Part shown: positions 1-64,000 of the stretch, piece by piece
How positions within the stretch are numbered: position 1 is the stretch's first letter
How the letters are laid out: every line of letters begins with the position of its first letter
Source of the DNA: Segetibacter aerophilus
GTDB taxonomy: Bacteria; Bacteroidota; Bacteroidia; Chitinophagales; Chitinophagaceae
Direction: 5' to 3'
Assembly (NCBI RefSeq): GCF_007991655.1
Contig: NZ_BJYT01000027.1
Location: forward strand, 1 to 64,000
DNA: 64,000 nt
The notes under the pieces: generated by a model
What the model was told of the DNA's origin: nothing
Database searches by the model: none
What the model saw: the letters and a program-made list of their open reading frames with translations, nothing else
Made by a program: the position numbers and the translations under genes

Positions 1-2
1 GC

Positions 3-653
3 CTTACTGGTTCGTCTGACACTTTCGGCGACAGAAGTAATACAGTTGGCGCCTTTGACACGGGGACTTCTGGTGGCTTAACCGGCGCTGCAAGTACACC
101 TGGAAGTTTTAGCGGTAGCACTGGCAGTGACCTTACCGGAAGTACAGATAATACCTTCACTTCAGGTACAGGCAACAATTTTTCTGGTACAACCGGCACC
201 AGTAGCGACAGCAGTACCGGAACAGGTTTCTTAGGAACTGACAGGACTTCCAACGACGAAACTTCAAAAATTCCAATAATAGAAGAAAATCTTGAAGTAG
301 GAAAACGTGAAGTCAGATCAGGAGGAGTTAGACTTCGTAGCCGTATAGTAGAGCGGCCAGTAGAAGAGTCAGTACGTTTGAGAGAAGAGCGCGTTAATGT
401 AGAGAGAAACAGGGTAGACAGGCCTGCTACAGAAGCCGACTTCAATGCTTTTGATGAAAAGGATATTGAAATGGTTGAGCGCACTGAAGTACCTGTTGTT
501 AACAAACAAGCACGTGTAGTAGAAGAAGTAAGTTTAAATAAGGAAGTTAGCGAAAGAAATGAAACTGTAAGCGACACCGTTCGCAAAACAGAAGTAGATG
601 TTACAGACCTGGATAAAGACGATTTAAAAAATAGATCAAATAGCGATTTTTAG
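3..653 (+). CDS. DUF2382 (YsnF/AvaK) domain protein, 5' end outside window
   Basis: The frame is open from the first complete codon of the window, so the N-terminus is missing. The first ~80 residues seen are low complexity, almost all Gly, Ser, Thr, Asp and Asn (GTS-rich linker). Then comes a charged domain beginning IPIIEENLEVGKREV with alternating Val/Glu/Arg beta-strand pattern (RSRIVERPVEESV, VERTEVPVVNKQARVVEEV), the hallmark of the YsnF/AvaK domain. Family members are stress-associated soluble proteins, often with a PRC barrel or DUF1269-like N-terminal part that would lie off the window. Exact function unknown. Domain call confident; full architecture cannot be judged. Confidence 0.8.
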   Translation, partial: LTGSSDTFGDRSNTVGAFDTGTSGGLTGAASTPGSFSGSTGSDLTGSTDNTFTSGTGNNFSGTTGTSSDSSTGTGFLGTDRTSNDETSKIPIIEENLEVGKREVRSGGVRLRSRIVERPVEESVRLREERVNVERNRVDRPATEADFNAFDEKDIEMVERTEVPVVNKQARVVEEVSLNKEVSERNETVSDTVRKTEVDVTDLDKDDLKNRSNSDF

Positions 654-672
654 AAGATTGGGTGGCGATATT

Positions 673-702
673 AAAAGAGACTGCTTTAACGCAGTCTCTT
701 TT
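673..702. terminator. Bidirectional intrinsic terminator
   Basis: A perfect 12-bp inverted repeat (AAAAGAGACTGC / GCAGTCTCTTTT) with a 6-nt loop sits between two convergent genes. The A-run and T-run on the two sides would serve both strands. Confidence 0.85.
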
Positions 703-719
703 GTTTTATAGCCATTACC

Positions 720-2201
720 TCAAGCCGCCGCGATTATTTCATTAATACTTCTCTTATTGGCAAGGCTACTCGCTTGTTGTATTAGGTAGAGTAGGATTGG
801 AAATGACAGTGTTGTTATAAATATGTTGTACCTCATGACTGAAGGTGCAAGGAGGACGATAAAGAAAAAATTACCAATATAAAAAGCAGTAAAGCAAAGA
901 AGCGCTTGATTATACAATCGCGGTTCCTTTTTATACTTATCCGAAACGAAATAACCGATGTAACAAAGAATAAAAACCAAATTTATAATAATAGAAATAT
1001 AGCGCATTGGCTCAAACGCTACTGCATACAAAATAGGATGATGCTTCGGACTCTTGTTGGATTTGTAGTGATAATAACGCTGCGCTACTGCCGCAATCGT
1101 GTCATGATCTTCCATATAAGTCTCGTACATTTCGAGAGGTGGAAACAAGTAAGCCTTCAAGTTAGGAACTACGAAATGCTTAACGTAACTCCCCGGATTT
1201 TGCAAAATAACAGCCTTTCCAAAATTGTTATAAATGGGCCCAACAGCATTCCATGTTTTAAAATAATAATTACTCCTTCGGGGGTAAACGGTCATATACT
1301 TTTTCAGCGGACTGTTTATATGCCACATAAAAACAGCGGTAGCTCCTGAGTCTGGAAAGGTCTGCTTTGTTGTGTCGAACAAATGCATCGTGAAACGAAT
1401 AAAATCTTTAACTTCTTTATCTTTTATTTTGTTTGTATCTACCTGATCATGTTGCATTACATGAAGTGCATCATTTGCCAGCTGCCACCCGCTGAAAGCT
1501 GAAAAGGTTTTAGTGCCTGTAAATTTTTTTGTAACAATAGTAGTCGCATATATAATAGCTCCAATCAAAACAAAACTGGCAGCTATACTTATGGCTTTTT
1601 TAAGTACAGCTTGTTTCGACAGCAATATTGCAATAGTAGAAATAGCCGGAAAAAATATAGCGTTATACCTTAGTTCGAATAAACAGAAGAGAACGACAAG
1701 TTGTGCAACTGTTAGCCACCATGCGGGCTTATGTAACATCCAGATAAGCAGGGTAAACCATAAGACCGTTAAGCAATTAAAGTAAGGATCAGAAGAAACA
1801 TAATTGCTATAAAAAAGATAAAAAGGATTAATAACAAGCAATGCGAACAAGAGATATTTAAAAGCCTTTTTGAACTGAAAAAGATAACAAGATGTAAAAA
1901 ATAAAAACAGGTTTACCAACATGTTGCTAAAAAACTGGCCGGCTATTAAAGCAATATCTGAGGTTGAAAAAAATCTGAAAAAGATCAGGGCTTTACTATA
2001 TCCTATTGGTCGGAAGGTTATAGGTTGACCGGTGGTTGCACCGCCTACCCACGTATAAGAGTCGGCATAGTAACTTGGAACAGGGTAGACCAAACGAAGG
2101 ACAATAAAATAAACAATGCTTATTACTAAGGCAGAAAAAAGCCACGGTCTATTTTCTTTTAATGACAGGTATCCTCTAAACGATCCTTGAAAATGATCCA
2201 T
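720..2201 (-). CDS. Polytopic membrane protein, GT-C-like, function unknown
   Basis: 493 residues with roughly ten hydrophobic segments, starting near residue 20 after a short charged N-terminus. An early luminal-type loop between the first two segments (PVPSYYADSYTWVGGATTGQ) contains Asp and Tyr residues, and a long soluble loop follows around residues 220-330. This plan (acidic first loop, many helices) resembles GT-C fold glycosyltransferases of the dolichyl-phosphate-mannose transferase kind, but I cannot name a family. It stands alone between two terminators. The start ATG at 2201 is the first in the open frame. Confidence 0.6.
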   Translation of the reverse strand: MDHFQGSFRGYLSLKENRPWLFSALVISIVYFIVLRLVYPVPSYYADSYTWVGGATTGQPITFRPIGYSKALIFFRFFSTSDIALIAGQFFSNMLVNLFLFFTSCYLFQFKKAFKYLLFALLVINPFYLFYSNYVSSDPYFNCLTVLWFTLLIWMLHKPAWWLTVAQLVVLFCLFELRYNAIFFPAISTIAILLSKQAVLKKAISIAASFVLIGAIIYATTIVTKKFTGTKTFSAFSGWQLANDALHVMQHDQVDTNKIKDKEVKDFIRFTMHLFDTTKQTFPDSGATAVFMWHINSPLKKYMTVYPRRSNYYFKTWNAVGPIYNNFGKAVILQNPGSYVKHFVVPNLKAYLFPPLEMYETYMEDHDTIAAVAQRYYHYKSNKSPKHHPILYAVAFEPMRYISIIINLVFILCYIGYFVSDKYKKEPRLYNQALLCFTAFYIGNFFFIVLLAPSVMRYNIFITTLSFPILLYLIQQASSLANKRSINEIIAAA

Positions 2202-2345
2202 GCTATATCGGTTGTAATAAATTCTGCTATGGTTTCTAGCAAGCCTTTAAAAATTTCAAATTAGAAAGCCTGGCAAGTTAAAACAAAGCGGGAGAGTCGA
2301 TCTAACTGCAACCTTAATTATCCAAAAACTCAATTATAGACACAA

Positions 2346-2378
2346 AAACAGCCATAGTAAAAATCACTATGGCTGTTT
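2346..2378 (-). terminator. Intrinsic terminator of the trehalose synthase gene
   Basis: Arms AAACAGCCATAGT and ACTATGGCTGTTT (13 bp, perfect) enclose a 7-nt loop, and a T-run follows on the minus strand. It lies 16 nt beyond the treS stop codon. Confidence 0.85.
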
Positions 2379-2394
2379 GCGTTGTTGGCTTTGA

Positions 2395-5300
2395 TTATCC
2401 TATGATGGACTTAATGGTTCTTACAGGAATGATCACCCAGTCGGGCCTGTTCTTTAATTCGTAGTTCAGATCGTACAATGCTTTTTCAAGCATATAAGTC
2501 TCAACCATCATTTCAAAATCATGTTTGTCTGTTGGAATAAAGGAACTGTTTTTAACCGTTTCGAGATAAGCTTTCATAAAGAAGCCAACCATATAGTGAG
2601 CCCATAAGCGAGCAAAAGGAAGCAAGTCATTTATATTTTCCTTCTCCACGTGAGTTGTTTTTAGAAATCCTTCATAGGCCACATTCCTGATTGAACGTAT
2701 CATTCCTGCAACGTCTCGTAGCGGTGAACGTTTTAATCTTCTGTCGCTAAAGCTTCTGATAGGATCACCACCGAAGTCTGCAATGACTACGTCTTTTCCT
2801 GTGGACAGCACCTGGCCAAGGTGGAAGTTTCCATGGATTCTAATCTTTATTACGTCCAGCTTTTTAGCGTAGATCCTCTTTAGCGTTTGCAGGATATCTT
2901 CTTTCCTGTTAAAAAGATCCAATAGATCTTGCTTAACTAAATCCGGGTAACTGTTTGCGTCTGGCTTGTTTTCATAGACCTCGCGTACAAGTGATTGCAT
3001 CGAGGAAAACAATGAACGTTGATAATGCAGTGAGAAGTCTTCCGGAGCAAAGTCTTTAAGGGTTGTGTTGGCTGAAAGAGCAAGATGCATATGCCCTGTT
3101 CGTATTCCAATTAAACGAGCTTGCTCGCTGGCATTGCCGCCCAATAAAACCTGTAGTTCCTGCGGTAGTTCATCATATCCAAGTGGATTGGTTAAGGCGC
3201 CAAGAGATTGAATGGATGCGAGTTGATCTTTATCACTTGAGAGGATTCTTTCAATAAAATTGTTTACCCGGCTCAACATGAAATTATGCGCATCGCCATG
3301 GTTCTCTATTAATACTTGCAACATGCCCAGGGCTATGGTGTCATTTTCAAACTTCCATTCGATAGAACCTGCAAACTTTGGCACGTATTCGAACTTCGCC
3401 TTCTCCGATAAATAGCGGGTAATCTCAAGGTCAGGATTAGTCGTAGGATCAATCTTTCTATACATTTTTAGCGAAAAGCCATTATCGTAATTGATAGCTG
3501 TAAAACCATCATCTGTATAAATTTTTGATTTTAAATCCGGCAACTGTTCCAGTTGATTTTTCAATTCGTCGTTGCTTGCAAACTCAATCACACTATTGGG
3601 TAATTCAATTCCCTGGTGGCTGCCCATTCTTTCTATAAGCAAATGCTGAAGCTCGGGAGTAAATAATGCATCGACAAGAACGCCTTCATCATCTCCCACT
3701 TTTAAATGAGCGATGATGGCTTGCGGGCAATTCGTGCCCAGCCTTTGAGCCAACTTCTCCTTTGCAAAAGTCAAAGGCAATTGATAGGACTCAGGCAGAC
3801 CACTTTCGTAGCGCACCTCGATTAATACCAATAATGTATCACCACCTTCTACGGGGATAGAAGCATAGTTGGTTATAGACATATTGTTGATTGCCTTGCC
3901 CTTGCCTGTAAACCAATCTGTCTTGGTAATATAATTAGCTAACACATTATTTTGAAGCTCCTCCAGGTTCCTTGGATTGGTTAATTCGCTCCACGAGCTT
4001 ATCTCCATTGTTGGAAGTGAATCCGCGTCAATTCCTTCTGCAGCGGTTTTGTGAAGGATGAACCATTCGTAGGCATGCGATCCAAGGGTGAAAAAATAAG
4101 GGGTATCTTCTTTGATGATTGGAAACTTATTCTTACTAAATACCTCGATAGGTATAAAGCCTTTAAATGCAGAAAGATCAACTTCTGCCGCTTGCGAATA
4201 CTTGGAAAGATTTACAATGATGAACAAGGTCTCATCGCGGTAGGTACGCGTGAATGCAAGCACTTTTGGATTGGCAACATTTATAAATTTGAGATCGCCT
4301 CGTCCAAAGCCTTTGAACTTTTTTCGCATGCTTATCATGCGCTTCATAAACCAGAACAACGACGAGGTATTGGATCGCTGCATCTCTACATTCACCGACT
4401 CATAGTTATAGCCGGGATCAAGGATGACGGGCAGATATAGCTTTTGAGGATTTGATGCAGAAAAACCTGCATTCCTGTCGGGCGACCACTGCATGGGCGT
4501 ACGAACGCCGTCTCTATCTCCGAGGTAAAAATTGTCGCCCATGCCTATTTCATCTCCATAATAAATAACAGGAGTACCAGGCATTGAAAACAGGAGGCAA
4601 TTCATTAATTCAATCCTTCTTCTGTTGTTATCCATTAAAGGTGCTAACCGGTGCCGGATGCCAAGATTAATTTTTGCTTTAGGATCTTTTGCGTACACCT
4701 TGTACATGTAATCGCGCTCTTCATCAGTCACCATCTCAAGCGTGAGCTCGTCGTGATTGCGAAGGAACATAGCCCATTGGCAATTTTCGGGTATGGCAGG
4801 AGTCTGTTCAAAAATATCAGTAATAGGATAGCGGTCTTCCATTTGTAAAGCCATAAACATGCGCGGCATTACAGGAAAGTGGTAGTTCATATGACATTCA
4901 TCTCCGTCTCCAAAATATGCCGCTGAGTCCTCGGGCCACATATTCGCTTCGGCAAGAAATACTGTTCCCGGGTATTTCTCGTCGACATGAGCGCGCAGCT
5001 TTTTTAGGTATGCGTGTGTTTCGGGTAAGTTCTCCCCGTTAGTTCCTTCACGCTCAAATAAGTAGGGAACCGCATCGAGTCGAAAGCCGTCCACTCCCAT
5101 ATCGCACCAGAAATCTAAGATTTTCAAGACCTCTTCCTGCACGAGCGGGCTATCATAATTTAGGTCGGGCTGGTGGTGGAAAAAGCGGTGCCAGTAATAT
5201 TGTTGTGCAACCGGATCCCACGTCCAGTTACTGGCTTCATAATCTGTAAAAATAATCCGGACGTCTTTCCATTGGTTCGGATCATCGGTCCAAACATAAA

Positions 5301-5697
5301 AGTCTCTTTCAGGAGAACCTTTTGGGGCTGTTCGCGCTCTTTGAAACCAGGGATGCTGATCGGAAGTGTGATTGATTACTAATTCTGTAATTACCTTAAG
5401 GTTTCGTTTATGGGCTTCAGCCATAAACTCTTTAAACTGCTTTATATTTCCATAGCGCGGATTGATGTTGTAATAATCGGCGATATCGTATCCGTCGTCT
5501 TTTAGCGGAGATGGATAAAATGGAAGTACCCAAATGGCAGTTACGCCAAGGTCTTGCAGGTAATCCAGCTTTGTCATTAACCCCTGGAAATCTCCTATGC
5601 CATCGCCGTTGGCATCGCTAAATGCTTTAATGTGAAGCTCATAAATAATTGCGTCTTTATACCACAGTAATTTATCATCTGTTGAATTATTGGCCAT
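2395..5697 (-). CDS. treS: Maltose alpha-D-glucosyltransferase (trehalose synthase) fused to maltokinase
   Basis: The N-terminal ~550 residues are a GH13 trehalose synthase that interconverts maltose and trehalose. Visible catalytic residues are Asp208 in GVDGFRLDAV, Glu250 in FLAEANMW and Asp316 in LRNHDEL, with the TreS signature YYGDEIGMGDN and DGVRTPMQWS. The C-terminal ~500 residues are a maltokinase (Pep2/Mak) domain: IRIHGNFHLGQ near residue 950 is the catalytic loop and VIADFGGDP near 969 the metal-binding loop. Together the two activities turn trehalose into maltose 1-phosphate, the donor used by GlgE. The 1100-residue length is usual for fused TreS-Mak. No GlgE or glycogen gene is next to it in this window. 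Cytoplasmic. Confidence 0.95.
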   Translation of the reverse strand: MANNSTDDKLLWYKDAIIYELHIKAFSDANGDGIGDFQGLMTKLDYLQDLGVTAIWVLPFYPSPLKDDGYDIADYYNINPRYGNIKQFKEFMAEAHKRNLKVITELVINHTSDQHPWFQRARTAPKGSPERDFYVWTDDPNQWKDVRIIFTDYEASNWTWDPVAQQYYWHRFFHHQPDLNYDSPLVQEEVLKILDFWCDMGVDGFRLDAVPYLFEREGTNGENLPETHAYLKKLRAHVDEKYPGTVFLAEANMWPEDSAAYFGDGDECHMNYHFPVMPRMFMALQMEDRYPITDIFEQTPAIPENCQWAMFLRNHDELTLEMVTDEERDYMYKVYAKDPKAKINLGIRHRLAPLMDNNRRRIELMNCLLFSMPGTPVIYYGDEIGMGDNFYLGDRDGVRTPMQWSPDRNAGFSASNPQKLYLPVILDPGYNYESVNVEMQRSNTSSLFWFMKRMISMRKKFKGFGRGDLKFINVANPKVLAFTRTYRDETLFIIVNLSKYSQAAEVDLSAFKGFIPIEVFSKNKFPIIKEDTPYFFTLGSHAYEWFILHKTAAEGIDADSLPTMEISSWSELTNPRNLEELQNNVLANYITKTDWFTGKGKAINNMSITNYASIPVEGGDTLLVLIEVRYESGLPESYQLPLTFAKEKLAQRLGTNCPQAIIAHLKVGDDEGVLVDALFTPELQHLLIERMGSHQGIELPNSVIEFASNDELKNQLEQLPDLKSKIYTDDGFTAINYDNGFSLKMYRKIDPTTNPDLEITRYLSEKAKFEYVPKFAGSIEWKFENDTIALGMLQVLIENHGDAHNFMLSRVNNFIERILSSDKDQLASIQSLGALTNPLGYDELPQELQVLLGGNASEQARLIGIRTGHMHLALSANTTLKDFAPEDFSLHYQRSLFSSMQSLVREVYENKPDANSYPDLVKQDLLDLFNRKEDILQTLKRIYAKKLDVIKIRIHGNFHLGQVLSTGKDVVIADFGGDPIRSFSDRRLKRSPLRDVAGMIRSIRNVAYEGFLKTTHVEKENINDLLPFARLWAHYMVGFFMKAYLETVKNSSFIPTDKHDFEMMVETYMLEKALYDLNYELKNRPDWVIIPVRTIKSIIG

Positions 5698-5881
5698 ACG
5701 TATCTTGTTATTATTAGATCTTGTACCAGCATAATTTGCGTGCCACTGATGTTGGCCCTACGGGGAAGGCCCTTTCAACGGTTGCGGTGATGAAAGCAAA
5801 CAAGTGGAAATGCTGTTAGAGAAATTATCGATAGATTTGGGCAGTAAAACGCTACTTTCTTTATTCTACAAATTCTCACTT

Positions 5882-6361
5882 ATGAAAAAAATATTCACGG
5901 TATCCGTTGCCCTTCTTACATATGTACTTTCGATTGCGCAGCCGCCTTCAGTTCCCGCAACGGCCGGAAGTTCTTTCGGTGAAAAAGTTACTGCTGACAA
6001 GGCTATAACCATTGACCAGTTACAAAGTCTTTTGCTCAGTAAAAATGAAGGTAGCAGGAAGGCTGACGTAAAAATAAAGGGTGTTGTTACCGATGTTTGT
6101 ACGATGGAAGGTTGCTGGATAAAAGTGCAGTCTCCTGATGGAAAGATGATGGTGAAAATGAAAGATCACCAATTTGCAGTTCCTGTGGCGCTGAATGGAA
6201 AAACCGTAGTGATAGCGGGGGAAGCAGAAGAGAAGATTACATCAGTTGAGCAACTGAAGCATTTTGCGATGGACGCAGGTAAAAGCAAAGAAGAGATAGC
6301 TGCTATAAAAGAGGCAAAAAAAGAAATCGTAATTGATGCGAAGGGAGTACTTGTTTTATAG
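5882..6361 (+). CDS. DUF4920 domain protein, secreted
   Basis: 159 residues with a clear signal peptide (MKKIFTVSVALLTYVLSIAQ). I chose the ATG at 5882 over one 26 codons upstream because it puts the signal peptide at the N-terminus. The mature part contains KADVKIKGVVTDVCTMEGCWIKV and a D-G-K-MMVKMKDH segment, typical of DUF4920, an OB-like periplasmic domain of unknown function in Bacteroidota. The two Cys in CTMEGC may bind metal or form a disulfide (inference). Divergent from treS; convergent with the DinB gene. Confidence 0.75.
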   Translation: MKKIFTVSVALLTYVLSIAQPPSVPATAGSSFGEKVTADKAITIDQLQSLLLSKNEGSRKADVKIKGVVTDVCTMEGCWIKVQSPDGKMMVKMKDHQFAVPVALNGKTVVIAGEAEEKITSVEQLKHFAMDAGKSKEEIAAIKEAKKEIVIDAKGVLVL

Positions 6362-6382
6362 GCCCTGAGCAAAAATAAAAAA

Positions 6383-6406
6383 GTACAAGTGAGTGACACA
6401 ACGATG
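6383..6406 (+). repeat. Interspersed palindromic element, copy 1
   Basis: GTACAAG, then AGTGACACAACGATG; T/A version of the palindrome. It lies between convergent genes. Confidence 0.75.
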
Positions 6407-6438
6407 TCGAATGGGGCGACGATGGCCGGCAACTAAAA

Positions 6439-6948
6439 CTACAAATACCGCTCCTTTAGAATATTTATGTGGTGAAGGATGTGACCAAAAACAACAAAGC
6501 AGATCGCAACCGTCGTGTTAGCATGGTCATTCGTTATCCCCGATTGTTGGAGGTGGCCGGGGGTGAAGCTTTTCAACAAAAGATCGGTAGATTTTCTTAC
6601 AGCCTCAAATTCCTCTAATAAACTTTGCCAGCTTCTCGCCGAAGCATTACTTGCTAAGGCATAAGCGCTTTCATCAAAACCAGGAAGCGGCGTCTTATCA
6701 TGTCTTGAAATTCTAAGAGCGCGATAGCCGAAAATTCTTTCTGTATCTATAATATGTTGCAGCATTTCTTTAATGCTCCATTTTCCTTCTGCATACTTAT
6801 AATCAACCTTCCCGGCAGGAATATTTTTGAAAAAATTGAGAATCTCTTTGCTATACCTTTCAACTGCTGCATCCACTGTTTCAGCATGAACGAGGTTAAT
6901 ATAATTCGCGAAATAAGGAGGATAGGTTCCTGCAGCTAGATCAGGCAT
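6439..6948 (-). CDS. DinB family protein (putative metal-dependent hydrolase fold)
   Basis: 169 residues. A four-helix DinB/YfiT-like bundle: the conserved His residues that bind a divalent metal are visible in MLQHIIDTERIFGYRALR and in the C-terminal GHILHHINILKERYL. Related proteins include bacillithiol transferases and mycothiol-dependent enzymes; the actual substrate cannot be told. The ATG follows the stop of the upstream subtilase gene by one base, so the two are co-transcribed and probably coupled in translation. Confidence 0.85.
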   Translation of the reverse strand: MPDLAAGTYPPYFANYINLVHAETVDAAVERYSKEILNFFKNIPAGKVDYKYAEGKWSIKEMLQHIIDTERIFGYRALRISRHDKTPLPGFDESAYALASNASARSWQSLLEEFEAVRKSTDLLLKSFTPGHLQQSGITNDHANTTVAICFVVFGHILHHINILKERYL

Positions 6949-6949
6949 A

Positions 6950-8635
6950 TTATTTTTTTACCGGAAGGTTTTTGAAGGTAGGTTTTGGTAGTATCTCTTT
7001 TTTAATTTCCTTTTTGTCAGGCTGTAAAGTCGTCGCTATTTTAACCGCAGCTAAAGCATTGATCAAGCCTCCTGATGTGCTTAATTCATTAAATGGAACA
7101 GTCTCTTTTGTTCCGGGCCGGGTTACTTTAAGGGCAGAATCCACGATAGCAGATTTTTCAATCACGTACTTAACCTGGCTTGCAGAAAGATCAGGAAAAT
7201 AAGACCGGATAACTGCAGCCACTCCTGCAACAACGGGAGAAGCCATACTTGTCCCCTTCAAAAATCCATATGTGCTTTTACCTGGTAGGGTAGAATATAT
7301 TTTTACGCCGGGTGCAAAAACATCGACGGTAGACTTGCCATAGTTGCTGAAATCAGCCACATAATCGCCACTTACTTTCGGATCGCTGCTCGCGCCTACT
7401 GTGATGAAGTTTGATGCTTTTCTATGCAAAACCTTCAATTCGGGATTAGGGAAATTGCCGGTGGTATCAGTGTTTTCTCCATCGTTTCCTGCTGCATGAA
7501 TAATTAAGACGTCTTTCAACTCAGCATACCTAACTGCATCGTCCACCCAATTTTTCTCTGGTGACAAGCCCTTGCCAAAACTCATGTTGATCACTTTCGC
7601 GCCGTTATCAACTGCATATTTAATTGCCAGCGCTATGTCTTTATCGTATTCATCACCATCAGGAACCGCCCTGATCATCATAACCTTTACATTCTGCGCA
7701 ACCCCATCAGCACCAATTCCGTTGTCTCGCTGAGCGCCGATAATTCCCGCCACGTGAGTACCGTGCATAGGCGAAGGACCCATCACATCGCTGTTACCGT
7801 AGAAGCGGTCGTTGATGTTTTTATAGTTGTCTTTTACTATCTCGGCGCGATAATTTTCTGGTGCTTTTTCTTTGGCGTCCTGGGCTCTCTTCTTTTCCTC
7901 AATATATTCCTCCAACTCCTTAAAAACGGTAGTATTTGTATCCTCGCTATCTATACCCGTCAGTTTTATAAAGTTGATGTACCCCAATTTCGCTCTTTGA
8001 GCAGCCGGAGTAGCCGCAGTAAATTTTTCCAGGTCAGCAACAGTAAAAGTGTCCTTTTTCATTTCATCCCGTAGCACCTTTTCATGCTTCTTAACAGCTT
8101 TGTAGGCCATCTCAAGAAACATCAGTTCCATCTGCTCTTCAGGTTTACCGATCACTATTTTAGATGCTTGTTTCCAAAGCTCATATTCCTCTTTGTCGTC
8201 GCCTGACAGGCTAGCCATGTCGAGAGTCTTATTGTCGAACTTGCTTTTGTATCGATGGTAAATGCGTGTTGCTTCAGCTGATTCAGTTTTTACATTCCGA
8301 CCATCTTTGCCACCTAAAAAGTTCCAACCGTATACGTCATCCACATAACCGTTACCGTCCTCGTCTTTGCCATTTCCGGGAATCTCCTTGGGATTTCTCC
8401 AAAGTATATTCTTAAGGTCTTCGTTAGTTGTATCAACGCCACTATCAATTACAGCAACAATTACCGGCTTGCTCTTTCTGCCCTTTAAAAAATCGTATGT
8501 TTTATTTATACTAATTCCATGAAAGCTATCGGAGGTAGCATCCTTTAAATGCCAGCCCTTGAGGGGATCTTGTCCGTAAACAATAGAAGAAATAGATATG
8601 AACCCTAACAGAAAAACTTTTTTCACACTATGCAT
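6950..8635 (-). CDS. S8 family (subtilisin-like) serine peptidase, secreted
   Basis: 561 residues with a signal peptide ending near Gly21-Gln22. Catalytic triad: Asp64 (AVIDSGVD), His291 (HGTHVAG) and Ser463 (GTSMASP), plus the oxyanion Asn384 (AAGNDGE). The Asp-to-His distance is ~227 residues instead of the usual ~30-40, because a charged, mostly helical insertion (about residues 112-275) lies between. After the conserved YVDDVYGWNFLGG this insertion is shared by a group of Bacteroidota subtilases. No C-terminal sorting domain is seen. Periplasmic or secreted; first gene of an operon with the DinB gene. Confidence 0.92.
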   Translation of the reverse strand: MHSVKKVFLLGFISISSIVYGQDPLKGWHLKDATSDSFHGISINKTYDFLKGRKSKPVIVAVIDSGVDTTNEDLKNILWRNPKEIPGNGKDEDGNGYVDDVYGWNFLGGKDGRNVKTESAEATRIYHRYKSKFDNKTLDMASLSGDDKEEYELWKQASKIVIGKPEEQMELMFLEMAYKAVKKHEKVLRDEMKKDTFTVADLEKFTAATPAAQRAKLGYINFIKLTGIDSEDTNTTVFKELEEYIEEKKRAQDAKEKAPENYRAEIVKDNYKNINDRFYGNSDVMGPSPMHGTHVAGIIGAQRDNGIGADGVAQNVKVMMIRAVPDGDEYDKDIALAIKYAVDNGAKVINMSFGKGLSPEKNWVDDAVRYAELKDVLIIHAAGNDGENTDTTGNFPNPELKVLHRKASNFITVGASSDPKVSGDYVADFSNYGKSTVDVFAPGVKIYSTLPGKSTYGFLKGTSMASPVVAGVAAVIRSYFPDLSASQVKYVIEKSAIVDSALKVTRPGTKETVPFNELSTSGGLINALAAVKIATTLQPDKKEIKKEILPKPTFKNLPVKK

Positions 8636-9013
8636 ATTAAACGATCGTATTTAGGAATATACAAATCTCTGCAAAGTTTTAATCAAAAAGAGGGGTATTT
8701 TAATTTTAGGAATTAATTATTAGGCAAGCGTTGGTGTCATCGATGTGGCTTCACTTGCGGCGCTCCGTTCATCGCTATCTTTTCAATTGTACTTTTTTTA
8801 AATCTCTCTGGCGGTTCCAAAAAGGTTTTAGTAGAAATTAAACTTCACCTGCATTTTTTAATTCCCCTGATTAACTCCAAATGATTTGATTCATTTAAAC
8901 TATTCATTATATTTCGAATACTATCCTTCAAAGAACATCTCAAGTTCAACAATCAGAGTCTCACGCAAAGTTTACCGAAACAATCTTACTAAGGCACCCT
9001 TAACAATCTTGAT
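8636..9013. other. Intergenic region between divergent genes
   Basis: 378 nt, AT-rich. It holds a degenerate copy of the interspersed element (8752-8796). No small open frame with coding character is visible on either strand. Confidence 0.6.
8752..8796 (-). repeat. Interspersed palindromic element, copy 2 (long form, degenerate)
   Basis: On the minus strand an AAAAGTACAA arm is followed after about 15 nt by GATGAACGGAGCGCCGCAAG. The inner GCGCCGC keeps its symmetry with C at the centre. Confidence 0.6.
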
Positions 9014-9895
9014 ATGAAATATTGTCTGGTTTCTATGTTTTCGCTACTGTTTTTGTGTTTTAGTAAATTGTCTTCAGGGCAGTATTACAACAACCTCTTT
9101 TCTTACGAGTTTGCAATAGGCGTGGGAGCCATGAATTGTATTACAGACATTGGAGGATCAAATAGCGACAAGACTTATTATGTCAACGAAATCAGGTTGA
9201 AGAACACAAAGCCCTCCTTCAGTATTTCTGCAGGAGCGATGTATCAAAATCTACTTGGACTAAGATTAGAAGGCACTTGGGGAGCAGTTCAATCGGCAGA
9301 TCGCGACATTGATGGAACGTCAGTAAACGCGAAGTCGAAGACGGTAAGAAATCTTAGTTTTAGAAGTAAGATTTCCGAGGTTAGCCTGCTTGCCGAATTC
9401 CACCCGCTTTTATTGTTTGACTATAAATATCCGCCTTTATGGTCTCCATACGTTATTGCGGGAGTCGGCATTTTTTCATTCAAACCGCAAGCTCTATTAC
9501 ACAACGACTATATTGACTTGCCGCCGCTCTGTACGGAAGGCCAGGGGTTTTTTGAATACAGAGACTCGAAGCCATATTCGACCACACAGTTTAATATTCC
9601 TGTAGGTATTGGCCTTAGATACGAGGCTTCTGACGCTGTCAATCTTAGGCTTGAGTTTAGTCACCGTATTCTCTTTACTGATTATCTCGACGATGCTCAT
9701 AGCCCCGGTTTTGTCGACGCAGAAATCTTTAGACAATATCTCGATGTCGCTAACGCAGGTAACGCCCAACAATTATATAACAGGAGTTTAGATGGCTTGG
9801 TTCCGGCAAGGAGAGGTAATCCCGGAAACAATGATGCTTATATGTCGATCTCCTTTAAAGTAGGATTGGTGCTAAGAAGAAAAGCACGGTATTAG
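9014..9895 (+). CDS. DUF6089-type outer membrane beta-barrel protein
   Basis: 293 residues with a signal peptide ending around Ser22-Gly-Gln. The mature protein has alternating hydrophobic strands, an early G-x-M-N-x-x-x-D-I-G element, and a late RLEFSHRILFTDYLDD motif, which is what I associate with DUF6089 proteins of Bacteroidota. It probably forms a small beta-barrel in the outer membrane; function unknown. Its TAG stop overlaps the stop codon of the convergent gene by four bases. Confidence 0.7.
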   Translation: MKYCLVSMFSLLFLCFSKLSSGQYYNNLFSYEFAIGVGAMNCITDIGGSNSDKTYYVNEIRLKNTKPSFSISAGAMYQNLLGLRLEGTWGAVQSADRDIDGTSVNAKSKTVRNLSFRSKISEVSLLAEFHPLLLFDYKYPPLWSPYVIAGVGIFSFKPQALLHNDYIDLPPLCTEGQGFFEYRDSKPYSTTQFNIPVGIGLRYEASDAVNLRLEFSHRILFTDYLDDAHSPGFVDAEIFRQYLDVANAGNAQQLYNRSLDGLVPARRGNPGNNDAYMSISFKVGLVLRRKARY

Positions 9896-10491
9896 AAACA
9901 GTAGCCAACAGAAAGCCAAACCTGCACATCTATGTAACCCTTAGCATCGTCATATGGGTTCAATCGTTTTGGATGTATATACCGTCCATACCCGAGGCTA
10001 CCTTGCACGTCTATAACTATGTTGCTTTTTGTGAAGTATGCGAAGCCTACAGAGCCTCCTCCCCTAATCGAATTGGCATGAAAGTCTCTCGAGGAAATGC
10101 CGAAAAAACCAGTGTTATTTACGGTCCCTTGATTTACTATGTTTCTTTTTAACGTGCCTAGATAAACGCCGGCGTATCGGTTCACCTCACGGTATTGTAG
10201 TTCAGTAAAATATTTTTTCGTCCTTAGCAGAAATCCATTGAAGTCGTAGTGGTCAGCAAGTATAAAATTCTCAAAAGTTCCTTGTACAAAAGATCCTTCT
10301 AGTGTAACAGTGCTGGTTAGCGCTTTCTCTATAGAAAGTGTCGGCCTTTTGAAAAAAGCGTTTAAGAGATTTGTCTTAACCATAACCCTCTTTGTTAGCG
10401 GCCTTGTGCTTTGTGCCTGGGATGAAAGCAAGACAATTAAACCCAGAATAAGAAGGCCTAAAATTTTTTGATAGGGCATGAGGTTCAGCAT
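9892..10491 (-). CDS. DUF3575-like outer membrane protein
   Basis: 199 residues, signal peptide with cleavage likely after SSQAQ. The body shows amphipathic strands and ends in the aromatic VSVGYCF-type C-terminus common to outer membrane barrels (here WLSVGYCF). The KTNLLNAFFKRPTLSIEKAL segment resembles the start of DUF3575 barrels. Function unknown. It is convergent with, and overlaps by 4 nt, the DUF6089-type gene, so the two share a TTAG tetranucleotide as stops. Confidence 0.6.
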   Translation of the reverse strand: MLNLMPYQKILGLLILGLIVLLSSQAQSTRPLTKRVMVKTNLLNAFFKRPTLSIEKALTSTVTLEGSFVQGTFENFILADHYDFNGFLLRTKKYFTELQYREVNRYAGVYLGTLKRNIVNQGTVNNTGFFGISSRDFHANSIRGGGSVGFAYFTKSNIVIDVQGSLGYGRYIHPKRLNPYDDAKGYIDVQVWLSVGYCF

Positions 10492-10698
10492 TTTGAAGAG
10501 CGATAATGATGAATAGAACTAGTAAGATCTATCAACATAGACGTTAGAAAGTATTTACAGTTGCTTGCTTGAAATGGTCAACTGTCTAAACGAAAGAATA
10601 CCGATAAAAGAAATGGAACAAGTAACAGTACCAACCTCTTTTATTTTTTAAATTTGAGTTGTGGAGGGATAAGATAAATATTATTTTAAAACACGATT

Positions 10699-10977
10699 AT
10701 GCCAACACTACATCTGCTAATAAAAGGAAAAGTGCAGGGCGTCTTTTACAGGGCTACAGCAAAAGAAATCGCCAACGAACTAGGTATAACGGGATGGATA
10801 AAAAACACAAATGAAGGTGATGTGGAAGCCGTTGTAACAGGAAGCCAAGATCAATTGCAAGCGTTTGCCACTTGGTGCAGAACTGGTCCGGAAAGAGCAA
10901 ATGTATCAGAAGTAATTTCCGAAGAAGTGAAAGAAGAAAAGTTTAAAGATTTCTCCGTTATAAGGCAAAGAGTTTGA
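10699..10977 (+). CDS. acyP: Acylphosphatase
   Basis: 92 residues, the usual length of the family. The signature GKVQGVFYRATAKE supplies the phosphate-binding loop and catalytic Arg; GWIKNTNEGDVEAVVTG holds the second motif with the catalytic Asn. It hydrolyses acyl phosphates such as acetyl phosphate and carbamoyl phosphate in the cytoplasm. Monocistronic by position. Confidence 0.93.
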   Translation: MPTLHLLIKGKVQGVFYRATAKEIANELGITGWIKNTNEGDVEAVVTGSQDQLQAFATWCRTGPERANVSEVISEEVKEEKFKDFSVIRQRV

Positions 10978-11047
10978 CCGGTTTCGCCTAAAATATTGCT
11001 AGCAGAACTTTTCCGCTTTTTCAGAAAGCCTAATAGAATCATTAAAA

Positions 11048-11067
11048 GTACAAGGGTGCGACGCAAC
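11048..11067 (+). repeat. Interspersed palindromic element, copy 3
   Basis: GTACAAGGG then TGCGACGCAAC; C/G version. It lies between convergent acyP and the BI-1 gene. Confidence 0.75.
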
Positions 11068-11112
11068 AAAAGCAGAAAATATACACTAGTGCTTGAATCC
11101 AAATAAAAGAAA

Positions 11113-11137
11113 AGCCGAACCTTTAACAGGTCCGGCT
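11113..11137 (-). terminator. Intrinsic terminator of the BI-1 family gene
   Basis: Arms AGCCGAACCT and AGGTCCGGCT (one mismatch) with a 5-nt loop, followed on the minus strand by TTTTCTTTTATTT. Confidence 0.75.
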
Positions 11138-11163
11138 ATAAAAACTTTTAATTTTTTTCGATA

Positions 11164-11931
11164 CTAGTCTCTGCTACCAAGTCTGCTTAACAACTTAAGC
11201 ATCTCGACATACAACCATACGATAGTAACCATCAGTGCAAACGCGCAATACCATTCCATGTATTTAGGAGCGCCCATTTCTGCACCTTGTTCTATCATGT
11301 CAAAATCTATGATCAGGTTTAAGGCTGCAATGGCCACCACAAACAGGCTGATACCTATTCCAAGCATGCTTCCGTTGCCCATCATCATGAAGTCCATGCG
11401 AACTCCGAACATACTTACAATCCACGTGATGAGGTAAAAAATAGCGATACCCGCAGTTGCCGTCAAAAGAATAGATTTAAACCTTTGAGTTGGCCTGATG
11501 ATGCGGAAGTTGTACAACAAGAACATTGCTACAGCCACCCCAAGTGTTAGCCCTACAGACTGAATCACAATTCCCGGGTACTTCTTCGCAAACATTTCGT
11601 TTACTATTGCGGAAATAGCCCCGATAAAAAGACCTTCGAGCAAGCCGTATAGTGGCGCCAGGTAAGGTGCCCACGTTTGCTTAAAGCTAATAACAAGAGC
11701 GGTAATTAAGCCTCCAAAAACGCCCACCATCATTAGGGGCATCATGGTTTGAGCCTTGCCCTGGTAGTATAAGTGCCATGTAAAAGCGGCGCCGGCAATA
11801 ACCATTAAAAAAAGAAAACCAAACTTGTTCATTGCTCCCCGCGCAGTCATCACACCTTGTTGCTGATCTGAGACCGTTGTATTAAAAATCTTCGCTGATA
11901 ACGTCGGATTTCCTGATTTAAAAAGTGCCAT
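11164..11931 (-). CDS. Bax inhibitor-1/YccA family membrane protein
   Basis: 255 residues with about seven transmembrane segments from residue 35 on. Conserved C-terminal region LNLIIDFDMIEQGAEMGAPK carries the paired Asp residues of the BI-1 pH-sensing calcium-leak pore. The family (also called YbhL/YccA/TMBIM) gives inner-membrane proteins of ion-leak or protease-modulating function. This version, with a ~30-residue hydrophilic N-terminus, is the form common in Bacteroidota. Divergent from korA. Confidence 0.9.
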   Translation of the reverse strand: MALFKSGNPTLSAKIFNTTVSDQQQGVMTARGAMNKFGFLFLMVIAGAAFTWHLYYQGKAQTMMPLMMVGVFGGLITALVISFKQTWAPYLAPLYGLLEGLFIGAISAIVNEMFAKKYPGIVIQSVGLTLGVAVAMFLLYNFRIIRPTQRFKSILLTATAGIAIFYLITWIVSMFGVRMDFMMMGNGSMLGIGISLFVVAIAALNLIIDFDMIEQGAEMGAPKYMEWYCAFALMVTIVWLYVEMLKLLSRLGSRD

Positions 11932-12088
11932 TTCTATTGATTTTTGTTTTAGTAAAATTCAATAACAAATATAAATAAGTCCTTGTTATCGTATTGAAAA
12001 AGTTAGCGTGTTTAGGCTCTTTTTCAGCTAGTCAAACCCACTTTTGAGGGCCGTTTAAAATCACTTTTAATGCTACTCTTAGTTGTAG

Positions 12089-12096
12089 TACTTTTG
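12089..12096 (+). promoter_or_regulatory. Putative -7 box for korA
   Basis: TACTTTTG matches the Bacteroidota TAnnTTTG box and lies 37 nt before the ATG. No clear TTG -33 box is seen. Confidence 0.45.
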
Positions 12097-12133
12097 TAAA
12101 ATTGCTTAAATTGTACGACAATAAGTTTTAAAA

Positions 12134-13987
12134 ATGATTACTACAGAAGAAGTTTTACAGGACGTAGTTATAAAGTTTGCAGGCGATAGCGGAGATGGAA
12201 TGCAGTTGACTGGAAGCCAGTTTACCAACAACACCGCGATGCTCGGTATTGATCTTGCCACCTTTCCCGATTTCCCTGCTGAGATACGTGCGCCAATAGG
12301 TACTCTACCGGGTGTGAGTGGCTTTCAATTACACTTTAGCAGCAACAGAATTTTTACGCCGGGCGATGATTGTGATGTACTGGTGGCAATGAATGCGGCG
12401 GCTTTGAAAGTAAATGTAAAAAACCTAAAAAAGGGCGGGAAAATAATAGTCAATACCGATGGTTTTGATGCAAGAAATTTGAGACTTGCCAACTATCCTG
12501 ACGGGATAAACCCACTTGAAGATGAAAGCCTGACCAATTATGAAGTCATAAAAATAGATGTGACTAAACTTACCCGTGAAGCACTGAAAGATTTCGAAAT
12601 GGGTACGAAAGAAAAAGACCGTGCAAAGAACATGTTCGTACTCGGCTTTTTGTACTGGATGTATAACCGCAACATGGACAACACCATCAACTTTTTAACA
12701 GAGAAGTTTGGCAAGAAAGACACCATTTTGCAGAGTAACATTAAGGCACTTCAAGCTGGCTATAATTACGCTGATACTACCGAAACTTTCACAACCCGTT
12801 TTAGTGTTGAGAAAGCCAGGATGGTGAAGGGTAACTACCGCAACATCATGGGTAACCAGGCGTTGAGCTATGGATTAATTGCGGCCAGCCAAAAAAGTGG
12901 TTTGCAACTATTTTTAGGTTCATACCCTATTACCCCCGCTTCCGACATTTTGCATGAATTAAGCAAGCATAAGGCGTTTGGAATTAAAACTTTCCAGGCG
13001 GAGGATGAGATCGCTGCGATTACGTCAGCAATTGGAGCGAGTTATGGAGGCTCTTTAGGTGTGACCACCACATCAGGACCGGGCATGGCCTTGAAGGCTG
13101 AAGCCATGGGACTAGCAATTATGCTCGAAATTCCTTTATTGATCATAAACGTTCAAAGGGGTGGACCGTCTACCGGCCTGCCAACAAAAACCGAACAAAG
13201 TGATTTGCTACAGGCATACTACGGCAGAAATGGGGAAAGTCCGATGCCTGTTATTTCAGCGTCTACGCCGAGTGACTGTTTCGGCGCTGTGTACGAAGCG
13301 GTAAGAATTGCAGTTCAACATATGACGCCTGTTATTTTGCTAAGCGATGGTTTTATTGCAAATGGTTCTGAACCGTGGAAGTTTCCAAAGAGTGATGATT
13401 TGCACAAGATTGAGGTGAAGTTTAAGACAGAGCTTGGGGACCATGAAGAAAAATTTCAGCCCTACCTGCGCGACGAGAAACTAGTTCGTCCCTGGGCTAT
13501 TCCCGGAACTGCCGGTTTGGAACATCGGGTGGGTGGTATTGAAAAGCAAAATATAACGGGTAATGTCAGCTACGATCCCGACAACCACCAACTGATGGTG
13601 AAAATAAGAGAAGAGAAAGTTGAGAAAATAGCTCAGTTCATTCCTGAACAGAAGTTAGACAACGGACTGGAAAAAGGCAAGGTGCTAATCTTAGGTTGGG
13701 GAAGTACGTATGGCGCTATCAAAAGTGCCGTGAATGAATTGCTCGCTGAAGGATACGAAGTTGCTCATGCACACTTACGTTATGTGCGGCCTTTTCCAAA
13801 AAACCTTGGAGACATTTTGAAGAACTATGAACACGTATTAATCCCCGAAATAAACAACGGCCAGTTAATTAAAATTATCAGGGACAAGTTCTTGATAGAT
13901 GCCAAAGGTTATAACAAGATAATGGGAATACCCATTACCAAAGGTGAGATCATAGATGAGGTGAAAAAGATAATTGAGGAAGAATAA
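12134..13987 (+). CDS. korA: 2-oxoacid:ferredoxin oxidoreductase, fused gamma-alpha subunit
   Basis: 617 residues. N-terminal part (to ~185) is the gamma domain (FAGDSGDGMQLTGSQF, FPAEIRAPIG), followed by the alpha/pyrimidine-binding domain (SYPITPASDILHELS, TTSGPGMALKAEA, QRGGPSTGLPTKTEQSDLL) and the C-terminal domain II (HLRYVRPFP). The enzyme decarboxylates 2-oxoglutarate or a similar oxoacid to the acyl-CoA and reduces ferredoxin. The TPP-binding beta subunit (korB, ~340 residues) is needed for activity and normally follows directly, but here a strong terminator follows within 15 nt. Confidence 0.93.
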   Translation: MITTEEVLQDVVIKFAGDSGDGMQLTGSQFTNNTAMLGIDLATFPDFPAEIRAPIGTLPGVSGFQLHFSSNRIFTPGDDCDVLVAMNAAALKVNVKNLKKGGKIIVNTDGFDARNLRLANYPDGINPLEDESLTNYEVIKIDVTKLTREALKDFEMGTKEKDRAKNMFVLGFLYWMYNRNMDNTINFLTEKFGKKDTILQSNIKALQAGYNYADTTETFTTRFSVEKARMVKGNYRNIMGNQALSYGLIAASQKSGLQLFLGSYPITPASDILHELSKHKAFGIKTFQAEDEIAAITSAIGASYGGSLGVTTTSGPGMALKAEAMGLAIMLEIPLLIINVQRGGPSTGLPTKTEQSDLLQAYYGRNGESPMPVISASTPSDCFGAVYEAVRIAVQHMTPVILLSDGFIANGSEPWKFPKSDDLHKIEVKFKTELGDHEEKFQPYLRDEKLVRPWAIPGTAGLEHRVGGIEKQNITGNVSYDPDNHQLMVKIREEKVEKIAQFIPEQKLDNGLEKGKVLILGWGSTYGAIKSAVNELLAEGYEVAHAHLRYVRPFPKNLGDILKNYEHVLIPEINNGQLIKIIRDKFLIDAKGYNKIMGIPITKGEIIDEVKKIIEEE

Positions 13988-13998
13988 TTTTTTCTCAT

Positions 13999-14040
13999 AA
14001 AAACATCAAAAGCCACTGGAACGTGGCTTTTAATGTTTTT
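13999..14040. terminator. Strong bidirectional terminator between korA and the iron-ADH gene
   Basis: An interrupted 17-bp inverted repeat: AAAAACAT, one unpaired base, AAAAGCCAC, then a 6-nt loop, GTGGCTTTT, one base, ATGTTTTT. The A- and T-runs suit both converging genes. Confidence 0.85.
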
Positions 14041-14055
14041 GGAGCCGTTTTGCAA

Positions 14056-15132
14056 CTAGAGCTTTTCGTATAAGCCTCTTAGTTTTTCTCTTGTCATTAT
14101 TTTTTCCCAATCTCTTCCAAGCGCGTTTTCCCAAAGTGGCTTCATGCCCATGCTTACATTTATCATGGCATCAAATTGCTCGTCTGTTAGCCCTTTGCAA
14201 ATGCCTTCAGGTATCTCTACGTTACTTTTCTCCACCATTTTTTTAAATTCTGCAGTTCCTTCAGGGTAATATTCTTCGAGATGACTCATCACGATGCAAT
14301 TTCCTACGCCATGCTTTGTTCCCAGCAAAAAAGAAAGGCCATAACTTACTGCATGTGCCACACCAACCTGGCTATACGCGATACTCATTCCACCGGCGTA
14401 GCTAGCCATCATCAGCTTATCGTCGCTTTCATTATCCCAAGTATCTTTCTCAAGAAATATCTCCTGGCAAAGCTGTAAAGCTTTTTCACCATAGCTTTTG
14501 CTAAACTCATTTAGGTAAGTTCCCTGCAAACTTTCGATACAATGGATATAACAATCCATCCCTGTGTAAAAGCGCTGGTTATTGGGAGCATTTGCTATCA
14601 ATTCAGGATCTAGTACAATTTGGTTGAAAGGAGTGAAGTCGCTGTTCATTCCTAATTTTCGAGTAGGGCCCGTCAATACCGTAGTTCTTGAAACCTCTGC
14701 ACCTGTTCCGCTTAGTGTCGGTATGCCCGCTTTGTAAACACCGGGAAACTTTACAAGGTCCCATCCCTGGTAATCTGCTGATGAACCCGGGTTAGTCATC
14801 ATTAGGCTGAGAGCCTTTGCAAGGTCCATCGTTGATCCACCACCTATTCCAATAATTCCACTTACGACTCCAAACTCTTGTTTCAGATCACCTGCTATTT
14901 TATCAACGTAAGTTGTTTTTGGCTCGTATGTTACATCAGTAAATATTACTTTATCATTACCTTGTACCGGAATTCTGCCTGCTAAAGGTTTACCCTCAAA
15001 AAAATGGTCAACCAGGAAAATCATTGGAGCACCAGCCTTACGATTTGAAGCCAAAATTTCATCTAACTGGTTAAAACTGCCTCTGCCATATATAACGTAA
15101 TCGACCATTTTAAAATTTCGAAACTTACTCAT
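14056..15132 (-). CDS. Iron-containing alcohol dehydrogenase, KdnB-like
   Basis: 358 residues. Group III ADH fold: GIGGGSTMDLAKALS binds NAD(P); the metal ligands are in the DCYIHCIES region and in VAHAVSYGLSFLLGTKHGVGN. The opening FRNFKMVDYVIYGRGSFNQLDEIL and overall length resemble KdnB, the 3-deoxy-manno-octulosonate 8-oxidase that prepares Kdo for 8-amination. A kdsB gene lies two genes away, which fits. The exact substrate is inference; generic iron-ADH is certain. Confidence 0.85.
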   Translation of the reverse strand: MSKFRNFKMVDYVIYGRGSFNQLDEILASNRKAGAPMIFLVDHFFEGKPLAGRIPVQGNDKVIFTDVTYEPKTTYVDKIAGDLKQEFGVVSGIIGIGGGSTMDLAKALSLMMTNPGSSADYQGWDLVKFPGVYKAGIPTLSGTGAEVSRTTVLTGPTRKLGMNSDFTPFNQIVLDPELIANAPNNQRFYTGMDCYIHCIESLQGTYLNEFSKSYGEKALQLCQEIFLEKDTWDNESDDKLMMASYAGGMSIAYSQVGVAHAVSYGLSFLLGTKHGVGNCIVMSHLEEYYPEGTAEFKKMVEKSNVEIPEGICKGLTDEQFDAMINVSMGMKPLWENALGRDWEKIMTREKLRGLYEKL

Positions 15133-15261
15133 GTTTTAAATTTTAGTGGCACGAAATTACATCTTTGTTAATAGAGGCTTTAGGCTTGTTACTTATCCAC
15201 TATTTAAATACTTTGACGGGCATTAGCAGATTTTTACTTCTGATAGAAAATTTTAAGAGAT

Positions 15262-16710
15262 ATGGCTTTTGGATGGAAAACACAGTTTGAGAAAAGGGTA
15301 CCTGCTGAAGGATTGAATAACTGGGAGATTTTTAGCATTGTACAACAAGCTTGCAAAGAACTTGAATGGGAATACCTTGTTGTTGACGAAAACAAATTTA
15401 CCGCTACCACACCTACACACTGGACACTTAGCGAAGAGATCATAAAAATATCAATAGAAAATAACGAGATTATCTTCAGAAGCCGCAGTGAAAGCCTCGA
15501 GCTGTATGAGGCCGGGCGCAATCAAAAAAATATAGAAGAGCTGCTGCTGCCAAAATTTAGAAAAATTAAGGCTAACTGGAAAAGCGACCAACTACAGCGG
15601 GCCGCAAATACGCTACGTGAAGAAACTTTAAAGCAACTGAAATCGGGGAACCGGGTTACAGGTGAGAAGGTGACTTTTGGAACAAAGGATCACGGCATGA
15701 CCTTCTTTTTAATTGCTGTGAACGTGCTGGTTTTTATTGGGATGGCTATACGAGGTGTAAACCTTGTAGAGCCCGCAGCCACCGATATTATTAAGTGGGG
15801 CGGAAACGTTAAGTTCAATGTTACGGGCGGAGAATGGTGGCGACTGATAACAAACATTTTTGTGCACATCGGCATTCTGCCCCTGCTGGTAAACCTGGTT
15901 GGCCTCTACTTCATTGGTTTGATGGTCGAGTCAATCCTGGGTAAATTAAAATACCTGATTGCTTATCTTACGGTCGGTGTACTGGCAAGTTTAATCAGTA
16001 TTATTTGGACGCCTGAAGGAGTTGCTGCGGGGGCAACAGGCGCTATTTTCGGAATGTACGGCGTTTTGATCGCTTTTGTAACTACACCCTACGTTAACAA
16101 AAAATTCTCACCCCTATGGCTAGTTGGAGCCGTAGCATACGTTGTTTTCAACATCGTCGTATCCTTCCGCGGCGGTAACGACAATGCTTCTTTGATTGGT
16201 GGATTTGTTGCAGGCTTGATTACCGGCTACCTGTTCTATTTCTTCCATTTCAACAGGGAGCTCGCCAGAGCCGGCGGCACAAGGATCTCGATAGAAGTCT
16301 TACTGCTAACCACACTAATCGTTTATTTTTATCTGCGAGTTCATGGAAGAAACGACTCGCTTAGATTTGAGCGTGAGGTGATGAAGCTTAACCAGATTGA
16401 AGTAAAGGCAATGGCGCAAATGCAGCACTTGCAGTCTGCTCAATCAAACAATGATGCGGTATCGGTTATTCGGGATAGTGCCTTGCCTCAATGGAAGCAC
16501 TTCCAGGAAGAGATTTCAAAAACGGGTGCTTATAGTTTGAGCAGCGAATACAAACGAAAAAGAAAGCTGTTGAATGAATACGCAGGACTTCGGGTACGAC
16601 AAACAGAACTAATGTATAAATCGATAGCTGAGGGTACCGACAAATACAATGGTGAAATAGACAGCGTGTCTGACAGGATAGAAAAAATAATAGATCAATT
16701 AGGAGACTAG
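15262..16710 (+). CDS. Rhomboid-family membrane protein lacking the catalytic dyad (pseudoprotease)
   Basis: 482 residues: soluble N-terminal domain (1-140), six-helix rhomboid core (145-370) and a charged C-terminal helical tail (370-482). The rhomboid fold is clear from EWWRLITNIFVH (helix 2 region) and GATGAIFGMYG. However the nucleophile position is Thr259 (GxTG in place of GxSG), the catalytic His is Leu311 (NASLIGGFVAG), and the His usually five residues after His202 is Pro207. Asn211 is kept. The DNA was read directly and supports all three changes. So it is probably not a protease but an iRhom/derlin-like partner protein (inference). Stop overlaps that of kdsB by CTAG. Confidence 0.88.
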   Translation: MAFGWKTQFEKRVPAEGLNNWEIFSIVQQACKELEWEYLVVDENKFTATTPTHWTLSEEIIKISIENNEIIFRSRSESLELYEAGRNQKNIEELLLPKFRKIKANWKSDQLQRAANTLREETLKQLKSGNRVTGEKVTFGTKDHGMTFFLIAVNVLVFIGMAIRGVNLVEPAATDIIKWGGNVKFNVTGGEWWRLITNIFVHIGILPLLVNLVGLYFIGLMVESILGKLKYLIAYLTVGVLASLISIIWTPEGVAAGATGAIFGMYGVLIAFVTTPYVNKKFSPLWLVGAVAYVVFNIVVSFRGGNDNASLIGGFVAGLITGYLFYFFHFNRELARAGGTRISIEVLLLTTLIVYFYLRVHGRNDSLRFEREVMKLNQIEVKAMAQMQHLQSAQSNNDAVSVIRDSALPQWKHFQEEISKTGAYSLSSEYKRKRKLLNEYAGLRVRQTELMYKSIAEGTDKYNGEIDSVSDRIEKIIDQLGD

Positions 16711-17471
16711 AGAAGTTGCGAGGCCTTTATCAAATCTTCCGGAGTGTCGATTTCAACGCCCATATATTCTGTTACAATCATTTTTAACGGCACTCCATGT
16801 TCAAGGTATCTCAGGCATTCAATTCTTTCAGCCTGCTCCAAAGGTGTCATCGGCCAATTGGTAAAACTTATCAAGGCCTGTTTTCTAAAAGCATATACTC
16901 CGATATGTTCATAATACGTCATCGCGGCCTGCTTATCCCGAGGATAAGGAATCACCGATCTACTAAAGAAGATCGCATTCATATTTAGGTCTACTGCAAC
17001 CTTTACGTAATTCGGGTCTTCGATTAATTTTTGATCCTTTAGTTCCTGCATCAACGAAGCGACTTGAACGCTTTCACCTTCTTTACCCTTAAAAACGTTC
17101 AGCAACTTTTCCAACGGTTCTTTTTGCACGAACGGCTCATCGCCTTGAACGTTCACAACTATATCAATGTCAAGTTCGGCTACAGCTTCAGCAATCCGGT
17201 CGCTGCCGCTTTCATGCGTTTTTCTGCTCATCACAGCCTTGCCACCATTTCCCGTGATCTCTTTATAAATAATGTCGCTGTCGGTAGCAACAATCACTTC
17301 ATCAAACAAACCAGTTGCAACAGTATTATCATGTGTATGCAGGATAACAGTTTTATCTCCCAATTGCTGCATCAACTTGCCAGGAAACCTGGTAGCTGCA
17401 TACCTGGCAGGTATCAGAGCCACTACAGAACCCGGCTTTAAAGCATTTTTCGATGATTTTTCCTGCAACAT
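16707..17471 (-). CDS. kdsB: 3-deoxy-manno-octulosonate cytidylyltransferase
   Basis: 254 residues. Activates Kdo with CTP to CMP-Kdo for LPS inner-core synthesis in the cytoplasm. Motifs: IPARYAATRFPGKLMQ (nucleotide-binding), VNVQGDEPF (metal/substrate loop) and YEHIGVYAFRKQALISF. Length is normal for KdsB (~250). A -7 box is 29 nt upstream of the ATG. The KdnB-like gene nearby suggests the substrate could be 8-amino-Kdo, since some KdsB enzymes prefer it; this cannot be decided from motifs alone. Confidence 0.95.
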   Translation of the reverse strand: MLQEKSSKNALKPGSVVALIPARYAATRFPGKLMQQLGDKTVILHTHDNTVATGLFDEVIVATDSDIIYKEITGNGGKAVMSRKTHESGSDRIAEAVAELDIDIVVNVQGDEPFVQKEPLEKLLNVFKGKEGESVQVASLMQELKDQKLIEDPNYVKVAVDLNMNAIFFSRSVIPYPRDKQAAMTYYEHIGVYAFRKQALISFTNWPMTPLEQAERIECLRYLEHGVPLKMIVTEYMGVEIDTPEDLIKASQLL

Positions 17472-17499
17472 AAAAATTGTGTTTTAATTCTTTCTTGCG

Positions 17500-17507
17500 C
17501 AAAACTA
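17500..17507 (-). promoter_or_regulatory. Putative -7 box for kdsB
   Basis: TAGTTTTG on the minus strand, 29 nt before the start codon, matches TAnnTTTG. Confidence 0.4.
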
Positions 17508-17556
17508 GGTTTTAAAAAAGAACTATTATTTGCCGCCACAGTATAAACTTCCTCGA

Positions 17557-17580
17557 CATCGTTGTGTCACTCACTTCAAC
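17557..17580 (-). repeat. Interspersed palindromic element, copy 4
   Basis: On the minus strand GTTGAAGTG then AGTGACACAACGATG; T/A version. Left member of an inverted pair. Confidence 0.75.
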
Positions 17581-17795
17581 TGCCTTTTCTTTTGTCACCA
17601 ATCAAGTCTTCAATTCGCATTAAGAATATAGGCAAGCTTACAGTCGACAATTAAGGAAGATTCAAGGCAACTTTACGAAACAACAAAAATTGTTTTAAAA
17701 ACCCTCAAAGTAAAAGTTGGCAGGCTAGCTGTCTTTATTTAAGAAAGACAACCCCTATGATACTTAAGTAAAAGACTGCTAATTAAAAAACATAA

Positions 17796-17819
17796 GTACA
17801 AGTAAGTAACACAACACTG
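17796..17819 (+). repeat. Interspersed palindromic element, copy 5
   Basis: GTACAAGTA then AGTAACACAACACTG; T/A version with one centre-proximal change. Right member of an inverted pair with 17557-17580. Confidence 0.7.
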
Positions 17820-17848
17820 CCAGGAGAAGCTCATGTGCGGTAAACAAA

Positions 17849-17875
17849 AAAACTTCCTGAAAAGCAGGAAGTTTT
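17849..17875 (-). terminator. Intrinsic terminator of the padR-pspC operon
   Basis: Arms AAAACTTCCTG / CAGGAAGTTTT with a 5-nt loop and a T7 run on the minus strand. A second hairpin (AGGGCTC 17885-17891 with GAGCCCT 17910-17916) precedes it. Confidence 0.85.
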
Positions 17876-17937
17876 AAAAGAGGGAGGGCTCTGCCCAATA
17901 CGTGCGGCTGAGCCCTTTTTCCCAACTTCAACCTATT

Positions 17938-20142
17938 TTATAGTGCGAACTTTATCATCAGCATGTCGCTTGGTTCCGCAACATCTGTGCTTGCTATATC
18001 AGTCCGTTTTGGCTTTTTTGTTTGAGGAGTTGTCGGAGCTTCTGGTGTTGACCTTCTATAACGATACCTTGTACTGTCGCTAAAGGTGCTATCGGTTTTT
18101 TGCAACTCCCTATCTATCTCCTGCAATTCTTTAAGCTTTTGCTCTTTCTCACGCTCCATTTGCTCTTTGCTTTTTCTGAACTGCTCTATCGTTTCGTTGC
18201 TGTTGTCGTTGTCGTTTTCATTGTCATTGTTATCCTCATCTTCACCCCTGCTCTTGTCAACTCTTTCCAATCCTTTAGCTGTCATCACATATTCAACATT
18301 GTGATCCCAACGCAATGAAACAGATTCCATATTATTTTCCCAATCCCAGAAATCATTGTCACGTCCCATATTCACCCTAACATCGTTACCCCATCCTACA
18401 TTATCATTCACGTATATTCTTTTACCCACCGGAACAGCCACAGTTACAATCACCTGTTGGTTTCTAAATTTGCCTTGCTTGGTAATTGGCAAACCTTTGT
18501 CTAATAAAAGGAAACTGTCTTTCTGAGCGACATTATAGTTGATACGGGATACTGTTTTTTCAGCCTCGTCTTTACTGCTTCCGTTTGCCATCTTGACCAT
18601 AAACACCTGGAAACTGTCTGAAGTCGATTTGATAATTCTTAACCTCACGTTTCTCACATATACAGTGTCATCATCAACAGATGCAAAAGGTTCTAGTCTT
18701 AGCCAGTTCTGGCTATAGTACTTGCCAAATGCCGCCGCCTTTATTTCGAGCTTGTTGACGTTAGGATTAGGTAAAGCGACTCTTTGTTCTGTAGGATAGT
18801 TCCTGTATCTGAATTCGCTGCTAATTGAAATTACCAGGTTTACAAAACAGATGACGCCTAAGATCCAAAATGAAAGAAAGGTTAACCTGATGATACCACT
18901 GTTACCTTTTTTACCGGTAAGCTTTCTAATAATCCAGGTTACAATTGCAATAACAGGTACCCAGATGAAGAAAATAAGTGAGCACCACGCTAATACTTCC
19001 TGGTAATTGCTGTCAAGGACGTACGAATACGCTGGTAAGAGACCGGTTAAAACAACGCCCAACCCAAACAAGCTACCTACGATGGCAAGAAGAAAACAAC
19101 CCACAAAGAAGTAGACGAAAATCTTGATGATCACTTTTATTACATGACCAACTCCACCGCCTGTTCTTCTTCCTACAGCGCTGGCCTCTGCTCCGAACTT
19201 TCTACCTGCGCTACTCAACTCTTCTCCCATCGATTGAGCGCGGTCCTTCAATTCGCTACCAAACTGCTGAGCCCGATCTTTAAAACCTTCCAGGTCTCCC
19301 TGTATAGTACTTTTTATGTTGTTCAAATCAACTTTCTCGCCTTTCATTTCCAGTTTGTCTGCCGCAGTTTTAGCCTCTGGCAAAATCAGCCACAAAATGA
19401 TGTAAACGAATATTGACCCTGGGCTGAAAGAAAAGCTTAGAAAGTGAGGAAAATCCCACCATCCCCAATGGCCCCAACGAAAAACAAAAGAAAAGAAGGG
19501 TATCAGAAACAATACACGAGGTACCCACAACTGCACATTGAAGTATTGTGCAAGGCCGCTACATACACCGGCAATTATTTTTGTTTCTGTGTCTCTAAAC
19601 AAGCGCTTTCTTTGAGAACCGATCTGTAAAGAAGAGCTGCTTGGTACTGCTACCCATAATATCAGGTACGGAATAAATGTGATGCCGATAAATACTATGA
19701 ATAATATTCTGATAACAATCGGATCTATCGAAAAGTAGTTAGCGATACCGCTACACACGCCGCCTAATACTTTATGGTTTTCGTCGCGATACAATCTGCC
19801 CCTACCGGTAGTTCCGCTTTGACCGTAAGAATAGTTGCCACGACTTTCCGCACCTAGTTTAGTATGTACTTTCTCTTCGTCAGCCTCAAAATCTTCAGGG
19901 CGGCCCATGCTATTGATAATGGTATTTACGTCAGCGTCAGTTATGCAAATACTACCTTTTTTCAAGGTTTCGCCAAAAAGCTCCGCTATACGTCCCTCGA
20001 TATCATTTATAATTTCGTCTTTGCCCTCCTCGTTAGCAAAAAACAACCGGAGGCTTTCGACATACCTCGTGAGCATATCATAGGCAGTCTCCTCAATTGG
20101 TATTACCCTGCCTTGAAAGTTTATGTTAATTACCTTTTTCAT
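17938..20142 (-). CDS. PspC domain protein with two PspC modules
   Basis: 734 residues. N-terminal ~100-residue cytoplasmic domain (MKKVININFQGRVIPIEE..., IINDIEGRIAELF), two PspC modules in tandem (RDENHKVLGGVCSGIANYF near 117 and RDTETKIIAGVCSGLAQYF near 185), each followed by a hydrophobic hairpin, then further transmembrane helices (~345-450) and a large soluble C-terminal part. That part has a beta-rich segment, an Asp/Asn/Glu-only stretch and a coiled coil (EQMEREKEQKLKELQEIDR). PspC proteins sense envelope stress. The padR gene 52 nt upstream is the probable regulator of the pair. Confidence 0.9.
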   Translation of the reverse strand: MKKVININFQGRVIPIEETAYDMLTRYVESLRLFFANEEGKDEIINDIEGRIAELFGETLKKGSICITDADVNTIINSMGRPEDFEADEEKVHTKLGAESRGNYSYGQSGTTGRGRLYRDENHKVLGGVCSGIANYFSIDPIVIRILFIVFIGITFIPYLILWVAVPSSSSLQIGSQRKRLFRDTETKIIAGVCSGLAQYFNVQLWVPRVLFLIPFFSFVFRWGHWGWWDFPHFLSFSFSPGSIFVYIILWLILPEAKTAADKLEMKGEKVDLNNIKSTIQGDLEGFKDRAQQFGSELKDRAQSMGEELSSAGRKFGAEASAVGRRTGGGVGHVIKVIIKIFVYFFVGCFLLAIVGSLFGLGVVLTGLLPAYSYVLDSNYQEVLAWCSLIFFIWVPVIAIVTWIIRKLTGKKGNSGIIRLTFLSFWILGVICFVNLVISISSEFRYRNYPTEQRVALPNPNVNKLEIKAAAFGKYYSQNWLRLEPFASVDDDTVYVRNVRLRIIKSTSDSFQVFMVKMANGSSKDEAEKTVSRINYNVAQKDSFLLLDKGLPITKQGKFRNQQVIVTVAVPVGKRIYVNDNVGWGNDVRVNMGRDNDFWDWENNMESVSLRWDHNVEYVMTAKGLERVDKSRGEDEDNNDNENDNDNSNETIEQFRKSKEQMEREKEQKLKELQEIDRELQKTDSTFSDSTRYRYRRSTPEAPTTPQTKKPKRTDIASTDVAEPSDMLMIKFAL

Positions 20143-20194
20143 AATTCTATTTTTGTGCGTTACAATGCGGATGCGTTGTAGTTAGCGTGGTTGG

Positions 20195-20554
20195 TTAAAG
20201 TTGGTTTTCAGAAATATTTGATTTTTCAACTCTTGCGGTCAACGTGTTTACAGCGTTGGCCAATTCGTTCCAGGTGTCTTCGAGCTCCCGATAAAAAGCA
20301 AGACCTTTTTCTGTCATGCTAAAATATTTGCGGGGAGGACCACTGTTGCTTTCTACCCACCTATACATAAGGAAATCTGCGTTTTTAAGTCTTGTTAGTA
20401 ATGGGTAAAGTGTTCCTTCCAAAATGTTTAGGTTGGCAGCTTTCATCTTCTCCACGATATCACTAGGGTAAGCTTCCCCCTGGCGAATGATGGACAGAAT
20501 GCAAAACTCCAATACCCCCTTCCGCATCTGGCTCTGTGTGTTATCAATATTCAT
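20195..20554 (-). CDS. PadR family transcriptional regulator
   Basis: 119 residues. Winged helix of the PadR type: GVLEFCILSIIRQGEAYPSDIVEKM, then NILEGTLYPLLTRLKNADFL (recognition helix) and the wing ESNSGPPRKYFSMTEKG. Such small PadR proteins repress the operon they head. The PspC gene follows 52 nt downstream, a layout repeatedly seen in Bacteroidota, so it likely controls that envelope-stress protein and itself. Confidence 0.92.
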   Translation of the reverse strand: MNIDNTQSQMRKGVLEFCILSIIRQGEAYPSDIVEKMKAANLNILEGTLYPLLTRLKNADFLMYRWVESNSGPPRKYFSMTEKGLAFYRELEDTWNELANAVNTLTARVEKSNISENQL

Positions 20555-21177
20555 AACCGGAGTTTTTTGCGACTTCCCTTTTAGTCTTAGGGCAAGTCTT
20601 TTTATTATTAAATTTTTTCTGGTTCTACTATTTCTCTTTGTTGATCATCGTTGTGTCACTCAGTTGTACTTGTATCTGTTGGTTCTGCTCCTGCTTTCGC
20701 CGCTAGTCGTTAATCGTCAATCGCTAGTTGTGGTCATACTTAATCGCGATTTAACACTCCAATTCTACTCGCGACTTTCGATTTCCGACTTCCGATTCTT
20801 TTTCCTCACTTCCCTTCCGCTCTCAATTTCTCCATCAACTATACAAAGATGCAGCTTTTTCTAGTACTATGCAATATAAAGTACCTAATTTTTTTTAGTA
20901 GCAGGCATCCGGCATTAGTAGTTATAGCACGAAAGTCAATACTAGCAAGGTTTTTAGAAGAAAAAGCCTCAAACGGAAAAATTACGCAAAGTGATGAACG
21001 GCAAAATAAAGGGATGAAAAAACAGTTTGGAGTATTTAAACATAAAGAGGTTCCTTTTTTGAAGGAAGTAGGGTGCTTTTGAAGTAACAAGTAGGGATGG
21101 AACTGTTTTTTAAGTAAGAACGTTAAACATCATAATTATCGTTGTTTTGATTTTTCACCTTAAAAACAATCATACTA
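20555..21177. other. Long intergenic region with element copy and degenerate short-period repeats
   Basis: 623 nt between divergent genes. It contains an element copy (20641-20673), a CTAG-bounded stretch of repeated TCGTTAATCG-like units (20701-20730) and an imperfect 7-8 nt repeat of the GACTTTCGATTTCC type (20771-20798). Open frames here have no coding character. Confidence 0.6.
20641..20673 (-). repeat. Interspersed palindromic element, copy 6
   Basis: On the minus strand ACAAGTACAACTG, then AGTGACACAACGATGATCAA; T/A version, one of the best preserved right ends. Confidence 0.75.
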
Positions 21178-21933
21178 TTGGATTCAACAACTCCGCCTAC
21201 GGTATCCCGAAACTTTTACCTGATTGGCCACGGCTGTAACGACATTGAAAAGATCAATAAGGCCCTCAAGCAAAAAGTGAATGGAATTGAATGTGACTTG
21301 TGGGCAGACGACGACAAAAAATGGTGGATCAGCCACGAAGGTCTTACTAAGACAGATTTGCTGGAATGGCTGAACTATATACCACGGGCAGAAAAGAAGT
21401 ATAAGAGGCAATTGTCGATCATCATTTTTGATGTAAAAACGTCGGAGCCATTCAAAGGCGTTCGTGATATCATTAACAGTACCCTTCCAAAGGATTTACC
21501 GCGTATATATTCTACGGCTAAAATTGATAAGGCTCATATTTTCGCTGAGATCGTTCCGCTATTAAACGAATGTGAAGGAATCGCGATTGATGAGGAAGAC
21601 GACCCCGCAGAGGTTGCAGCATTCTTTAAAAAAATAGGTGCAACACAATGCTGGTATGGCAACGGCATTACTTTGATACCGTTAAACGAAGAATTTCACG
21701 AGTCGATGCAGAAGGCAGCACCAATTAGGGACACTACAGGACCTTTTTCAAAAATTTACACCTGGTCGGTTCACCGTTCCGAAGCTTTACGCAAGTACAT
21801 TGAGGAGGATAAGGTGGATGGAGTAATAGTAGGTCTAAACAGCATTTTCTCGCGCCCGGTCAGCAGTGCGCTCAAGATCATTCGCGATAATGAAGAAGTA
21901 CAACTAGCCGAGAGGAACAGCAAAATATTTTAG
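21178..21933 (+). CDS. PLC-like phosphodiesterase, sphingomyelinase D/phospholipase D-like
   Basis: 251 residues, TIM-barrel phosphodiesterase. Catalytic residues are inferred as His18 (LIGHGCND), Glu38 and Asp40 (NGIECDLW), His53 (ISHEGL) and Asp85 (IIFDVKT). The spacings His-20-Glu-2-Asp-13-His equal those of spider and bacterial sphingomyelinase D (His12, Glu32, Asp34, His47) and differ from GDPD enzymes, whose HRG...ENT start is absent. The SMase D C-terminal plug motif is not seen. No signal peptide, so probably cytosolic. The start is TTG: an in-frame TGA lies 30 nt upstream and no ATG or GTG fits. Substrate unproven; a GDPD-like activity is the alternative. Confidence 0.75.
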   Translation: MDSTTPPTVSRNFYLIGHGCNDIEKINKALKQKVNGIECDLWADDDKKWWISHEGLTKTDLLEWLNYIPRAEKKYKRQLSIIIFDVKTSEPFKGVRDIINSTLPKDLPRIYSTAKIDKAHIFAEIVPLLNECEGIAIDEEDDPAEVAAFFKKIGATQCWYGNGITLIPLNEEFHESMQKAAPIRDTTGPFSKIYTWSVHRSEALRKYIEEDKVDGVIVGLNSIFSRPVSSALKIIRDNEEVQLAERNSKIF

Positions 21934-21994
21934 CCTCGCAACAACTTGAACTTTTTTTTCAAAGCAAATTCAAGTACTATTGTGCCCGTTCTAC

Positions 21995-22068
21995 AGATCC
22001 GTAGCTCAGTTGGTTAGAGTGCTTCCTTGACATGGAAGAGGTCACCGGTTCGAGTCCGGTCGGGTCTA
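21995..22068 (+). tRNA. tRNA-Val (GAC)
   Basis: Acceptor arms AGATCCG / CGGGTCT pair with one G-T; D arm GCTCAGTTGGTTAGAGT; anticodon stem CTTCC/GGAAG with loop TTGACAT, anticodon GAC; T arm ACCGG-TTCGAGT-CCGGT. Discriminator A at 22068; CCA is not encoded. Confidence 0.95.
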
Positions 22069-22133
22069 CAAGTTTCTAGTGCAGTTCAACACTGTACTAA
22101 AAACTCTCTTAGCTAAGGTGCAATCAATTTTAA

Positions 22134-22700
22134 TCAGCTAAAAATAGAGTCTTCTTGTTTGCGCCGGGTTCCTAAGAAATCCATGAGGAAACTCTTCAAA
22201 TCATAATATTGGTTTCTCAAACCTCGCTTTGCAATTCGGCTGATAAAAGAAATCGAATAAGCAGGAGCACTTTTTCGCATGAAAGGAACCAATTTAAAAA
22301 GAACGGTACCTCTTCCTCTTTCAACTGAGTAGAGGCTGCTTAGATTGCAATCTTCGTCCTTCCAGATTTTGGGGCATGGCGCATTTGGATCGAACTGCCT
22401 TGCCGTTAAGTCTATGTGCCAACCATCGACATATATCCAAAAATGAGGGTAAGGTTTTTTCGTATGAATTATTTTACAATCTACAAAAGGCTTTTTTCCT
22501 TGTTCTGCTAAATTCAACATCAAAAGATCACTTATTCTTAAGCAATGACCTTTGGCTTTTATGGGATCTAAACAGTTTGAAGGATTGGCTGCGATCGTTT
22601 CTTCGACGCATTGTCTGATACTTTCTGGTAATTCAAGACCTTCTGATACTGAGAAATGGGAATAATGGTTATTCAAGTGTTTGAGTAAAGGTGTTTTCAT
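22134..22700 (-). CDS. Unrecognised protein, papain/transglutaminase-like Cys-His-Asp
   Basis: 188 residues, no signal peptide. I do not recognise the family. The central part reads KGHCLRISDLL then PHFWIYVDGWHIDLTARQF, which is the layout of transglutaminase/papain-like enzymes: Cys53 at a helix start, His86 on a strand, Asp97 in a D-L-T turn followed by an aromatic. A short basic C-terminal region follows. It lies 65 nt beyond tRNA-Val on the opposite strand, and downstream of a probable gene remnant. It could be a cysteine peptidase, an amidase or an effector; only the triad-like pattern is seen. Confidence 0.6.
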   Translation of the reverse strand: MKTPLLKHLNNHYSHFSVSEGLELPESIRQCVEETIAANPSNCLDPIKAKGHCLRISDLLMLNLAEQGKKPFVDCKIIHTKKPYPHFWIYVDGWHIDLTARQFDPNAPCPKIWKDEDCNLSSLYSVERGRGTVLFKLVPFMRKSAPAYSISFISRIAKRGLRNQYYDLKSFLMDFLGTRRKQEDSIFS

Positions 22701-22735
22701 TCATTAGATTAAAGAGTTCGGGCTAGACGTTTTGA

Positions 22736-22948
22736 CTACCCTAAATCGGTCAGGAAAATTTTAATTCCATGAGCGACACCAGGGTTTTCAGAAACATTAA
22801 AAGCTATATATGAAGATGCTTCTTTTGCTGTTTTCGATGCATCAAACCAATCATGTTGATAAATAATATTTAAAGCCTCATTGTTAACATTAGTGTTCGA
22901 ATAGTTGTACAGAAAATAATCCTCCTTTTTCTCTTTTAAGCAATAACA
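22736..22948 (-). pseudogene. Probable 5'-truncated gene remnant, family unknown
   Basis: The minus strand keeps 70 codons of protein-like sequence (for example NEALNIIYQHDWFDASKTAK and IAFNVSENPGVAHGIKIF) ending at TAG. It has no ATG, GTG or TTG start, and an in-frame stop lies immediately before. The amino acid composition is that of a normal globular protein, unlike other intergenic sequence here. It ends 35 nt before the start of the papain-like gene, so both may derive from one operon. A sequencing or natural frameshift upstream is possible. Confidence 0.4.
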
Positions 22949-23317
22949 CTAACTGCCTTTCGGTGTTTTACTTGAATTTATTCTTGTACTTTTTCTACTA
23001 TCAATTTACCTTGAAATGAGGGTGGCACGTCCGGGGAGATTTACAACTATTGAAGCTTTTTGAAATTTGTGTCCAGAAACTTTCAACGGCTTAATTTGTT
23101 CTTTTCCCCCTTTAGAAATTAGACGATATGTGGAGTGGAAAGTATAAGCGGTAATTCTTAAAATTATCTTAATCGTACCTCATAATTAGGTACTGAAAAA
23201 ACGGGCAATATTTTCGGGCTCTCGCAATTTTCGTCTTTTCTCCTTAAAAATGTATTTCCCAAGACGAGGAAAAAGCAAAGCTGTACGTCTGATCAGACAC
23301 TTAAGAAGAATTAATAC
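22949..23317. other. Intergenic region, AT-rich
   Basis: 369 nt with no gene. A small hairpin GTACCT-N7-AGGTAC lies near 23175-23194. Nothing else is recognised. Confidence 0.5.
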
Positions 23318-24859
23318 CTATAAGGGAATATTGCCGTGTTTTTTTCTTTGCCGTTTCACGACTTTATTCTCAAGCATGGCGAATGCTTTAATTAGTTTCT
23401 TGCGGGTATCTTTTGGTTCGATTACCTCATCGATAAATCCGCGCTCTGCAGCAAGATATGGGGTAGCAAATTTTTCAGCGTACTCTGCTTCTTTTTCCAA
23501 TAATTTTTGTGCGGGATCTTCTGCCTCGGAGATTTCTTTTTTGAAAATAATTTCACTGGCACCTTTAGCACCCATCACTGCAATTTCTGCTGTCGGCCAG
23601 GCATAGTTCATATCGGCTCCGATGTGTTTTGAATTCATTACATCGTAGGCTCCGCCGTATGCTTTGCGTGTGATTACCGTTATTCTTGGTACGGTAGCTT
23701 CGCTTAATGCATACAGCAGCTTAGCCCCGTTGGTGATAATTCCATTCCATTCCTGGTCGGTTCCCGGTAGGAAACCTGGTACATCAACCAATACAAGCAG
23801 GGGTATATTAAAACAGTCGCAGAAGCGGGTAAAACGGGCGCCTTTTTTTGAGCTGTCAATGTCGAGCACCCCTGCCAGGCGCATAGGTTGATTGGCAACA
23901 ATGCCAATACTTCTTCCCGCAAGGCGGGCAAAACCTACCACTATGTTTTCAGCATAAGAACCATGAATTTCAAAAAATGAGTCTGCATCACAAATACCGG
24001 AAATGACTTCTTTTATATCGTACGGTTGGTTAGTGCTTTCAGGAATGATTGTCTCTAATACTTCCCTTGTCTCATCGCCCAACGTATAGGGAATTTTTAA
24101 AGTTGGATCTTCACAGTTCTGGGGCATATAGCTCAACAGCTTTTTTAGCTGTGCTATACAATCCATGTCGTTTAGAGCGGTTAGATGAGTGACACCTGAT
24201 TTGGTTGAATGAGTCGAGGCTCCCCCAAGCTCTTCAGAACTTACCGTTTCGTGTGTGACTGTTTTTACCACATTCGGCCCAGTTACAAACATGTAGCTGG
24301 TATGTTCGACCATGATGGTAAAATCGGTCATGGCAGGAGAATAAACGGCGCCGCCGGCACAAGGTCCCATGATAGCGGAGATTTGAGGAATAACTCCCGA
24401 CGACTGAACATTGCGATAAAAAATATCAGCGTATCCACCAAGCGAACGCACGCCTTCCTGGATTCTTGCACCGCCGGAATCATTTAGGCCAATCATGGGC
24501 GCTCCTCCTTTCACAGCCATGTCCATAATCTTACAAATCTTTTCGGCATGCGTTTCAGAAAGTGCTCCGCCAAACACGGTAAAATCTTGAGCAAAAACAT
24601 AGATGAGCCTACCGTTGACAGTACCATAACCGGTGATAACCCCGTCGCCGTAGTACTGCTGTTTTTCCATACCAAAATCTTTGGTGCGGTGTAAAACCAA
24701 AGCGCCAATTTCTTCAAACGAACCGGGATCCATCAATAAGTTAATCCGCTCTCTTGCTGTCAGTTTTCCTTTCTTATGCTGCGTATCAATCCGAGCTTTG
24801 CCGCCGCCAAGCTTACCTTTTTCGATTTTTTCCTTTAATATTTCTGTCTTCGATTTCAT
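23318..24859 (-). CDS. pccB: Acyl-CoA carboxylase, carboxyltransferase (beta) subunit
   Basis: 513 residues. Transfers the carboxyl group from carboxybiotin to an acyl-CoA, most likely propionyl-CoA. Both crotonase-like halves are present: [19 protein letters not shown] and [16 protein letters not shown] in the first, and [43 protein letters not shown] and [11 protein letters not shown] in the second. Last gene of a three-gene operon (BCCP, biotin carboxylase, this), consistent with a PCC-type enzyme assembled from separate subunits. The ~200 nt before it hold an element copy and a hairpin. Confidence 0.93.
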
Positions 24860-24875
24860 TGGTAGTAAGTTTTGA

Positions 24876-24908
24876 CCTGCTCCTCAGTCCTTCGTCCTTA
24901 GGAGCAGG
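24876..24908. other. Hairpin upstream of pccB inside the operon
   Basis: Perfect 9-bp arms CCTGCTCCT / AGGAGCAGG with a 15-nt loop, located 17 nt before the pccB start on the minus strand. No T-run, so not a standard terminator; it may be an RNA processing or stability element (inference). Confidence 0.5.
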
Positions 24909-24988
24909 ATGGGTATATGCGGCACACTAATTTTTTGTTTTAAACCTTTTGAGCATAATTATTCGATTTGCCAAATGGAGAAAAGCCT

Positions 24989-25010
24989 GTACAAGAGTGC
25001 GACGCAACGA
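24989..25010 (+). repeat. Interspersed palindromic element, copy 7
   Basis: GTACAAGAG then TGCGACGCAACGA; C/G version. It lies inside the carboxylase operon between the biotin carboxylase and pccB genes. Confidence 0.75.
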
Positions 25011-25058
25011 CGTTAATGGTAGCGCTACAGTTTGGACAATTATTGTACATTTTTTTTT

Positions 25059-26531
25059 TTAAGCTAATCTTCTTTTCCAATTGGTTGTCTTATGCTCTAC
25101 TGCTTTTATGATCTTCTGCTGATCTAACCAATACTTCAGAGCGATCCGTGCGGCCGCTTCGGCACTTGCTTTTTGCTTTGCTTTTAGCAGGTCGGGTGTG
25201 TAATAACTTTTTACAAAATGGGTATCAAACTTGCCCGAAAGAAAAGCATCGTGTTCAAAAACAAAAGTGCCAAAGGGAAGGGTTGTTGACAAGCCTTGTA
25301 TTTTAAAATCTTTTATCGCGGCTTTCATCTTCTGAATAGCTTCGGTACGATCCTTTCCGTGAGTGACAAGCTTCGCGATCATAGGGTCGTAGTAGATGGG
25401 AATAGCCATGCCTTCTTCGTACCCGTCGTCTACACGCACGCCGTCTCCCTGAGGTTTTCTATAAGTAGAAAGAGTGCCGATAGACGGCAGGAAATTATTG
25501 AGCGGATCTTCTGCATAGACTCTCAGCTCTACTGAGTGACCGTTGATAGTAAGATCCTCTTGCGTAAATCCTAATGGCTCACCTCGGGCAATTTTTATTT
25601 GTTCTTCTACAAGGTCGATGCCTGTGATCATTTCTGTTACAGGATGTTCTACCTGCAACCTTGTGTTCATCTCAAGGAAATAGAAGTTTAGTTGGTCATC
25701 CATTAGAAACTCGACGGTACCGGTACTTGTATAGTTACACGCTTTTGCTACCATCACCGCAGCTTCACCCATTTTCTTCCTTATTTCAGGAGTTAGTATA
25801 ACTGAAGGAGATTCTTCAACTACTTTTTGATGACGGCGTTGGATGCTGCACTCGCGTTCAAATAGGTGAACCGTGTTTCCATAATTATCGGCCAGTACTT
25901 GTATTTCGATGTGCCGGGGTGAAGTCACATATTTTTCAATAAACACAGATCCATCTCCAAAAGATGCTTCGGCTTCGCTAATGGCGCGTTGCATTTGTTC
26001 TTCAAAATCTGCTTCCTTCTCAACCACGCGCATTCCTTTTCCACCACCTCCTGCAGAGGCTTTGATAAGAATGGGATATCCTATTTCGTTTGCGGTTTCT
26101 TTTGCCACTGTAATGTCGCCTATTGCTTTATCAATACCGGGCACCATTGGAATGTTATAACCTTTTACACATTCTTTTGCTGCCAGCTTAGAACCCATTA
26201 CACGCATTGCCTCAGCACCCGGACCAATGAATGTTATTCCAGCCTCCTGCACCTTTTGGGCAAATTCTGCATTCTCGCTTAAAAAGCCGTAACCTGGATG
26301 AATACCTTCAACATCCAATTCTTTACTAAAAGCAATGATCTTATCAGCATTTAAATATGAGTCAGTGGAAGGCGCTGCACCTAAACACACTGCCTCATCT
26401 GCAAATAAAACATGCGGAGAATTTCTGTCCGCTTCTGAAAAAACTGCCACAGATTGAATCCCCATCTTGCGAATGGTTCGCATAATGCGCAGTGCAATTT
26501 CTCCCCTATTAGCAACTAAGATCTTTTTCAT
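25059..26531 (-). CDS. accC: Biotin carboxylase subunit of acyl-CoA carboxylase
   Basis: 490 residues. ATP-grasp enzyme that carboxylates biotin on the carrier protein. N-terminal KILVANRGEIALRIMRT, ATP-binding glycine loop KASAGGGGKGMRVV, catalytic FLEMNTRLQVEHPVTE (Glu, Asn, Arg), and the ECSIQRRHQKVVEESPS segment are all present. It follows the BCCP gene by 65 nt. Given the PCC-type beta subunit, this operon more likely acts on propionyl-CoA or another short acyl-CoA than as the general acetyl-CoA carboxylase. Confidence 0.95.
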   Translation of the reverse strand: MKKILVANRGEIALRIMRTIRKMGIQSVAVFSEADRNSPHVLFADEAVCLGAAPSTDSYLNADKIIAFSKELDVEGIHPGYGFLSENAEFAQKVQEAGITFIGPGAEAMRVMGSKLAAKECVKGYNIPMVPGIDKAIGDITVAKETANEIGYPILIKASAGGGGKGMRVVEKEADFEEQMQRAISEAEASFGDGSVFIEKYVTSPRHIEIQVLADNYGNTVHLFERECSIQRRHQKVVEESPSVILTPEIRKKMGEAAVMVAKACNYTSTGTVEFLMDDQLNFYFLEMNTRLQVEHPVTEMITGIDLVEEQIKIARGEPLGFTQEDLTINGHSVELRVYAEDPLNNFLPSIGTLSTYRKPQGDGVRVDDGYEEGMAIPIYYDPMIAKLVTHGKDRTEAIQKMKAAIKDFKIQGLSTTLPFGTFVFEHDAFLSGKFDTHFVKSYYTPDLLKAKQKASAEAAARIALKYWLDQQKIIKAVEHKTTNWKRRLA

Positions 26532-26560
26532 TAGTAAATGGTAATTATGAAAACCCTTCT

Positions 26561-26592
26561 ATTATTCATTATTCATTTCTCATTATTCATTA
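26561..26592 (-). repeat. Imperfect ATTATTC/ATTCATT tandem repeat
   Basis: About 32 nt of slightly irregular 7-nt units (ATTATTC, ATTATTC, ATTTCTC, ATTATTC) fill the gap between the BCCP and biotin carboxylase genes. Confidence 0.6.
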
Positions 26593-26596
26593 TCTC

Positions 26597-27091
26597 CTAT
26601 TCCAATTCCACCAACACCTGCCCTTTCTCAACCGCCTCGCCTGCACTTACAACAATGCGCTTAATAGTTGCTGCCGTTGGTATCGCAATACTATTTTCCA
26701 TTTTCATTGCGACCAGTATTAATAATTTATCACCTTGCTGCACTTGCTGACCTTCAGTAACCGCAATTTCAAGTACCAGCCCCGGCATGGGTGCTTTAAT
26801 CTCTTTTATTTGTTTGCCGGCAACTGCACTAAATCCCATTTTATCCAGCATTACGTCCAGTTCATCTTTGATCAGTATGTCAAAGATTTCGCCCTCTATT
26901 TCTAGAGTTTGCTTTTTCGCAGAGTCGTCTGCTTTAATCAAAGTAGCATTTACCGATTGGTGATTTGTAAGAAGGTTAAAAACTGTTGGAGACTTTTGTA
27001 CCAGGTCTATTGCAGCAAGCTGTTCTTCTGTAAAAGAAAATTCAAATTCGTTGACCTTTATGTTATAGACCAAAGAGCTTTTATCTGTCAT
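26597..27091 (-). CDS. Biotinyl carrier domain protein of acyl-CoA carboxylase
   Basis: 164 residues. The C-terminal ~75 residues are a biotinyl/lipoyl domain with MPGLVLEIAVTEGQQVQQGD and the biotinylation site VAMKMEN (Lys). The N-terminal half (FEFSFTEEQLAAIDLV, NATLIKADDSAKKQTLEIEG) is the hinge/BT-like part usually found in the alpha subunit of propionyl-CoA carboxylase. First gene of the operon; it carries carboxybiotin between the biotin carboxylase and the transferase. Confidence 0.9.
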   Translation of the reverse strand: MTDKSSLVYNIKVNEFEFSFTEEQLAAIDLVQKSPTVFNLLTNHQSVNATLIKADDSAKKQTLEIEGEIFDILIKDELDVMLDKMGFSAVAGKQIKEIKAPMPGLVLEIAVTEGQQVQQGDKLLILVAMKMENSIAIPTAATIKRIVVSAGEAVEKGQVLVELE

Positions 27092-27184
27092 AAGCTGAGA
27101 AGTAATGGTAATTTATCTGACGGGAAAGATTTCAAGATACAAACGATAAGGCTAACACTAACGTCTGTTTCTTTTTAGCTGATG

Positions 27185-28156
27185 CTATTGTTTAAGCCTG
27201 GTTGGAGCAAGTTTTCCGTTTGCATCTTCTACATACAATCGTGATAGATCTAGCTCATCTAACACAATCACTCCTTGTATGGAAGAAAATTTTGCTGGAT
27301 CCTGTTTCCACGACCAGACCAGTTTGCCTTTGGGTGTGTATTCCAGAATTTGGGTGCCACTGCCTCCCTGTTTTACCCCGTGCCCTTGCCAGTTCGCTAC
27401 CACATAATTACCATTTGCAAGAATTTGAAATCCTGCATAAAAATGAGGATGAACCTCAGCAGGCCCGGTGATAGTATCAAGCAATTTTCCATCCTTTCCA
27501 ACAATTTGAAAGTTTTTTGCATAACCGCTGCTGACAACTGTTTGCCCGTTGCTTAGTCTTACAGCTTGCCAAGCATGCGGTTGAGGCAGACCTGTAACAG
27601 CGGCCTTCCAGATAATTTCGCCTTTGTCATTTCCCTCAAAAACAACATTATTAGAGGTGACCATAAAAGTGCCTGAGGCAGTTTCGCGAACAAGTCGCAG
27701 GTAATCAAAGCCTGGATAAACGATGGTTCGCAGTGTTTTACCGGTGCGGTTAATTTCAATCAATACAATCCCTTGTTTTCCTTGCCAGTTCAGCCCTCCA
27801 AGCAGTGTATTACCATTTCGAAGTCGTCGCGCTGTAATGGTGCCGGCAAAGGAAGTATCTTCATATACTTTGCTGCCGGTGGAGGTCTGTCGCTCCTCGT
27901 AGCCCTTCCCCGTACCTATTAAAACGCGGTTGTCTCCTACCAGCTGGATGTCGCGGCCGGCAGGCACAGATACAAACCAATTTGCAGTAGGATTGGCAAT
28001 ATCAATAAAACTTAGTTGAGACAATCCTTCATCGCGTAGCAGCATTTTACGCGTCTTGTACACAACCTGTTTTCCGCTGGTGGTTTGCGCGGGGCAATCA
28101 AAAGTCAAAGTTGACATGAAGAAGGAGCACATCAACCAAAATAAGTATCGCTTCAT
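27185..28156 (-). CDS. Secreted beta-propeller protein of unknown function
   Basis: 323 residues, signal peptide with cleavage near CPAQ. Repeats of the type RLRNGNTLLGG, RLSNGQTVVSSG and ILANGNYVVANWQGHG spaced ~45-60 residues are blades of a WD40/PQQ-like propeller, as in arylsulfotransferase-like and outer-membrane BamB-like proteins. No catalytic residues are recognisable. It ends 93 nt before the BCCP gene and could share its transcript, although metabolism and propeller have no evident link. Confidence 0.65.
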   Translation of the reverse strand: MKRYLFWLMCSFFMSTLTFDCPAQTTSGKQVVYKTRKMLLRDEGLSQLSFIDIANPTANWFVSVPAGRDIQLVGDNRVLIGTGKGYEERQTSTGSKVYEDTSFAGTITARRLRNGNTLLGGLNWQGKQGIVLIEINRTGKTLRTIVYPGFDYLRLVRETASGTFMVTSNNVVFEGNDKGEIIWKAAVTGLPQPHAWQAVRLSNGQTVVSSGYAKNFQIVGKDGKLLDTITGPAEVHPHFYAGFQILANGNYVVANWQGHGVKQGGSGTQILEYTPKGKLVWSWKQDPAKFSSIQGVIVLDELDLSRLYVEDANGKLAPTRLKQ

Positions 28157-28227
28157 GTTTTAGAGAGATTAAAAAACTACAAGTGTTGTTGAGATATTAT
28201 TATGTTACCGGCTATCCAACTTCGATG

Positions 28228-28256
28228 GTTCATCGTTGCGACGCATTACGTTCGAC
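28228..28256 (-). repeat. Interspersed palindromic element, copy 8 (long form)
   Basis: On the minus strand GTCGAACG, TA, ATGCGTCGCAACGATGAAC; C/G version with T at the centre. Confidence 0.7.
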
Positions 28257-28335
28257 TGTTGTAATCAATGCAACTATCTCTGGACCGTCAGTAATAAAAA
28301 TTGATGATTATATCCTTGTCAGAACGGAAAGAAAA

Positions 28336-28563
28336 CTAATAGAAGAGCAGTTTTATTATCAGGGTAATAATACCACCAGTAACCCCTGCCCAAAAAATCA
28401 AGAACTTGTAATACACATACTTTGAGTTTATCGTAGTAAACTCAAGATCAAAATCTTTATCAACGCGTCGCATAACGCTATTAATTCGTCTTTTCGGCAT
28501 TAAAAGAACCAGGGTTATTGTTGTGCAGTAGACTACTATAAAAACAACGAGTAAGCTATTCAT
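28336..28563 (-). CDS. Small two-helix membrane protein, unknown
   Basis: 75 residues: a hydrophobic N-terminal helix (LLVVFIVVYCTTITLVLLM), a charged central segment with Arg-rich PKRRINSVMRR, and a second helix (FLIFWAGVTGGIITLIIKLL). The positive-inside distribution and coding-like composition argue that it is real although no family is recognised. It begins 47 nt after the stop of the PQQ sugar dehydrogenase gene and may be co-transcribed with it. Confidence 0.5.
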   Translation of the reverse strand: MNSLLVVFIVVYCTTITLVLLMPKRRINSVMRRVDKDFDLEFTTINSKYVYYKFLIFWAGVTGGIITLIIKLLFY

Positions 28564-28610
28564 GTTTTGAAGTATTAATTTGGATTTTGGTCAAAAACCA
28601 AAACATGCAT

Positions 28611-29828
28611 TTAAAGAGCGGAACTCAATTTATAGACCTTACCAGTGCCATACGCAAGTAGAAATAAATTGTGCTTGCTATCTTCTCCAAAAGAAGATAA
28701 ACCGCCTGAAAGCTTACCAATGAGCTCATTGTTAACAGCCTTCTTATCGCTGTATGTCAAAGCCCAAATGTTGCCAGATACAAAATCGCCGTAAATATAT
28801 TTTCCGTTAAGTTCCGGTAAACTTTTGTCGTAGCAAACGTACCCACCAGTTACCGAATTGCCCGTGCTGCTTCCCTGTTTGTAGCTGGTGATGGGCGAAA
28901 CTAGTCCCGCCTTATTGCAATCGCTCGATTGGAAACATTCATCCGCTTCCATAACACGCCAACCATAATTTCCACCATTTTCTATAATATCTATTTCCTC
29001 GATCTTATTCTGACCAACGTCTCCGGCCCAAAGCATTCCTGTTGCCCTATCAAAACTAAATCTCCATGGATTGCGCATGCCATATGCATAGATTTCTTCC
29101 CTGAAACCTTCCTTATTATTTTTGAAAGGGTTGTCGGCAGGTATGGTATATTTTAAGTTTCCTGAAGGATTATTCACATCGATACGCAAAATCTTGCCTA
29201 GCAACTCTTTCTTATTTTGGGCCCTGTTCCCGGGATCTCCCCCGCTACCGCCGTCGCCAACTGCGATGTAAAGAAAACCATCATTTCCAAAAGCAACTTT
29301 ACCACCGTTGTGGTTCGAGTATGGTTGCAAATAGGTCAGCAATATTTGTTCGCTTTGAGGATCAGCTACGTTTGGATTTGTAGCACTTACCTTAAACCTT
29401 GAGATCACTGACTCCAACGGCTTGCCCCTGGTGTAGTTAACATAGATGTATCCGTTACTTTTATAATTAGGATGGAACGCGAGTCCTAATAAACCCTTTT
29501 CGCCACCGCTTTCAACTTTTTGCTCTATGTCGAGAAACTTCGCCGCGTTCTTTACATCACCTTTATTTGGAAACACTCTTATAACGCCTTTTTGCTCTAC
29601 CACAAAAATTCTGTCTGTACCGTCTTCAGGGCTCACTAATTCTACAGGAAGTTCAAAGCTCAGACCTGCAAAAGCCTCGGCTAACTTATACTTTTCACCT
29701 TCGGAAGACGTACCTGAAGTGGAAGTATTTAAACTACTTTGCCCCTTGTCTCCCTCTTTGTTTGCGTAATAGCAAGTTAAAAAGAGCGGAATTAGAGCGA
29801 CCGAAAAAAGTACCTTGTTGAACTTCAT
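28611..29828 (-). CDS. PQQ-dependent aldose sugar dehydrogenase (YliI/Asd type)
   Basis: 405 residues. Six-bladed GDH-B/sorbosone dehydrogenase fold: GEKGLLGLAFHPNYKSNGYIY, NHNGGKVAFGNDGFLYIAVGDGG and YAYGMRNPWRFSFDRATGMLWAGDVGQ are typical and contain the His, Arg and Asp that bind PQQ and calcium. It oxidises aldoses in the periplasm. The N-terminus is hydrophobic with Cys19 (LFLTC), so it may be a lipoprotein, though the lipobox is imperfect. PQQ synthesis genes are not in the window. Confidence 0.9.
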   Translation of the reverse strand: MKFNKVLFSVALIPLFLTCYYANKEGDKGQSSLNTSTSGTSSEGEKYKLAEAFAGLSFELPVELVSPEDGTDRIFVVEQKGVIRVFPNKGDVKNAAKFLDIEQKVESGGEKGLLGLAFHPNYKSNGYIYVNYTRGKPLESVISRFKVSATNPNVADPQSEQILLTYLQPYSNHNGGKVAFGNDGFLYIAVGDGGSGGDPGNRAQNKKELLGKILRIDVNNPSGNLKYTIPADNPFKNNKEGFREEIYAYGMRNPWRFSFDRATGMLWAGDVGQNKIEEIDIIENGGNYGWRVMEADECFQSSDCNKAGLVSPITSYKQGSSTGNSVTGGYVCYDKSLPELNGKYIYGDFVSGNIWALTYSDKKAVNNELIGKLSGGLSSFGEDSKHNLFLLAYGTGKVYKLSSAL

Positions 29829-30117
29829 GAGCTAAGTATAAGTGGTGAAAAATATGAGTCTGTGAAATTATTTAAATTAAGCTAAGAAAATTTGCATTTA
29901 ACCTACTATTGGTCTTTTTGGTGCACATTTCTGATTTAGGCAAATCGAACTATAGCGGTAAAAAAAATTGTTCCAGCAGTTTAAAGCTTTTTAGGCTTTG
30001 TACGAGAATACATCAAATATTTACTCTTCAATAAATCATCAAGATTTCCTTCCCTACTACGAAGAAGAGGTGGTTGATGGCCTATTAAGATAAAAAAGAT
30101 AAGGGTAGTTTTGTTGG

Positions 30118-31260
30118 ATGCTAATCACGGTTTATGCAATAATTATTACGGCTTTCTGGATCATAGCGAGCGCCTACTTGTTAATTAACTCTACCAGGAT
30201 TATCTACCTAAAAGATGTATCACCTACATCCAATTTTCCCGAACCTTTTGTTGCCATTATTATTGCTGTAAAAGATGAAGAGAAAGAGGTTGAGCAAGCC
30301 CTCAATAGCGTTTGTAATCTCGATTATACAAATTTGAAAATCATTGTAATTAATGATCGTTCTACTGACCGCACTCCTGAGATCTTAGATAAGATGTCGA
30401 AGCTGCATCCTACCCTTTCTGTTATTACGATCAAAGATCTCCCTTCTGGCTGGCTAGGAAAAAACCATGCATTGTACCAGGGGTATTGTGCTTCCAATGA
30501 GGAATGGCTGCTTTTCACAGATGCAGATATCGTGTACGAAAAGCAGTCACTAAAAAAAGCGATGCACTATGTTTTATCAAACGGCGTCGATCACCTAACC
30601 GCTCTTCCTGAAATCAGTTCACGATCTTCCCTTTTTAAAAGCGTTATGTCAACTTTTGCGCTTATGCTTGAAATGAAGCTGCGACCCTGGAAAGCTTCTG
30701 ATCCTTCTTCAAATGCTTCTATTGGTGTTGGAGCTTTTAACCTTCTTAAACGCACCGCTTATGAAAGAGCGGGAACGCATACAGTAATTTCCCTTCGACC
30801 CGACGATGATTTAAAGTTAGGAGAACGAATAAAGAAAGCAGGGCTAAAACAAGATGTGATGTATGGCAACAAGGAGATTTCCCTGGAATGGTACACGAGC
30901 CTAAACGAATTTATCAAAGGCCTGATGAAAAACACTTTTGCGGTTTCCAATTATCGCCTGCCTACCGTCATTTTTATCGCAGTCATGACGTTAGTGGTCT
31001 TTGTTTTGCCCATACCGATATTACTTACCCAGGACAAACTTGGGTTGTTTCTCGCAATCTTTATCCTGTTATCACAGATCGTTCTAATGGTTTTGAAGAA
31101 AGGTTTACAGGCAAAGTGGTGGCACGCTTTAATGATCCCTTTTGCCGGCTGCATCACGGTTTACATTCTTGTAAAATCTACCTATAAAACATTGAAACAA
31201 GGAGGCATTTATTGGCGGGATACTTTTTACTCTTTGGGGGAGCTCAAGAAGCAGAAGTAG
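30118..31260 (+). CDS. Membrane glycosyltransferase family 2 (HpnB/CrtQ-like)
   Basis: 380 residues. One N-terminal helix, then the GT2 catalytic domain: VAIIIAVKDEEKEVEQAL, VINDRSTDRTPEIL, LFTDADIVYE (DxD-type) and RPDDDLKLGERIKKAG (catalytic ED-like and acceptor region), then three C-terminal helices and a QGGIYWRDTFYSL end. The latter is shared with HpnB (hopanoid-associated) and CrtQ (carotenoid glucosyl) transferases, so a lipid or isoprenoid acceptor is likely. Monocistronic. A TAGTTTTG box ends only 4 nt before the ATG. Confidence 0.8.
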   Translation: MLITVYAIIITAFWIIASAYLLINSTRIIYLKDVSPTSNFPEPFVAIIIAVKDEEKEVEQALNSVCNLDYTNLKIIVINDRSTDRTPEILDKMSKLHPTLSVITIKDLPSGWLGKNHALYQGYCASNEEWLLFTDADIVYEKQSLKKAMHYVLSNGVDHLTALPEISSRSSLFKSVMSTFALMLEMKLRPWKASDPSSNASIGVGAFNLLKRTAYERAGTHTVISLRPDDDLKLGERIKKAGLKQDVMYGNKEISLEWYTSLNEFIKGLMKNTFAVSNYRLPTVIFIAVMTLVVFVLPIPILLTQDKLGLFLAIFILLSQIVLMVLKKGLQAKWWHALMIPFAGCITVYILVKSTYKTLKQGGIYWRDTFYSLGELKKQK

Positions 31261-31308
31261 CAGACTTTAGTTTTGATTGATTTTAAGATACCAGCCAAAT
31301 AACTCCGA

Positions 31309-31357
31309 TTGATCATTCTTGCGACGCATTTCGTTCATCAGCATCTCTTTTATGTAC
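31309..31357 (-). repeat. Interspersed palindromic element, copy 9 (long form)
   Basis: On the minus strand TGTACA, about 14 nt, GATGAACGAA, then ATGCGTCGCAAGAATGATCAA; C/G version. Between convergent genes. Confidence 0.75.
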
Positions 31358-31385
31358 ATTTCAAATTCCCAAAACTTAATTGCTA

Positions 31386-32369
31386 CTAACGCATTTTTAG
31401 CCGCAAAACATAATTAGTGGCCGTAATGAAAAGCGTCTTTTGATCGGCAGAAAAAGCGCAATTAGAAGGAGCTACGGGTAATTTTATTTTACCTAATAGT
31501 TTGCCTTGCCGACTAAAGATAAAAACACCGCCGGGGCCGGTAGCAAACACGTTTCCATTTTTATCAATCTTCAATCCATCTGGCAACCCCTTGCCTTCGT
31601 TAAAGTGTGAACCGGCATTATAAAAAATGCGTGCGTTAGTGAGAGTGTCATTGGCAACATCAAAAGAATACCAGAAGGGTTTTAAAGAATCTGAATTAGC
31701 AACAAGCAAGGTTTTTTCGCCAGGAAAAAAAGCTATTCCATTTGGGCGGGTTATCGTGTCACACAACAATATCAACTCTCCTGTTAGCTTGGCTTTGTAA
31801 ACGCCCTGAAAAGAAATTTCCTTTGCAGGATCAGCCATGTTCTTCTCCAAGCCATAAGGGGGATCGGTAAAAAATAAATTTCCGTTTGTATCAAAAGTTG
31901 CATCGTTAGGGCTGTTCAATCGCTTATCCTGGTAGGCCGATGCCAGAGATACATATTCAGATTTTGGATTACTAAGGTCAGCATTCATTCTTGCTACTTG
32001 TCTATTTCCATGTTGACATAATACCAGCTTGCCCTCATTGTCTAGCAACAAACCATTCGAGCCAATCTCTCCGCCTCGCGTTGTCGTAGCGGTATATCCC
32101 GAAGGCGATACATAAACGTCGGCCTTTTTTCCCTCTGTCCATTTATACACTTTGTTTGAAAAAACATCAGAGAAAAGAAGCATCTTTTTATCTTCCAGCC
32201 AAAGTGGTCCTTCCGTCCATTTAAAGCCATCTGCTATAATCTCAATTTCTGCATCAGGTGAAACAATAGAGTCTAAAGACGGATCTATCCGTTGTATGCT
32301 ACCAAGATTTTTTGATTGTTGACAAGAAGAAAAAATCAAGATTAATACGGGAATAAGAATTTTGTTCAT
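31386..32369 (-). CDS. SMP-30/gluconolactonase family lipoprotein
   Basis: 327 residues from the ATG at 32369, chosen over one 22 codons upstream because it begins a lipoprotein signal (MNKILIPVLILIFSSC, lipid Cys16). The body is a six-bladed propeller with EGPLWLEDKKMLLFSD, LNSPNDATFDTNGNLFFTDPPYG, RPNGIAFFPGEKTLLVANS and EGKGLPDGLKIDKNGNVFATG, which contain the Glu, Asn and Asp metal ligands of gluconolactonases. Periplasmic sugar-lactone hydrolase, substrate unknown. Confidence 0.85.
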   Translation of the reverse strand: MNKILIPVLILIFSSCQQSKNLGSIQRIDPSLDSIVSPDAEIEIIADGFKWTEGPLWLEDKKMLLFSDVFSNKVYKWTEGKKADVYVSPSGYTATTTRGGEIGSNGLLLDNEGKLVLCQHGNRQVARMNADLSNPKSEYVSLASAYQDKRLNSPNDATFDTNGNLFFTDPPYGLEKNMADPAKEISFQGVYKAKLTGELILLCDTITRPNGIAFFPGEKTLLVANSDSLKPFWYSFDVANDTLTNARIFYNAGSHFNEGKGLPDGLKIDKNGNVFATGPGGVFIFSRQGKLLGKIKLPVAPSNCAFSADQKTLFITATNYVLRLKMR

Positions 32370-32610
32370 AGCAAAAGTTTTGGTCGATAGAGTTAGTAAG
32401 CGTTTTAAATTAAGTTCAAAGAAAGTCGCTGCCATTTAATGACCTTAATATACAATTTAAAAATTAAGGCGATTCGTGCAATCTAAAGCGTTCTTAGAAA
32501 TTATTGCTAGTGAAGAAAGAACTCTAAAAAACGTTGTAAGTAAAGGGGGCTTAGGTCACGTAATTGAGTGGTTTAGCTGTTACCTTCGTCTTATTATAAA
32601 TTCTAATAAA

Positions 32611-32967
32611 ATGCCTAAAAACCTTCATAGCTCCCCTTTTCAAATTAATAGAGAAATACCTTGGGAAGATCTTGGCAAAGGAATGCAACGCCAGCTTTTT
32701 GGCTACAATGAAACGATTATGATGGTGAAAGTAAAGTTTGAAAAAGGTGCTATTGGCGAAGCCCATAGTCACCCTCATACACAGGTTTCATATGTTGAAA
32801 GCGGGGCTTTTGAAATGACCATTGGCGATGAAAAGAAAGTTATTAAAGCAGGTGACGGCTTCTATGTACATCCTGGTATCCTTCACGGTACAGTATGCCT
32901 AGAGCCGGGTGTTTTAGTAGATGTCTTCACGCCGCAACGAGAAGACTTTTTGCCTAAAATGAATTAG
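32611..32967 (+). CDS. Small cupin domain protein
   Basis: 118 residues from the ATG at 32611. The frame is open 45 codons further upstream to a GTG, but that extension has no cupin character, so I prefer the ATG. Cupin motif 1 is GEAHSHPHTQVSYVESGAFEM (His, His, Gln, Glu) and motif 2 DGFYVHPGILHG. Single-domain cupins of this sort occur as isomerases, dioxygenases or regulators (KdgF-like); the substrate cannot be assigned. 17 nt separate its stop from that of the convergent kinase gene. Confidence 0.8.
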   Translation: MPKNLHSSPFQINREIPWEDLGKGMQRQLFGYNETIMMVKVKFEKGAIGEAHSHPHTQVSYVESGAFEMTIGDEKKVIKAGDGFYVHPGILHGTVCLEPGVLVDVFTPQREDFLPKMN

Positions 32968-32984
32968 TCTTGCAAAAAGGTTCG

Positions 32985-33908
32985 TTATACCAAGTCGATG
33001 TCAAAATTTACCAACTCAACAAACTCTTCAAGTCTCTCGTCTATTTCTCTTTTTGTGATTTCGGTAAGTCTTTGAGTGCCGAACTTTTCTACACAGAAAC
33101 TTGCCATTGCGCTGCCCATAATGATAGCAGTCTTCATGTTATCAAAAGAAATGTCTTTTGTTTTTGCAAGGTGACCGATGAAACCGCCCGCGAAAGTATC
33201 GCCGGCGCCAGTTGGGTCGAACACATCTTCTAATGGTAAAGCGGGAGCAAAGAACACATGATTTTCATGAAACAGTAATGCACCGTGTTCACCTTTTTTG
33301 ATGATCAGGTATTTCGGGCCCATCGTTAATATTTTATTGGCAGCTTTTACCAAGCTGTACTCATGGCTCAACTCTCTTGCTTCGCTGTCGTTAACCATTA
33401 GTACATCAACCATAGTAAGCACATCCTTGAGGTCGTCTAAAGCAATTTCCATCCAGAAGTTCATGGTATCCATTACAACCAATTTCGGACGCTTTTTCAT
33501 CTGCTGAATAACACTTCTTTGCACTGCAGGAACAAGGTTACCCAACATTAGAAACTCGCAATCCTGGTAACTCTCAGGAACAACGGGGGTGAAGTTTTCA
33601 AGAACGTTTAGTTGAGTCTCCAATGTGTCCCGTGTGTTCATGTCCATGTGGTAGCGACCACTCCAGAAAAAACTCTTTTCATCTTTCTTTATTTGCACAC
33701 CTTCAAGCTGTACGCCTCTTGAAGCCAATGCATCCAGTTCTGCCTGTGGAAAATCTCCACCTACTACTGAAATCTGCTTGATTGGCTTTGTAAAATTGCT
33801 TGCGCTATAAGCGATATAAGTAGCTGCCCCACCGATAATTTTATCTGATTTACCAAAAGGAGTTTCAATTGCATCAAAGGCCATTGAACCGACCACGACT
33901 AAAGACAT
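32985..33908 (-). CDS. PfkB family carbohydrate/nucleoside kinase
   Basis: 307 residues. The two PfkB regions are present: GGAATYIAYSASNF near the N-terminus and DPTGAGDTFAGGFIGHLA with the catalytic Asp near the C-terminus; LVMNDSEAREL-like VLMVNDSEARELSHEY lies between. The N-terminal SLVVVGSMAFDAIETPFGK is typical of a Bacteroidota ribokinase/adenosine kinase-like group. Substrate unknown. Cytoplasmic. Upstream region carries an element copy. Confidence 0.9.
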   Translation of the reverse strand: MSLVVVGSMAFDAIETPFGKSDKIIGGAATYIAYSASNFTKPIKQISVVGGDFPQAELDALASRGVQLEGVQIKKDEKSFFWSGRYHMDMNTRDTLETQLNVLENFTPVVPESYQDCEFLMLGNLVPAVQRSVIQQMKKRPKLVVMDTMNFWMEIALDDLKDVLTMVDVLMVNDSEARELSHEYSLVKAANKILTMGPKYLIIKKGEHGALLFHENHVFFAPALPLEDVFDPTGAGDTFAGGFIGHLAKTKDISFDNMKTAIIMGSAMASFCVEKFGTQRLTEITKREIDERLEEFVELVNFDIDLV

Positions 33909-34306
33909 AGATGAAGTTTTTTAAATAGTTGTTCTTGCTGTAGAGACAAAGCCGTAAATACGTTCAATATCGCTATTGGGGTGCGAAACTAAAGGATTTT
34001 TATAAAGCATCCTAAAGAAGCCTTTCGCCTTAATACAATTGTTTAATAACGACTACGGTATTGATGTTTTTAAGAGAAATATTAGCAATTGGCAATAAGG
34101 CGACGCCATAAAAAGATGCCGTACAAGGGTGTGACACAACAGGAGTTATATTGAAACACCAATGCCGGCCTCGTAAGAAAGCATATCTTATACATCTCAT
34201 ATAAAACTTAGCTTATAACCTTTTTGTTTGTTAATTAAACCTCACACCTATCTTAATCATCAAATGCTACTTGATATCTTTGTTTCATCTTAACGAGCAT
34301 GCGCAC
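33909..34306. other. Intergenic region between divergent genes
   Basis: 398 nt. Contains an element copy at 34121-34140 and a weak fragment resembling the long-form arm (CGTTCAATATCGCTATT, about 33962). No gene seen. Confidence 0.55.
34121..34140 (+). repeat. Interspersed palindromic element, copy 10
   Basis: GTACAAGGG then TGTGACACAAC; T/A version with the full 9-bp palindrome. Confidence 0.8.
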
Positions 34307-34897
34307 ATGGGAAAAATCAAACCGACTGAAAATAATAGTAAGAGGGAATTTATAATAGGGCATGCTGCCAGACTTTTTAAAGAAAAAGGATATAAGGCTG
34401 CAAGTATGAGGGAATTAGCAGCTGTGGTAGGTGTAGAAGCAGCAAGCTTGTACAATCATATTGAATCTAAAAACGATTTGCTTGAGGCGATTTGCATGAA
34501 TGTAGCCAATAGGTATACCTCCCACATAAGCGACCTTGAAAACCAGCCCGGGCCGGTAATTGATAAAATAGAAAAGCTGCTGAGATTTCATGTACGCGAA
34601 ATGATGGACAACTACGAGGAAGTATACGTAACTGATCATGATTGGAGAAACATGGATGAACCGCACTTATCGGAGTACCGCGAGATGCGCAGAAATTATC
34701 GCAAGCGATTTGCTGCCGTGGTACAGCAAGGTGTAGACAACAAAGAAATTAAGGCAGTTGATGCTAATAGCGCAGTAATGATTTTTATTAATGCAATTGG
34801 CGCCGTCGATCAATGGCACCGAATTGTACATAAGGTAAACCGCAACGACCTCGAAGAGAATATTATAACCATTCTCGTTGACGGCATAAGAAATTAG
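34307..34897 (+). CDS. TetR/AcrR family transcriptional regulator
   Basis: 196 residues from the ATG at 34307; a TTG 12 codons upstream is less likely. HTH: FIIGHAARLFKEKGYKAASMRELAAVVGVEAASLYNHIESK, followed by a helical ligand-binding domain (residues ~65-196). TetR proteins of this size often control fatty-acid or acyl-CoA metabolism or efflux. The next gene on the strand is carB-like 82 nt away, but a regulatory link is not evident. Confidence 0.9.
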   Translation: MGKIKPTENNSKREFIIGHAARLFKEKGYKAASMRELAAVVGVEAASLYNHIESKNDLLEAICMNVANRYTSHISDLENQPGPVIDKIEKLLRFHVREMMDNYEEVYVTDHDWRNMDEPHLSEYREMRRNYRKRFAAVVQQGVDNKEIKAVDANSAVMIFINAIGAVDQWHRIVHKVNRNDLEENIITILVDGIRN

Positions 34898-34979
34898 GGC
34901 AAATGCTCATTTAAGGTTTGGAGCAAAAAATAACTTTTCTTCTCGCTGCCTATCGTTAATTTCGCGAAATTTCGCTTTA

Positions 34980-36173
34980 ATGTCCAACACTTTATCGTCT
35001 AACGAATCTATACCTTCTCAGAAGAAAAAAATCATTGTTTTAGGAAGTGGCCCCAACCGTATCGGGCAGGGAATCGAATTCGATTACTGCTGCGTGCATG
35101 GCCTGATGGCAATCAAAGAGTCGGGCTATGAAGCTATCATGATTAATTGTAATCCTGAAACTGTTAGTACCGATTTTGATATTGCCGACAAGCTATATTT
35201 TGAGCCTGTTTATTGGGAGCACCTGTGGGAGATTATAGAACTGGAGCAACCGTATGGCATAATTGTACAGCTTGGCGGGCAGACAGCATTAAAACTTGCA
35301 AGAAAACTTCACCAAAGAGGAATTAGGATTATCGGTACTTCCTTTGACAATATGGACATTGCCGAGGATCGCGGAAGATTTAGCGATCTTTTAAAAGAAC
35401 TAGAAATCCCTTATCCTGAGTACGGCACTGCTTATACAGCGGATGAGGCTATTGAGGTTGCAAACAGGGTTGGTTACCCGGTGTTGGTTCGCCCAAGTTA
35501 TGTATTAGGCGGGCAAAGAATGCGGATTGTAATAAACGATGAGGAGGTTGAAAACGCCGTTGTGAGCCTGCTTAAACACATCCCTGATAATAAAATTTTG
35601 ATTGATCATTTTTTGGACCGTTGCCAGGAAGCGGAAGTTGACGCCATTTTTGATGGAGAAGACTTTCATGTAATGGGTGTGATGGAGCATATTGAGCCTG
35701 CCGGAATTCATAGTGGTGATAGTAACGCAGTACTTCCAGCTTTTAATTTGACTCCGCTGGTTATTACAACCATGGAATATTACTCAGAAAAGATAGCGCG
35801 GGCACTAAATATTAAAGGCCTCATCAACATACAGTTTGCAATTAAAAATGACAAGGTATATGTGATCGAAGCGAACCCGAGAGCTTCGCGTACCACGCCT
35901 TTTATTGCAAAAGCTTACCAGATCCCTTACCTAAACATCGCTACTAAGGTGATGCTTGATACTGCCAAATTAAAAGACTTCACATTCGAGAAGAAGCTTG
36001 AAGGTTTTGCTATAAAAGAGCCTGTTTTCAGCTTTGACAAATTCCCCGGCGTTAGCAGAGAGTTAGGGCCCGAGATGAAAAGCACAGGTGAGGCAATCAG
36101 GTTTATCAAAGACTTACGCGACCCTTACTTTAGGATGCTGTACAAAGAAAGAAGTATGCATCTGAGTAAGTAG
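34980..36173 (+). CDS. carB: Stand-alone C-terminal half of carbamoyl-phosphate synthase large chain
   Basis: 397 residues, matching only the second (carbamate-phosphorylating) ATP-grasp half of CarB. It begins KKIIVLGSGPNRIGQGIEFD, which in E. coli lies around residue 555, and continues with NCNPETVSTDFD, RPSYVLGGQRM, EHIEPAGIHSGDS and VIEANPRASRTTPF, ending just after FPGVSRELGPEMKSTGEAI. The bicarbonate-phosphorylating first half is absent, as is the MGS-like allosteric domain. The ATG is preceded by a short non-homologous leader, so it looks like a deliberate gene, as in organisms with split CarB (Aquifex, Methanocaldococcus). The other half is not in the window. Confidence 0.88.
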   Translation: MSNTLSSNESIPSQKKKIIVLGSGPNRIGQGIEFDYCCVHGLMAIKESGYEAIMINCNPETVSTDFDIADKLYFEPVYWEHLWEIIELEQPYGIIVQLGGQTALKLARKLHQRGIRIIGTSFDNMDIAEDRGRFSDLLKELEIPYPEYGTAYTADEAIEVANRVGYPVLVRPSYVLGGQRMRIVINDEEVENAVVSLLKHIPDNKILIDHFLDRCQEAEVDAIFDGEDFHVMGVMEHIEPAGIHSGDSNAVLPAFNLTPLVITTMEYYSEKIARALNIKGLINIQFAIKNDKVYVIEANPRASRTTPFIAKAYQIPYLNIATKVMLDTAKLKDFTFEKKLEGFAIKEPVFSFDKFPGVSRELGPEMKSTGEAIRFIKDLRDPYFRMLYKERSMHLSK

Positions 36174-36237
36174 CAATCGAATTGCGGGAGACGATGCCGT
36201 AATTTTTTTATTAACCCGGCAGTTAGTTATCAAGCAG

Positions 36238-36263
36238 CATTGTTGCGTCGCATTTCGTTCATC
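36238..36263 (-). repeat. Interspersed palindromic element, copy 11 (long form)
   Basis: On the minus strand GATGAACGAA then ATGCGACGCAACAATG; C/G version. Between convergent genes. Confidence 0.75.
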
Positions 36264-36316
36264 CAAATATCGCTATTCTGCTTCTTGCAGTATTTGCCCT
36301 AAAAAGCATTAAAGCT

Positions 36317-37114
36317 TTAGCTTTTATTCTCTTTAGCAAATCCATTTGTTTTTTCTTCAAACAAAGAAGAAAACTTTGGACTTTCCGTTTTCTTCCATTT
36401 ATCCCAGAAAGTAAAATACAGGCCGAAATTGTACTTGAACTGTTTGTGGTGCAGTGAGTGATGAGTAGCTCCGATCAGCCATCGCCCTACAAAATGACGA
36501 TGAAAATTTGCCGGGTACGTTTCAATTTCAAGGTGATTGATAACACTGCTAAAAGTCATGATCGTTAATTGAAACAATAAAACATAGACATGCATCGGAA
36601 GAAATATAATTGTCAGGGGCAAAATAATTGCTTGCAGAATGCCTTCCAAAGGGTGGAATGAGAATGCAGTCCATGCACTTGTCGTGCTGCTATCGTGATG
36701 AACTTTGTGTAACAATTTAAAAACCTTCGGTCGGTGCATCCACCTGTGTAACCAATAGTAATAAGTTTCGTGGATAAGCATAGAAACTAAGAGGCTAAGC
36801 GGCATGTACCACAAAGGATAGTCTTCCAAGTTTAGGTACAACTTAGTGTACCCTTTTTGCCAAAGAATGGCTGTAAACGTTCCTGCAAAAGCAAAGATGA
36901 GAGAAGTAATGGTTGACCACTTCAGCTCCCTGTAAAACTGGGTATTGCCTTCTTTTTTTTTACCCAGGCTTCTGCTGTTCCATTGCTTACCCCTAAAGCG
37001 GTAAAACCAGAATTGAAATAAGCCTGCGATCACAAAGTATCTTCCCACGACCACCAGAAACATTACAAGTGTGGCAAGCAGGAAAACGAGAGGATTTGTA
37101 AAATCGGGCATCAC
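36317..37114 (-). CDS. Sterol desaturase/fatty acid hydroxylase family protein
   Basis: 265 residues, integral membrane di-iron enzyme. Histidine clusters: HETYYYWLHRWMH (HX4-8H), HKVHHDS (HXXHH) and HHSLHHKQ (HXXHH) near residues 120-215, with four or so transmembrane helices around them. Members hydroxylate or desaturate sterols, fatty acids, carotenoids or alkylglycerols; which one applies here is not evident. Stands alone, convergent with the carB-like gene. Confidence 0.88.
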   Translation of the reverse strand: MMPDFTNPLVFLLATLVMFLVVVGRYFVIAGLFQFWFYRFRGKQWNSRSLGKKKEGNTQFYRELKWSTITSLIFAFAGTFTAILWQKGYTKLYLNLEDYPLWYMPLSLLVSMLIHETYYYWLHRWMHRPKVFKLLHKVHHDSSTTSAWTAFSFHPLEGILQAIILPLTIIFLPMHVYVLLFQLTIMTFSSVINHLEIETYPANFHRHFVGRWLIGATHHSLHHKQFKYNFGLYFTFWDKWKKTESPKFSSLFEEKTNGFAKENKS

Positions 37115-37184
37115 GGCAGTATTACAATAATGAAATTAAAGGGAACTCACAGATTTAATACAATTGCAGGCTGCGCTTGTTCAT

Positions 37185-37210
37185 AAAAAAACCCGGCTAA
37201 GCCAGGTTTT
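37185..37210 (-). terminator. Intrinsic terminator of the RNase G gene
   Basis: AAAACCTGGC-TTA-GCCGGGTTTTTTT on the minus strand: a 10-bp stem with one mismatch, 3-nt loop and T7 run. Confidence 0.85.
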
Positions 37211-37214
37211 AAAT

Positions 37215-38768
37215 TTAAATTTTTATTTCTTCTTCGTTCTGATCGTAAAAGTGAAACTCGATTAACGTGTAATTGTTATTGGGTAACACGTTTATATTGG
37301 TCTTGAATTTCTTGTTCCACTTATATTTAATCGAATTGAAGAACCAGCCTTTCGTCAAATGAGAATGAACGATCGGGTTCACATGCAACGTAAGATTCTT
37401 ATGTTGATGTGTAACAAGATAGAGTAGCTTCTTTTCTATTTCGTCAACTAGTAGTATGGTTGAAGTAATTTTACCGGTCCCGTTACAACTCGGGCAAACT
37501 TCAGAAGTATTGATATTTACTTCGGGTCTCATTCTCTGCCGGGTGATCTGCATGAGACCAAACTTAGAAATTGGAAGCACTGCATGTTTCGCACGATCGG
37601 TCCGCATAAAATTATCCATTGCGTCCTGCAACTTCTTTTTATTGTCAGGGAGCTTCATATCGATGAAGTCAACGACAATAATTCCCCCGATATCTCTTAG
37701 TCTTAATTGGCGCGCGATTTCCTCCGCGGCTTCCATATTTGTTTGAAGAGCGTTTTCCTCCTGGTTGTTCCCCACGCTTTTGTAACCGCTATTTACGTCG
37801 ATCACGTGGAGGGCTTCTGTATGTTCAATAATCAAATAAGCACCACTAGGAAGATTTACTGTTTTACCAAAAGCACTTTTAACCTGCTTGGTTATTCCAT
37901 AATGATCAAAAATGGAGGCGCCATTTTGATACATCCCTACAATCTCCGCTTTTTCAGGCGCAATCTTCTGAATATAGTTTTTGGTATCGTTGTAAATGCC
38001 ATTGTCGTTTACGACAATCTTATTAAAATCTTCTGTAAGAAGATCTCTCAACATACTTGTAGCCTTTGTTTGCTCGCTCAAGATTTTTGCCGGCGCTTCA
38101 GCCCCTCTTAAGTTTCTCTGAATACCCTTCCATGTATTAATTAGTGAAGTCAGATCTTCGTGCAACTCTGCTGTATTTTTCCCTTCAGCGGCGGTTCGTA
38201 CAATTACTCCAAAGTTTTTCTCCTTGATTGCTTCTACGATTTTCTGTAACCGTTTGCGTTCCTCACCACTATGTATTTTTTTGGAAACTGCAACAATATC
38301 ATTGAAAGGAGTAAGTACTACAAAACGACCAGGGAGCGAAATTTCACAACTAAGCCGTGGCCCTTTGGCTGCGATCGGCTCTTTTAGAATCTGAACTAAA
38401 ACATTTGGCTTCCCACTTAGTACCTCATTTATTTTACCTGTTTTTAAGATTTCAGGCTCTACCTCGAACTTTGTAAAATCCAAACCCTCTTCAGATTTGT
38501 CTGCTACACTTAACTGAGTAAATTTTAAAATGGAACGGGCAAATGGACTTAGGTCTGTGTAATGTAGAAAGGCATCTTTTTCGAAACCTACATCAATAAA
38601 TGCAGCGTTTAATCCAGGTATTAATTTTTTTACTTTTCCAAGATAGAGATCACCAACACCAAAACTAGAGTCTGTTTTGTCGTTGTGTAATTCTACCAGC
38701 TTTTTGTCTTCTAATAAGGCTATTTCCACCCCATTTGGGGTAGAGTTAATGATAAGTTCTTTGTTCAA
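37215..38768 (-). CDS. rng: Ribonuclease E/G family endoribonuclease
   Basis: 517 residues from a TTG that gives NKELIINSTPNGVEIALLED, the usual N-terminus in Bacteroidota; a GTG 16 codons upstream (38816) is the alternative. Order: S1 RNA-binding domain (SSFGVGDLYLGKVKKLIPGL), RNase H-like and 5' sensor region, DNase I-like catalytic part with HVIDVNSGYKS and IVVDFIDM (Asp residues binding Mg), and the zinc-link CPSCNGTGK. It processes 5S/16S rRNA and degrades mRNA. Last gene of the cluster HU/IHF, TPR protein, tiny basic protein, rng. Confidence 0.92.
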   Translation of the reverse strand: MNKELIINSTPNGVEIALLEDKKLVELHNDKTDSSFGVGDLYLGKVKKLIPGLNAAFIDVGFEKDAFLHYTDLSPFARSILKFTQLSVADKSEEGLDFTKFEVEPEILKTGKINEVLSGKPNVLVQILKEPIAAKGPRLSCEISLPGRFVVLTPFNDIVAVSKKIHSGEERKRLQKIVEAIKEKNFGVIVRTAAEGKNTAELHEDLTSLINTWKGIQRNLRGAEAPAKILSEQTKATSMLRDLLTEDFNKIVVNDNGIYNDTKNYIQKIAPEKAEIVGMYQNGASIFDHYGITKQVKSAFGKTVNLPSGAYLIIEHTEALHVIDVNSGYKSVGNNQEENALQTNMEAAEEIARQLRLRDIGGIIVVDFIDMKLPDNKKKLQDAMDNFMRTDRAKHAVLPISKFGLMQITRQRMRPEVNINTSEVCPSCNGTGKITSTILLVDEIEKKLLYLVTHQHKNLTLHVNPIVHSHLTKGWFFNSIKYKWNKKFKTNINVLPNNNYTLIEFHFYDQNEEEIKI

Positions 38769-38927
38769 AATTGCAACTTTTAAAAATTCACACAAGTTCC
38801 CCGCTAAGGAGAGCACACCATTTCGTCACCGTGTTGAACCAACACGAAATTATCCTGCCACTTTTTATTGATAAGGTAAAGGTAAAAGTTGCAAAACAGG
38901 CGGTTGGCAGACCAGTAGAAAGTTGAA

Positions 38928-38960
38928 AATGCCGGAGAATAACTGCTACTCTCCGGCATT
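38928..38960 (-). terminator. Intrinsic terminator after the tiny basic protein gene
   Basis: Perfect 11-bp arms AATGCCGGAGA / TCTCCGGCATT, 11-nt loop, TTTTC after the stem on the minus strand. It may separate or attenuate transcription into rng. Confidence 0.75.
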
Positions 38961-38988
38961 GCAAATAATGACAGGATGAGAAGAAGAA

Positions 38989-39081
38989 CTACTTCTTCTT
39001 TTTATGACGATTTTTTCTTAATCTCTTTTTACGCTTGTGCGTCGCAATCTTATGACGCTTTCTTTTCTTTCCGCAAGGCAT
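38989..39081 (-). CDS. 30-residue AURKAIP1/COX24-like basic protein
   Basis: Only 30 codons: starts MPCGKKRKRHKIATHKRK, continues with more Lys, Arg and His residues and ends in a Lys run. Of 30 residues about 20 are Lys, Arg or His. This is the ubiquitous Bacteroidota protein annotated as AURKAIP1/COX24 domain, related to the C-terminus of mitochondrial ribosomal protein mS38, and is presumably a small-subunit ribosomal protein (inference). Located between the TPR gene and the terminator before rng. Confidence 0.85.
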   Translation of the reverse strand: MPCGKKRKRHKIATHKRKKRLRKNRHKKKK

Positions 39082-39111
39082 GATATAATAATTTTTAGTT
39101 TATAATTACTG

Positions 39112-39957
39112 TTATTGTAATGCTTTTATTCGTGTTTCTAATTCTTTTTGAACTTCAGGGTTTGGTATTTTACCTTTCACTATTTTGTACCATTTGATAG
39201 CATTCTCTTTATCACCCTTCTGATCAAAAGTCTCTGCAAGGTTTAAAACTGCTTCAAGATTTTCCGGCTGTTTCTTAACTATAGTTTCAAAGTGCTCAAT
39301 TGCTTTATCAAATTGCCCACTTCTCACACCCCCAAGACCCAATATTAAATGAGCAAAAAGGTTGTTAGGATCTCGTTGTATCACTTCTCTTATCAACGAT
39401 ATGCCTTCCATCGGGTTATCTGAAATGCTGCCAAAAATGTAGCACGCTCCTAACCCAACCTTGCTGCTATCGTTAGCCGGATTTACTTCTAACGCTCTCT
39501 GAAAAAGATCTTTTGCATTTGTTGCTAACCAGTTCTGCATTGGAGGATCAGCCTCGGTTTTTAGATTGGTTAAAAACAAATGGGCTGCGAAGGTGAGGCT
39601 TTTTTCAGAATTTTCCAACTTCGCTGCTTCTGCCGTATAATAGGCGTATGGTTCAAATAACCTTACGCTATCTTCCCAGAAGGAAGCTAGCGTTTTGTAA
39701 ACGCGGAGCTGCTGATTTTTAACGTCACCTCTTTTTACACTATTTTCAAGGGAAGTAACTCTTTCCAGCTGTTGCGGAGTCAATCGCTCTTTAGCATGCG
39801 TAAGCAATTTCTCAGATTCAATTTTCTTTTGCTCGTGAGGAGTATTCGCAGCAACTGCAGCAGCAGGCTTTGCCGGGGGTATAGTATTACCAAAGAAGAA
39901 TAATAGGATAAATAACATAACGCCGCCACCTACCAATAGAAGTTGTTGTTTCTTCAC
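39112..39957 (-). CDS. Membrane-anchored TPR protein
   Basis: 281 residues. N-terminal membrane anchor (LLLVGGGVMLFILLFFFG), a helical spacer and three to four TPR units in the C-terminal half (AKDLFQRALEVNPANDSSKVGLG, NLFAHLILGLGGVRSGQFDKAI, NLEAVLNLAETFDQKGDKENAI). It probably acts as a periplasmic scaffold; partners unknown. It follows the HU/IHF gene by 96 nt in an order I have come to expect in Chitinophagaceae. Confidence 0.8.
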   Translation of the reverse strand: MKKQQLLLVGGGVMLFILLFFFGNTIPPAKPAAAVAANTPHEQKKIESEKLLTHAKERLTPQQLERVTSLENSVKRGDVKNQQLRVYKTLASFWEDSVRLFEPYAYYTAEAAKLENSEKSLTFAAHLFLTNLKTEADPPMQNWLATNAKDLFQRALEVNPANDSSKVGLGACYIFGSISDNPMEGISLIREVIQRDPNNLFAHLILGLGGVRSGQFDKAIEHFETIVKKQPENLEAVLNLAETFDQKGDKENAIKWYKIVKGKIPNPEVQKELETRIKALQ

Positions 39958-40053
39958 GATTATTTATTATCCGGCAAATGTAGATTAAATGGTGGGTGTA
40001 TTGTCAGTTGTTTAGTTAAAAGAAGCGGGCAAACAGTGTGGAAATAAAACTCA

Positions 40054-40356
40054 TTAAACAGCCCCGTCTTCATGTTTCCTTTTACTTTTAACTTCGCTAA
40101 CAAACTCTTTTGCTGGCTTAAAGGCTGGAATGAAATGCTCAGGAATTTCAACAGCAATATTACGTTTAATATTTCTGCCAATTTTGGCAGCCCTTTTCTT
40201 AGTTATAAAGCTACCGAACCCTCTTATATAAATATTTTCCCCTTGCGAAAGACTGTCCTTCACTTCCTTGAACATCGTTTCTAATGTTACTAAAACATCA
40301 ACTTTAGGTATGCCCGTTTTTTCTGAAATTTGATTTATTAAGTCTGACTTTCTCAT
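40054..40356 (-). CDS. HU/IHF family DNA-binding protein
   Basis: 100 residues. N-terminal dimer helices (MRKSDLINQISEKTGIPKVDV), the beta-arm region GENIYIRGFGSFITKKRAAKIGRN with the conserved Gly-Phe-Gly-Ser-Phe, and the IPAFKPAKEF C-terminal motif. The arm reads ...IKRNIAVEIPEHFIPAFKP, nearer to IHF-type than to generic HU. It bends DNA. Heads the gene cluster that ends in rng and is divergent from mutY. Confidence 0.93.
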   Translation of the reverse strand: MRKSDLINQISEKTGIPKVDVLVTLETMFKEVKDSLSQGENIYIRGFGSFITKKRAAKIGRNIKRNIAVEIPEHFIPAFKPAKEFVSEVKSKRKHEDGAV

Positions 40357-40550
40357 TGGGTAGTTATTTTTTCTTTTCTACTCAAACTGTTTTTTTTCGC
40401 CGTGCGTGTTGAGTATTCTTTTTTAAAAAACCCTTTTTTACTTTGGCTTACTCTACTGTTAATCAATTAATATTAAAGAAAGTTAAATAAAATTTTATTG
40501 TCTTTAATTAATTATAAAGTGATAATTGTGTCTTTATATTCGACGTACTC

Positions 40551-41639
40551 ATGGAAAATAATTTCACCAGGAACATAATCAATTGGCACTTAGAGGGAAA
40601 TAAAAGAATCATGCCATGGAAAGGGGAAAAAGACCCTTATAAAATTTGGATTAGCGAAATTATTCTTCAACAAACACGTGTGACGCAAGGACTTGCGTAT
40701 TACAATAATTTTATTGAAGTTTTTCCGGACTTGAAAAGTCTTGCTGAAGCACCAAACGAAGCGGTTTTCAAGGCTTGGGAAGGTTTAGGCTATTATTCAA
40801 GGTGCAAACACTTGCTTTTTACTGCACGTTATATATTAGATGATTTAGAGGGGAAATTTCCGGAAACCTACGAAAATCTATTAAAACTCAAGGGTATAGG
40901 ACCTTACACCGCGGCTGCCATTTCGTCTTTTGCGTATGGACTTCCACATGCAGTGGTGGATGGGAATGTTTTTAGGGTGCTAGCGAGATTTTTTGGGGAA
41001 GCGATAGCTATTGACTCAGTTAAAGGAAAGGAACTTTTTACCGGCCTTGCAAATAGGTTGTTATTCAAAGAAGACTCTGCCGCTTATAACCAGGCACTTA
41101 TGGATTTTGGTGCAACGATATGTAAGCCGCAATTACCTGATTGTTTTAATTGCGTTCTTCAACAAGAGTGCGTGGCTTACAATTCTGGACTAGTTAATGA
41201 ACTTCCTGTAAAAGAAAAACGACTAATAAAACGAAAGCGGTTTTTTACATACTTCATCTTCATGACTGACGAAGGAGTGCTAGTTCGAAAACGGATAGAC
41301 AAAGACATTTGGGAGAACCTGTACGAATTTTATTTAGTTGAATCAAGCAAAGAGTTACACTGGAAACAGAAAGACATCAAACAGTGGTTGAATGAGCAAT
41401 TAGGCATCAACGATTTTTCAATTATCAAAATTTCTGATCCGTATACTCAGCACTTAACTCATCAAACCTTACTGGGAAGATTTATTACAGTAAAGCTGCC
41501 TATTGTGCCAGCATCATTAAAACACTTTTTAGAGCTAAACGCTGATGAGCTTTCCCTTGTCCCCTTTCCAAAATTTATAAACCGGCATCTACAAGACCAA
41601 TCTTTCCTTGGAGGTACAATCGAAAAAATTCTGGTTTGA
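40551..41639 (+). CDS. mutY: A/G-specific adenine glycosylase
   Basis: 362 residues. Removes A opposite 8-oxoG. HhH-GPD domain: WISEIILQQTRVTQGLAYY, LKGIGPYTAAAISSFAYG and VDGNVFRVLAR (catalytic Asp), then the [4Fe-4S] ligands in CKPQLPDCFNCVLQQEC, and the C-terminal NUDIX-like 8-oxoG recognition domain (RKRFFTYFIFMTDEGVLVRKR). Length normal. Divergent from the HU/IHF gene and followed by ssb, gldE, gldD, a conserved block in Bacteroidota. Confidence 0.95.
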   Translation: MENNFTRNIINWHLEGNKRIMPWKGEKDPYKIWISEIILQQTRVTQGLAYYNNFIEVFPDLKSLAEAPNEAVFKAWEGLGYYSRCKHLLFTARYILDDLEGKFPETYENLLKLKGIGPYTAAAISSFAYGLPHAVVDGNVFRVLARFFGEAIAIDSVKGKELFTGLANRLLFKEDSAAYNQALMDFGATICKPQLPDCFNCVLQQECVAYNSGLVNELPVKEKRLIKRKRFFTYFIFMTDEGVLVRKRIDKDIWENLYEFYLVESSKELHWKQKDIKQWLNEQLGINDFSIIKISDPYTQHLTHQTLLGRFITVKLPIVPASLKHFLELNADELSLVPFPKFINRHLQDQSFLGGTIEKILV

Positions 41640-41760
41640 AAAAGACCATTTCACTTTAGAGTTCTAGAAGCACCGATTAGCTGAAACTAACATGACCATT
41701 TGCCGCTTTTGGTAAAAACTGCCTAAATACATCATTAGAAGAATAAATTTTTTTCAATGC

Positions 41761-41791
41761 TTGAATTGTTTTATAAAAAAAAGTAATTTTA
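41761..41791 (+). promoter_or_regulatory. Putative promoter of ssb
   Basis: TTG, 20 nt, then TAATTTTA (one change from TAnnTTTG), ~48 nt before the ATG. Confidence 0.4.
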
Positions 41792-41838
41792 GAGAGCTGA
41801 CAAATTAGAAGGGAAGTCACTTTAAAATTCGAACTATC

Positions 41839-42276
41839 ATGAGAGGCGTAAATAGAGTAATACTAATTGGCAATCTTGGGAAGGATCCGGATGTACAATA
41901 CCTGGAAGGAAATATTGGAGTAGCAAAATTTAGTTTAGCAACTACTGAAACATACAAAGACAGAAGCGGAAAGCTTGTTTCTCAAACTGAATGGCATACG
42001 GTGGTACTGTGGAGAGGACTGGCGGAGCTGGCACAGAAATATTTACATAAAGGAAGCCTCGTTTATATAGAGGGAAGACTAAGAACCCGAAGCTGGGAAG
42101 ACAAAGAAGGAAATAAGAAATTTGCTACGGAAGTTGTCGGAGATAACCTTATAATGCTTGATAAAAGAGGTGAAGGCCACGGATTTAGTGTCGGCAACCA
42201 TCATGATAACCTCGAAGGCATAAGCAATGCAGATATCCCCCCTATCGGAGAAACTAGGGAAGACCTGCCTTTTTAA
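41839..42276 (+). CDS. ssb: Single-stranded DNA-binding protein
   Basis: 145 residues. OB fold with RGVNRVILIGNLGKDPDVQYLE, the aromatic VSQTEWHTVVLWRGLAE and GSLVYIEGRLRTRSWEDKEG. The acidic C-terminus ends EDLPF, which is the tip recognised by partner proteins (REDLPF instead of DDIPF). Binds ssDNA in replication and repair. Downstream of mutY. Confidence 0.95.
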   Translation: MRGVNRVILIGNLGKDPDVQYLEGNIGVAKFSLATTETYKDRSGKLVSQTEWHTVVLWRGLAELAQKYLHKGSLVYIEGRLRTRSWEDKEGNKKFATEVVGDNLIMLDKRGEGHGFSVGNHHDNLEGISNADIPPIGETREDLPF

Positions 42277-42356
42277 ATAAAATTAATTAGTTTATATATT
42301 CGCATAGCCTAAGGGGTCATGCTACCTTTATATCGTTAACCAAACCCATTGCTGTT

Positions 42357-43697
42357 TTGGATCATCACCCGGATTTGTATTATTTTCTTAACGCAGTTAC
42401 CCCCGCTGCTATAAATACACAGGCTTCGACTATTTTAATTTTTCTTCTTATTATTTTATTGCTAATATCTTTCTTTGTTTCCGGGGCCGAAGTAGCTTTC
42501 TTTTCTCTTTCTTATAAAGACATTAATATGCTTAAAACTAAGCAACAATCTGCTTATAAGCGGATTGTTGACTTGTTGGAAGAGCCTAAGACCTTGCTTG
42601 CCTCATTACTTATCGCGAACAGTTTCGTTAACATTTCAATAATCATTATTTCAAATTTTGTTATCGATGGATTGTTTGAATACAATACACAACTTTGGTG
42701 GGTAGAATTCTTAATCAAAGTATTAGCAGTTACTTTTTTGCTGGTTTTATTTGGGGAGGTTATGCCAAAAGTAATGGCTACCCAAAACAACATCCGTTTT
42801 GCAAAAGATGCCGGAGCATTGGTAGAAGCAATCTCTTACCTGTTTAAAGGACTGAGTTTGAGATTGGTGGGTACATCTGATTTCATTGAAAGGAAGCTTG
42901 CAAAAAAATCGAACAACTCATACAGCCTTGAAGAGTTGGATCATGCGATTGATATTACAACCGACAGCGAAGCCTCTCAAAAAGAAAAAAATATTTTGAA
43001 AGGGATTGTCAAGTTCGGAAACATAACAGCGAAGCAGGTAATGAAAGCAAGGCTTGACGTAAGTGGAATAGAGCATTCAACATCGTTTGGTGATTTGGTT
43101 AAAAAAGTGGAGGAACTGCATTACAGCAGGTTGCCCGTGTATAAAGAAGATCTGGATGCAGTGGTAGGAATAATTCATACAAAAGACCTTTTGCCACACT
43201 TAGGAAAGCCTGACGATTTTGCATGGCAGCCTTTGATGAGAGCTCCTTTTTTTATTCACGAGCAAAAAATGATTGAAGACCTATTACAGGAATTCCAGGC
43301 AAAAAGGACGCACTTTGCTGTTGTAGTGGACGAGTTTGGTGGTACAAGCGGAATTGTAACGCTCGAAGACATTATGGAAGAAATTATCGGCGATATAAAG
43401 GATGAATTCGATGAAGAAGATGTAGCCTACACTAAAGTTGACGACTACAATTACATCTTTGAAGGAAAAATAATGATCCATGACGTGTGCCGTGTTATGG
43501 AACTTCCTATGGAAACATTCGACGAGGTAAGAGGTGAAAGCGAATCACTTGCAGGACTGGTTCTGGAGCTAGCCGGCGAAATACCGGTTGCGAACGAAGT
43601 AGTGTCAAGTGGTGATTTTGAATTTACTGTTTTAGAAATCGAAAAAAATCGATTGCAAAAAATTAAGGTTACTATAAAACCTCATGCGCCGGAGTAG
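42357..43697 (+). CDS. gldE: Gliding motility-associated membrane protein GldE (CBS/CorC-like)
   Basis: 446 residues. DUF21-type N-terminal domain with three to four helices (STILIFLLIILLLISFFVSGAEVAFFSLS), two CBS domains (HYSRLPVYKEDLDAVVGIIHTKDLL; HFAVVVDEFGGTSGIVTLEDIMEEIIG) and a transporter-associated HlyC/CorC C-terminal domain. Same order as GldE, and the next gene is gldD, so the assignment is firm. The start is TTG (42357). GldE supports GldD and the gliding/type IX secretion machinery. Confidence 0.92.
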   Translation: MDHHPDLYYFLNAVTPAAINTQASTILIFLLIILLLISFFVSGAEVAFFSLSYKDINMLKTKQQSAYKRIVDLLEEPKTLLASLLIANSFVNISIIIISNFVIDGLFEYNTQLWWVEFLIKVLAVTFLLVLFGEVMPKVMATQNNIRFAKDAGALVEAISYLFKGLSLRLVGTSDFIERKLAKKSNNSYSLEELDHAIDITTDSEASQKEKNILKGIVKFGNITAKQVMKARLDVSGIEHSTSFGDLVKKVEELHYSRLPVYKEDLDAVVGIIHTKDLLPHLGKPDDFAWQPLMRAPFFIHEQKMIEDLLQEFQAKRTHFAVVVDEFGGTSGIVTLEDIMEEIIGDIKDEFDEEDVAYTKVDDYNYIFEGKIMIHDVCRVMELPMETFDEVRGESESLAGLVLELAGEIPVANEVVSSGDFEFTVLEIEKNRLQKIKVTIKPHAPE

Positions 43698-43729
43698 ATG
43701 TAGATTTGAAGCCTTCTTAAAAAATATCA

Positions 43730-44374
43730 TTGAAAAAATTATTTCCTATTTTCCGTTGTCGATCTTTTTCTCAAGATCTCTCCGCAACAGCTTTTATTCT
43801 TCCTATCTTGTTAGTCTTATTTAGCAGCTCAATTACGTCGTGCAACAGCGACTATACCCCGAAGCCTAGAGGTTATTTTAAGATCGAATTACCTAAAAAA
43901 CAATACAGGGTTTTTAACCAGCCGGGTTATCCATACTCGTTCGAATACCCAACTTATGCAGAGGTTGTAAAAGACAGTAGCTTTTTTGGAGAGGCTACAG
44001 AAAATTCCTGGTGGATTAATATCGACTTCCCTCAATTTAATGGTCGCATTTATGTGAGCTATAAAGACCCAAAGAAGGAAAAGTTTGATAAGTTGATAAG
44101 TGACTCTTACAAATTAACTAATAAGAATACTGTAAAGGCTTATAGTATCGACGACTCGCTTATTACAAATCCTCATAACGTGCATGGTATTTTCTTCAAA
44201 CTGGGCGGAGACGTTGCGACTGCAAACCAGTTTCTATTGACTGACACTACCAAACACTTTCTCAGGGGCGCTCTTTACTTCGATGCTACTCCCAATGAAG
44301 ATTCTTTGGCTATCGTAAACCGATTCTTGATCGAGGATGTAAAGCACCTGATTAATACTTTCAAGTGGAATTAA
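43730..44374 (+). CDS. gldD: Gliding motility lipoprotein GldD
   Basis: 214 residues from a TTG start. Lipoprotein signal with lipobox SSITSC (Cys38), then YTPKPRGYFKIELPKKQYRVF, the typical GldD start, and the conserved C-terminal FLRGALYFDATPNEDSL. Essential for gliding in Flavobacterium johnsoniae. Follows gldE by 32 nt in the same operon. Whether this organism glides depends on the remaining gld genes outside the window. Confidence 0.92.
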   Translation: MKKLFPIFRCRSFSQDLSATAFILPILLVLFSSSITSCNSDYTPKPRGYFKIELPKKQYRVFNQPGYPYSFEYPTYAEVVKDSSFFGEATENSWWINIDFPQFNGRIYVSYKDPKKEKFDKLISDSYKLTNKNTVKAYSIDDSLITNPHNVHGIFFKLGGDVATANQFLLTDTTKHFLRGALYFDATPNEDSLAIVNRFLIEDVKHLINTFKWN

Positions 44375-44399
44375 GCTGATTCTATAAAATCTCATAACC

Positions 44400-45614
44400 T
44401 TACCGGCGGCTTGCTATCAATAGATTGAGATCGGTATACTTTAAATCAAATCGCTGGGATAAATAGAAATTGGTAAGATGCCCTTTATACATGTAGATCC
44501 CGTTCCGAAGATTGAAGTCGTGCCATGCCATTTCTTCCACTCCCCCTTCATCACTTACATTTAATAACAATGGCATTAAAACGTTGCTAATTGCCTGGCT
44601 GGCAGTTCGTGCAAATCCGCTTGGAATATTAGGAACACAGTAATGGATGATTCCATGCTTTACAAAAGTTGGTTGTTCATGACTGGTAATCTCACTCGTC
44701 TCAAAACATCCACCCCTGTCAATACTCACGTCTATGATTACGCTGCCTGTTCTCATAGCCGCCACCATTTCTTCTGAAACCAAAATGGGTGTCCTACCGA
44801 ACTCACTGCTTAGTGCTCCAACTGCCACTTCGCAGGTTTTTAACTGTTTTGCCAGAATTTTCGGCTCTATTACGCTTGTCCACACTCGAACTCCCAAATT
44901 ATTCTGTAACCTCTTTAAACGGTATACATTATTATCAAACACTTTTACGGAAGCGCCCAAAGCTAAAGCGGTGCGTGTGGCAAACTCGCCTACTACCCCG
45001 GCTCCTATAATGATAACTTTTGTTGGGGGAATACCACTAATACCTCCCAATAAAACCCCTTTGCCATCGTTTGCACAACCCAGGTATTGTCCAGCAATCA
45101 GCATAATAGCAGCGCCCGCAATTTCACTCATGCTTCTAACGATAGGGTAAGTGCCGCTTTGATCTTTTAAATTCTCAAAGCTTAATGCAGTCACTTTCTT
45201 CTCCATCATCTTTTGGAGAAATTCACCTTTCATCGCCGACAAATGAATTGGGGAAATAATGGTCTGACCCATTTGTAACAGTGGCAAATCTTCTTCGACA
45301 ACAGGTGCACTTTTTACCAACAAAGGCGCTTTAAAAACTTCTTCGCGTTTAAATTCTATTTCTGCTCCTGCTTCGCTATAATCTCTATCAGAATATTTGC
45401 TTCCCTCCCCTGCTAACGATTCTATTGTCACTTTATGCCCGTTGCTCACTAACACGCTTACACCTTCCGGTGTCAGCGCTATTCGATTTTCCTGGAACGC
45501 CGTTTCTTTCGGAATGCCTATATATAATTGTTTTCCCTGGGCCTTTATATCAAGGGTTTCTTCTAAAGTTTCGTATGAGAAAGAGGTACTTATAAGGGGC
45601 TTTACAGATGCCAT
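44400..45614 (-). CDS. ald: Alanine dehydrogenase
   Basis: 404 residues. Reversible NAD-dependent oxidative deamination of alanine to pyruvate. N-terminal catalytic domain: GIPKETAFQENRIALTPEGV (pyruvate-binding Arg) and LSFENLKDQSGTYPIVRSMSEIAG; Rossmann: KVIIIGAGVVGEFATRTALALGA; then VIIDVSIDRGGCFETSE. The protein has a ~30-residue N-terminal extension beyond classical Ald, usual in Bacteroidota. A near-consensus promoter ends 8 nt before the ATG, so the mRNA may be leaderless. Confidence 0.9.
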   Translation of the reverse strand: MASVKPLISTSFSYETLEETLDIKAQGKQLYIGIPKETAFQENRIALTPEGVSVLVSNGHKVTIESLAGEGSKYSDRDYSEAGAEIEFKREEVFKAPLLVKSAPVVEEDLPLLQMGQTIISPIHLSAMKGEFLQKMMEKKVTALSFENLKDQSGTYPIVRSMSEIAGAAIMLIAGQYLGCANDGKGVLLGGISGIPPTKVIIIGAGVVGEFATRTALALGASVKVFDNNVYRLKRLQNNLGVRVWTSVIEPKILAKQLKTCEVAVGALSSEFGRTPILVSEEMVAAMRTGSVIIDVSIDRGGCFETSEITSHEQPTFVKHGIIHYCVPNIPSGFARTASQAISNVLMPLLLNVSDEGGVEEMAWHDFNLRNGIYMYKGHLTNFYLSQRFDLKYTDLNLLIASRR

Positions 45615-45621
45615 GTACGCA

Positions 45622-45649
45622 CAAAGTTAATTACAGAATAATTTTGCAA
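45622..45649 (-). promoter_or_regulatory. Putative promoter of ald
   Basis: On the minus strand TTG, 17 nt, TAACTTTG. Consensus -33 and -7 boxes; the box ends only 8 nt from the ATG. Confidence 0.55.
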
Positions 45650-45754
45650 TATAAGGGCTTTAGAATTTATCATTTAAAGCTAGGTTGTTTTTACCAGAAT
45701 GGGGGTTTGCAATAAGTAGGCTGTTACAATCCAACTAAACCACACTGACCAACC

Positions 45755-46165
45755 TTATTCAAAAGAAAGTTGCCTTGTCTCTGCATCAACAATTGATATC
45801 GTTACATGAAGACAATCGTCTGGCAAAAGGCCCGGTGCTCTTTCCGGCCACTCAACCATGCACAGGCTTCCGCTAAATAAAGGGTCTTCAACGCCTGCCT
45901 GCAAAGCCTCCTCTTCATCCTTCAGGCGGTACCAATCCATATGATAAATCTGCCCAGCCTTTTCACTTTTATACTCGTTAATGATAGAATATGTAGGACT
46001 TCCAATGGCGGACACGACTTCGAGGTTTTCGCAAATTGCATGAATAAAAGTTGTTTTCCCTGCACCCATTTCTCCATGAATTGCCCAAACCTTTTTTTCT
46101 TTGGCTGATTCAAATACCTTTTCTGCCGCTTGTTTAATTTCTGCTAATGTGAAAAGCAATGTCAT
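45755..46165 (-). CDS. tsaE: tRNA threonylcarbamoyladenosine synthesis ATPase TsaE
   Basis: 136 residues. P-loop HGEMGAGKTTFIHAI, switch-like SPTYSIINEYKS, YHMDWYRLKDEEEA and MVEWPERA are diagnostic. Works with TsaB, TsaD and TsaC in making t6A37 of ANN-decoding tRNAs. Divergent from copA. Confidence 0.95.
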   Translation of the reverse strand: MTLLFTLAEIKQAAEKVFESAKEKKVWAIHGEMGAGKTTFIHAICENLEVVSAIGSPTYSIINEYKSEKAGQIYHMDWYRLKDEEEALQAGVEDPLFSGSLCMVEWPERAPGLLPDDCLHVTISIVDAETRQLSFE

Positions 46166-46262
46166 TGTGAAGGGATTGTAAAATCATTCAAAATAGGATC
46201 TAAATGCAACGATGTAGTAAAGATAGTGCCGCGAAGAAAACAGGTAGGAGTTCGGTATAAAG

Positions 46263-46270
46263 TAACTTTG
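46263..46270 (+). promoter_or_regulatory. Putative -7 box for copA
   Basis: TAACTTTG, 29 nt before the ATG; no clear -33 box. Confidence 0.45.
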
Positions 46271-46299
46271 CACAGAACAACGATTTTAACTGAACTAAG

Positions 46300-48417
46300 A
46301 TGGAAAAAGTGAATTGGAAAGTGGAAGGGATGACATGTAGTAATTGTGCGTTAAGCGTAAACAAGGTTTTACAGAAGCAAGGGATGCACGAAATTTTGGT
46401 AAACCCCATCAGCGGTGAGGTGGTATTTGAAACAGCATCGGCAAATGGAAATCTTGAAAAAGCAAGAAAAAATATTGAACTACTTGGGTATACTGTTAAG
46501 ACAGATGACCGGGAAACAGTATCTCAACCACCCAAGAAATTTCTAAGTACGCACATGCAGAAATTCTGGTTCTGCCTGCCGTTCACTTTGTTGTTAATGT
46601 TAGGACATATGGGCGCAACACTTAACCTGCACCTGTTGCATAATCCTTTAATACAACTGGCTTTATGTCTGCCGGTGTTTATAGTAGGAATGGGTTATTT
46701 CGGAAAAAGTGCAGTAAACAGTTTGCGATCAGGAGTTCCAAACATGAACGTATTAATTGCGCTTGGAGCTTCCGCAGCCTTTATCTATAGTCTCATCGGT
46801 TTAATTAGCGCCGATCCTTCCAGAATCTTTTTTGAGACTGCAGCCTCCATTATAAACATTGTTTTTTTTGGCAACTGGCTCGAAGACCTTTCCATAGAGA
46901 AAACTCAAAAAGCCATTAAAGAACTTACCCGAAACGAAAAGGTGATGGCCAACATGATTGCTTATGATGAGCAGCACAACGAGCATGTTTTCCCTATAGA
47001 AAATACTGCTTTAAAAGTAGGAGACTTGCTACTTATTAAAACCGGCGAACAAGTACCAATGGATTGTAAAATCTTAAGCGGCGAAGCTGAAGTAAATGAA
47101 GCAATCATAACAGGTGAAAGTGTTCCCGTCTTTAAAAAGCAAAATGATATACTAATAGGTGGAAGCGTAATCTCGAATGGTACCGTTAGAACTTATGTAA
47201 CTGCTACCGGCAATGAAACGGTGCTGAATAGCATTGTACAGATGATGAAACAGGCTCAGAACCAAAAGCCACCAGTGCAGAAGTTGGTTGATAAAATTGC
47301 AGCCATTTTTGTTCCTGTTGTTATTTCTATTGCCCTGCTTACGCTTGTAGTTAACTACTTTTTTGTTCATCAAACTTTCCAGGAAAGTTTGATGAGAGCC
47401 ATAGCCGTGCTGGTAATTTCTTGTCCATGCGCCATGGGATTGGCAACGCCGGCTGCCATTGCTGTAGGATTGGGCAGAGCTGCTAAAGAGGGCATTTTAT
47501 TCGCAGACACTAAAAGCATGGAGTTGTTTAGAAACATCAAACAGATTGTATTTGATAAGACTGGAACGCTTACAAATGGAAAATTTAGTGTTACGAATTT
47601 CAAGAGTGAGATTGATACGGAGGAATTTAAAAGAATAGTTTTTTCCTTAGAAAAAATGTCAAACCATCCAATCGCAAAAAGCATTGCTGGATTATGGAAG
47701 GTTAGCACACCTGTAAGATGGAAAAAAGTAGAAGAGATAAAAGGTGTAGGCATGAAAGGAGAAGACAAAGAAGGCAACATTTACCTAATTGGTTCGTCAA
47801 AAATTAACGCTGCAATTAATGACGAAGACCATCATTTGTATGTTACAAAAAACGGTCAAATAATTGGGTGGATAGACATTGCCGACGAACTTCGACCCGA
47901 AGCACAAACGGTGATTGACTTCTGCAAAAAGAAGGGTATTAAAACAATTTTGCTTAGCGGAGATTCTATTAAAAAAACATCTGAAGTAGGAGCTCAACTC
48001 CAAATTGATGAGGTGCTTGCCGAACAAACGCCGCAACAAAAACTAGAAAAGATTGCACAGCTTGTAAGGGAACAACCAACCGTAATGGTCGGTGATGGAA
48101 TTAACGATGCTCCTGCCCTTGCATCAGCAACGATCAGCATTTCTTTAAGTAAAGCATCACAGTTAGCCATTCAAAGTGCGTCAGTAATTTTGATGGATAG
48201 CGGACTTAAAAAGCTTCCTATGGCTATACAATTAGGTAAGCATACTTACGGTACTATAAAAGGTAACCTGTTCTGGGCTTTCCTCTACAATATTATCGCT
48301 ATCCCGGTAGCTGCCGTTGGGTTACTTACTCCAACAGCTGGTGCACTTGTGATGGGTTTAAGCGACGTGGTACTAGCTGCAAATTCACTTTGGCTTAAAT
48401 GGAAGAAGGTGCTTTAA
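46300..48417 (+). CDS. copA: Copper-translocating P-type ATPase
   Basis: 705 residues. One N-terminal HMA domain (GMTCSNCALS, Cys13/Cys16), then the P1B-ATPase core: first helices at ~85-190, TGE loop IITGESVPV, membrane copper site SCPCAMGLATP near residue 375, phosphorylation site DKTGTLTNG near 418, HP motif SNHPIAKS and hinge VGDGINDAPALA. The CPC plus later NS/M pattern marks P1B-1 (Cu+ export). Inner membrane. No CsoR or chaperone gene is adjacent. Confidence 0.95.
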   Translation: MEKVNWKVEGMTCSNCALSVNKVLQKQGMHEILVNPISGEVVFETASANGNLEKARKNIELLGYTVKTDDRETVSQPPKKFLSTHMQKFWFCLPFTLLLMLGHMGATLNLHLLHNPLIQLALCLPVFIVGMGYFGKSAVNSLRSGVPNMNVLIALGASAAFIYSLIGLISADPSRIFFETAASIINIVFFGNWLEDLSIEKTQKAIKELTRNEKVMANMIAYDEQHNEHVFPIENTALKVGDLLLIKTGEQVPMDCKILSGEAEVNEAIITGESVPVFKKQNDILIGGSVISNGTVRTYVTATGNETVLNSIVQMMKQAQNQKPPVQKLVDKIAAIFVPVVISIALLTLVVNYFFVHQTFQESLMRAIAVLVISCPCAMGLATPAAIAVGLGRAAKEGILFADTKSMELFRNIKQIVFDKTGTLTNGKFSVTNFKSEIDTEEFKRIVFSLEKMSNHPIAKSIAGLWKVSTPVRWKKVEEIKGVGMKGEDKEGNIYLIGSSKINAAINDEDHHLYVTKNGQIIGWIDIADELRPEAQTVIDFCKKKGIKTILLSGDSIKKTSEVGAQLQIDEVLAEQTPQQKLEKIAQLVREQPTVMVGDGINDAPALASATISISLSKASQLAIQSASVILMDSGLKKLPMAIQLGKHTYGTIKGNLFWAFLYNIIAIPVAAVGLLTPTAGALVMGLSDVVLAANSLWLKWKKVL

Positions 48418-48418
48418 A

Positions 48419-48437
48419 GTCAGCGATACAACGTTGC
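48419..48437 (+). repeat. Possible decayed interspersed element
   Basis: GTCAGCGATACAACGTTGC aligns with GTGAGTGACACAACGATG at most positions and lies right after copA. The palindrome is broken, so this is only a candidate. Confidence 0.35.
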
Positions 48438-48525
48438 AGGTTTAAGCCTTTTCTCGCCAATTATTCATTTTTAGCTTTTTTTCCACTAGTTTCCTTGATG
48501 AGCTAAAGACGATTGAAAAGGTAAA

Positions 48526-50493
48526 TTGCAAGATGCTCAAATACCTGTTGGCGTTCTCTTAGTACATAAACTGTCATCCTTGCCTTTACCAAAAGAAATA
48601 CTTAAACAATACTGGGGACACGATTCCTTCCGCCCTTTGCAGGAAGAGATTATAGCCCAGGTAATGGATGGCAAAGATGTGTTAGCGCTGCTCCCGACAG
48701 GCGGTGGGAAATCTATTTGCTTTCAAATTCCCGCCTTAGCGAAAGACGGATTGTGTCTTGTCATTAGCCCGCTAATTGCCCTGATGAAGGACCAGGTTGA
48801 AAATCTGAAGAAGCGAAACATCATGGCGCTTTCCATTCATAGCGCTATGACCTATTTCGAAGTCAAACAGACTTTGCAAAATGCAGCGTTCGGTCCCTAC
48901 AAATTTCTATATGTTTCGCCTGAGAGATTAGAAACAAACCTTTTTAAAGAATATCTGCCTGCATTCAATTTAAACCTTATTGCCGTTGATGAAGCGCATT
49001 GCATCTCGCAATGGGGTTATGACTTTCGTCCGCCTTATTTGCGAATTGCAAATATTCGCCATGAGTTTCCTACGGTGCCTGTTCTTGCGTTAACCGCTTC
49101 GGCCACTCCGGTAGTGCAAGAGGATATTTGTGATAAGCTGAATTTCGAAGAGCAAAATATCTTCAGGCAATCTTTCGAAAAGACAAATCTTTCATTCAGC
49201 GTTTTCAAAGCAGAAAGTAAGTTTAACAAACTGCTTGAAATTTTACAAAAAGTTCCCGGAACGGCGATCGTTTATTGCCGCAACAGAAAAAGGACGAAAG
49301 AATTTGCAAACCTTCTCAGGCTAAATAATATCTCAGCTGATTATTATCATGCAGGCCTGGTACAAAATGAACGAAGTCATAAGCAGGAAGATTGGATTGA
49401 AAACAGAACAAGAGTAATTGTTTCGACCAATGCTTTTGGGATGGGAATAGACAAGGCTGATGTAAAAGTGGTAGTTCACCTCGATATTCCTGACAACCTT
49501 GAAAACTATTACCAGGAAGCGGGACGCGCGGGAAGAGATGGCAAAAGGGCTTTCGCCGTTTTGTTATATACGCAACTCGACCTGGACGATCTTAAAAAAT
49601 TGCCTGGTCAGAAGTTTCCTGCTGTTTCGGAAATTAAAAAAGTGTATACCGCTCTTCTAAATCACTTGCAAGTACCTGTAGGAGGCGGTGAAGGGCTTTA
49701 TTATGATTTCAATCTGAACGACTTTGTTCTCAATTTTAAGCTGGATATTTTTCTTGTCATCAATGCGATTAAAGCTTTGGAACAGGAAGGCATTCTTACT
49801 TTTAACGAGCAGATTTTTATACCTGCAAAAGTCGCTTTCACCTGCGCCAAAGAAGAGTTACAGGCTTTTGAGAAATCGCACCCTCATTTGGAAAATATAA
49901 TTAAATACCTGCTACGCAGCTACGAAGGAATTTTTGATAATGAAGTATCAATCAACGAAAAATTGATAGCCAGGTTAACAACCCTTTCTGCTGAAGAACT
50001 TGCCGGTCAATTGAAACAATTGAAAGCTTTTGGCATTATCGATTATCAACCTCAAAAAGAAACGCCACAGATATTTCTCCTGCAAAATCGTGCTTCTGCC
50101 GATCACCTCACTTTTCACCATGAAGCATATTTAAAGCGGAAGCAACAGTACCAGCTGAGAATTGACGCGATGGAAAAATACATTTTGCTGGAACGTGATT
50201 GTAGAAGTCAATACATTGGAAAATACTATGGTGATACCACCATGAAGAAGTGCGGCTCTTGCGATGTCTGCCTGCAGCAGAAGAGCCTTCAACTGTCAAC
50301 CGAAGAGTTTGGAACTATTAGCAACAAAATTTTAGAAATCGTAAATAGTGCTACAGAAGTTGAACATCTTTTAAAACAATTAAACGGCATCAAAAAAGAT
50401 AAAGTCTGGAAGGTGCTCGATTACTTGCAGGAAGAAAGAAAAGTGATTGTAAACGGGAAAGGATTATTAGAACCAGGATCAGGAAAAACCTAA
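48526..50493 (+). CDS. recQ: RecQ family ATP-dependent DNA helicase
   Basis: 655 residues. Walker A LLPTGGGKSICFQIP, DEAH box AVDEAHCISQWGYDFRPPYL, motif V/VI VSTNAFGMGIDKADV and YYQEAGRAGRDG, and the RecQ zinc site CGSCDVC, followed by a short winged-helix-like end. The HRDC domain seems to be lacking, making this the shorter of the RecQ types that Bacteroidota carry. The start is TTG at 48526. Preceded by a decayed element copy. Confidence 0.92.
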   Translation: MQDAQIPVGVLLVHKLSSLPLPKEILKQYWGHDSFRPLQEEIIAQVMDGKDVLALLPTGGGKSICFQIPALAKDGLCLVISPLIALMKDQVENLKKRNIMALSIHSAMTYFEVKQTLQNAAFGPYKFLYVSPERLETNLFKEYLPAFNLNLIAVDEAHCISQWGYDFRPPYLRIANIRHEFPTVPVLALTASATPVVQEDICDKLNFEEQNIFRQSFEKTNLSFSVFKAESKFNKLLEILQKVPGTAIVYCRNRKRTKEFANLLRLNNISADYYHAGLVQNERSHKQEDWIENRTRVIVSTNAFGMGIDKADVKVVVHLDIPDNLENYYQEAGRAGRDGKRAFAVLLYTQLDLDDLKKLPGQKFPAVSEIKKVYTALLNHLQVPVGGGEGLYYDFNLNDFVLNFKLDIFLVINAIKALEQEGILTFNEQIFIPAKVAFTCAKEELQAFEKSHPHLENIIKYLLRSYEGIFDNEVSINEKLIARLTTLSAEELAGQLKQLKAFGIIDYQPQKETPQIFLLQNRASADHLTFHHEAYLKRKQQYQLRIDAMEKYILLERDCRSQYIGKYYGDTTMKKCGSCDVCLQQKSLQLSTEEFGTISNKILEIVNSATEVEHLLKQLNGIKKDKVWKVLDYLQEERKVIVNGKGLLEPGSGKT

Positions 50494-50518
50494 GAAGCAC
50501 GGTTTGCTAAAATGAGGC

Positions 50519-50548
50519 TTGCAGAGATTGCAGTTTCAATCTCTGCAA
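50519..50548. terminator. Bidirectional hairpin between recQ and the HerA-like gene
   Basis: Perfect 12-bp inverted repeat TTGCAGAGATTG / CAATCTCTGCAA with a 6-nt loop between convergent stop codons. T-runs are short, so efficiency is uncertain. Confidence 0.7.
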
Positions 50549-50556
50549 ACCATCAA

Positions 50557-52110
50557 CTAAAACCAGCTTTTACTCTTTTTGCTTCTTCCACCTAAGCCAA
50601 GTGCACCAAGTAAGCTTCTTGTTATAATATTTGCTGCAGTTCTTCCCGCGCTTTTTACTAAGGGGCTGTCAAAGAAGCCCTCTTCTTTTTTAGTACTGCG
50701 CTTTCCTGCTTTTGCTTCTTCTTTCTCTTCCTCCTGTTCTTTGGTGTTTTCTGCCGCCTCTTCCAGCTTAGCAGTTAATATTTCATAGGCGCTTTCGCTA
50801 TCCACGGCCTTGTTGTACTTAGCGGCTAGTTTACTTTCACCCACAAGGGTATCCATCTCGTCATCAGTTAACACGTCCATCCGGCTTTTGGGAGGTGCGA
50901 GCATAGTATGTACGAGTGGGGTGGGAATTCCTTTTTCGTTTAAGGTTGTAACGAGCGCTTCGCCTATACCCATTTGGGTTATTAATTCATTTGTTTCGTA
51001 GAAGGTAGTTTCAGGGTAGTTTTCAGCAGTTTGTTTTATCACCTTTCTGTCCACCGCGGTAAAGGCTCTCAACGCATGCTGTACTTTCATACCTAGCTGG
51101 CTTAACACGCCTGCCGGCACGTCCATAGGATTTTGGGTCACAAAGAAAATTCCAATCCCCTTCGATCTGATTAGTTTAATAACAGTCTCAATTTGCTGCA
51201 TCAACGCCTGGCTTGCCTCCTGGAAAATCAGGTGAGCCTCATCGATAAACATCACCAGTTTTGGTTTATCAAGGTCACCTTCTTCAGGACTAACAGCATA
51301 CAACTCTGCCAACATCTGCAACATAAATGTTGAAAACAATTTTGGTCGGTCTTGCAGGTCAGTTACTCTCAGCACATTTATCATTCCGCGCCCGTCGTCG
51401 CTTATTTTCATTAAGTCTTCTACTTCAAAGCTTTTTTCACCAAAGAAAACATCTGCTTTTTGTTGTTGCAATTCAACGACCTTTCTTAATATGGTACCTG
51501 TAGTCGTAGTGGCAATTTTGCCATAATCTTTTTCGATTGCAGCCCTGCCCTCATTACCTACGTACTGCAAAACTTTAATGAAATCCTTTAAATCCAGCAA
51601 CGGCAATTTATTGTCATCGCAATATTTAAAGATCATTGCCACCAGGCCCGATTGCGTGTCGTTAAGTCCTAAAATTTTAGATAGTAACACGGGGCCAAAT
51701 TCGCTTACCGTTGCCCTTAGTCTTACACCTTTTTGCTCGCTTAGCGTCAGCAATTCAACAGGGTATTTAGTTGGCGTATAGGTTTCGCCAAGTTTTCCGC
51801 AGCGTTCGACAATGTTGGTGTTCGACATTCCTGGCATGGCTATGCCGGTTAGGTCCCCCTTAATATCCATAAGCAAAACCGGAACGCTTGCGTTGCTCAA
51901 AGCCTCGCTAATCATCTGAAGAGTTTTGGTTTTACCCGTTCCGGTTGCGCCAGAAATCAGGCCGTGCCTGTTCATTGTTTTCAAAGGAACATACACGTCG
52001 GCTTCAGGAACAACTTCTCCATCAAGAATTGCTCTGCCAATTTTTATAGATTCTCCTTTAAAAGTGTAACCTGGTTTTATTGCGTCTATAAACTTTTGCT
52101 TATCTGCCAT
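50557..52110 (-). CDS. HerA/YjgR-like (DUF853) helicase-type ATPase
   Basis: 517 residues. Walker A SGATGTGKTKTLQ, Walker B KLVMFIDEAHLIF and the arginine/sensor region GIGIFFVTQNPMDVPAGVLSQLG match the DUF853/YjgR group of HerA-FtsK ATPases. The last ~70 residues are a charged linker and a Gly-rich end. YjgR-type proteins are widespread but their biological role is not settled; they have no NurA partner here. Upstream lies the inverted pair of elements. Confidence 0.88.
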   Translation of the reverse strand: MADKQKFIDAIKPGYTFKGESIKIGRAILDGEVVPEADVYVPLKTMNRHGLISGATGTGKTKTLQMISEALSNASVPVLLMDIKGDLTGIAMPGMSNTNIVERCGKLGETYTPTKYPVELLTLSEQKGVRLRATVSEFGPVLLSKILGLNDTQSGLVAMIFKYCDDNKLPLLDLKDFIKVLQYVGNEGRAAIEKDYGKIATTTTGTILRKVVELQQQKADVFFGEKSFEVEDLMKISDDGRGMINVLRVTDLQDRPKLFSTFMLQMLAELYAVSPEEGDLDKPKLVMFIDEAHLIFQEASQALMQQIETVIKLIRSKGIGIFFVTQNPMDVPAGVLSQLGMKVQHALRAFTAVDRKVIKQTAENYPETTFYETNELITQMGIGEALVTTLNEKGIPTPLVHTMLAPPKSRMDVLTDDEMDTLVGESKLAAKYNKAVDSESAYEILTAKLEEAAENTKEQEEEKEEAKAGKRSTKKEEGFFDSPLVKSAGRTAANIITRSLLGALGLGGRSKKSKSWF

Positions 52111-52177
52111 TGCAAGGACTTTTAAGTGGTATAAGGGTTAAGGAAGATTTTTGGAACAACATTTAAGCTACGATCGA

Positions 52178-52208
52178 CATTCATTGCGTCGCACTCTTCT
52201 ACTTTTAA
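52178..52208 (-). repeat. Interspersed palindromic element, copy 12
   Basis: On the minus strand AAAAGTAGAAGAG then TGCGACGCAATGAATG; C/G version; left member of an inverted pair. Confidence 0.75.
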
Positions 52209-52287
52209 TTTCTACTCATCGCGGCTCGGCCATATTGGCAAACTCACCTTTTGAAAAGAATACAATAATGCCCAATAAAGGTTTAAA

Positions 52288-52311
52288 GTACAAGAGAGTG
52301 ACACAACGATG
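52288..52311 (+). repeat. Interspersed palindromic element, copy 13
   Basis: GTACAAGAG then AGTGACACAACGATG; T/A version; right member of the inverted pair with 52178-52208. Confidence 0.8.
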
Positions 52312-52345
52312 TATCATAGTATTCGTGAAGCTAAGTACAAAAACA

Positions 52346-52717
52346 CTACAATTCATCATCACGCTCGAGCATTAGAATGGCTCCTTGCGGAACGACATAA
52401 TATTTCTCGCCCTCGTACAACACTTCGGTAGCACCATTCAAAAGAAAGATAGCAAGGTCGCCTTCGCGCACCTGCAACGGAATGTACTTCACCTGTTCTT
52501 CATCGGTTTTCCAAGGCTCGCTTTCAACGGGCATTGGAATAGCATAGCCGGGACCAGTTTTGATTACATATCCCTGCTGCACCTTTTCTTTCTCCTGAAC
52601 GCCGGGTGGCAAATACAATCCTGATTGAGTTCTCTCTCCCGTCTTTGTCAGTCTGATCAATACCCGGTCGCCAATCACTACAATTTTCTTCAACTTATTA
52701 TCAGGGGTCAATAGCAT
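52346..52717 (-). CDS. GroES-like co-chaperonin paralogue
   Basis: 123 residues. Cpn10 fold: VIGDRVLIRLTKTGERTQSGLYLPPG with the mobile loop, then GYVIKTGPGYAIPMP and REGDLAIFLLNGATEVLYEGEKYYVVPQGAILML. It is longer than canonical GroES (~95), has an acidic insertion (ESEPWKTDEEQVKY), and no groEL follows. A secondary GroES-type protein of this sort is found in many Bacteroidota; its partner is unproven. Confidence 0.85.
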   Translation of the reverse strand: MLLTPDNKLKKIVVIGDRVLIRLTKTGERTQSGLYLPPGVQEKEKVQQGYVIKTGPGYAIPMPVESEPWKTDEEQVKYIPLQVREGDLAIFLLNGATEVLYEGEKYYVVPQGAILMLERDDEL

Positions 52718-52962
52718 ATTCTAAAAATGAAAGGCGAAATTAACCAACCAATTTTAATTAGACCAAACGGATGTGCTAACCATTAAGGCACAATTAGTAG
52801 TATGGCAGATGGCATAATTTTTACAAATAAAAATTGAAGTCGAAGTTTAGACCGGAACTTTTTTACAGTAGTTGTTGTTGTATTCAAAAGGAAATATAGT
52901 TTCTCATAAAAATGGTGATAGGAGTTCAGAAGCGTTGCTCTAAAAAAATAACAATCAATTAG

Positions 52963-52994
52963 TTGTATTGCTTCCCCTTAAAATTTTATCTTTA
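52963..52994 (+). promoter_or_regulatory. Putative promoter of the response regulator gene
   Basis: TTG, 21 nt, TATCTTTA (one change from TAnnTTTG), 22 nt before the ATG. Confidence 0.4.
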
Positions 52995-53016
52995 GTTAAA
53001 TTAAAAAAACAATATT

Positions 53017-53712
53017 ATGGAAGGCAGAAAATACAAAGTACTACTCTGTGAAGACGATACGAATTTGGGCATGGTACTTAAGAATTATCTTGAGCTGAAT
53101 GACTACGATGTAATACTTGAAAGAGACGGACGGTTAGGCCTGGCAGCTTTTCAAAGGGAGAAATTTGACATTTGCCTATTGGATGTAATGATGCCGAACA
53201 TGGATGGTTTTACCCTTGCAGAAGAAATTCGCGATGTTGACCCTGACATGCCTTTGTTCTTTCTAAGTGCAAAAACAATGAAGGAAGACATTATTGCCGG
53301 TTATAAACTGGGGGCTGACGATTACATCACAAAGCCTTTTGACAGTGAAGTTTTGCTGTTAAAGATTAAGGCTATTTTGAAGCGTAATGAAGAAGAAAAC
53401 AGAATTAATGAGAATATTGAATTTGACTTAGGTAGTTTTCACTTCAACCCAAAATTGCGCGAGTTGAGTCACAATGGCGTGATGCAAACACTTTCTCCAA
53501 AAGAAAATGAGTTGTTGAAAATGCTGGCAGAACATAAGAATGATTTGTTGCCACGTGAGCAAGCTTTGAAAAGAATTTGGGGTAGCGATACCTACTTTAA
53601 CGGTCGTAGTATGGATGTTTATATTGCAAAATTGCGTAAGTATCTAAAGGATGATACCAATATTGAAATTGTAAATATCCACGGAAACGGTTTTAGATTG
53701 GTTGCGCCATAA
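53017..53712 (+). CDS. OmpR-family response regulator
   Basis: 231 residues. Receiver domain: acidic pair CEDD, phospho-acceptor LLDVMMPNMDG (Asp near 54), FLSAKT (Thr/Ser) and DYITKPF (Lys); winged-helix C-terminal domain with LSPKENELLKMLAEH and SMDVYIAKLRKYLKDD. It resembles RprY-type regulators of Bacteroidota. No histidine kinase lies next to it in this window; it is flanked by a terminator and the GroES-like gene. Confidence 0.93.
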   Translation: MEGRKYKVLLCEDDTNLGMVLKNYLELNDYDVILERDGRLGLAAFQREKFDICLLDVMMPNMDGFTLAEEIRDVDPDMPLFFLSAKTMKEDIIAGYKLGADDYITKPFDSEVLLLKIKAILKRNEEENRINENIEFDLGSFHFNPKLRELSHNGVMQTLSPKENELLKMLAEHKNDLLPREQALKRIWGSDTYFNGRSMDVYIAKLRKYLKDDTNIEIVNIHGNGFRLVAP

Positions 53713-53731
53713 GCAGGTGATGAACTAATTG

Positions 53732-53763
53732 AAAAAGCCTATGAACTTCTTCATAGGCTTTTT
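53732..53763. terminator. Bidirectional intrinsic terminator
   Basis: Perfect 13-bp arms AAAAAGCCTATGA / TCATAGGCTTTTT with a 6-nt loop, between the response regulator and the convergent toxin gene. Confidence 0.9.
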
Positions 53764-53771
53764 GTTTGGGC

Positions 53772-54053
53772 TTACTTTTTCCCTTTTCGCTTACAGTGAA
53801 AAAAACCATAGACAAAAATTTTATCGTCAATTATCTCAAATATAATTTGATAGGGAAAACGTCTCGTTCTAATACTTCGATAGTTTCTAGTCGTAAAACC
53901 GTAGTGCTGCGGGTGAATGCTAATTTTATGATAGCAAGTTTCTATTTCATTTATCAAATCAAAACCTAATCCATCTTTTGCTTCTTCGTACCACTCAAAA
54001 GCTGCTTGAATATCAAGTATCGCCTCAGTTTGGACGATGATGTTATAACTCAT
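53772..54053 (-). CDS. RelE/ParE-family toxin
   Basis: 93 residues. EAILDIQAAFEWYEEAKDGLGFDLINEIE and RSIRTRRFPYQIIFEIIDDKIFVYGFFHCKRK fit the ParE/RelE fold (the two-helix start and the strand with Arg, Tyr, Phe). Either a gyrase poison (ParE-like) or an mRNA interferase. Its ATG overlaps the antitoxin stop region by 11 nt, so the pair is translationally coupled. Confidence 0.85.
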   Translation of the reverse strand: MSYNIIVQTEAILDIQAAFEWYEEAKDGLGFDLINEIETCYHKISIHPQHYGFTTRNYRSIRTRRFPYQIIFEIIDDKIFVYGFFHCKRKGKK

Positions 54054-54279
54054 TAATCTTTTTATCTCCTATTATAAGTTTCTTAGCTTCCGTCCAGTTG
54101 TAGCCTTTACTCGCCCCGCTAAACGACCTTTCCCTTCTCATGTCCAACTCCGCTATTTGATCGTCTCTAAGTTCGTCTTCGTTGTGAGTGTATTCTTTGG
54201 CAACTGCATACAATAATTTCAGAAGCTTATCGTCGCCCGTGTTGATGTATTCCTGCAGCTTTTCTTTTATGCTTTCCAT
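54043..54279 (-). CDS. Antitoxin partner of the ParE-like toxin
   Basis: 78 residues. Helical N-terminus (IKEKLQEYINTGDDKLLKLLYAVAKEY) and a short basic/aromatic C-terminus (MRRERSFSGASKGYNWTEAKKLI) expected to wrap the toxin. No DNA-binding domain is obvious, though one like it precedes ParE toxins in many Bacteroidota. The gene order antitoxin then toxin with an 11-nt overlap supports the assignment. Confidence 0.8.
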   Translation of the reverse strand: MESIKEKLQEYINTGDDKLLKLLYAVAKEYTHNEDELRDDQIAELDMRRERSFSGASKGYNWTEAKKLIIGDKKINEL

Positions 54280-54318
54280 AAAAAATCTTTGATCTAAATG
54301 TAAGATATAATCCGCTGT

Positions 54319-55347
54319 TTAAAACAACATGCCCCCTGTTTGGCCCTGTACACGTTTTCCTAAATGCTCGTAAGCTTTTACAGTTACTTCGCGGCCTCGT
54401 GGTGTGCGTTGCATAAAACCTTCCTGTATTAAGAATGGCTCGTAGACCTCTTCAAGCGTTCCCGGCTCTTCTCCAACAGCGGTTGCTATAGTGGTAAGAC
54501 CAACGGGACCGCCTTTGAACTTTTCAATAATAGCCAACAGAATTCTGTTGTCCATTTCATCCAATCCGTGTTGGTCTACGTTCAGCGCCTTTAGTGCATG
54601 TTGTGCAATAGCTATCTCAATCTTACCGTCGCTTAACACCTGGGCAAAGTCACGCACCCTTCTTAGTAAGCCGTTTGCAATACGCGGAGTACCGCGGCTA
54701 CGGCGGGCGATTTCATAAGAGGCTTCGCTTGTTATGTCTGTATTTAAAATGCCTGCACTTCGCTCGACAATTTTTTTAAGTACATCTGCATTGTAATATT
54801 CGAGTCGGCATTTTATTCCAAATCGTGATAAAAGTGGAGCAGTCAGCAAACCACTGCGGGTAGTTGCACCTACCAGAGTAAAAGGATTTAAATTTATCTG
54901 GATACTTCTGGCATTGGGACCAGAGTCGATCATGATATCAAGGCGAAAGTCCTCCATAGCAGCGTAGAGATATTCTTCTACTACATTACTTAAGCGATGA
55001 ATTTCATCTATAAACAGTACGTCGTTTACTTCAAGGTTTGTAAGTAACCCGGCGAGATCTCCCGGCTTTTCGATAACTGGTCCGCTAGTCTCTTTGATGT
55101 TTACGCCCAGCTCGTTTGCAACAATTCGGCTAAGAGTCGTTTTTCCTAACCCCGGGGGACCATGAAATAAAATATGGTCTAAAGCCTCTCCGCGCAATTT
55201 TGCCGCTTTAATAAATATGCTCAAATTTTCTATTAACTGCGGTTGTCCAGCGAAGTCTTCGATCTCCTTCGGCCGTATATTATTTTCAAACTCTACCTCG
55301 GCTGCCGACACATTTTCTTTCCCACTGCTTAAGTTTGGATTAGCCAT
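54319..55347 (-). CDS. ruvB: Holliday junction branch migration ATPase RuvB
   Basis: 342 residues from the ATG at 55347, chosen because [11 protein letters not shown] is a usual RuvB start; an ATG 29 codons upstream would overlap the divergent gene. Walker [15 protein letters not shown], Walker [11 protein letters not shown], sensor 1 LVGATTRSG and the C-terminal winged helix ([21 protein letters not shown]) are complete. Motor of RuvAB branch migration. Confidence 0.96.
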
Positions 55348-55405
55348 TGTTATGATTATCTTGGTTGTAAAACTACTTATTCTAGTAAGCAAAAAACAGA
55401 AACTA

Positions 55406-56053
55406 ATGAAAATTGGGATAATTGGATCTGGCATTGTAGGTCAGGTTCTGGCAAAAGCATTCCTGGCAGAAGGAAACGATGTAATGCTCGGAACACGCAA
55501 CACATCAAAAGAAGAAGTCGTAAAATGGAAAGAACAAAATCCGTCAGCAGAGGTCGGCACTTTTGATGAAACGGCCGCATTCGGAGAACTGATTGTACTT
55601 GCTACCGGAGGAGCAATAACAGAAGATGCAATTACACTGGCCGGCGTAGAAAATTTCGCTGGTAAAACCGTTATAGATGCCACAAACCCAATAGCACCGG
55701 AACCTCCTGTCAACGGGGTGTTGAAATACTTTACCGACATCAACGAGTCCTTGATGGAAAAAATTCAAACCCTTATACCTCAAGCAAATGTTGTTAAGGC
55801 ATTTAGTAGCGTAGGAAACGCACTGATGTATAAACCCAATCTTAAGGGGCAAATTCCAACGATGTTCATTTGCGGAAATAATGCTGCTGCAAAACAACAG
55901 GTATCAAACATTTTAAAAGACTTTGGCTGGGAAGCGGAAGATATGGGAACTGTTGAGGCTGCAAGAGCCATCGAGCCTTTGTGCATTTTATGGTGCATTC
56001 CCGGTTTATTACGAAATGAATGGATGCATGCTTTTAAGCTTTTGAAGGCTTAA
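55406..56053 (+). CDS. NADP-binding Rossmann reductase, F420-dependent NADP reductase-like
   Basis: 215 residues from the ATG at 55406 (a longer frame starts within ruvB and is rejected). N-terminal [23 protein letters not shown] and LGTRN point to NADP(H) binding; [23 protein letters not shown] and [14 protein letters not shown] match the NpdG/F420 oxidoreductase and related NADPH reductase group. Substrate unknown; Bacteroidota generally lack F420, so another partner is likely. Divergent from ruvB. Confidence 0.82.
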
Positions 56054-56122
56054 ATCGAGAACTGGAAAAATCGGCCCTTACACTTCCATATTGTCAAAAT
56101 AAATGATGAGTAAAACAATAGC

Positions 56123-56929
56123 ATGAATTTTCCTATTGCTTTTGAAGTAGGGTCTTACGAAATATTGCTACACACAATACTCGAATCTGCAAGCTATTTT
56201 ATCGGCTTTCGTTATTTTTTGTATTTGCGAAAAAAGCAGGGTGACACTATTAATACATCCAATAGAATTTGGATATTGATTGCTTGCATATTCGGTTCAC
56301 TTGCCGGGAGCAGACTTTTAGGTGGACTGGAAGATATTTCAGGTCTTCAGGCTGCCATTAATAAACCTCAATACTTCTATCAGAATAAAACGGTGTTGGG
56401 TGGTTTGCTGGGCGGGCTGGTTGTGGTGGAGCTGGTAAAGAAAATTATAAAAGAAAAACATTCTTCCGGCGACCTGATTACTTACCCGTTTATTCTTGCA
56501 TTGATTATCGGCAGAATAGGATGCTTTAGTATGGGCATATATGAAGAAACGTACGGAGAACCAACTTCATTTCCATGGGGAATGGATCTCGGGGATGGCC
56601 TTAGCCGTCATCCCGTATGTTTATATGAAATCGCCTTTCTCGGCTTTCTTTGGATGAGCCTGGTTCAACTGGAGAAGAAATACATTTTAGCAGATGGGGC
56701 AAGGTTTAAAATATTTATGATAGCCTATCTCTCTTTCAGGCTGTTGCTTGATTTTATTAAACCGCATTACACTTTCAATATCGGTCTATCTACTATTCAA
56801 ATAGCTTCCTTGTTCGGCTTGTTTTACTATGCTTATGACATTATTCATCCGCGACAGTTACTGGAAAGAACCAGGTGGGAAACAATACATAGTAGCACTT
56901 CGGATGAACGGATTGCAACGCAACGATGA
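56123..56929 (+). CDS. Divergent prolipoprotein diacylglyceryl transferase (Lgt) homologue
   Basis: 268 residues, about seven helices. The Lgt fold is evident from GRIGCF (Arg131), SRHPVCLYE and FRLLLDF, but the catalytic His of the FHGGL motif is Leu92 (KTVLGGLLGG) and the essential Asn of GRxGNFxNG is Cys134, with Met where the second Asn should be. So lipoprotein diacylglyceryl transfer is doubtful; a different lipid reaction is likely. The operon continues with a radical SAM enzyme and a small membrane protein. The last residues, SDERIATQR, and the TGA stop are encoded by a copy of the interspersed element. Confidence 0.85.
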   Translation: MNFPIAFEVGSYEILLHTILESASYFIGFRYFLYLRKKQGDTINTSNRIWILIACIFGSLAGSRLLGGLEDISGLQAAINKPQYFYQNKTVLGGLLGGLVVVELVKKIIKEKHSSGDLITYPFILALIIGRIGCFSMGIYEETYGEPTSFPWGMDLGDGLSRHPVCLYEIAFLGFLWMSLVQLEKKYILADGARFKIFMIAYLSFRLLLDFIKPHYTFNIGLSTIQIASLFGLFYYAYDIIHPRQLLERTRWETIHSSTSDERIATQR

Positions 56930-56934
56930 TCAAC
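56903..56934 (+). repeat. Interspersed palindromic element, copy 14 (long form), overlaps lgt-like 3' end
   Basis: GATGAACGGA then TTGCAACGCAACGATGATCAA; C/G version with one change next to the centre. It encodes the C-terminus and stop of the Lgt homologue. Confidence 0.75.
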
Positions 56935-56972
56935 AATGAATACAATGCTGGTACCCAAAAATAAAATTCACC

Positions 56973-58400
56973 ATGCCTGAACGTTCTTATACCTACTACG
57001 ATTTTACCTTGAGTCTTTGCCCTGTTTGCCTCAAGCGCATTGACGCTAAGATTGTGTTTGAAAATGGCAATGTGTATATGCTCAAAAACTGCAGTGAACA
57101 TGGTTTTTCAAAAGTTTTAATTGCAACGGACATAGAATATTATAAGAAGATCCGCAACTATAATAAGCCCTCGGAGATGCCTTTGAAGTTTAATACAAAG
57201 ACGCATTACGGTTGCCCCTACGATTGTGGATTGTGCCAGGATCATGAGCAACACAGCTGCCTGACTGTGGTTGAAATTACTGACCGTTGTAATCTTAGCT
57301 GCCCCACCTGTTACGCCATGAGCTCACCGCATTATGGAAGGCATCGCACGTTGGAAGAAGTTGAGCGCATGTTGGATATAATTGTGGCAAACGAAGGTGA
57401 GCCGGACGTTGTACAGATCAGCGGTGGCGAACCAACGATACATCCTGACTTTTTTGAAATCCTCAAGATAGCGAAGAAGAAGCCTATCAAACATTTGATG
57501 GTAAACACGAATGGTATCCGCATTGCTAAAGATTTCGAGTTTACTAAAAGGCTTGCCTCTTATATGCCTGACTTTGAAATCTATCTTCAATTTGATTCTT
57601 TTAAACCCGAAGCATTGATGGCGCTGCGAGGCAAAGATTTGACGGACGTAAGAATGAAGGCCCTTGAACATTTAAACACTTTAAACCTTTCGACGACACT
57701 TGTTGTCACTTTGCAAAAAGGTTTGAATGATGATGAAATAGGAAAAATAATTGAGTTCGCACTACAGCAGCGATGTGTTCGTGGAGTGACTTTTCAACCA
57801 ACGCAAATTGCCGGAAGAGTTGAAAACTTTGATCCGGCGACCGACAGAATAACCATTACAGATGTAAGGCAAAAGATAATAGATCAAACGAACCTTTTTC
57901 AACCCAACGATCTTATACCTGTTCCTTGTAACCCCGATGCGCTAGTAATGGGTTATGCATTGAAGCTTGCCGGGCAAACCATTCCGCTTACCCGTTATAT
58001 AGATCCTGCTCACCTGCTTGATAGCGGCCGCAACACCATTGTTTACGAGCAGGACTCAGAGTTACACAACCATCTCCTAAAGATTTTTAGTACAGGCATC
58101 TCCGTTGATAAAGTGCAGGAAAATATGAAGCAGCTGCTGTGTTGCCTTCCGCAGATCCAGGCTCCCGGTTTAGGTTATGATAATTTGTTTCGAATCATCA
58201 TCATGCGGTTTATAGATGCGTATGATTTTGATGTAAGAGCAATCAAAAAAAGTTGTGTTCACATCCTTCATAAAGATGGGCGCATCATTCCTTTCGAAAC
58301 CATGAACCTTTTTTACAGAGATGAAAAGGAGCTTCGTTTAAAGGAGTTGCAAGGAACAGGGGTGTTGCCCGATAAAAACAAACTGATGCTTTATGAATAA
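56973..58400 (+). CDS. Radical SAM enzyme, MJ0619/tetraether synthase (Tes)-like
   Basis: 475 residues. Radical SAM cluster C106-N-L-S-C110-P-T-C113-Y, with ISGGEPT and NTNGIRI. N-terminal to it is a cysteine-rich layout: C16-x2-C19, C40, C81-x3-C85-x2-C88, then H91, H94 and C96, i.e. room for extra metal or Fe-S sites. The sequence TLSLCPVCLKRID...VYMLKNCSEHG is what I associate with the MJ0619 family, which includes methyl-transferring enzymes and the archaeal tetraether lipid synthase Tes. The assignment rests on motif layout alone. Adjacent to an Lgt homologue, so a lipid substrate is plausible. ATG at 56973. Confidence 0.85.
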   Translation: MPERSYTYYDFTLSLCPVCLKRIDAKIVFENGNVYMLKNCSEHGFSKVLIATDIEYYKKIRNYNKPSEMPLKFNTKTHYGCPYDCGLCQDHEQHSCLTVVEITDRCNLSCPTCYAMSSPHYGRHRTLEEVERMLDIIVANEGEPDVVQISGGEPTIHPDFFEILKIAKKKPIKHLMVNTNGIRIAKDFEFTKRLASYMPDFEIYLQFDSFKPEALMALRGKDLTDVRMKALEHLNTLNLSTTLVVTLQKGLNDDEIGKIIEFALQQRCVRGVTFQPTQIAGRVENFDPATDRITITDVRQKIIDQTNLFQPNDLIPVPCNPDALVMGYALKLAGQTIPLTRYIDPAHLLDSGRNTIVYEQDSELHNHLLKIFSTGISVDKVQENMKQLLCCLPQIQAPGLGYDNLFRIIIMRFIDAYDFDVRAIKKSCVHILHKDGRIIPFETMNLFYRDEKELRLKELQGTGVLPDKNKLMLYE

Positions 58401-58650
58401 GTTCTGGCAAGCAGTCTTGATTAACGTTGCTATAGTGTATGCATTAGCACTTTTTACCCTCGGCTTTGGTGACAGTTCGGGCTTATTAATAATTCCTATA
58501 TTTCTTTCTGTAATGGAGTTTTTCCTCTCTATACCCTTCCTGGTTGTTGAAAAAAGCAGGAATGCCGGTAAAGTGATGATGGCTGCTGCAGGCATTATTT
58601 TTCTGATTGGGCTCGGAGTATGTACAGTGATACCTTTTAGACTAGAGTAG
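58393..58650 (+). CDS. Small membrane protein coupled to the radical SAM gene
   Basis: 85 residues with three hydrophobic segments (LINVAIVYALALFTLGF, GLLIIPIFLSVMEFFLSIPFLVV, VMMAAAGIIFLIGLGVCTVI) and short charged loops. Its ATG overlaps the radical SAM stop by 8 nt (ATGAATAA), so translation is coupled. Unknown family. It may anchor the cytosolic enzyme or its substrate at the membrane (inference). Confidence 0.7.
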   Translation: MNKFWQAVLINVAIVYALALFTLGFGDSSGLLIIPIFLSVMEFFLSIPFLVVEKSRNAGKVMMAAAGIIFLIGLGVCTVIPFRLE

Positions 58651-58687
58651 ATTTTGTGGGAGCAAACAGCGGTACTCAGATTAAAAA

Positions 58688-58709
58688 TTCTTGCGACGCT
58701 CCGTTCAAC
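58688..58709 (-). repeat. Interspersed palindromic element, copy 15 (long form, degenerate)
   Basis: On the minus strand GTTGAACGG then AGCGTCGCAAGAA; C/G version. Between convergent genes. Confidence 0.65.
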
Positions 58710-58732
58710 TTTTAGTAATGCTATATCCCGTT

Positions 58733-59455
58733 TTAGGCCTTAACCGCGTACTGCATCATCTGCAAAATCAAATCAGGGTCAGGACAATTTTCAAGGTATT
58801 TTTCTTTTTGCGAATATCTGCATACCCCTGGATAATCGCCCCTCTTTTCATACATCTCAGTTACTATTTGAAAGTGCAGGTGTGCCGGCCAATAACCGTT
58901 CTCCTTCGGTGGGCCAAAGTGAGCAAACTCTACACCCCGGCTTATGTAGTGGCCTTCCTGTATCCCTTCAATATCCCTTAAGCTTAGATGCCCGTAAAGT
59001 GTGTTGAATGAGACACCTTCCAACTGGTGATGTAAGATTATGGTAGCGCCATAATCACCGAAAAAATCATTGAAACTAAAGCTGTGTACATAGCCACCTA
59101 GTGGTGCAAAAATGGGTGTGCCAACGGGACCCCATACGTCTATACCAAGATGAAGGCGACGCGGCTCTTCACCCTTATCAAACCTGCTGCTGCGGGAATA
59201 GATGGTGCGATGTTCTGCATAACCACCTATTCCGTATTTGTATTTCGTGCCCAACTGCTGTTCTATGTATTTGGCAAAAGCATCCGTGTTAGCTAATATA
59301 TGATCGGTGAGCGTGGTGTTATTTGCAGTAAAGTCAAGCTGAAGCAAAGAGTCCCTTGTTGCGTCAAAAGGCACCACGTTATGAAAAGCCCCAGCATTTT
59401 TATACAACGCATTCTGTAAAGGAGTAGGTGTCATTTTACTTGAGCTTAGAACCAT
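58733..59455 (-). CDS. M23 family metallopeptidase (LytM-type)
   Basis: 240 residues without an obvious signal peptide. Zinc ligands: HLGIDVWGPVGTPIFAPLGG (H-x3-D), GHLSLRD and HLHFQIV (HxH). LytM-like enzymes cut peptidoglycan cross-links or activate amidases. The N-terminal ~90 residues are not recognised. Its ATG is directly adjacent to the leuS stop (no gap), so the two genes are on one transcript. Confidence 0.85.
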   Translation of the reverse strand: MVLSSSKMTPTPLQNALYKNAGAFHNVVPFDATRDSLLQLDFTANNTTLTDHILANTDAFAKYIEQQLGTKYKYGIGGYAEHRTIYSRSSRFDKGEEPRRLHLGIDVWGPVGTPIFAPLGGYVHSFSFNDFFGDYGATIILHHQLEGVSFNTLYGHLSLRDIEGIQEGHYISRGVEFAHFGPPKENGYWPAHLHFQIVTEMYEKRGDYPGVCRYSQKEKYLENCPDPDLILQMMQYAVKA

Positions 59456-62230
59456 TTAAATAACCACATTGATCATTCTACCTTTTACAAATATGATTTT
59501 TTTAGGTGCTTTTCCCTCCAACCATTTTTGTACAATTTCGTTTGCAACGACAATCTGTTCAACCTCCGGTTGCGCTGCGTCCAATGAGATGTTGATGTTC
59601 GTTCTATGCTTCCCATTGATACTAACAGGGTATTCTTTGCTGCTTTCAACAAGGTACTTTTCTTCGAATTTTGGAAAAGCTGCATCAAGCACACTTCCTT
59701 CATTCCCCAGTAATTTCCAGAGTTCTTCTGAAACATGTGGAGCGTAAGATGTAAGTAAAATCAACAGAGGTTGAAGAACTTCTTTTTTACGAGACTTTAG
59801 ATCATTCAATTCGTTTACACACACCATGAAAGCACTGACAGCAGTATTGAAGCTAAAACGTTCTGTGTCTTCTTCAATTTTCTTAATCGTTCTATGCAAA
59901 ACTTTTAGTTCAGCTGGTGTAGCAGCGTCATTAGTTACAATTAAGCCTTTTGTCTCGTCTACAAATAGTCTCCAGAACTTCCTTAAGAAGCGATGGACAC
60001 CTTCAATCCCTTTTGTATCCCACGGTTTACTTTGCTCGACGGGACCAAGAAACATCTCATACATGCGGAAGGTGTCAGCACCATACCGTTCTACAATTTC
60101 GTCAGGGTTGACTACGTTGTATTTTGATTTGGACATCTTTTCTACTTCAGCCCCGCAGACGTATTTGCCGTCTTCTAAGATGAACTCAGCTTTTTCATAT
60201 TCCGGGCGCGAGTTTTTGAATGACTCAATGTCTAATTCGAGACCATCAACCAACCCAACATGAACATGGACTTTATCGGTCTCATACTGATCGATCAGCC
60301 CAGCAGATACAAATTGATTTGAGCTCTTTATTCTATAAACAAACCTAGAACTTCCCTGTATCATCCCCTGGTTAACCAACTTCTTATAAGGCTCTTCATG
60401 TCCTATATAACCTAAGTCAAACAAAACCTTTGTCCATAACCGGCTGTACAATAAATGGCCAACCGCGTGCTCCGTGCCGCCAATGTATAAGTCAACCTGG
60501 TTCCAATAGTCCGTCGCTTTTCTGTCGGCGAAGGCCTGCTCGTTTTGTGGATCCATGTACCGAAGGAAATACCATGATGAACCGGCATATCCCGGCATTG
60601 TATTCGCTTCGCGGGTTCCGCCGCCTGGTGCTATTATCCAATCAGCAAGATTAGCCAACGGACCTTCACCTTCAGGGCCGGCACTATATGTATCAACATA
60701 AGGAAGTTCAACTGGCAAATGACCTTCGTCTAAAGCAAACGCAACACCGCCCTTATAAACAATCGGAAATGGTTCACCCCAATAGCGCTGACGGCTGAAG
60801 CCAGCATCTCTCATTCGATAATTGACCTGGCGTTTACCAATGCCCATTTCCTCGAGCTTGTCAATTACTACATTTATGGCGTCTCTCATGACCATCCCAT
60901 CCAGGAAGTCCGAGTTCTGTAAGATGGCGTCTTTTGTTGGATTTGCCTCCTCGCCATTAAAAGCTTCACCAATAATATTTGTAATAGGAATATTGAAGTG
61001 CTTTGCAAAAGCAAAGTCACGCTGGTCGCCACAAGGAACAGCCATAATAGCCCCAGTACCGTAACCAGCTAACACATACTCAGAGATCCAAATAGGAATT
61101 TCACGACCATCAAAAGGATTGATTGCATAAGCCCCCGTGAAAGCGCCAGTGATGGATTTCACCTCCGCAAGCCGCTCTCTTTCGCTGCGGGATTTTACGT
61201 ATTCCAGGTATTTGGAGATTTCGTCTTTTTGTTGAAAACTCGTTATGTCGCTAACCATTTCGTGTTCAGGAGCCACTACCATAAAATCAACTCCAAACAT
61301 AGTATCCGGCCTGGTAGTATAGACAACCATTTGTTCTACTTCCCCCTTTTCACTTTTCACTTTAAACCTCACTTCCGCGCCCTGGCTCTTCCCGATCCAG
61401 TTCCTTTGCATCTCCTTCATCGAGTCGCTAAAGTCTACCTGCTCCAATCCCTGCAATAATCTATCGGCATATTCAGTGATCCTAAGATACCATTGCCGCA
61501 TCTTCTTTTTTACTACCGGATGCCCGCCTCGTTCGCTTACGCCATTTACCACCTCGTCGTTGGCAAGTACGGTTCCTAAAGCTTCGCACCAGTTTACTTC
61601 ACCAAAGGCAGAGAAGGCAAGGCGGTAATCCATCAGGATTTCCTGCTGTCTCTGGTTGTCGAATCCGCTCCATTCTTCTGCTATAAACTGAAGCTTCCTG
61701 TCGCCGGGACATTCATTGGTGACATTTCCTTCTTTTTCGAAAATCCCTTCTAAAACATTGATACGTTCAGCCTTTTGACTTTTGCGATTGTACCAGCTAT
61801 CAAACAATTGAAGAAAGATCCATTGTGTCCACTTGTAGTACTTAGGGTCGCTAGTTCTAACCTCTCGGCTCCAGTCATAGCAGAAGCCGATGTTATCTAA
61901 TTGCTCTTTGTAGCGTGCTATATTTTTTTCGGTGGTTACAGCAGGATGTTGTCCTGTCTCCAACGCATACTGTTCTGCCGGCAGACCAAAGCTGTCAAAG
62001 CCCATGGGGTGTAACACGTTGTAACCTTTCAGTCTTTTGAACCTTGCATAGATATCACTGGCTATATAGCCTAGCGGGTGGCCCACATGCAGACCTGCGC
62101 CACTTGGATAAGGGAACATATCCAATACATAAAACTTTGGCTTATCGCTCTCGTTGCTTACTCTATAAGCACCGCTATCTCTCCATTGCTGCTGCCACCT
62201 TTTTTCTATTTCTCTAAAGTTGTATTCCAT
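59456..62230 (-). CDS. leuS: Leucyl-tRNA synthetase
   Basis: 924 residues, class I synthetase. HIGH box HVGHPLGY (48-54), editing CP1 domain with TTRPDTMFGVDFMVVAPEH, CGDQRDFAFA, and zinc-less SGSSWYFLRY-like AGSSWYFLRYMDP, KMSKS box VEKMSKSKYN near 700, anticodon-binding and C-terminal domains. Length is that of Bacteroidota LeuS. Essential. Divergent from ftsX across a 444-nt spacer. Confidence 0.96.
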   Translation of the reverse strand: MEYNFREIEKRWQQQWRDSGAYRVSNESDKPKFYVLDMFPYPSGAGLHVGHPLGYIASDIYARFKRLKGYNVLHPMGFDSFGLPAEQYALETGQHPAVTTEKNIARYKEQLDNIGFCYDWSREVRTSDPKYYKWTQWIFLQLFDSWYNRKSQKAERINVLEGIFEKEGNVTNECPGDRKLQFIAEEWSGFDNQRQQEILMDYRLAFSAFGEVNWCEALGTVLANDEVVNGVSERGGHPVVKKKMRQWYLRITEYADRLLQGLEQVDFSDSMKEMQRNWIGKSQGAEVRFKVKSEKGEVEQMVVYTTRPDTMFGVDFMVVAPEHEMVSDITSFQQKDEISKYLEYVKSRSERERLAEVKSITGAFTGAYAINPFDGREIPIWISEYVLAGYGTGAIMAVPCGDQRDFAFAKHFNIPITNIIGEAFNGEEANPTKDAILQNSDFLDGMVMRDAINVVIDKLEEMGIGKRQVNYRMRDAGFSRQRYWGEPFPIVYKGGVAFALDEGHLPVELPYVDTYSAGPEGEGPLANLADWIIAPGGGTREANTMPGYAGSSWYFLRYMDPQNEQAFADRKATDYWNQVDLYIGGTEHAVGHLLYSRLWTKVLFDLGYIGHEEPYKKLVNQGMIQGSSRFVYRIKSSNQFVSAGLIDQYETDKVHVHVGLVDGLELDIESFKNSRPEYEKAEFILEDGKYVCGAEVEKMSKSKYNVVNPDEIVERYGADTFRMYEMFLGPVEQSKPWDTKGIEGVHRFLRKFWRLFVDETKGLIVTNDAATPAELKVLHRTIKKIEEDTERFSFNTAVSAFMVCVNELNDLKSRKKEVLQPLLILLTSYAPHVSEELWKLLGNEGSVLDAAFPKFEEKYLVESSKEYPVSINGKHRTNINISLDAAQPEVEQIVVANEIVQKWLEGKAPKKIIFVKGRMINVVI

Positions 62231-62472
62231 GGTTGTTGATATAAGGTATAGGGTTTAAGGTGTTGGGTTTAAGGAAAACCTTACTTCAGTCTTTGCAACC
62301 AGCCCTTCTACTTTTATATTTTTTACTTCTGTTTTTTTACTGCTTTAAACCAGCCTGCCTGTGATTCTAGCGGCGTAATTAACGTTAAGCATTCTTGAGT
62401 GCTACAGGTTTCCTCCCCTACGCCTTCTACCCTACACCTTACACCTTCTCCTACGTTGAGGCAATTTCAAAA

Positions 62473-62497
62473 GTACAAGTGTGCGACGCAACGAACG
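62473..62497 (+). repeat. Interspersed palindromic element, copy 16
   Basis: GTACAAGTG then TGCGACGCAACGAACG; C/G version. Confidence 0.8.
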
Positions 62498-62638
62498 CTT
62501 AATTAGTATTTACCAGCTTGCTACCCAAAAAAACACTAACACTTCTTTAACTGCTTTCATGCAGCAAGTATGTAATTTACCCGCTTTAAGCAAATGGTTC
62601 AAGGCCGGGCAAAAGTAAGCTATTAGAGCTCAATCCAC

Positions 62639-62646
62639 TACATTTG
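62639..62646 (+). promoter_or_regulatory. Putative -7 box for ftsX
   Basis: TACATTTG, 28 nt before the ATG. Confidence 0.4.
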
Positions 62647-62674
62647 CAACCTGACTAAACTCTAAATAACCAAC

Positions 62675-63553
62675 ATGGCGCAATTCGGAAAAGCATCGAG
62701 CAAACGCGGTAAACCAAGCTATATTTATAGTATTGTGGGTGTGGCACTCGTACTTTTAATTATGGGAATTTTGGGTTGGATATTTCTAAACTTCAAATCT
62801 GCGGGCTCTTCTTTTAAAGAGGATATTCGCATCAGCGCTTACCTGCGCACGACAAATAAGGATACTATCAACCAGATACAACAATACATTTCAGCGCAAC
62901 CTTACGCGAAGAATGTGCAGTACACCAACAAAGAAGCTGCAAAAGCGATCTGGAGCAAAGAGGGTAATAACGAAGACTGGGCCCAAATACTGGATTATAA
63001 TCCTTTACCTGAAAGCATCGATTTCTATGCGAGGTCAAACTATGTTAACCAGGATAGTTTGAATAAAATTTCGGCAGATATTGTTGGCAAATTCGGAAAC
63101 CAGTTAGATGAACTTCAGTACCCTAAATTGCTTGTTAATAATCTGAATGAACGGTCAGGAAAACTGGGATTAATATTTATCGTGGTAGCTGTAGTGCTTT
63201 GCACCATCGTAATTGTAAGTATCGACAACACTATTCGCCTGGCCATGTTCAGCAATCGTTTTTTGATAAAGACGATGCAGATGGTTGGGGCAACCCGTGG
63301 TTTTATTGCCCGCCCAATGGACGTTCGTGCCATTGTAAACGGGCTGATAAGTTCTGTCATCGCCATCGTGTTATTGCTTATCTTGATACAGTGGGCAGAA
63401 AGGCAGTTTCCACAACTTAGTATGATCAGGGACACAAGACTTACATTAATTCTCTTTGGCGGAATGATCCTGATTGGTGTCGGTATTTCTTTGTTTAGCA
63501 CTCATCGCAGTGTGATCAAGTACCTTAAGATGAGCCTGGACGATCTTTATTAA
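62675..63553 (+). CDS. ftsX: Cell division protein FtsX
   Basis: 292 residues. Permease-like: N-terminal helix (YSIVGVALVLLIMGILGWIFL), a periplasmic loop of ~115 residues (FKEDIRISAYLR..., EAAKAIWSKEGN) and three C-terminal helices (GLIFIVVAVVLCTIVIVSIDNTIRLAM ... KTMQMVGATRGFIARP). FtsX with FtsE couples division to peptidoglycan hydrolase activation. ftsE is not next to it, which is usual in Bacteroidota. Followed by a DUF3098 gene. Confidence 0.93.
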   Translation: MAQFGKASSKRGKPSYIYSIVGVALVLLIMGILGWIFLNFKSAGSSFKEDIRISAYLRTTNKDTINQIQQYISAQPYAKNVQYTNKEAAKAIWSKEGNNEDWAQILDYNPLPESIDFYARSNYVNQDSLNKISADIVGKFGNQLDELQYPKLLVNNLNERSGKLGLIFIVVAVVLCTIVIVSIDNTIRLAMFSNRFLIKTMQMVGATRGFIARPMDVRAIVNGLISSVIAIVLLLILIQWAERQFPQLSMIRDTRLTLILFGGMILIGVGISLFSTHRSVIKYLKMSLDDLY

Positions 63554-63624
63554 TCGTTTTAATTGTTATTGAGCTTTAGATCTTTTTAATTGTTTTATTT
63601 TACATCTTCTAAAAAAATTATATC

Positions 63625-63921
63625 ATGGCTGAAAAGAAAATTTATACTTCACAATCTGCACCAGTAAGAGACACCGTGGGAAAGCAAAGTGCAAAGCTGC
63701 CTTTGTTTGAAAAAGACAATTACCAATGGATGATCATTGGGGCGGTAGTAGTAGCCATTGGTATGTTTGTTATGTCTGGTGGAAAAAATTCTGACCCTAA
63801 CCAGTTTGATCCAAAGTTGGTGTATAGTACTACCCGTATCACAATCGCTCCAATTCTTATTTTGGCTGGTTTGATCATAGAAATCTATGCTATTTTCAAA
63901 AGGCCAAAAGCGCATCAATAA
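63625..63921 (+). CDS. DUF3098 domain membrane protein
   Basis: 98 residues with two helices (QWMIIGAVVVAIGMFVMSGG and ITIAPILILAGLIIEIYAIF) joined by a loop DPNQFDPKLVYSTTR. This DUF3098 protein follows ftsX in many Bacteroidota and is likely linked to the division apparatus (inference). Its terminator follows within 25 nt. Confidence 0.9.
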   Translation: MAEKKIYTSQSAPVRDTVGKQSAKLPLFEKDNYQWMIIGAVVVAIGMFVMSGGKNSDPNQFDPKLVYSTTRITIAPILILAGLIIEIYAIFKRPKAHQ

Positions 63922-63941
63922 TCTGTTGCTTTAAAATCTTC

Positions 63942-63968
63942 AGGCGATGAAATTCATCGCCTTTTTTA
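63942..63968 (+). terminator. Intrinsic terminator after the DUF3098 gene
   Basis: Perfect 9-bp arms AGGCGATGA / TCATCGCCT, 3-nt loop, T6 run. Confidence 0.9.
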
Positions 63969-64000
63969 TTCTTTTTTTGCAAAATCATCAAACGCTGAAA

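Follow-up and report, generated by a model that had tools for sequence, protein, structure and literature searches.

Short, dispersed, non-coding elements of bacteria include MITEs such as Correia or ERIC, and REPINs, which are inverted doublets. The element described here resembles REPINs in forming inverted doublets, but differs in that its spacers are unrelated (16–463 bp) and its halves are of independent type; it differs from MITEs in that single copies have no terminal inverted repeats and no consistent target duplication was found. REP sequences with their RAYT (TnpAREP) transposases are short, intergenic, present in hundreds of copies and often arranged as inverted pairs (PMC2817692, PMC6006769), and the present element shares these habits. 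Unlike the REPs described there, which measure 20–40 bp, it is ~76 bp long and has no GTAG/GTGG foot, no hairpin of the usual size and no tie to a Y1 enzyme. The members of BIMEs alternate in orientation within one composite structure (PMC2817692); copies of our element alternate too, but across genes and over 0.6–3 kb, and in place of regular close spacing in one intergenic cluster their spacings run from 16 bp to many kb. CGTC-tagged palindromic repeats, also from Bacteroidetes, are likewise dispersed, and no dedicated enzyme is reported for them in PMC3733652; our element lacks the CGTC tag and its centre is just 7 bp.

The window, i.e., the whole 64,000-nt stretch of DNA analyzed, was said in a preliminary description to hold a recurrent intergenic motif at 16 starts, and all 16 do carry it. 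An HMM built from copies recovered 14 of them directly. The copy at 17796 was recovered by a position-weight matrix (PWM), and the one at 8752 fell below the HMM in the window but has copies at the aligned place in the relatives G006 (18.0 bits) and G009 (12.5 bits). Of two further candidates described as decayed, 48419 survives weakly (an 18.1-bit counterpart in G009 lies at the edge of an aligned block) and 62293 gave no hit. The copies, with the limits of the whole element, are:

6364–6439, plus strand: repeat copy, core of AGTGACAC type (HMM 35.3 bits; positional counterparts in G006 and G009)
8717–8792, minus strand: repeat copy, GGAGCGCCGC variant (recognized by sequence; counterparts in G006 and G009)
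11029–11104, plus strand: repeat copy, TGCGACGC type (HMM 30.3; same place in G006, G009, G005 and G001)
17524–17599, minus strand: repeat copy, left half of a head-to-head pair (HMM 25.4; positional counterparts in G006 and G009)
17777–17852, plus strand: repeat copy, right half of the pair with 17524–17599 (PWM 37.5 bits; positional counterparts in G006 and, at a block edge, in G009)
20613–20688, minus strand: repeat copy (HMM 25.2; positional counterparts in G006 and G009)
24970–25045, plus strand: repeat copy (HMM 32.1; same place in G006)
28198–28275, minus strand: repeat copy, long form with 2 extra bases (HMM 23.6; same place in G006)
31281–31358, minus strand: repeat copy, long form (HMM 18.7; same place in G006)
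34102–34177, plus strand: repeat copy, TGTGACAC mixed type (HMM 28.9; G006 copy ≤7 bp from the expected place past a block edge, with diverged flanks)
36205–36282, minus strand: repeat copy, long form (HMM 18.7; G006 counterpart of 10.6 bits)
52146–52221, minus strand: repeat copy, left half of a head-to-head pair (HMM 32.6; positional counterpart in G006)
52269–52344, plus strand: repeat copy, right half of the pair with 52146–52221 (HMM 35.9; same place in G009)
56884–56961, plus strand: repeat copy, long form (HMM 21.6; region without synteny to compare)
58653–58728, minus strand: repeat copy, GGAGCGTCGC variant (HMM 27.6; same place in G006)
62454–62529, plus strand: repeat copy (HMM 34.8; positional counterparts in G006 and G009)

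Between the two halves of the 52146–52344 pair, synteny with G006 is lost. The copy at 56884–56961 overlaps the last codons (3′ end) of the ORF at 56123–56929 and is not among the 55-copy matrix set used below. The copy at 11029–11104 adjoins a terminator-like hairpin of the next gene.

Alignment of 351 copies placed the limits of the element at −19 and +56; the motif first noticed is its core. In the consensus, GCTGAATA... is followed by the core GTACAAGNGWGYGACRCAACGATG, which gives way to a loose TTGAATAG-like block and finally to TGCYGGnnACAAAAA; the 7-bp centre is GYGACRC. The second and sixth bases of the centre covary: bases 11 and 15 form a Watson–Crick pair in 349 of the 351 copies (T-A in 183, C-G in 166), with no T-G wobble in any of them. 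Between the ends of the element there was no Watson–Crick covariation such as terminal inverted repeats in a single copy would give. A test for target-site duplication in the 351 copies found no consistent matching flank run (best pair z 3.6 of 480; ends vary by 1–2 nt). The window copies include AGTGACAC, GGAGCGCCGC, TGCGACGC, mixed TGTGACAC and GGAGCGTCGC types, and other genomes have variants of their own, G016 frequently ...CAACCGTG and G013 frequently ...CAACGAAA.

In the genome from which the window comes, the pattern GTACAAGNNNGYGACRCAACGATG with ≤3 mismatches gave 521 matches (266 + 255) versus 0 for the reversed pattern, so the motif is more frequent than chance. In a 464-kb sample of this genome, the matrix found 55 copies of at least 16 bits versus none in reversed DNA, and the HMM found 62 copies at E ≤ 0.01, about one per 7.5 kb. 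Extrapolation gives ~790 copies for the genome, which makes the earlier figure of more than 1000 too high; that figure does hold for the relative G001, with 1133 pattern matches (589 + 544). The window is denser in copies than the genome average, and the genome also contains stretches of 61–62 kb without confident HMM copies. Strand counts are balanced in each genome. Pattern counts within one genus span 4 to 1133, the lowest being that of G008, which also gave no HMM hits in 78 kb, and G164, from another genus, has about one copy per 2 kb. Across Chitinophagaceae, 94 of 147 genomes and 67 of 100 genera have matches, 53 of the 147 genomes having none under stricter filters. In an order-wide sample, 10 of 119 genomes match, eight of them from the host family and two others with a single match each. 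The element thus appears to be specific to Chitinophagaceae and to occur hardly at all outside, the family being read from named contigs. Our literature search showed no published name or description of it, in line with the preliminary description.

Copies are almost confined to intergenic DNA. With genes called by a simple in-house caller in place of a standard tool, none of the 55 matrix copies lay inside a called gene, though the sample is 83.5% coding, and in four larger HMM sets only 12 of 763 did (2/151, 4/171, 2/239 and 4/202). The 55 copies fall in convergent (15), divergent (9) and tandem gaps (31; 14 with the genes and 17 against them), which supports the early argument that they are not simple terminators. 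Relative to bases in gaps of at least 60 bp, copies are mildly over-represented in convergent gaps (15/55 vs 15% of bases) and mildly under-represented in divergent ones (9/55 vs 27%). The element is thus dispersed, multi-copy and intergenic, and it exists in short and long forms, as first described.

Copies also hold their positions between species. All 14 window copies that allow comparison are matched by one at the corresponding place in G006, a relative at ~80% DNA identity, and 13 of these are inside aligned blocks. Measured where BLAST aligned, in one region of three related genomes, the centre is 96–98% identical in relatives (81/84 and 48/49) versus 0.770 and 0.746 in the rest of the aligned intergenic DNA; coding DNA, for comparison, gave 0.821 and 0.789. 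This constraint on the core could reflect gene conversion between copies instead of selection. Some G006 copies have no window counterpart, one of 15.2 bits within an aligned block and a further three at the edges of blocks; gain or loss of copies therefore occurs. At 11048, the genus members G007, G002 and G004 have no copy, and the core is of TGCGACGC type in the window genome, G006 and G009 but of AGTGACAC type in G005 and G001, so that re-insertion at the same spot is possible there. No clean empty site aligned at the junction was found. Genes 13987 and 14056 lie on separate contigs in G009, each with a copy beside it; inspection by eye of the stretch between them showed no relic of copies.

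A further property of the element is the alternating orientation of neighbours. At 0.6–3 kb, all 19 neighbours in the sample of the window genome were on opposite strands, as were 57 of 66 in an independent set; the rule is weaker in G164 (76 of 113 opposite-strand, 37 same-strand). The same-strand share in four sets rose from 1/77 below 600 bp to 19/162 at 0.6–3 kb, 37/106 at 3–6 kb and 20/49 beyond, and alternation within 3 kb was seen in five sets. Gene-free pairs are mostly head-to-head (61 vs 12 tail-to-tail; 34 vs 4 in G164). The spacers of pairs are unrelated in sequence, some containing a separate repeat that starts CGTCATTGCG. The types of the two halves are independent of each other; birth as identical inverted duplicates, which this disfavours, was set aside. 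Bracketing of operons (plus copy, genes, minus copy) was not replicated: 36 of 45 two- and three-gene intervals were unidirectional in the first sets and 16 of 27 in the new set. A model of independent left and right slots in each gap was discarded because it does not fit one-gene intervals. The likeliest causes of the alternation seem to be that same-strand pairs were lost, or that copies arose as head-to-head pairs and were separated later. We know of no described bacterial repeat with an orientation rule across genes, and none was found in the literature searched.

On balance, we regard the element as a non-autonomous mobile repeat of ancient origin that has been kept as a candidate protein-recognized DNA site. 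To judge from a long, information-rich consensus at so many sites and from genome-specific variants, some enzyme would have inserted hundreds to thousands of copies between genes; the counts of 4 to 1133, the density in G164 and each genome's own variants are the pattern that copying would leave. In the one region compared among three related genomes, copies pass vertically and stay put, and the core, above all the 7-bp centre, is kept nearly constant while its surroundings drift. The simplest mechanism would be a protein that recognizes the centre, either as a palindrome in double-stranded DNA or as a tiny hairpin, since its second and sixth bases change together. The copies, whose neighbours closer than ~3 kb are mostly opposite in orientation, would now function as DNA sites. 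Among proteins encoded in element-flanked intervals, inspected by eye, no transposase-like family stood out and no autonomous parent element was seen. Extended hairpins replace the 7-bp centre in a few copies, but in all 67 scored candidates together stem lengths were not above control offsets, and the idea was dropped. A scan of viral contigs returned five stretches.

As to the agent of copying, the suggestion of a REP-like mobile repeat fits the element in habit (it is intergenic and multi-copy, lies on both strands and forms local inverted pairs), but mobilization by a RAYT (Y1/HUH) transposase is very improbable and largely refuted. In ten genomes of one genus, Y1 counts do not follow copy counts: G007 has 105 copies and no Y1 match, G008 has 4 and 7, and G001 has 1133 and 2, one of these two with three stops and the other of 27 bits. 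Of 30 Y1 loci (31 matches), 20 have no copy in flanks of up to 1.5 kb a side and three are flanked on both sides, two of these in G001, where copies are dense. Membership of the RAYT/REP class was rejected on these tests: abundance does not track the transposase, copies seldom flank it on both sides, and the consensus begins GTAC..., with neither a GTAG/GTGG head nor a long palindrome or REP-sized hairpin. The subclass-2.6-like Y1 gene of the window genome is surrounded by another repeat. One copy of the element lies ~400 bp from this gene. Known DNA-uptake sequences also occur inside genes and are much shorter than ~76 bp. Maintenance by biased uptake in transformation would account for one sequence on both strands, in many copies, with a core kept while flanks drift; it is scarcely credible given the exclusion from genes (0/55; 12/763) and the alternation, and our literature search on uptake sequences brought up no Bacteroidetes case. 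Equally hard to credit is a structured RNA, riboswitch or terminator. Some copies adjoin terminator-like hairpins and core windows fold slightly better (mean −4.9 forward and −5.4 reverse at +10 to +49 vs about −4 kcal/mol), but 446 aligned copies yielded one covarying pair and no helix. Hairpins are not in excess beside copies, Rfam gave no match at gathering score, and there is no orientation to genes and no T-G wobble at the coupled pair; this reading was rejected.

Two other readings address the alternation itself. The copies might, as the preliminary description also suggested for an organizing role, be oriented chromosome-organizing or insulating sites, on which a predicted DNA-binding protein anchors and of which opposite pairs within ~3 kb act together (in looping, domain borders, or barriers to gyrase or transcription), alternation being selected. 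Core constraint, fixed positions, alternation in five sets, and intergenic placement independent of gene direction with a mild convergent excess and divergent deficit all suit this idea, which we nonetheless consider rather unlikely: counts of 4 to 1133 within a genus and the lack of any match in 53 of the family's 147 genomes indicate that the element is dispensable, operon bracketing failed in the new set (16/27), and 61–62 kb stretches lack confident copies. Alternatively, a site-specific recombinase could have deleted same-strand neighbours together with the DNA between them, leaving opposite-strand ones. Consistent with this are the rise of the same-strand share with distance, the small coupled centre with asymmetric arms, loss of synteny and a length difference of 2.4 kb inside two head-to-head pairs, and a window segment of 435 bp next to the 52288 copy that in G006 lies elsewhere and is turned round with respect to its former neighbours. 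On the other hand, no interval between copies is inverted in blocks collinear between the window and G006 or G009, same-strand neighbours are common in G164 (37/113), the preference for head-to-head over tail-to-tail gene-free pairs is left without an account, and no recombinase was identified, so that this origin is quite improbable. Stated most boldly, the copies would form a lattice of hundreds to thousands of directional, alternating DNA sites, mostly within ~3 kb of one another, that is either read by a predicted protein pairing opposite neighbours, analogous to an oriented boundary or loop anchor, or what is left after a recombinase acting across the genome took out almost all close same-strand pairs; we think this unlikely.

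The best-studied short dispersed repeats of bacteria are RAYT-driven REPs, and the present element has no visible RAYT link. Its orientation rule can be read from sequence alone, so that protein pairing, recombinase sorting and birth as inverted pairs are directly testable. The kept places and core, with the alternation of neighbours, suggest that these genomes carry an old mobile repeat and that its copies have since been put to some use.

The element is real, family-wide and interspersed. The preliminary description had placed 16 copies in the window, and sequence inspection found the motif at 16/16 starts; an HMM finds 14 of these, a weight matrix adds 17796, and the start at 8752 is backed by counterparts in two relatives. 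Its two decayed candidates fared differently: 48419 gained weak support from a copy at an aligned-block edge in G009, a relative, but 62293 gained none. The whole genome (5.89 Mb, 79 contigs) holds 521 pattern matches with ≤3 mismatches and none to the reversed pattern. A 464-kb sample (the window plus 400 kb) gave 55 matrix hits of ≥16 bits, against 0 in reversed DNA, and 62 HMM hits at E ≤ 0.01. The HMM found no confident copy in ~62 kb of contig C1 (100.5-162.9 kb) nor in 61 kb of C2 (100-161 kb); these stretches (L036-L039, L041-L044) adjoin dense ones, and are possibly acquired islands.

The proposed profile scan of this genome and other Chitinophagaceae showed the element to occur across the family. 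R1, a sequence-only model built from 60 own copies, matched 94/147 host-family genomes and 67/100 genera; up to 32 candidates were scored per genome, so that counts of 32 are floors, and stricter filters miss weak matches. An order-wide sample gave matches in 10/119 genomes, eight from the host family and two from other families, with one match each. Among the matches listed, 80 of at least 112 stretches with the core, the carriers are Segetibacter, Ferruginibacter, Pinibacter, Foetidibacter and unclassified Chitinophagaceae, Bacteroidetes and Sphingobacteriales assemblies; the host's own place in Chitinophagaceae is inferred from this range. Within the genus, pattern counts ranged from 4 to 1133 per genome, although the pattern is the own-genome form and may undercount elsewhere. 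The one-contig genome of another genus, G164, had 202 copies in 400 kb and 0 in reversed DNA. The pattern also occurred in five stretches of a viral collection.

Across 351 distinct copies (83 from the own genome, the others from relatives), conservation spans -19 to about +56, counted from the G of GTACAAG. A G[GC]TGAATA-like block is followed by an A-rich stretch, the core GTACAAGNGWGYGACRCAACGATG, a loose TTGAATAG-like block and TGCYGGnnACAAAAA, the outer blocks varying in position by 1-2 nt. Typed at bases 9 and 15, cores are mainly AGTGACAC (n = 178) or TGCGACGC (n = 154), with 18 mixtures. The 'long form' of the preliminary description carries two additional bases after the 5' hexamer and before the centre. 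At core bases 11 and 15, 183 copies have T-A and 166 have C-G, with two exceptions and no T-G; an indel-aware alignment of 446 copies showed no further Watson-Crick covarying column pairs of note. In 40-nt windows from 342 copies, hairpin excess was slight over the core and absent beside the element. At Rfam gathering scores the window yields a tRNA and nothing else. In six loci (L096, L115, L257, L249, L170, L122) a longer hairpin replaces or interrupts the 7-bp centre, just before AACGATG (or AACAATG).

The reported intergenic bias held: none of the 55 copies in the 464-kb sample lies within a called gene, in DNA that is 83.5% coding, and four larger sets had 12/763 within genes. Copies occupy all gap types, as described (convergent 15, divergent 9, tandem 31; n = 55). 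The tandem-gap copies run along the gene direction in 14 cases and against it in 17, and orientation has no evident tie to gene direction. In single-copy gaps the 3' end of the copy is nearer its gene in 71/119. The copy at 56903 overlaps, over 56903-56929, the 3' end of ORF 56123-56929 and appears to supply its stop codon.

Positions are conserved between species where tested. Two relatives, G006 and G009, share synteny over much of the window, and G006 has a copy for 14/14 comparable window copies, 13 of them within aligned blocks (one at only 10.6 bits) and that for 34121 lying ≤7 bp from its expected place, past a block edge. Two copies were not comparable, 52288 (synteny break) and 56903 (no synteny). 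The reverse comparison left some G006 copies unmatched in the window: one inside an aligned block (15.2 bits; it faces window 41669) and three at the edges of blocks. G009 has counterparts for eight window copies, of which seven fall within aligned blocks and the eighth at an edge; for 52193 and 58700 there was no copy at the nearest G009 position, itself outside aligned blocks.

The core stays nearly constant while even the rest of the element drifts. In alignable places only, the centre is identical at 81/84 positions against G006 (13 aligned copies, 12 counted, positions in called genes excluded) and 48/49 against G009 (seven copies). The corresponding figures are 75/84 and 44/49 for GTACAAG, and 73/84 and 43/49 for AACGATG, whereas +24 to +39 reaches just 0.63 in both genomes, other aligned intergenic DNA 0.770 and 0.746, and aligned coding DNA 0.821 and 0.789. 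The 11048 place holds a copy in the own genome, G006, G009, G005 and G001, an interrupted one in G003 and none in G007, G002 or G004; the core type shared by the first three differs from that of G005 and G001. Selection and conversion between copies each fit both the core constancy and this pattern. The two-gene block at 11164-13987 has inward-pointing flanking copies in G001, G005 and G009; in the own genome and G006 this block and the next are fused, and their junction has no copies.

A REP-like mobile repeat had been suggested. The element is REP-like in habit, but by the tests made it is no REP. Numbers of REP-type Y1 transposases do not track its copy number across ten genus genomes, and of 31 Y1 matches there, 30 with loci, 20 loci lack a copy, 10 have at least one and 3 have one per side. 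RAYT genes, according to PMC2817692, always have two inverted REPs flanking them. One Y1 ORF (L081, own-genome contig C4, 1-2093; ORF at 1105-1683, minus strand), with motifs NHIH, WQ and YMHNNP near RAYT subclass 2.6 as set out in PMC6006769, sits amid a different 160-nt repeat, present there in five copies and containing the 31-nt palindrome CTCCGTAGTCGTCCTTCGGAACACTACGGAG. This ORF and repeat are likely a separate REP family; one element copy lies ~400 bp from the ORF.

Neighbouring copies alternate in strand. Below 600 bp, 36/40 pairs are head to head, their GTACAAG ends turned towards each other, four tail to tail and none same-strand. Beyond 600 bp, alternation was seen in 102/135 intervals in long stretches (p 2e-9), 110/127 in named loci (p 7e-18), 105/132 in an independent 516-kb G001+G005 sample gathered later as a test (p 5e-12) and 141/201 in G164 (p 1e-8).

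Alternating intervals by distance, with permutation p (strand permutation at 600-3000 bp). Own and old-set counts include two window copies added by hand.
Own sample: 600-3000 bp, 19/19 (0.0005); 3-6 kb, 9/15 (0.39); >6 kb, 12/22
Other long genus stretches: 600-3000 bp, 16/20 (0.015); 3-6 kb, 19/26 (0.04); >6 kb, 11/16
New G001+G005: 600-3000 bp, 57/66 (0.0005); 3-6 kb, 17/31 (0.77); >6 kb, 5/9
Named loci: 600-3000 bp, 51/57 (0.0005); 3-6 kb, 24/34 (0.15); >6 kb, 1/2

G164, densest in copies, follows a weaker rule (41/42 below 600 bp, 76/113 at 0.6-3 kb; 103/163 once gene-free pairs are dropped). Among gene-free pairs in the genus and named sets, 61 lie head to head, 12 lie tail to tail and one is same-strand, and in G164 the numbers are 34, 4 and 0; partners' core types are independent of each other. 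Across one intervening gene, same-strand pairs number 3/46 and 5/34 in the genus and named sets and 21/78 in G164. By our own reasoning on such one-gene intervals, independent left and right slots in each gap would make same-strand pairs at least twice as common as head-to-head ones; the ratios are 3:25, 5:18 and 21:24, and we rejected that model. Head-to-head spacers at L023, L111, L149, L191 and L120 hold another palindromic repeat, of CGTCATTGCGAGGAGGAACGACGAAGCAATCTG type.

Because a long sequence is common to so many places, with genome-specific variants, the element probably spread by copying. Copies would then have been inherited vertically, as seen for the tested region, with the core, nearly constant there, kept through selection or conversion. 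Since bases 11 and 15 change together, the centre may be recognised in paired form. Alternation could arise through loss of same-strand pairs, from a function requiring opposite-strand partners, or through insertions into the spacer that part head-to-head pairs. A possible example of such parting is the 17580/17796 pair, whose halves are separated by 216 bp in the window and by 132 bp in G009. In G006 the distance is 2.4 kb (C54:25312-27736, L237), and the halves have an ORF between them that was named aminotransferase-like by eye. The element is apparently undescribed, and its kilobase-scale orientation rule merits experiments.
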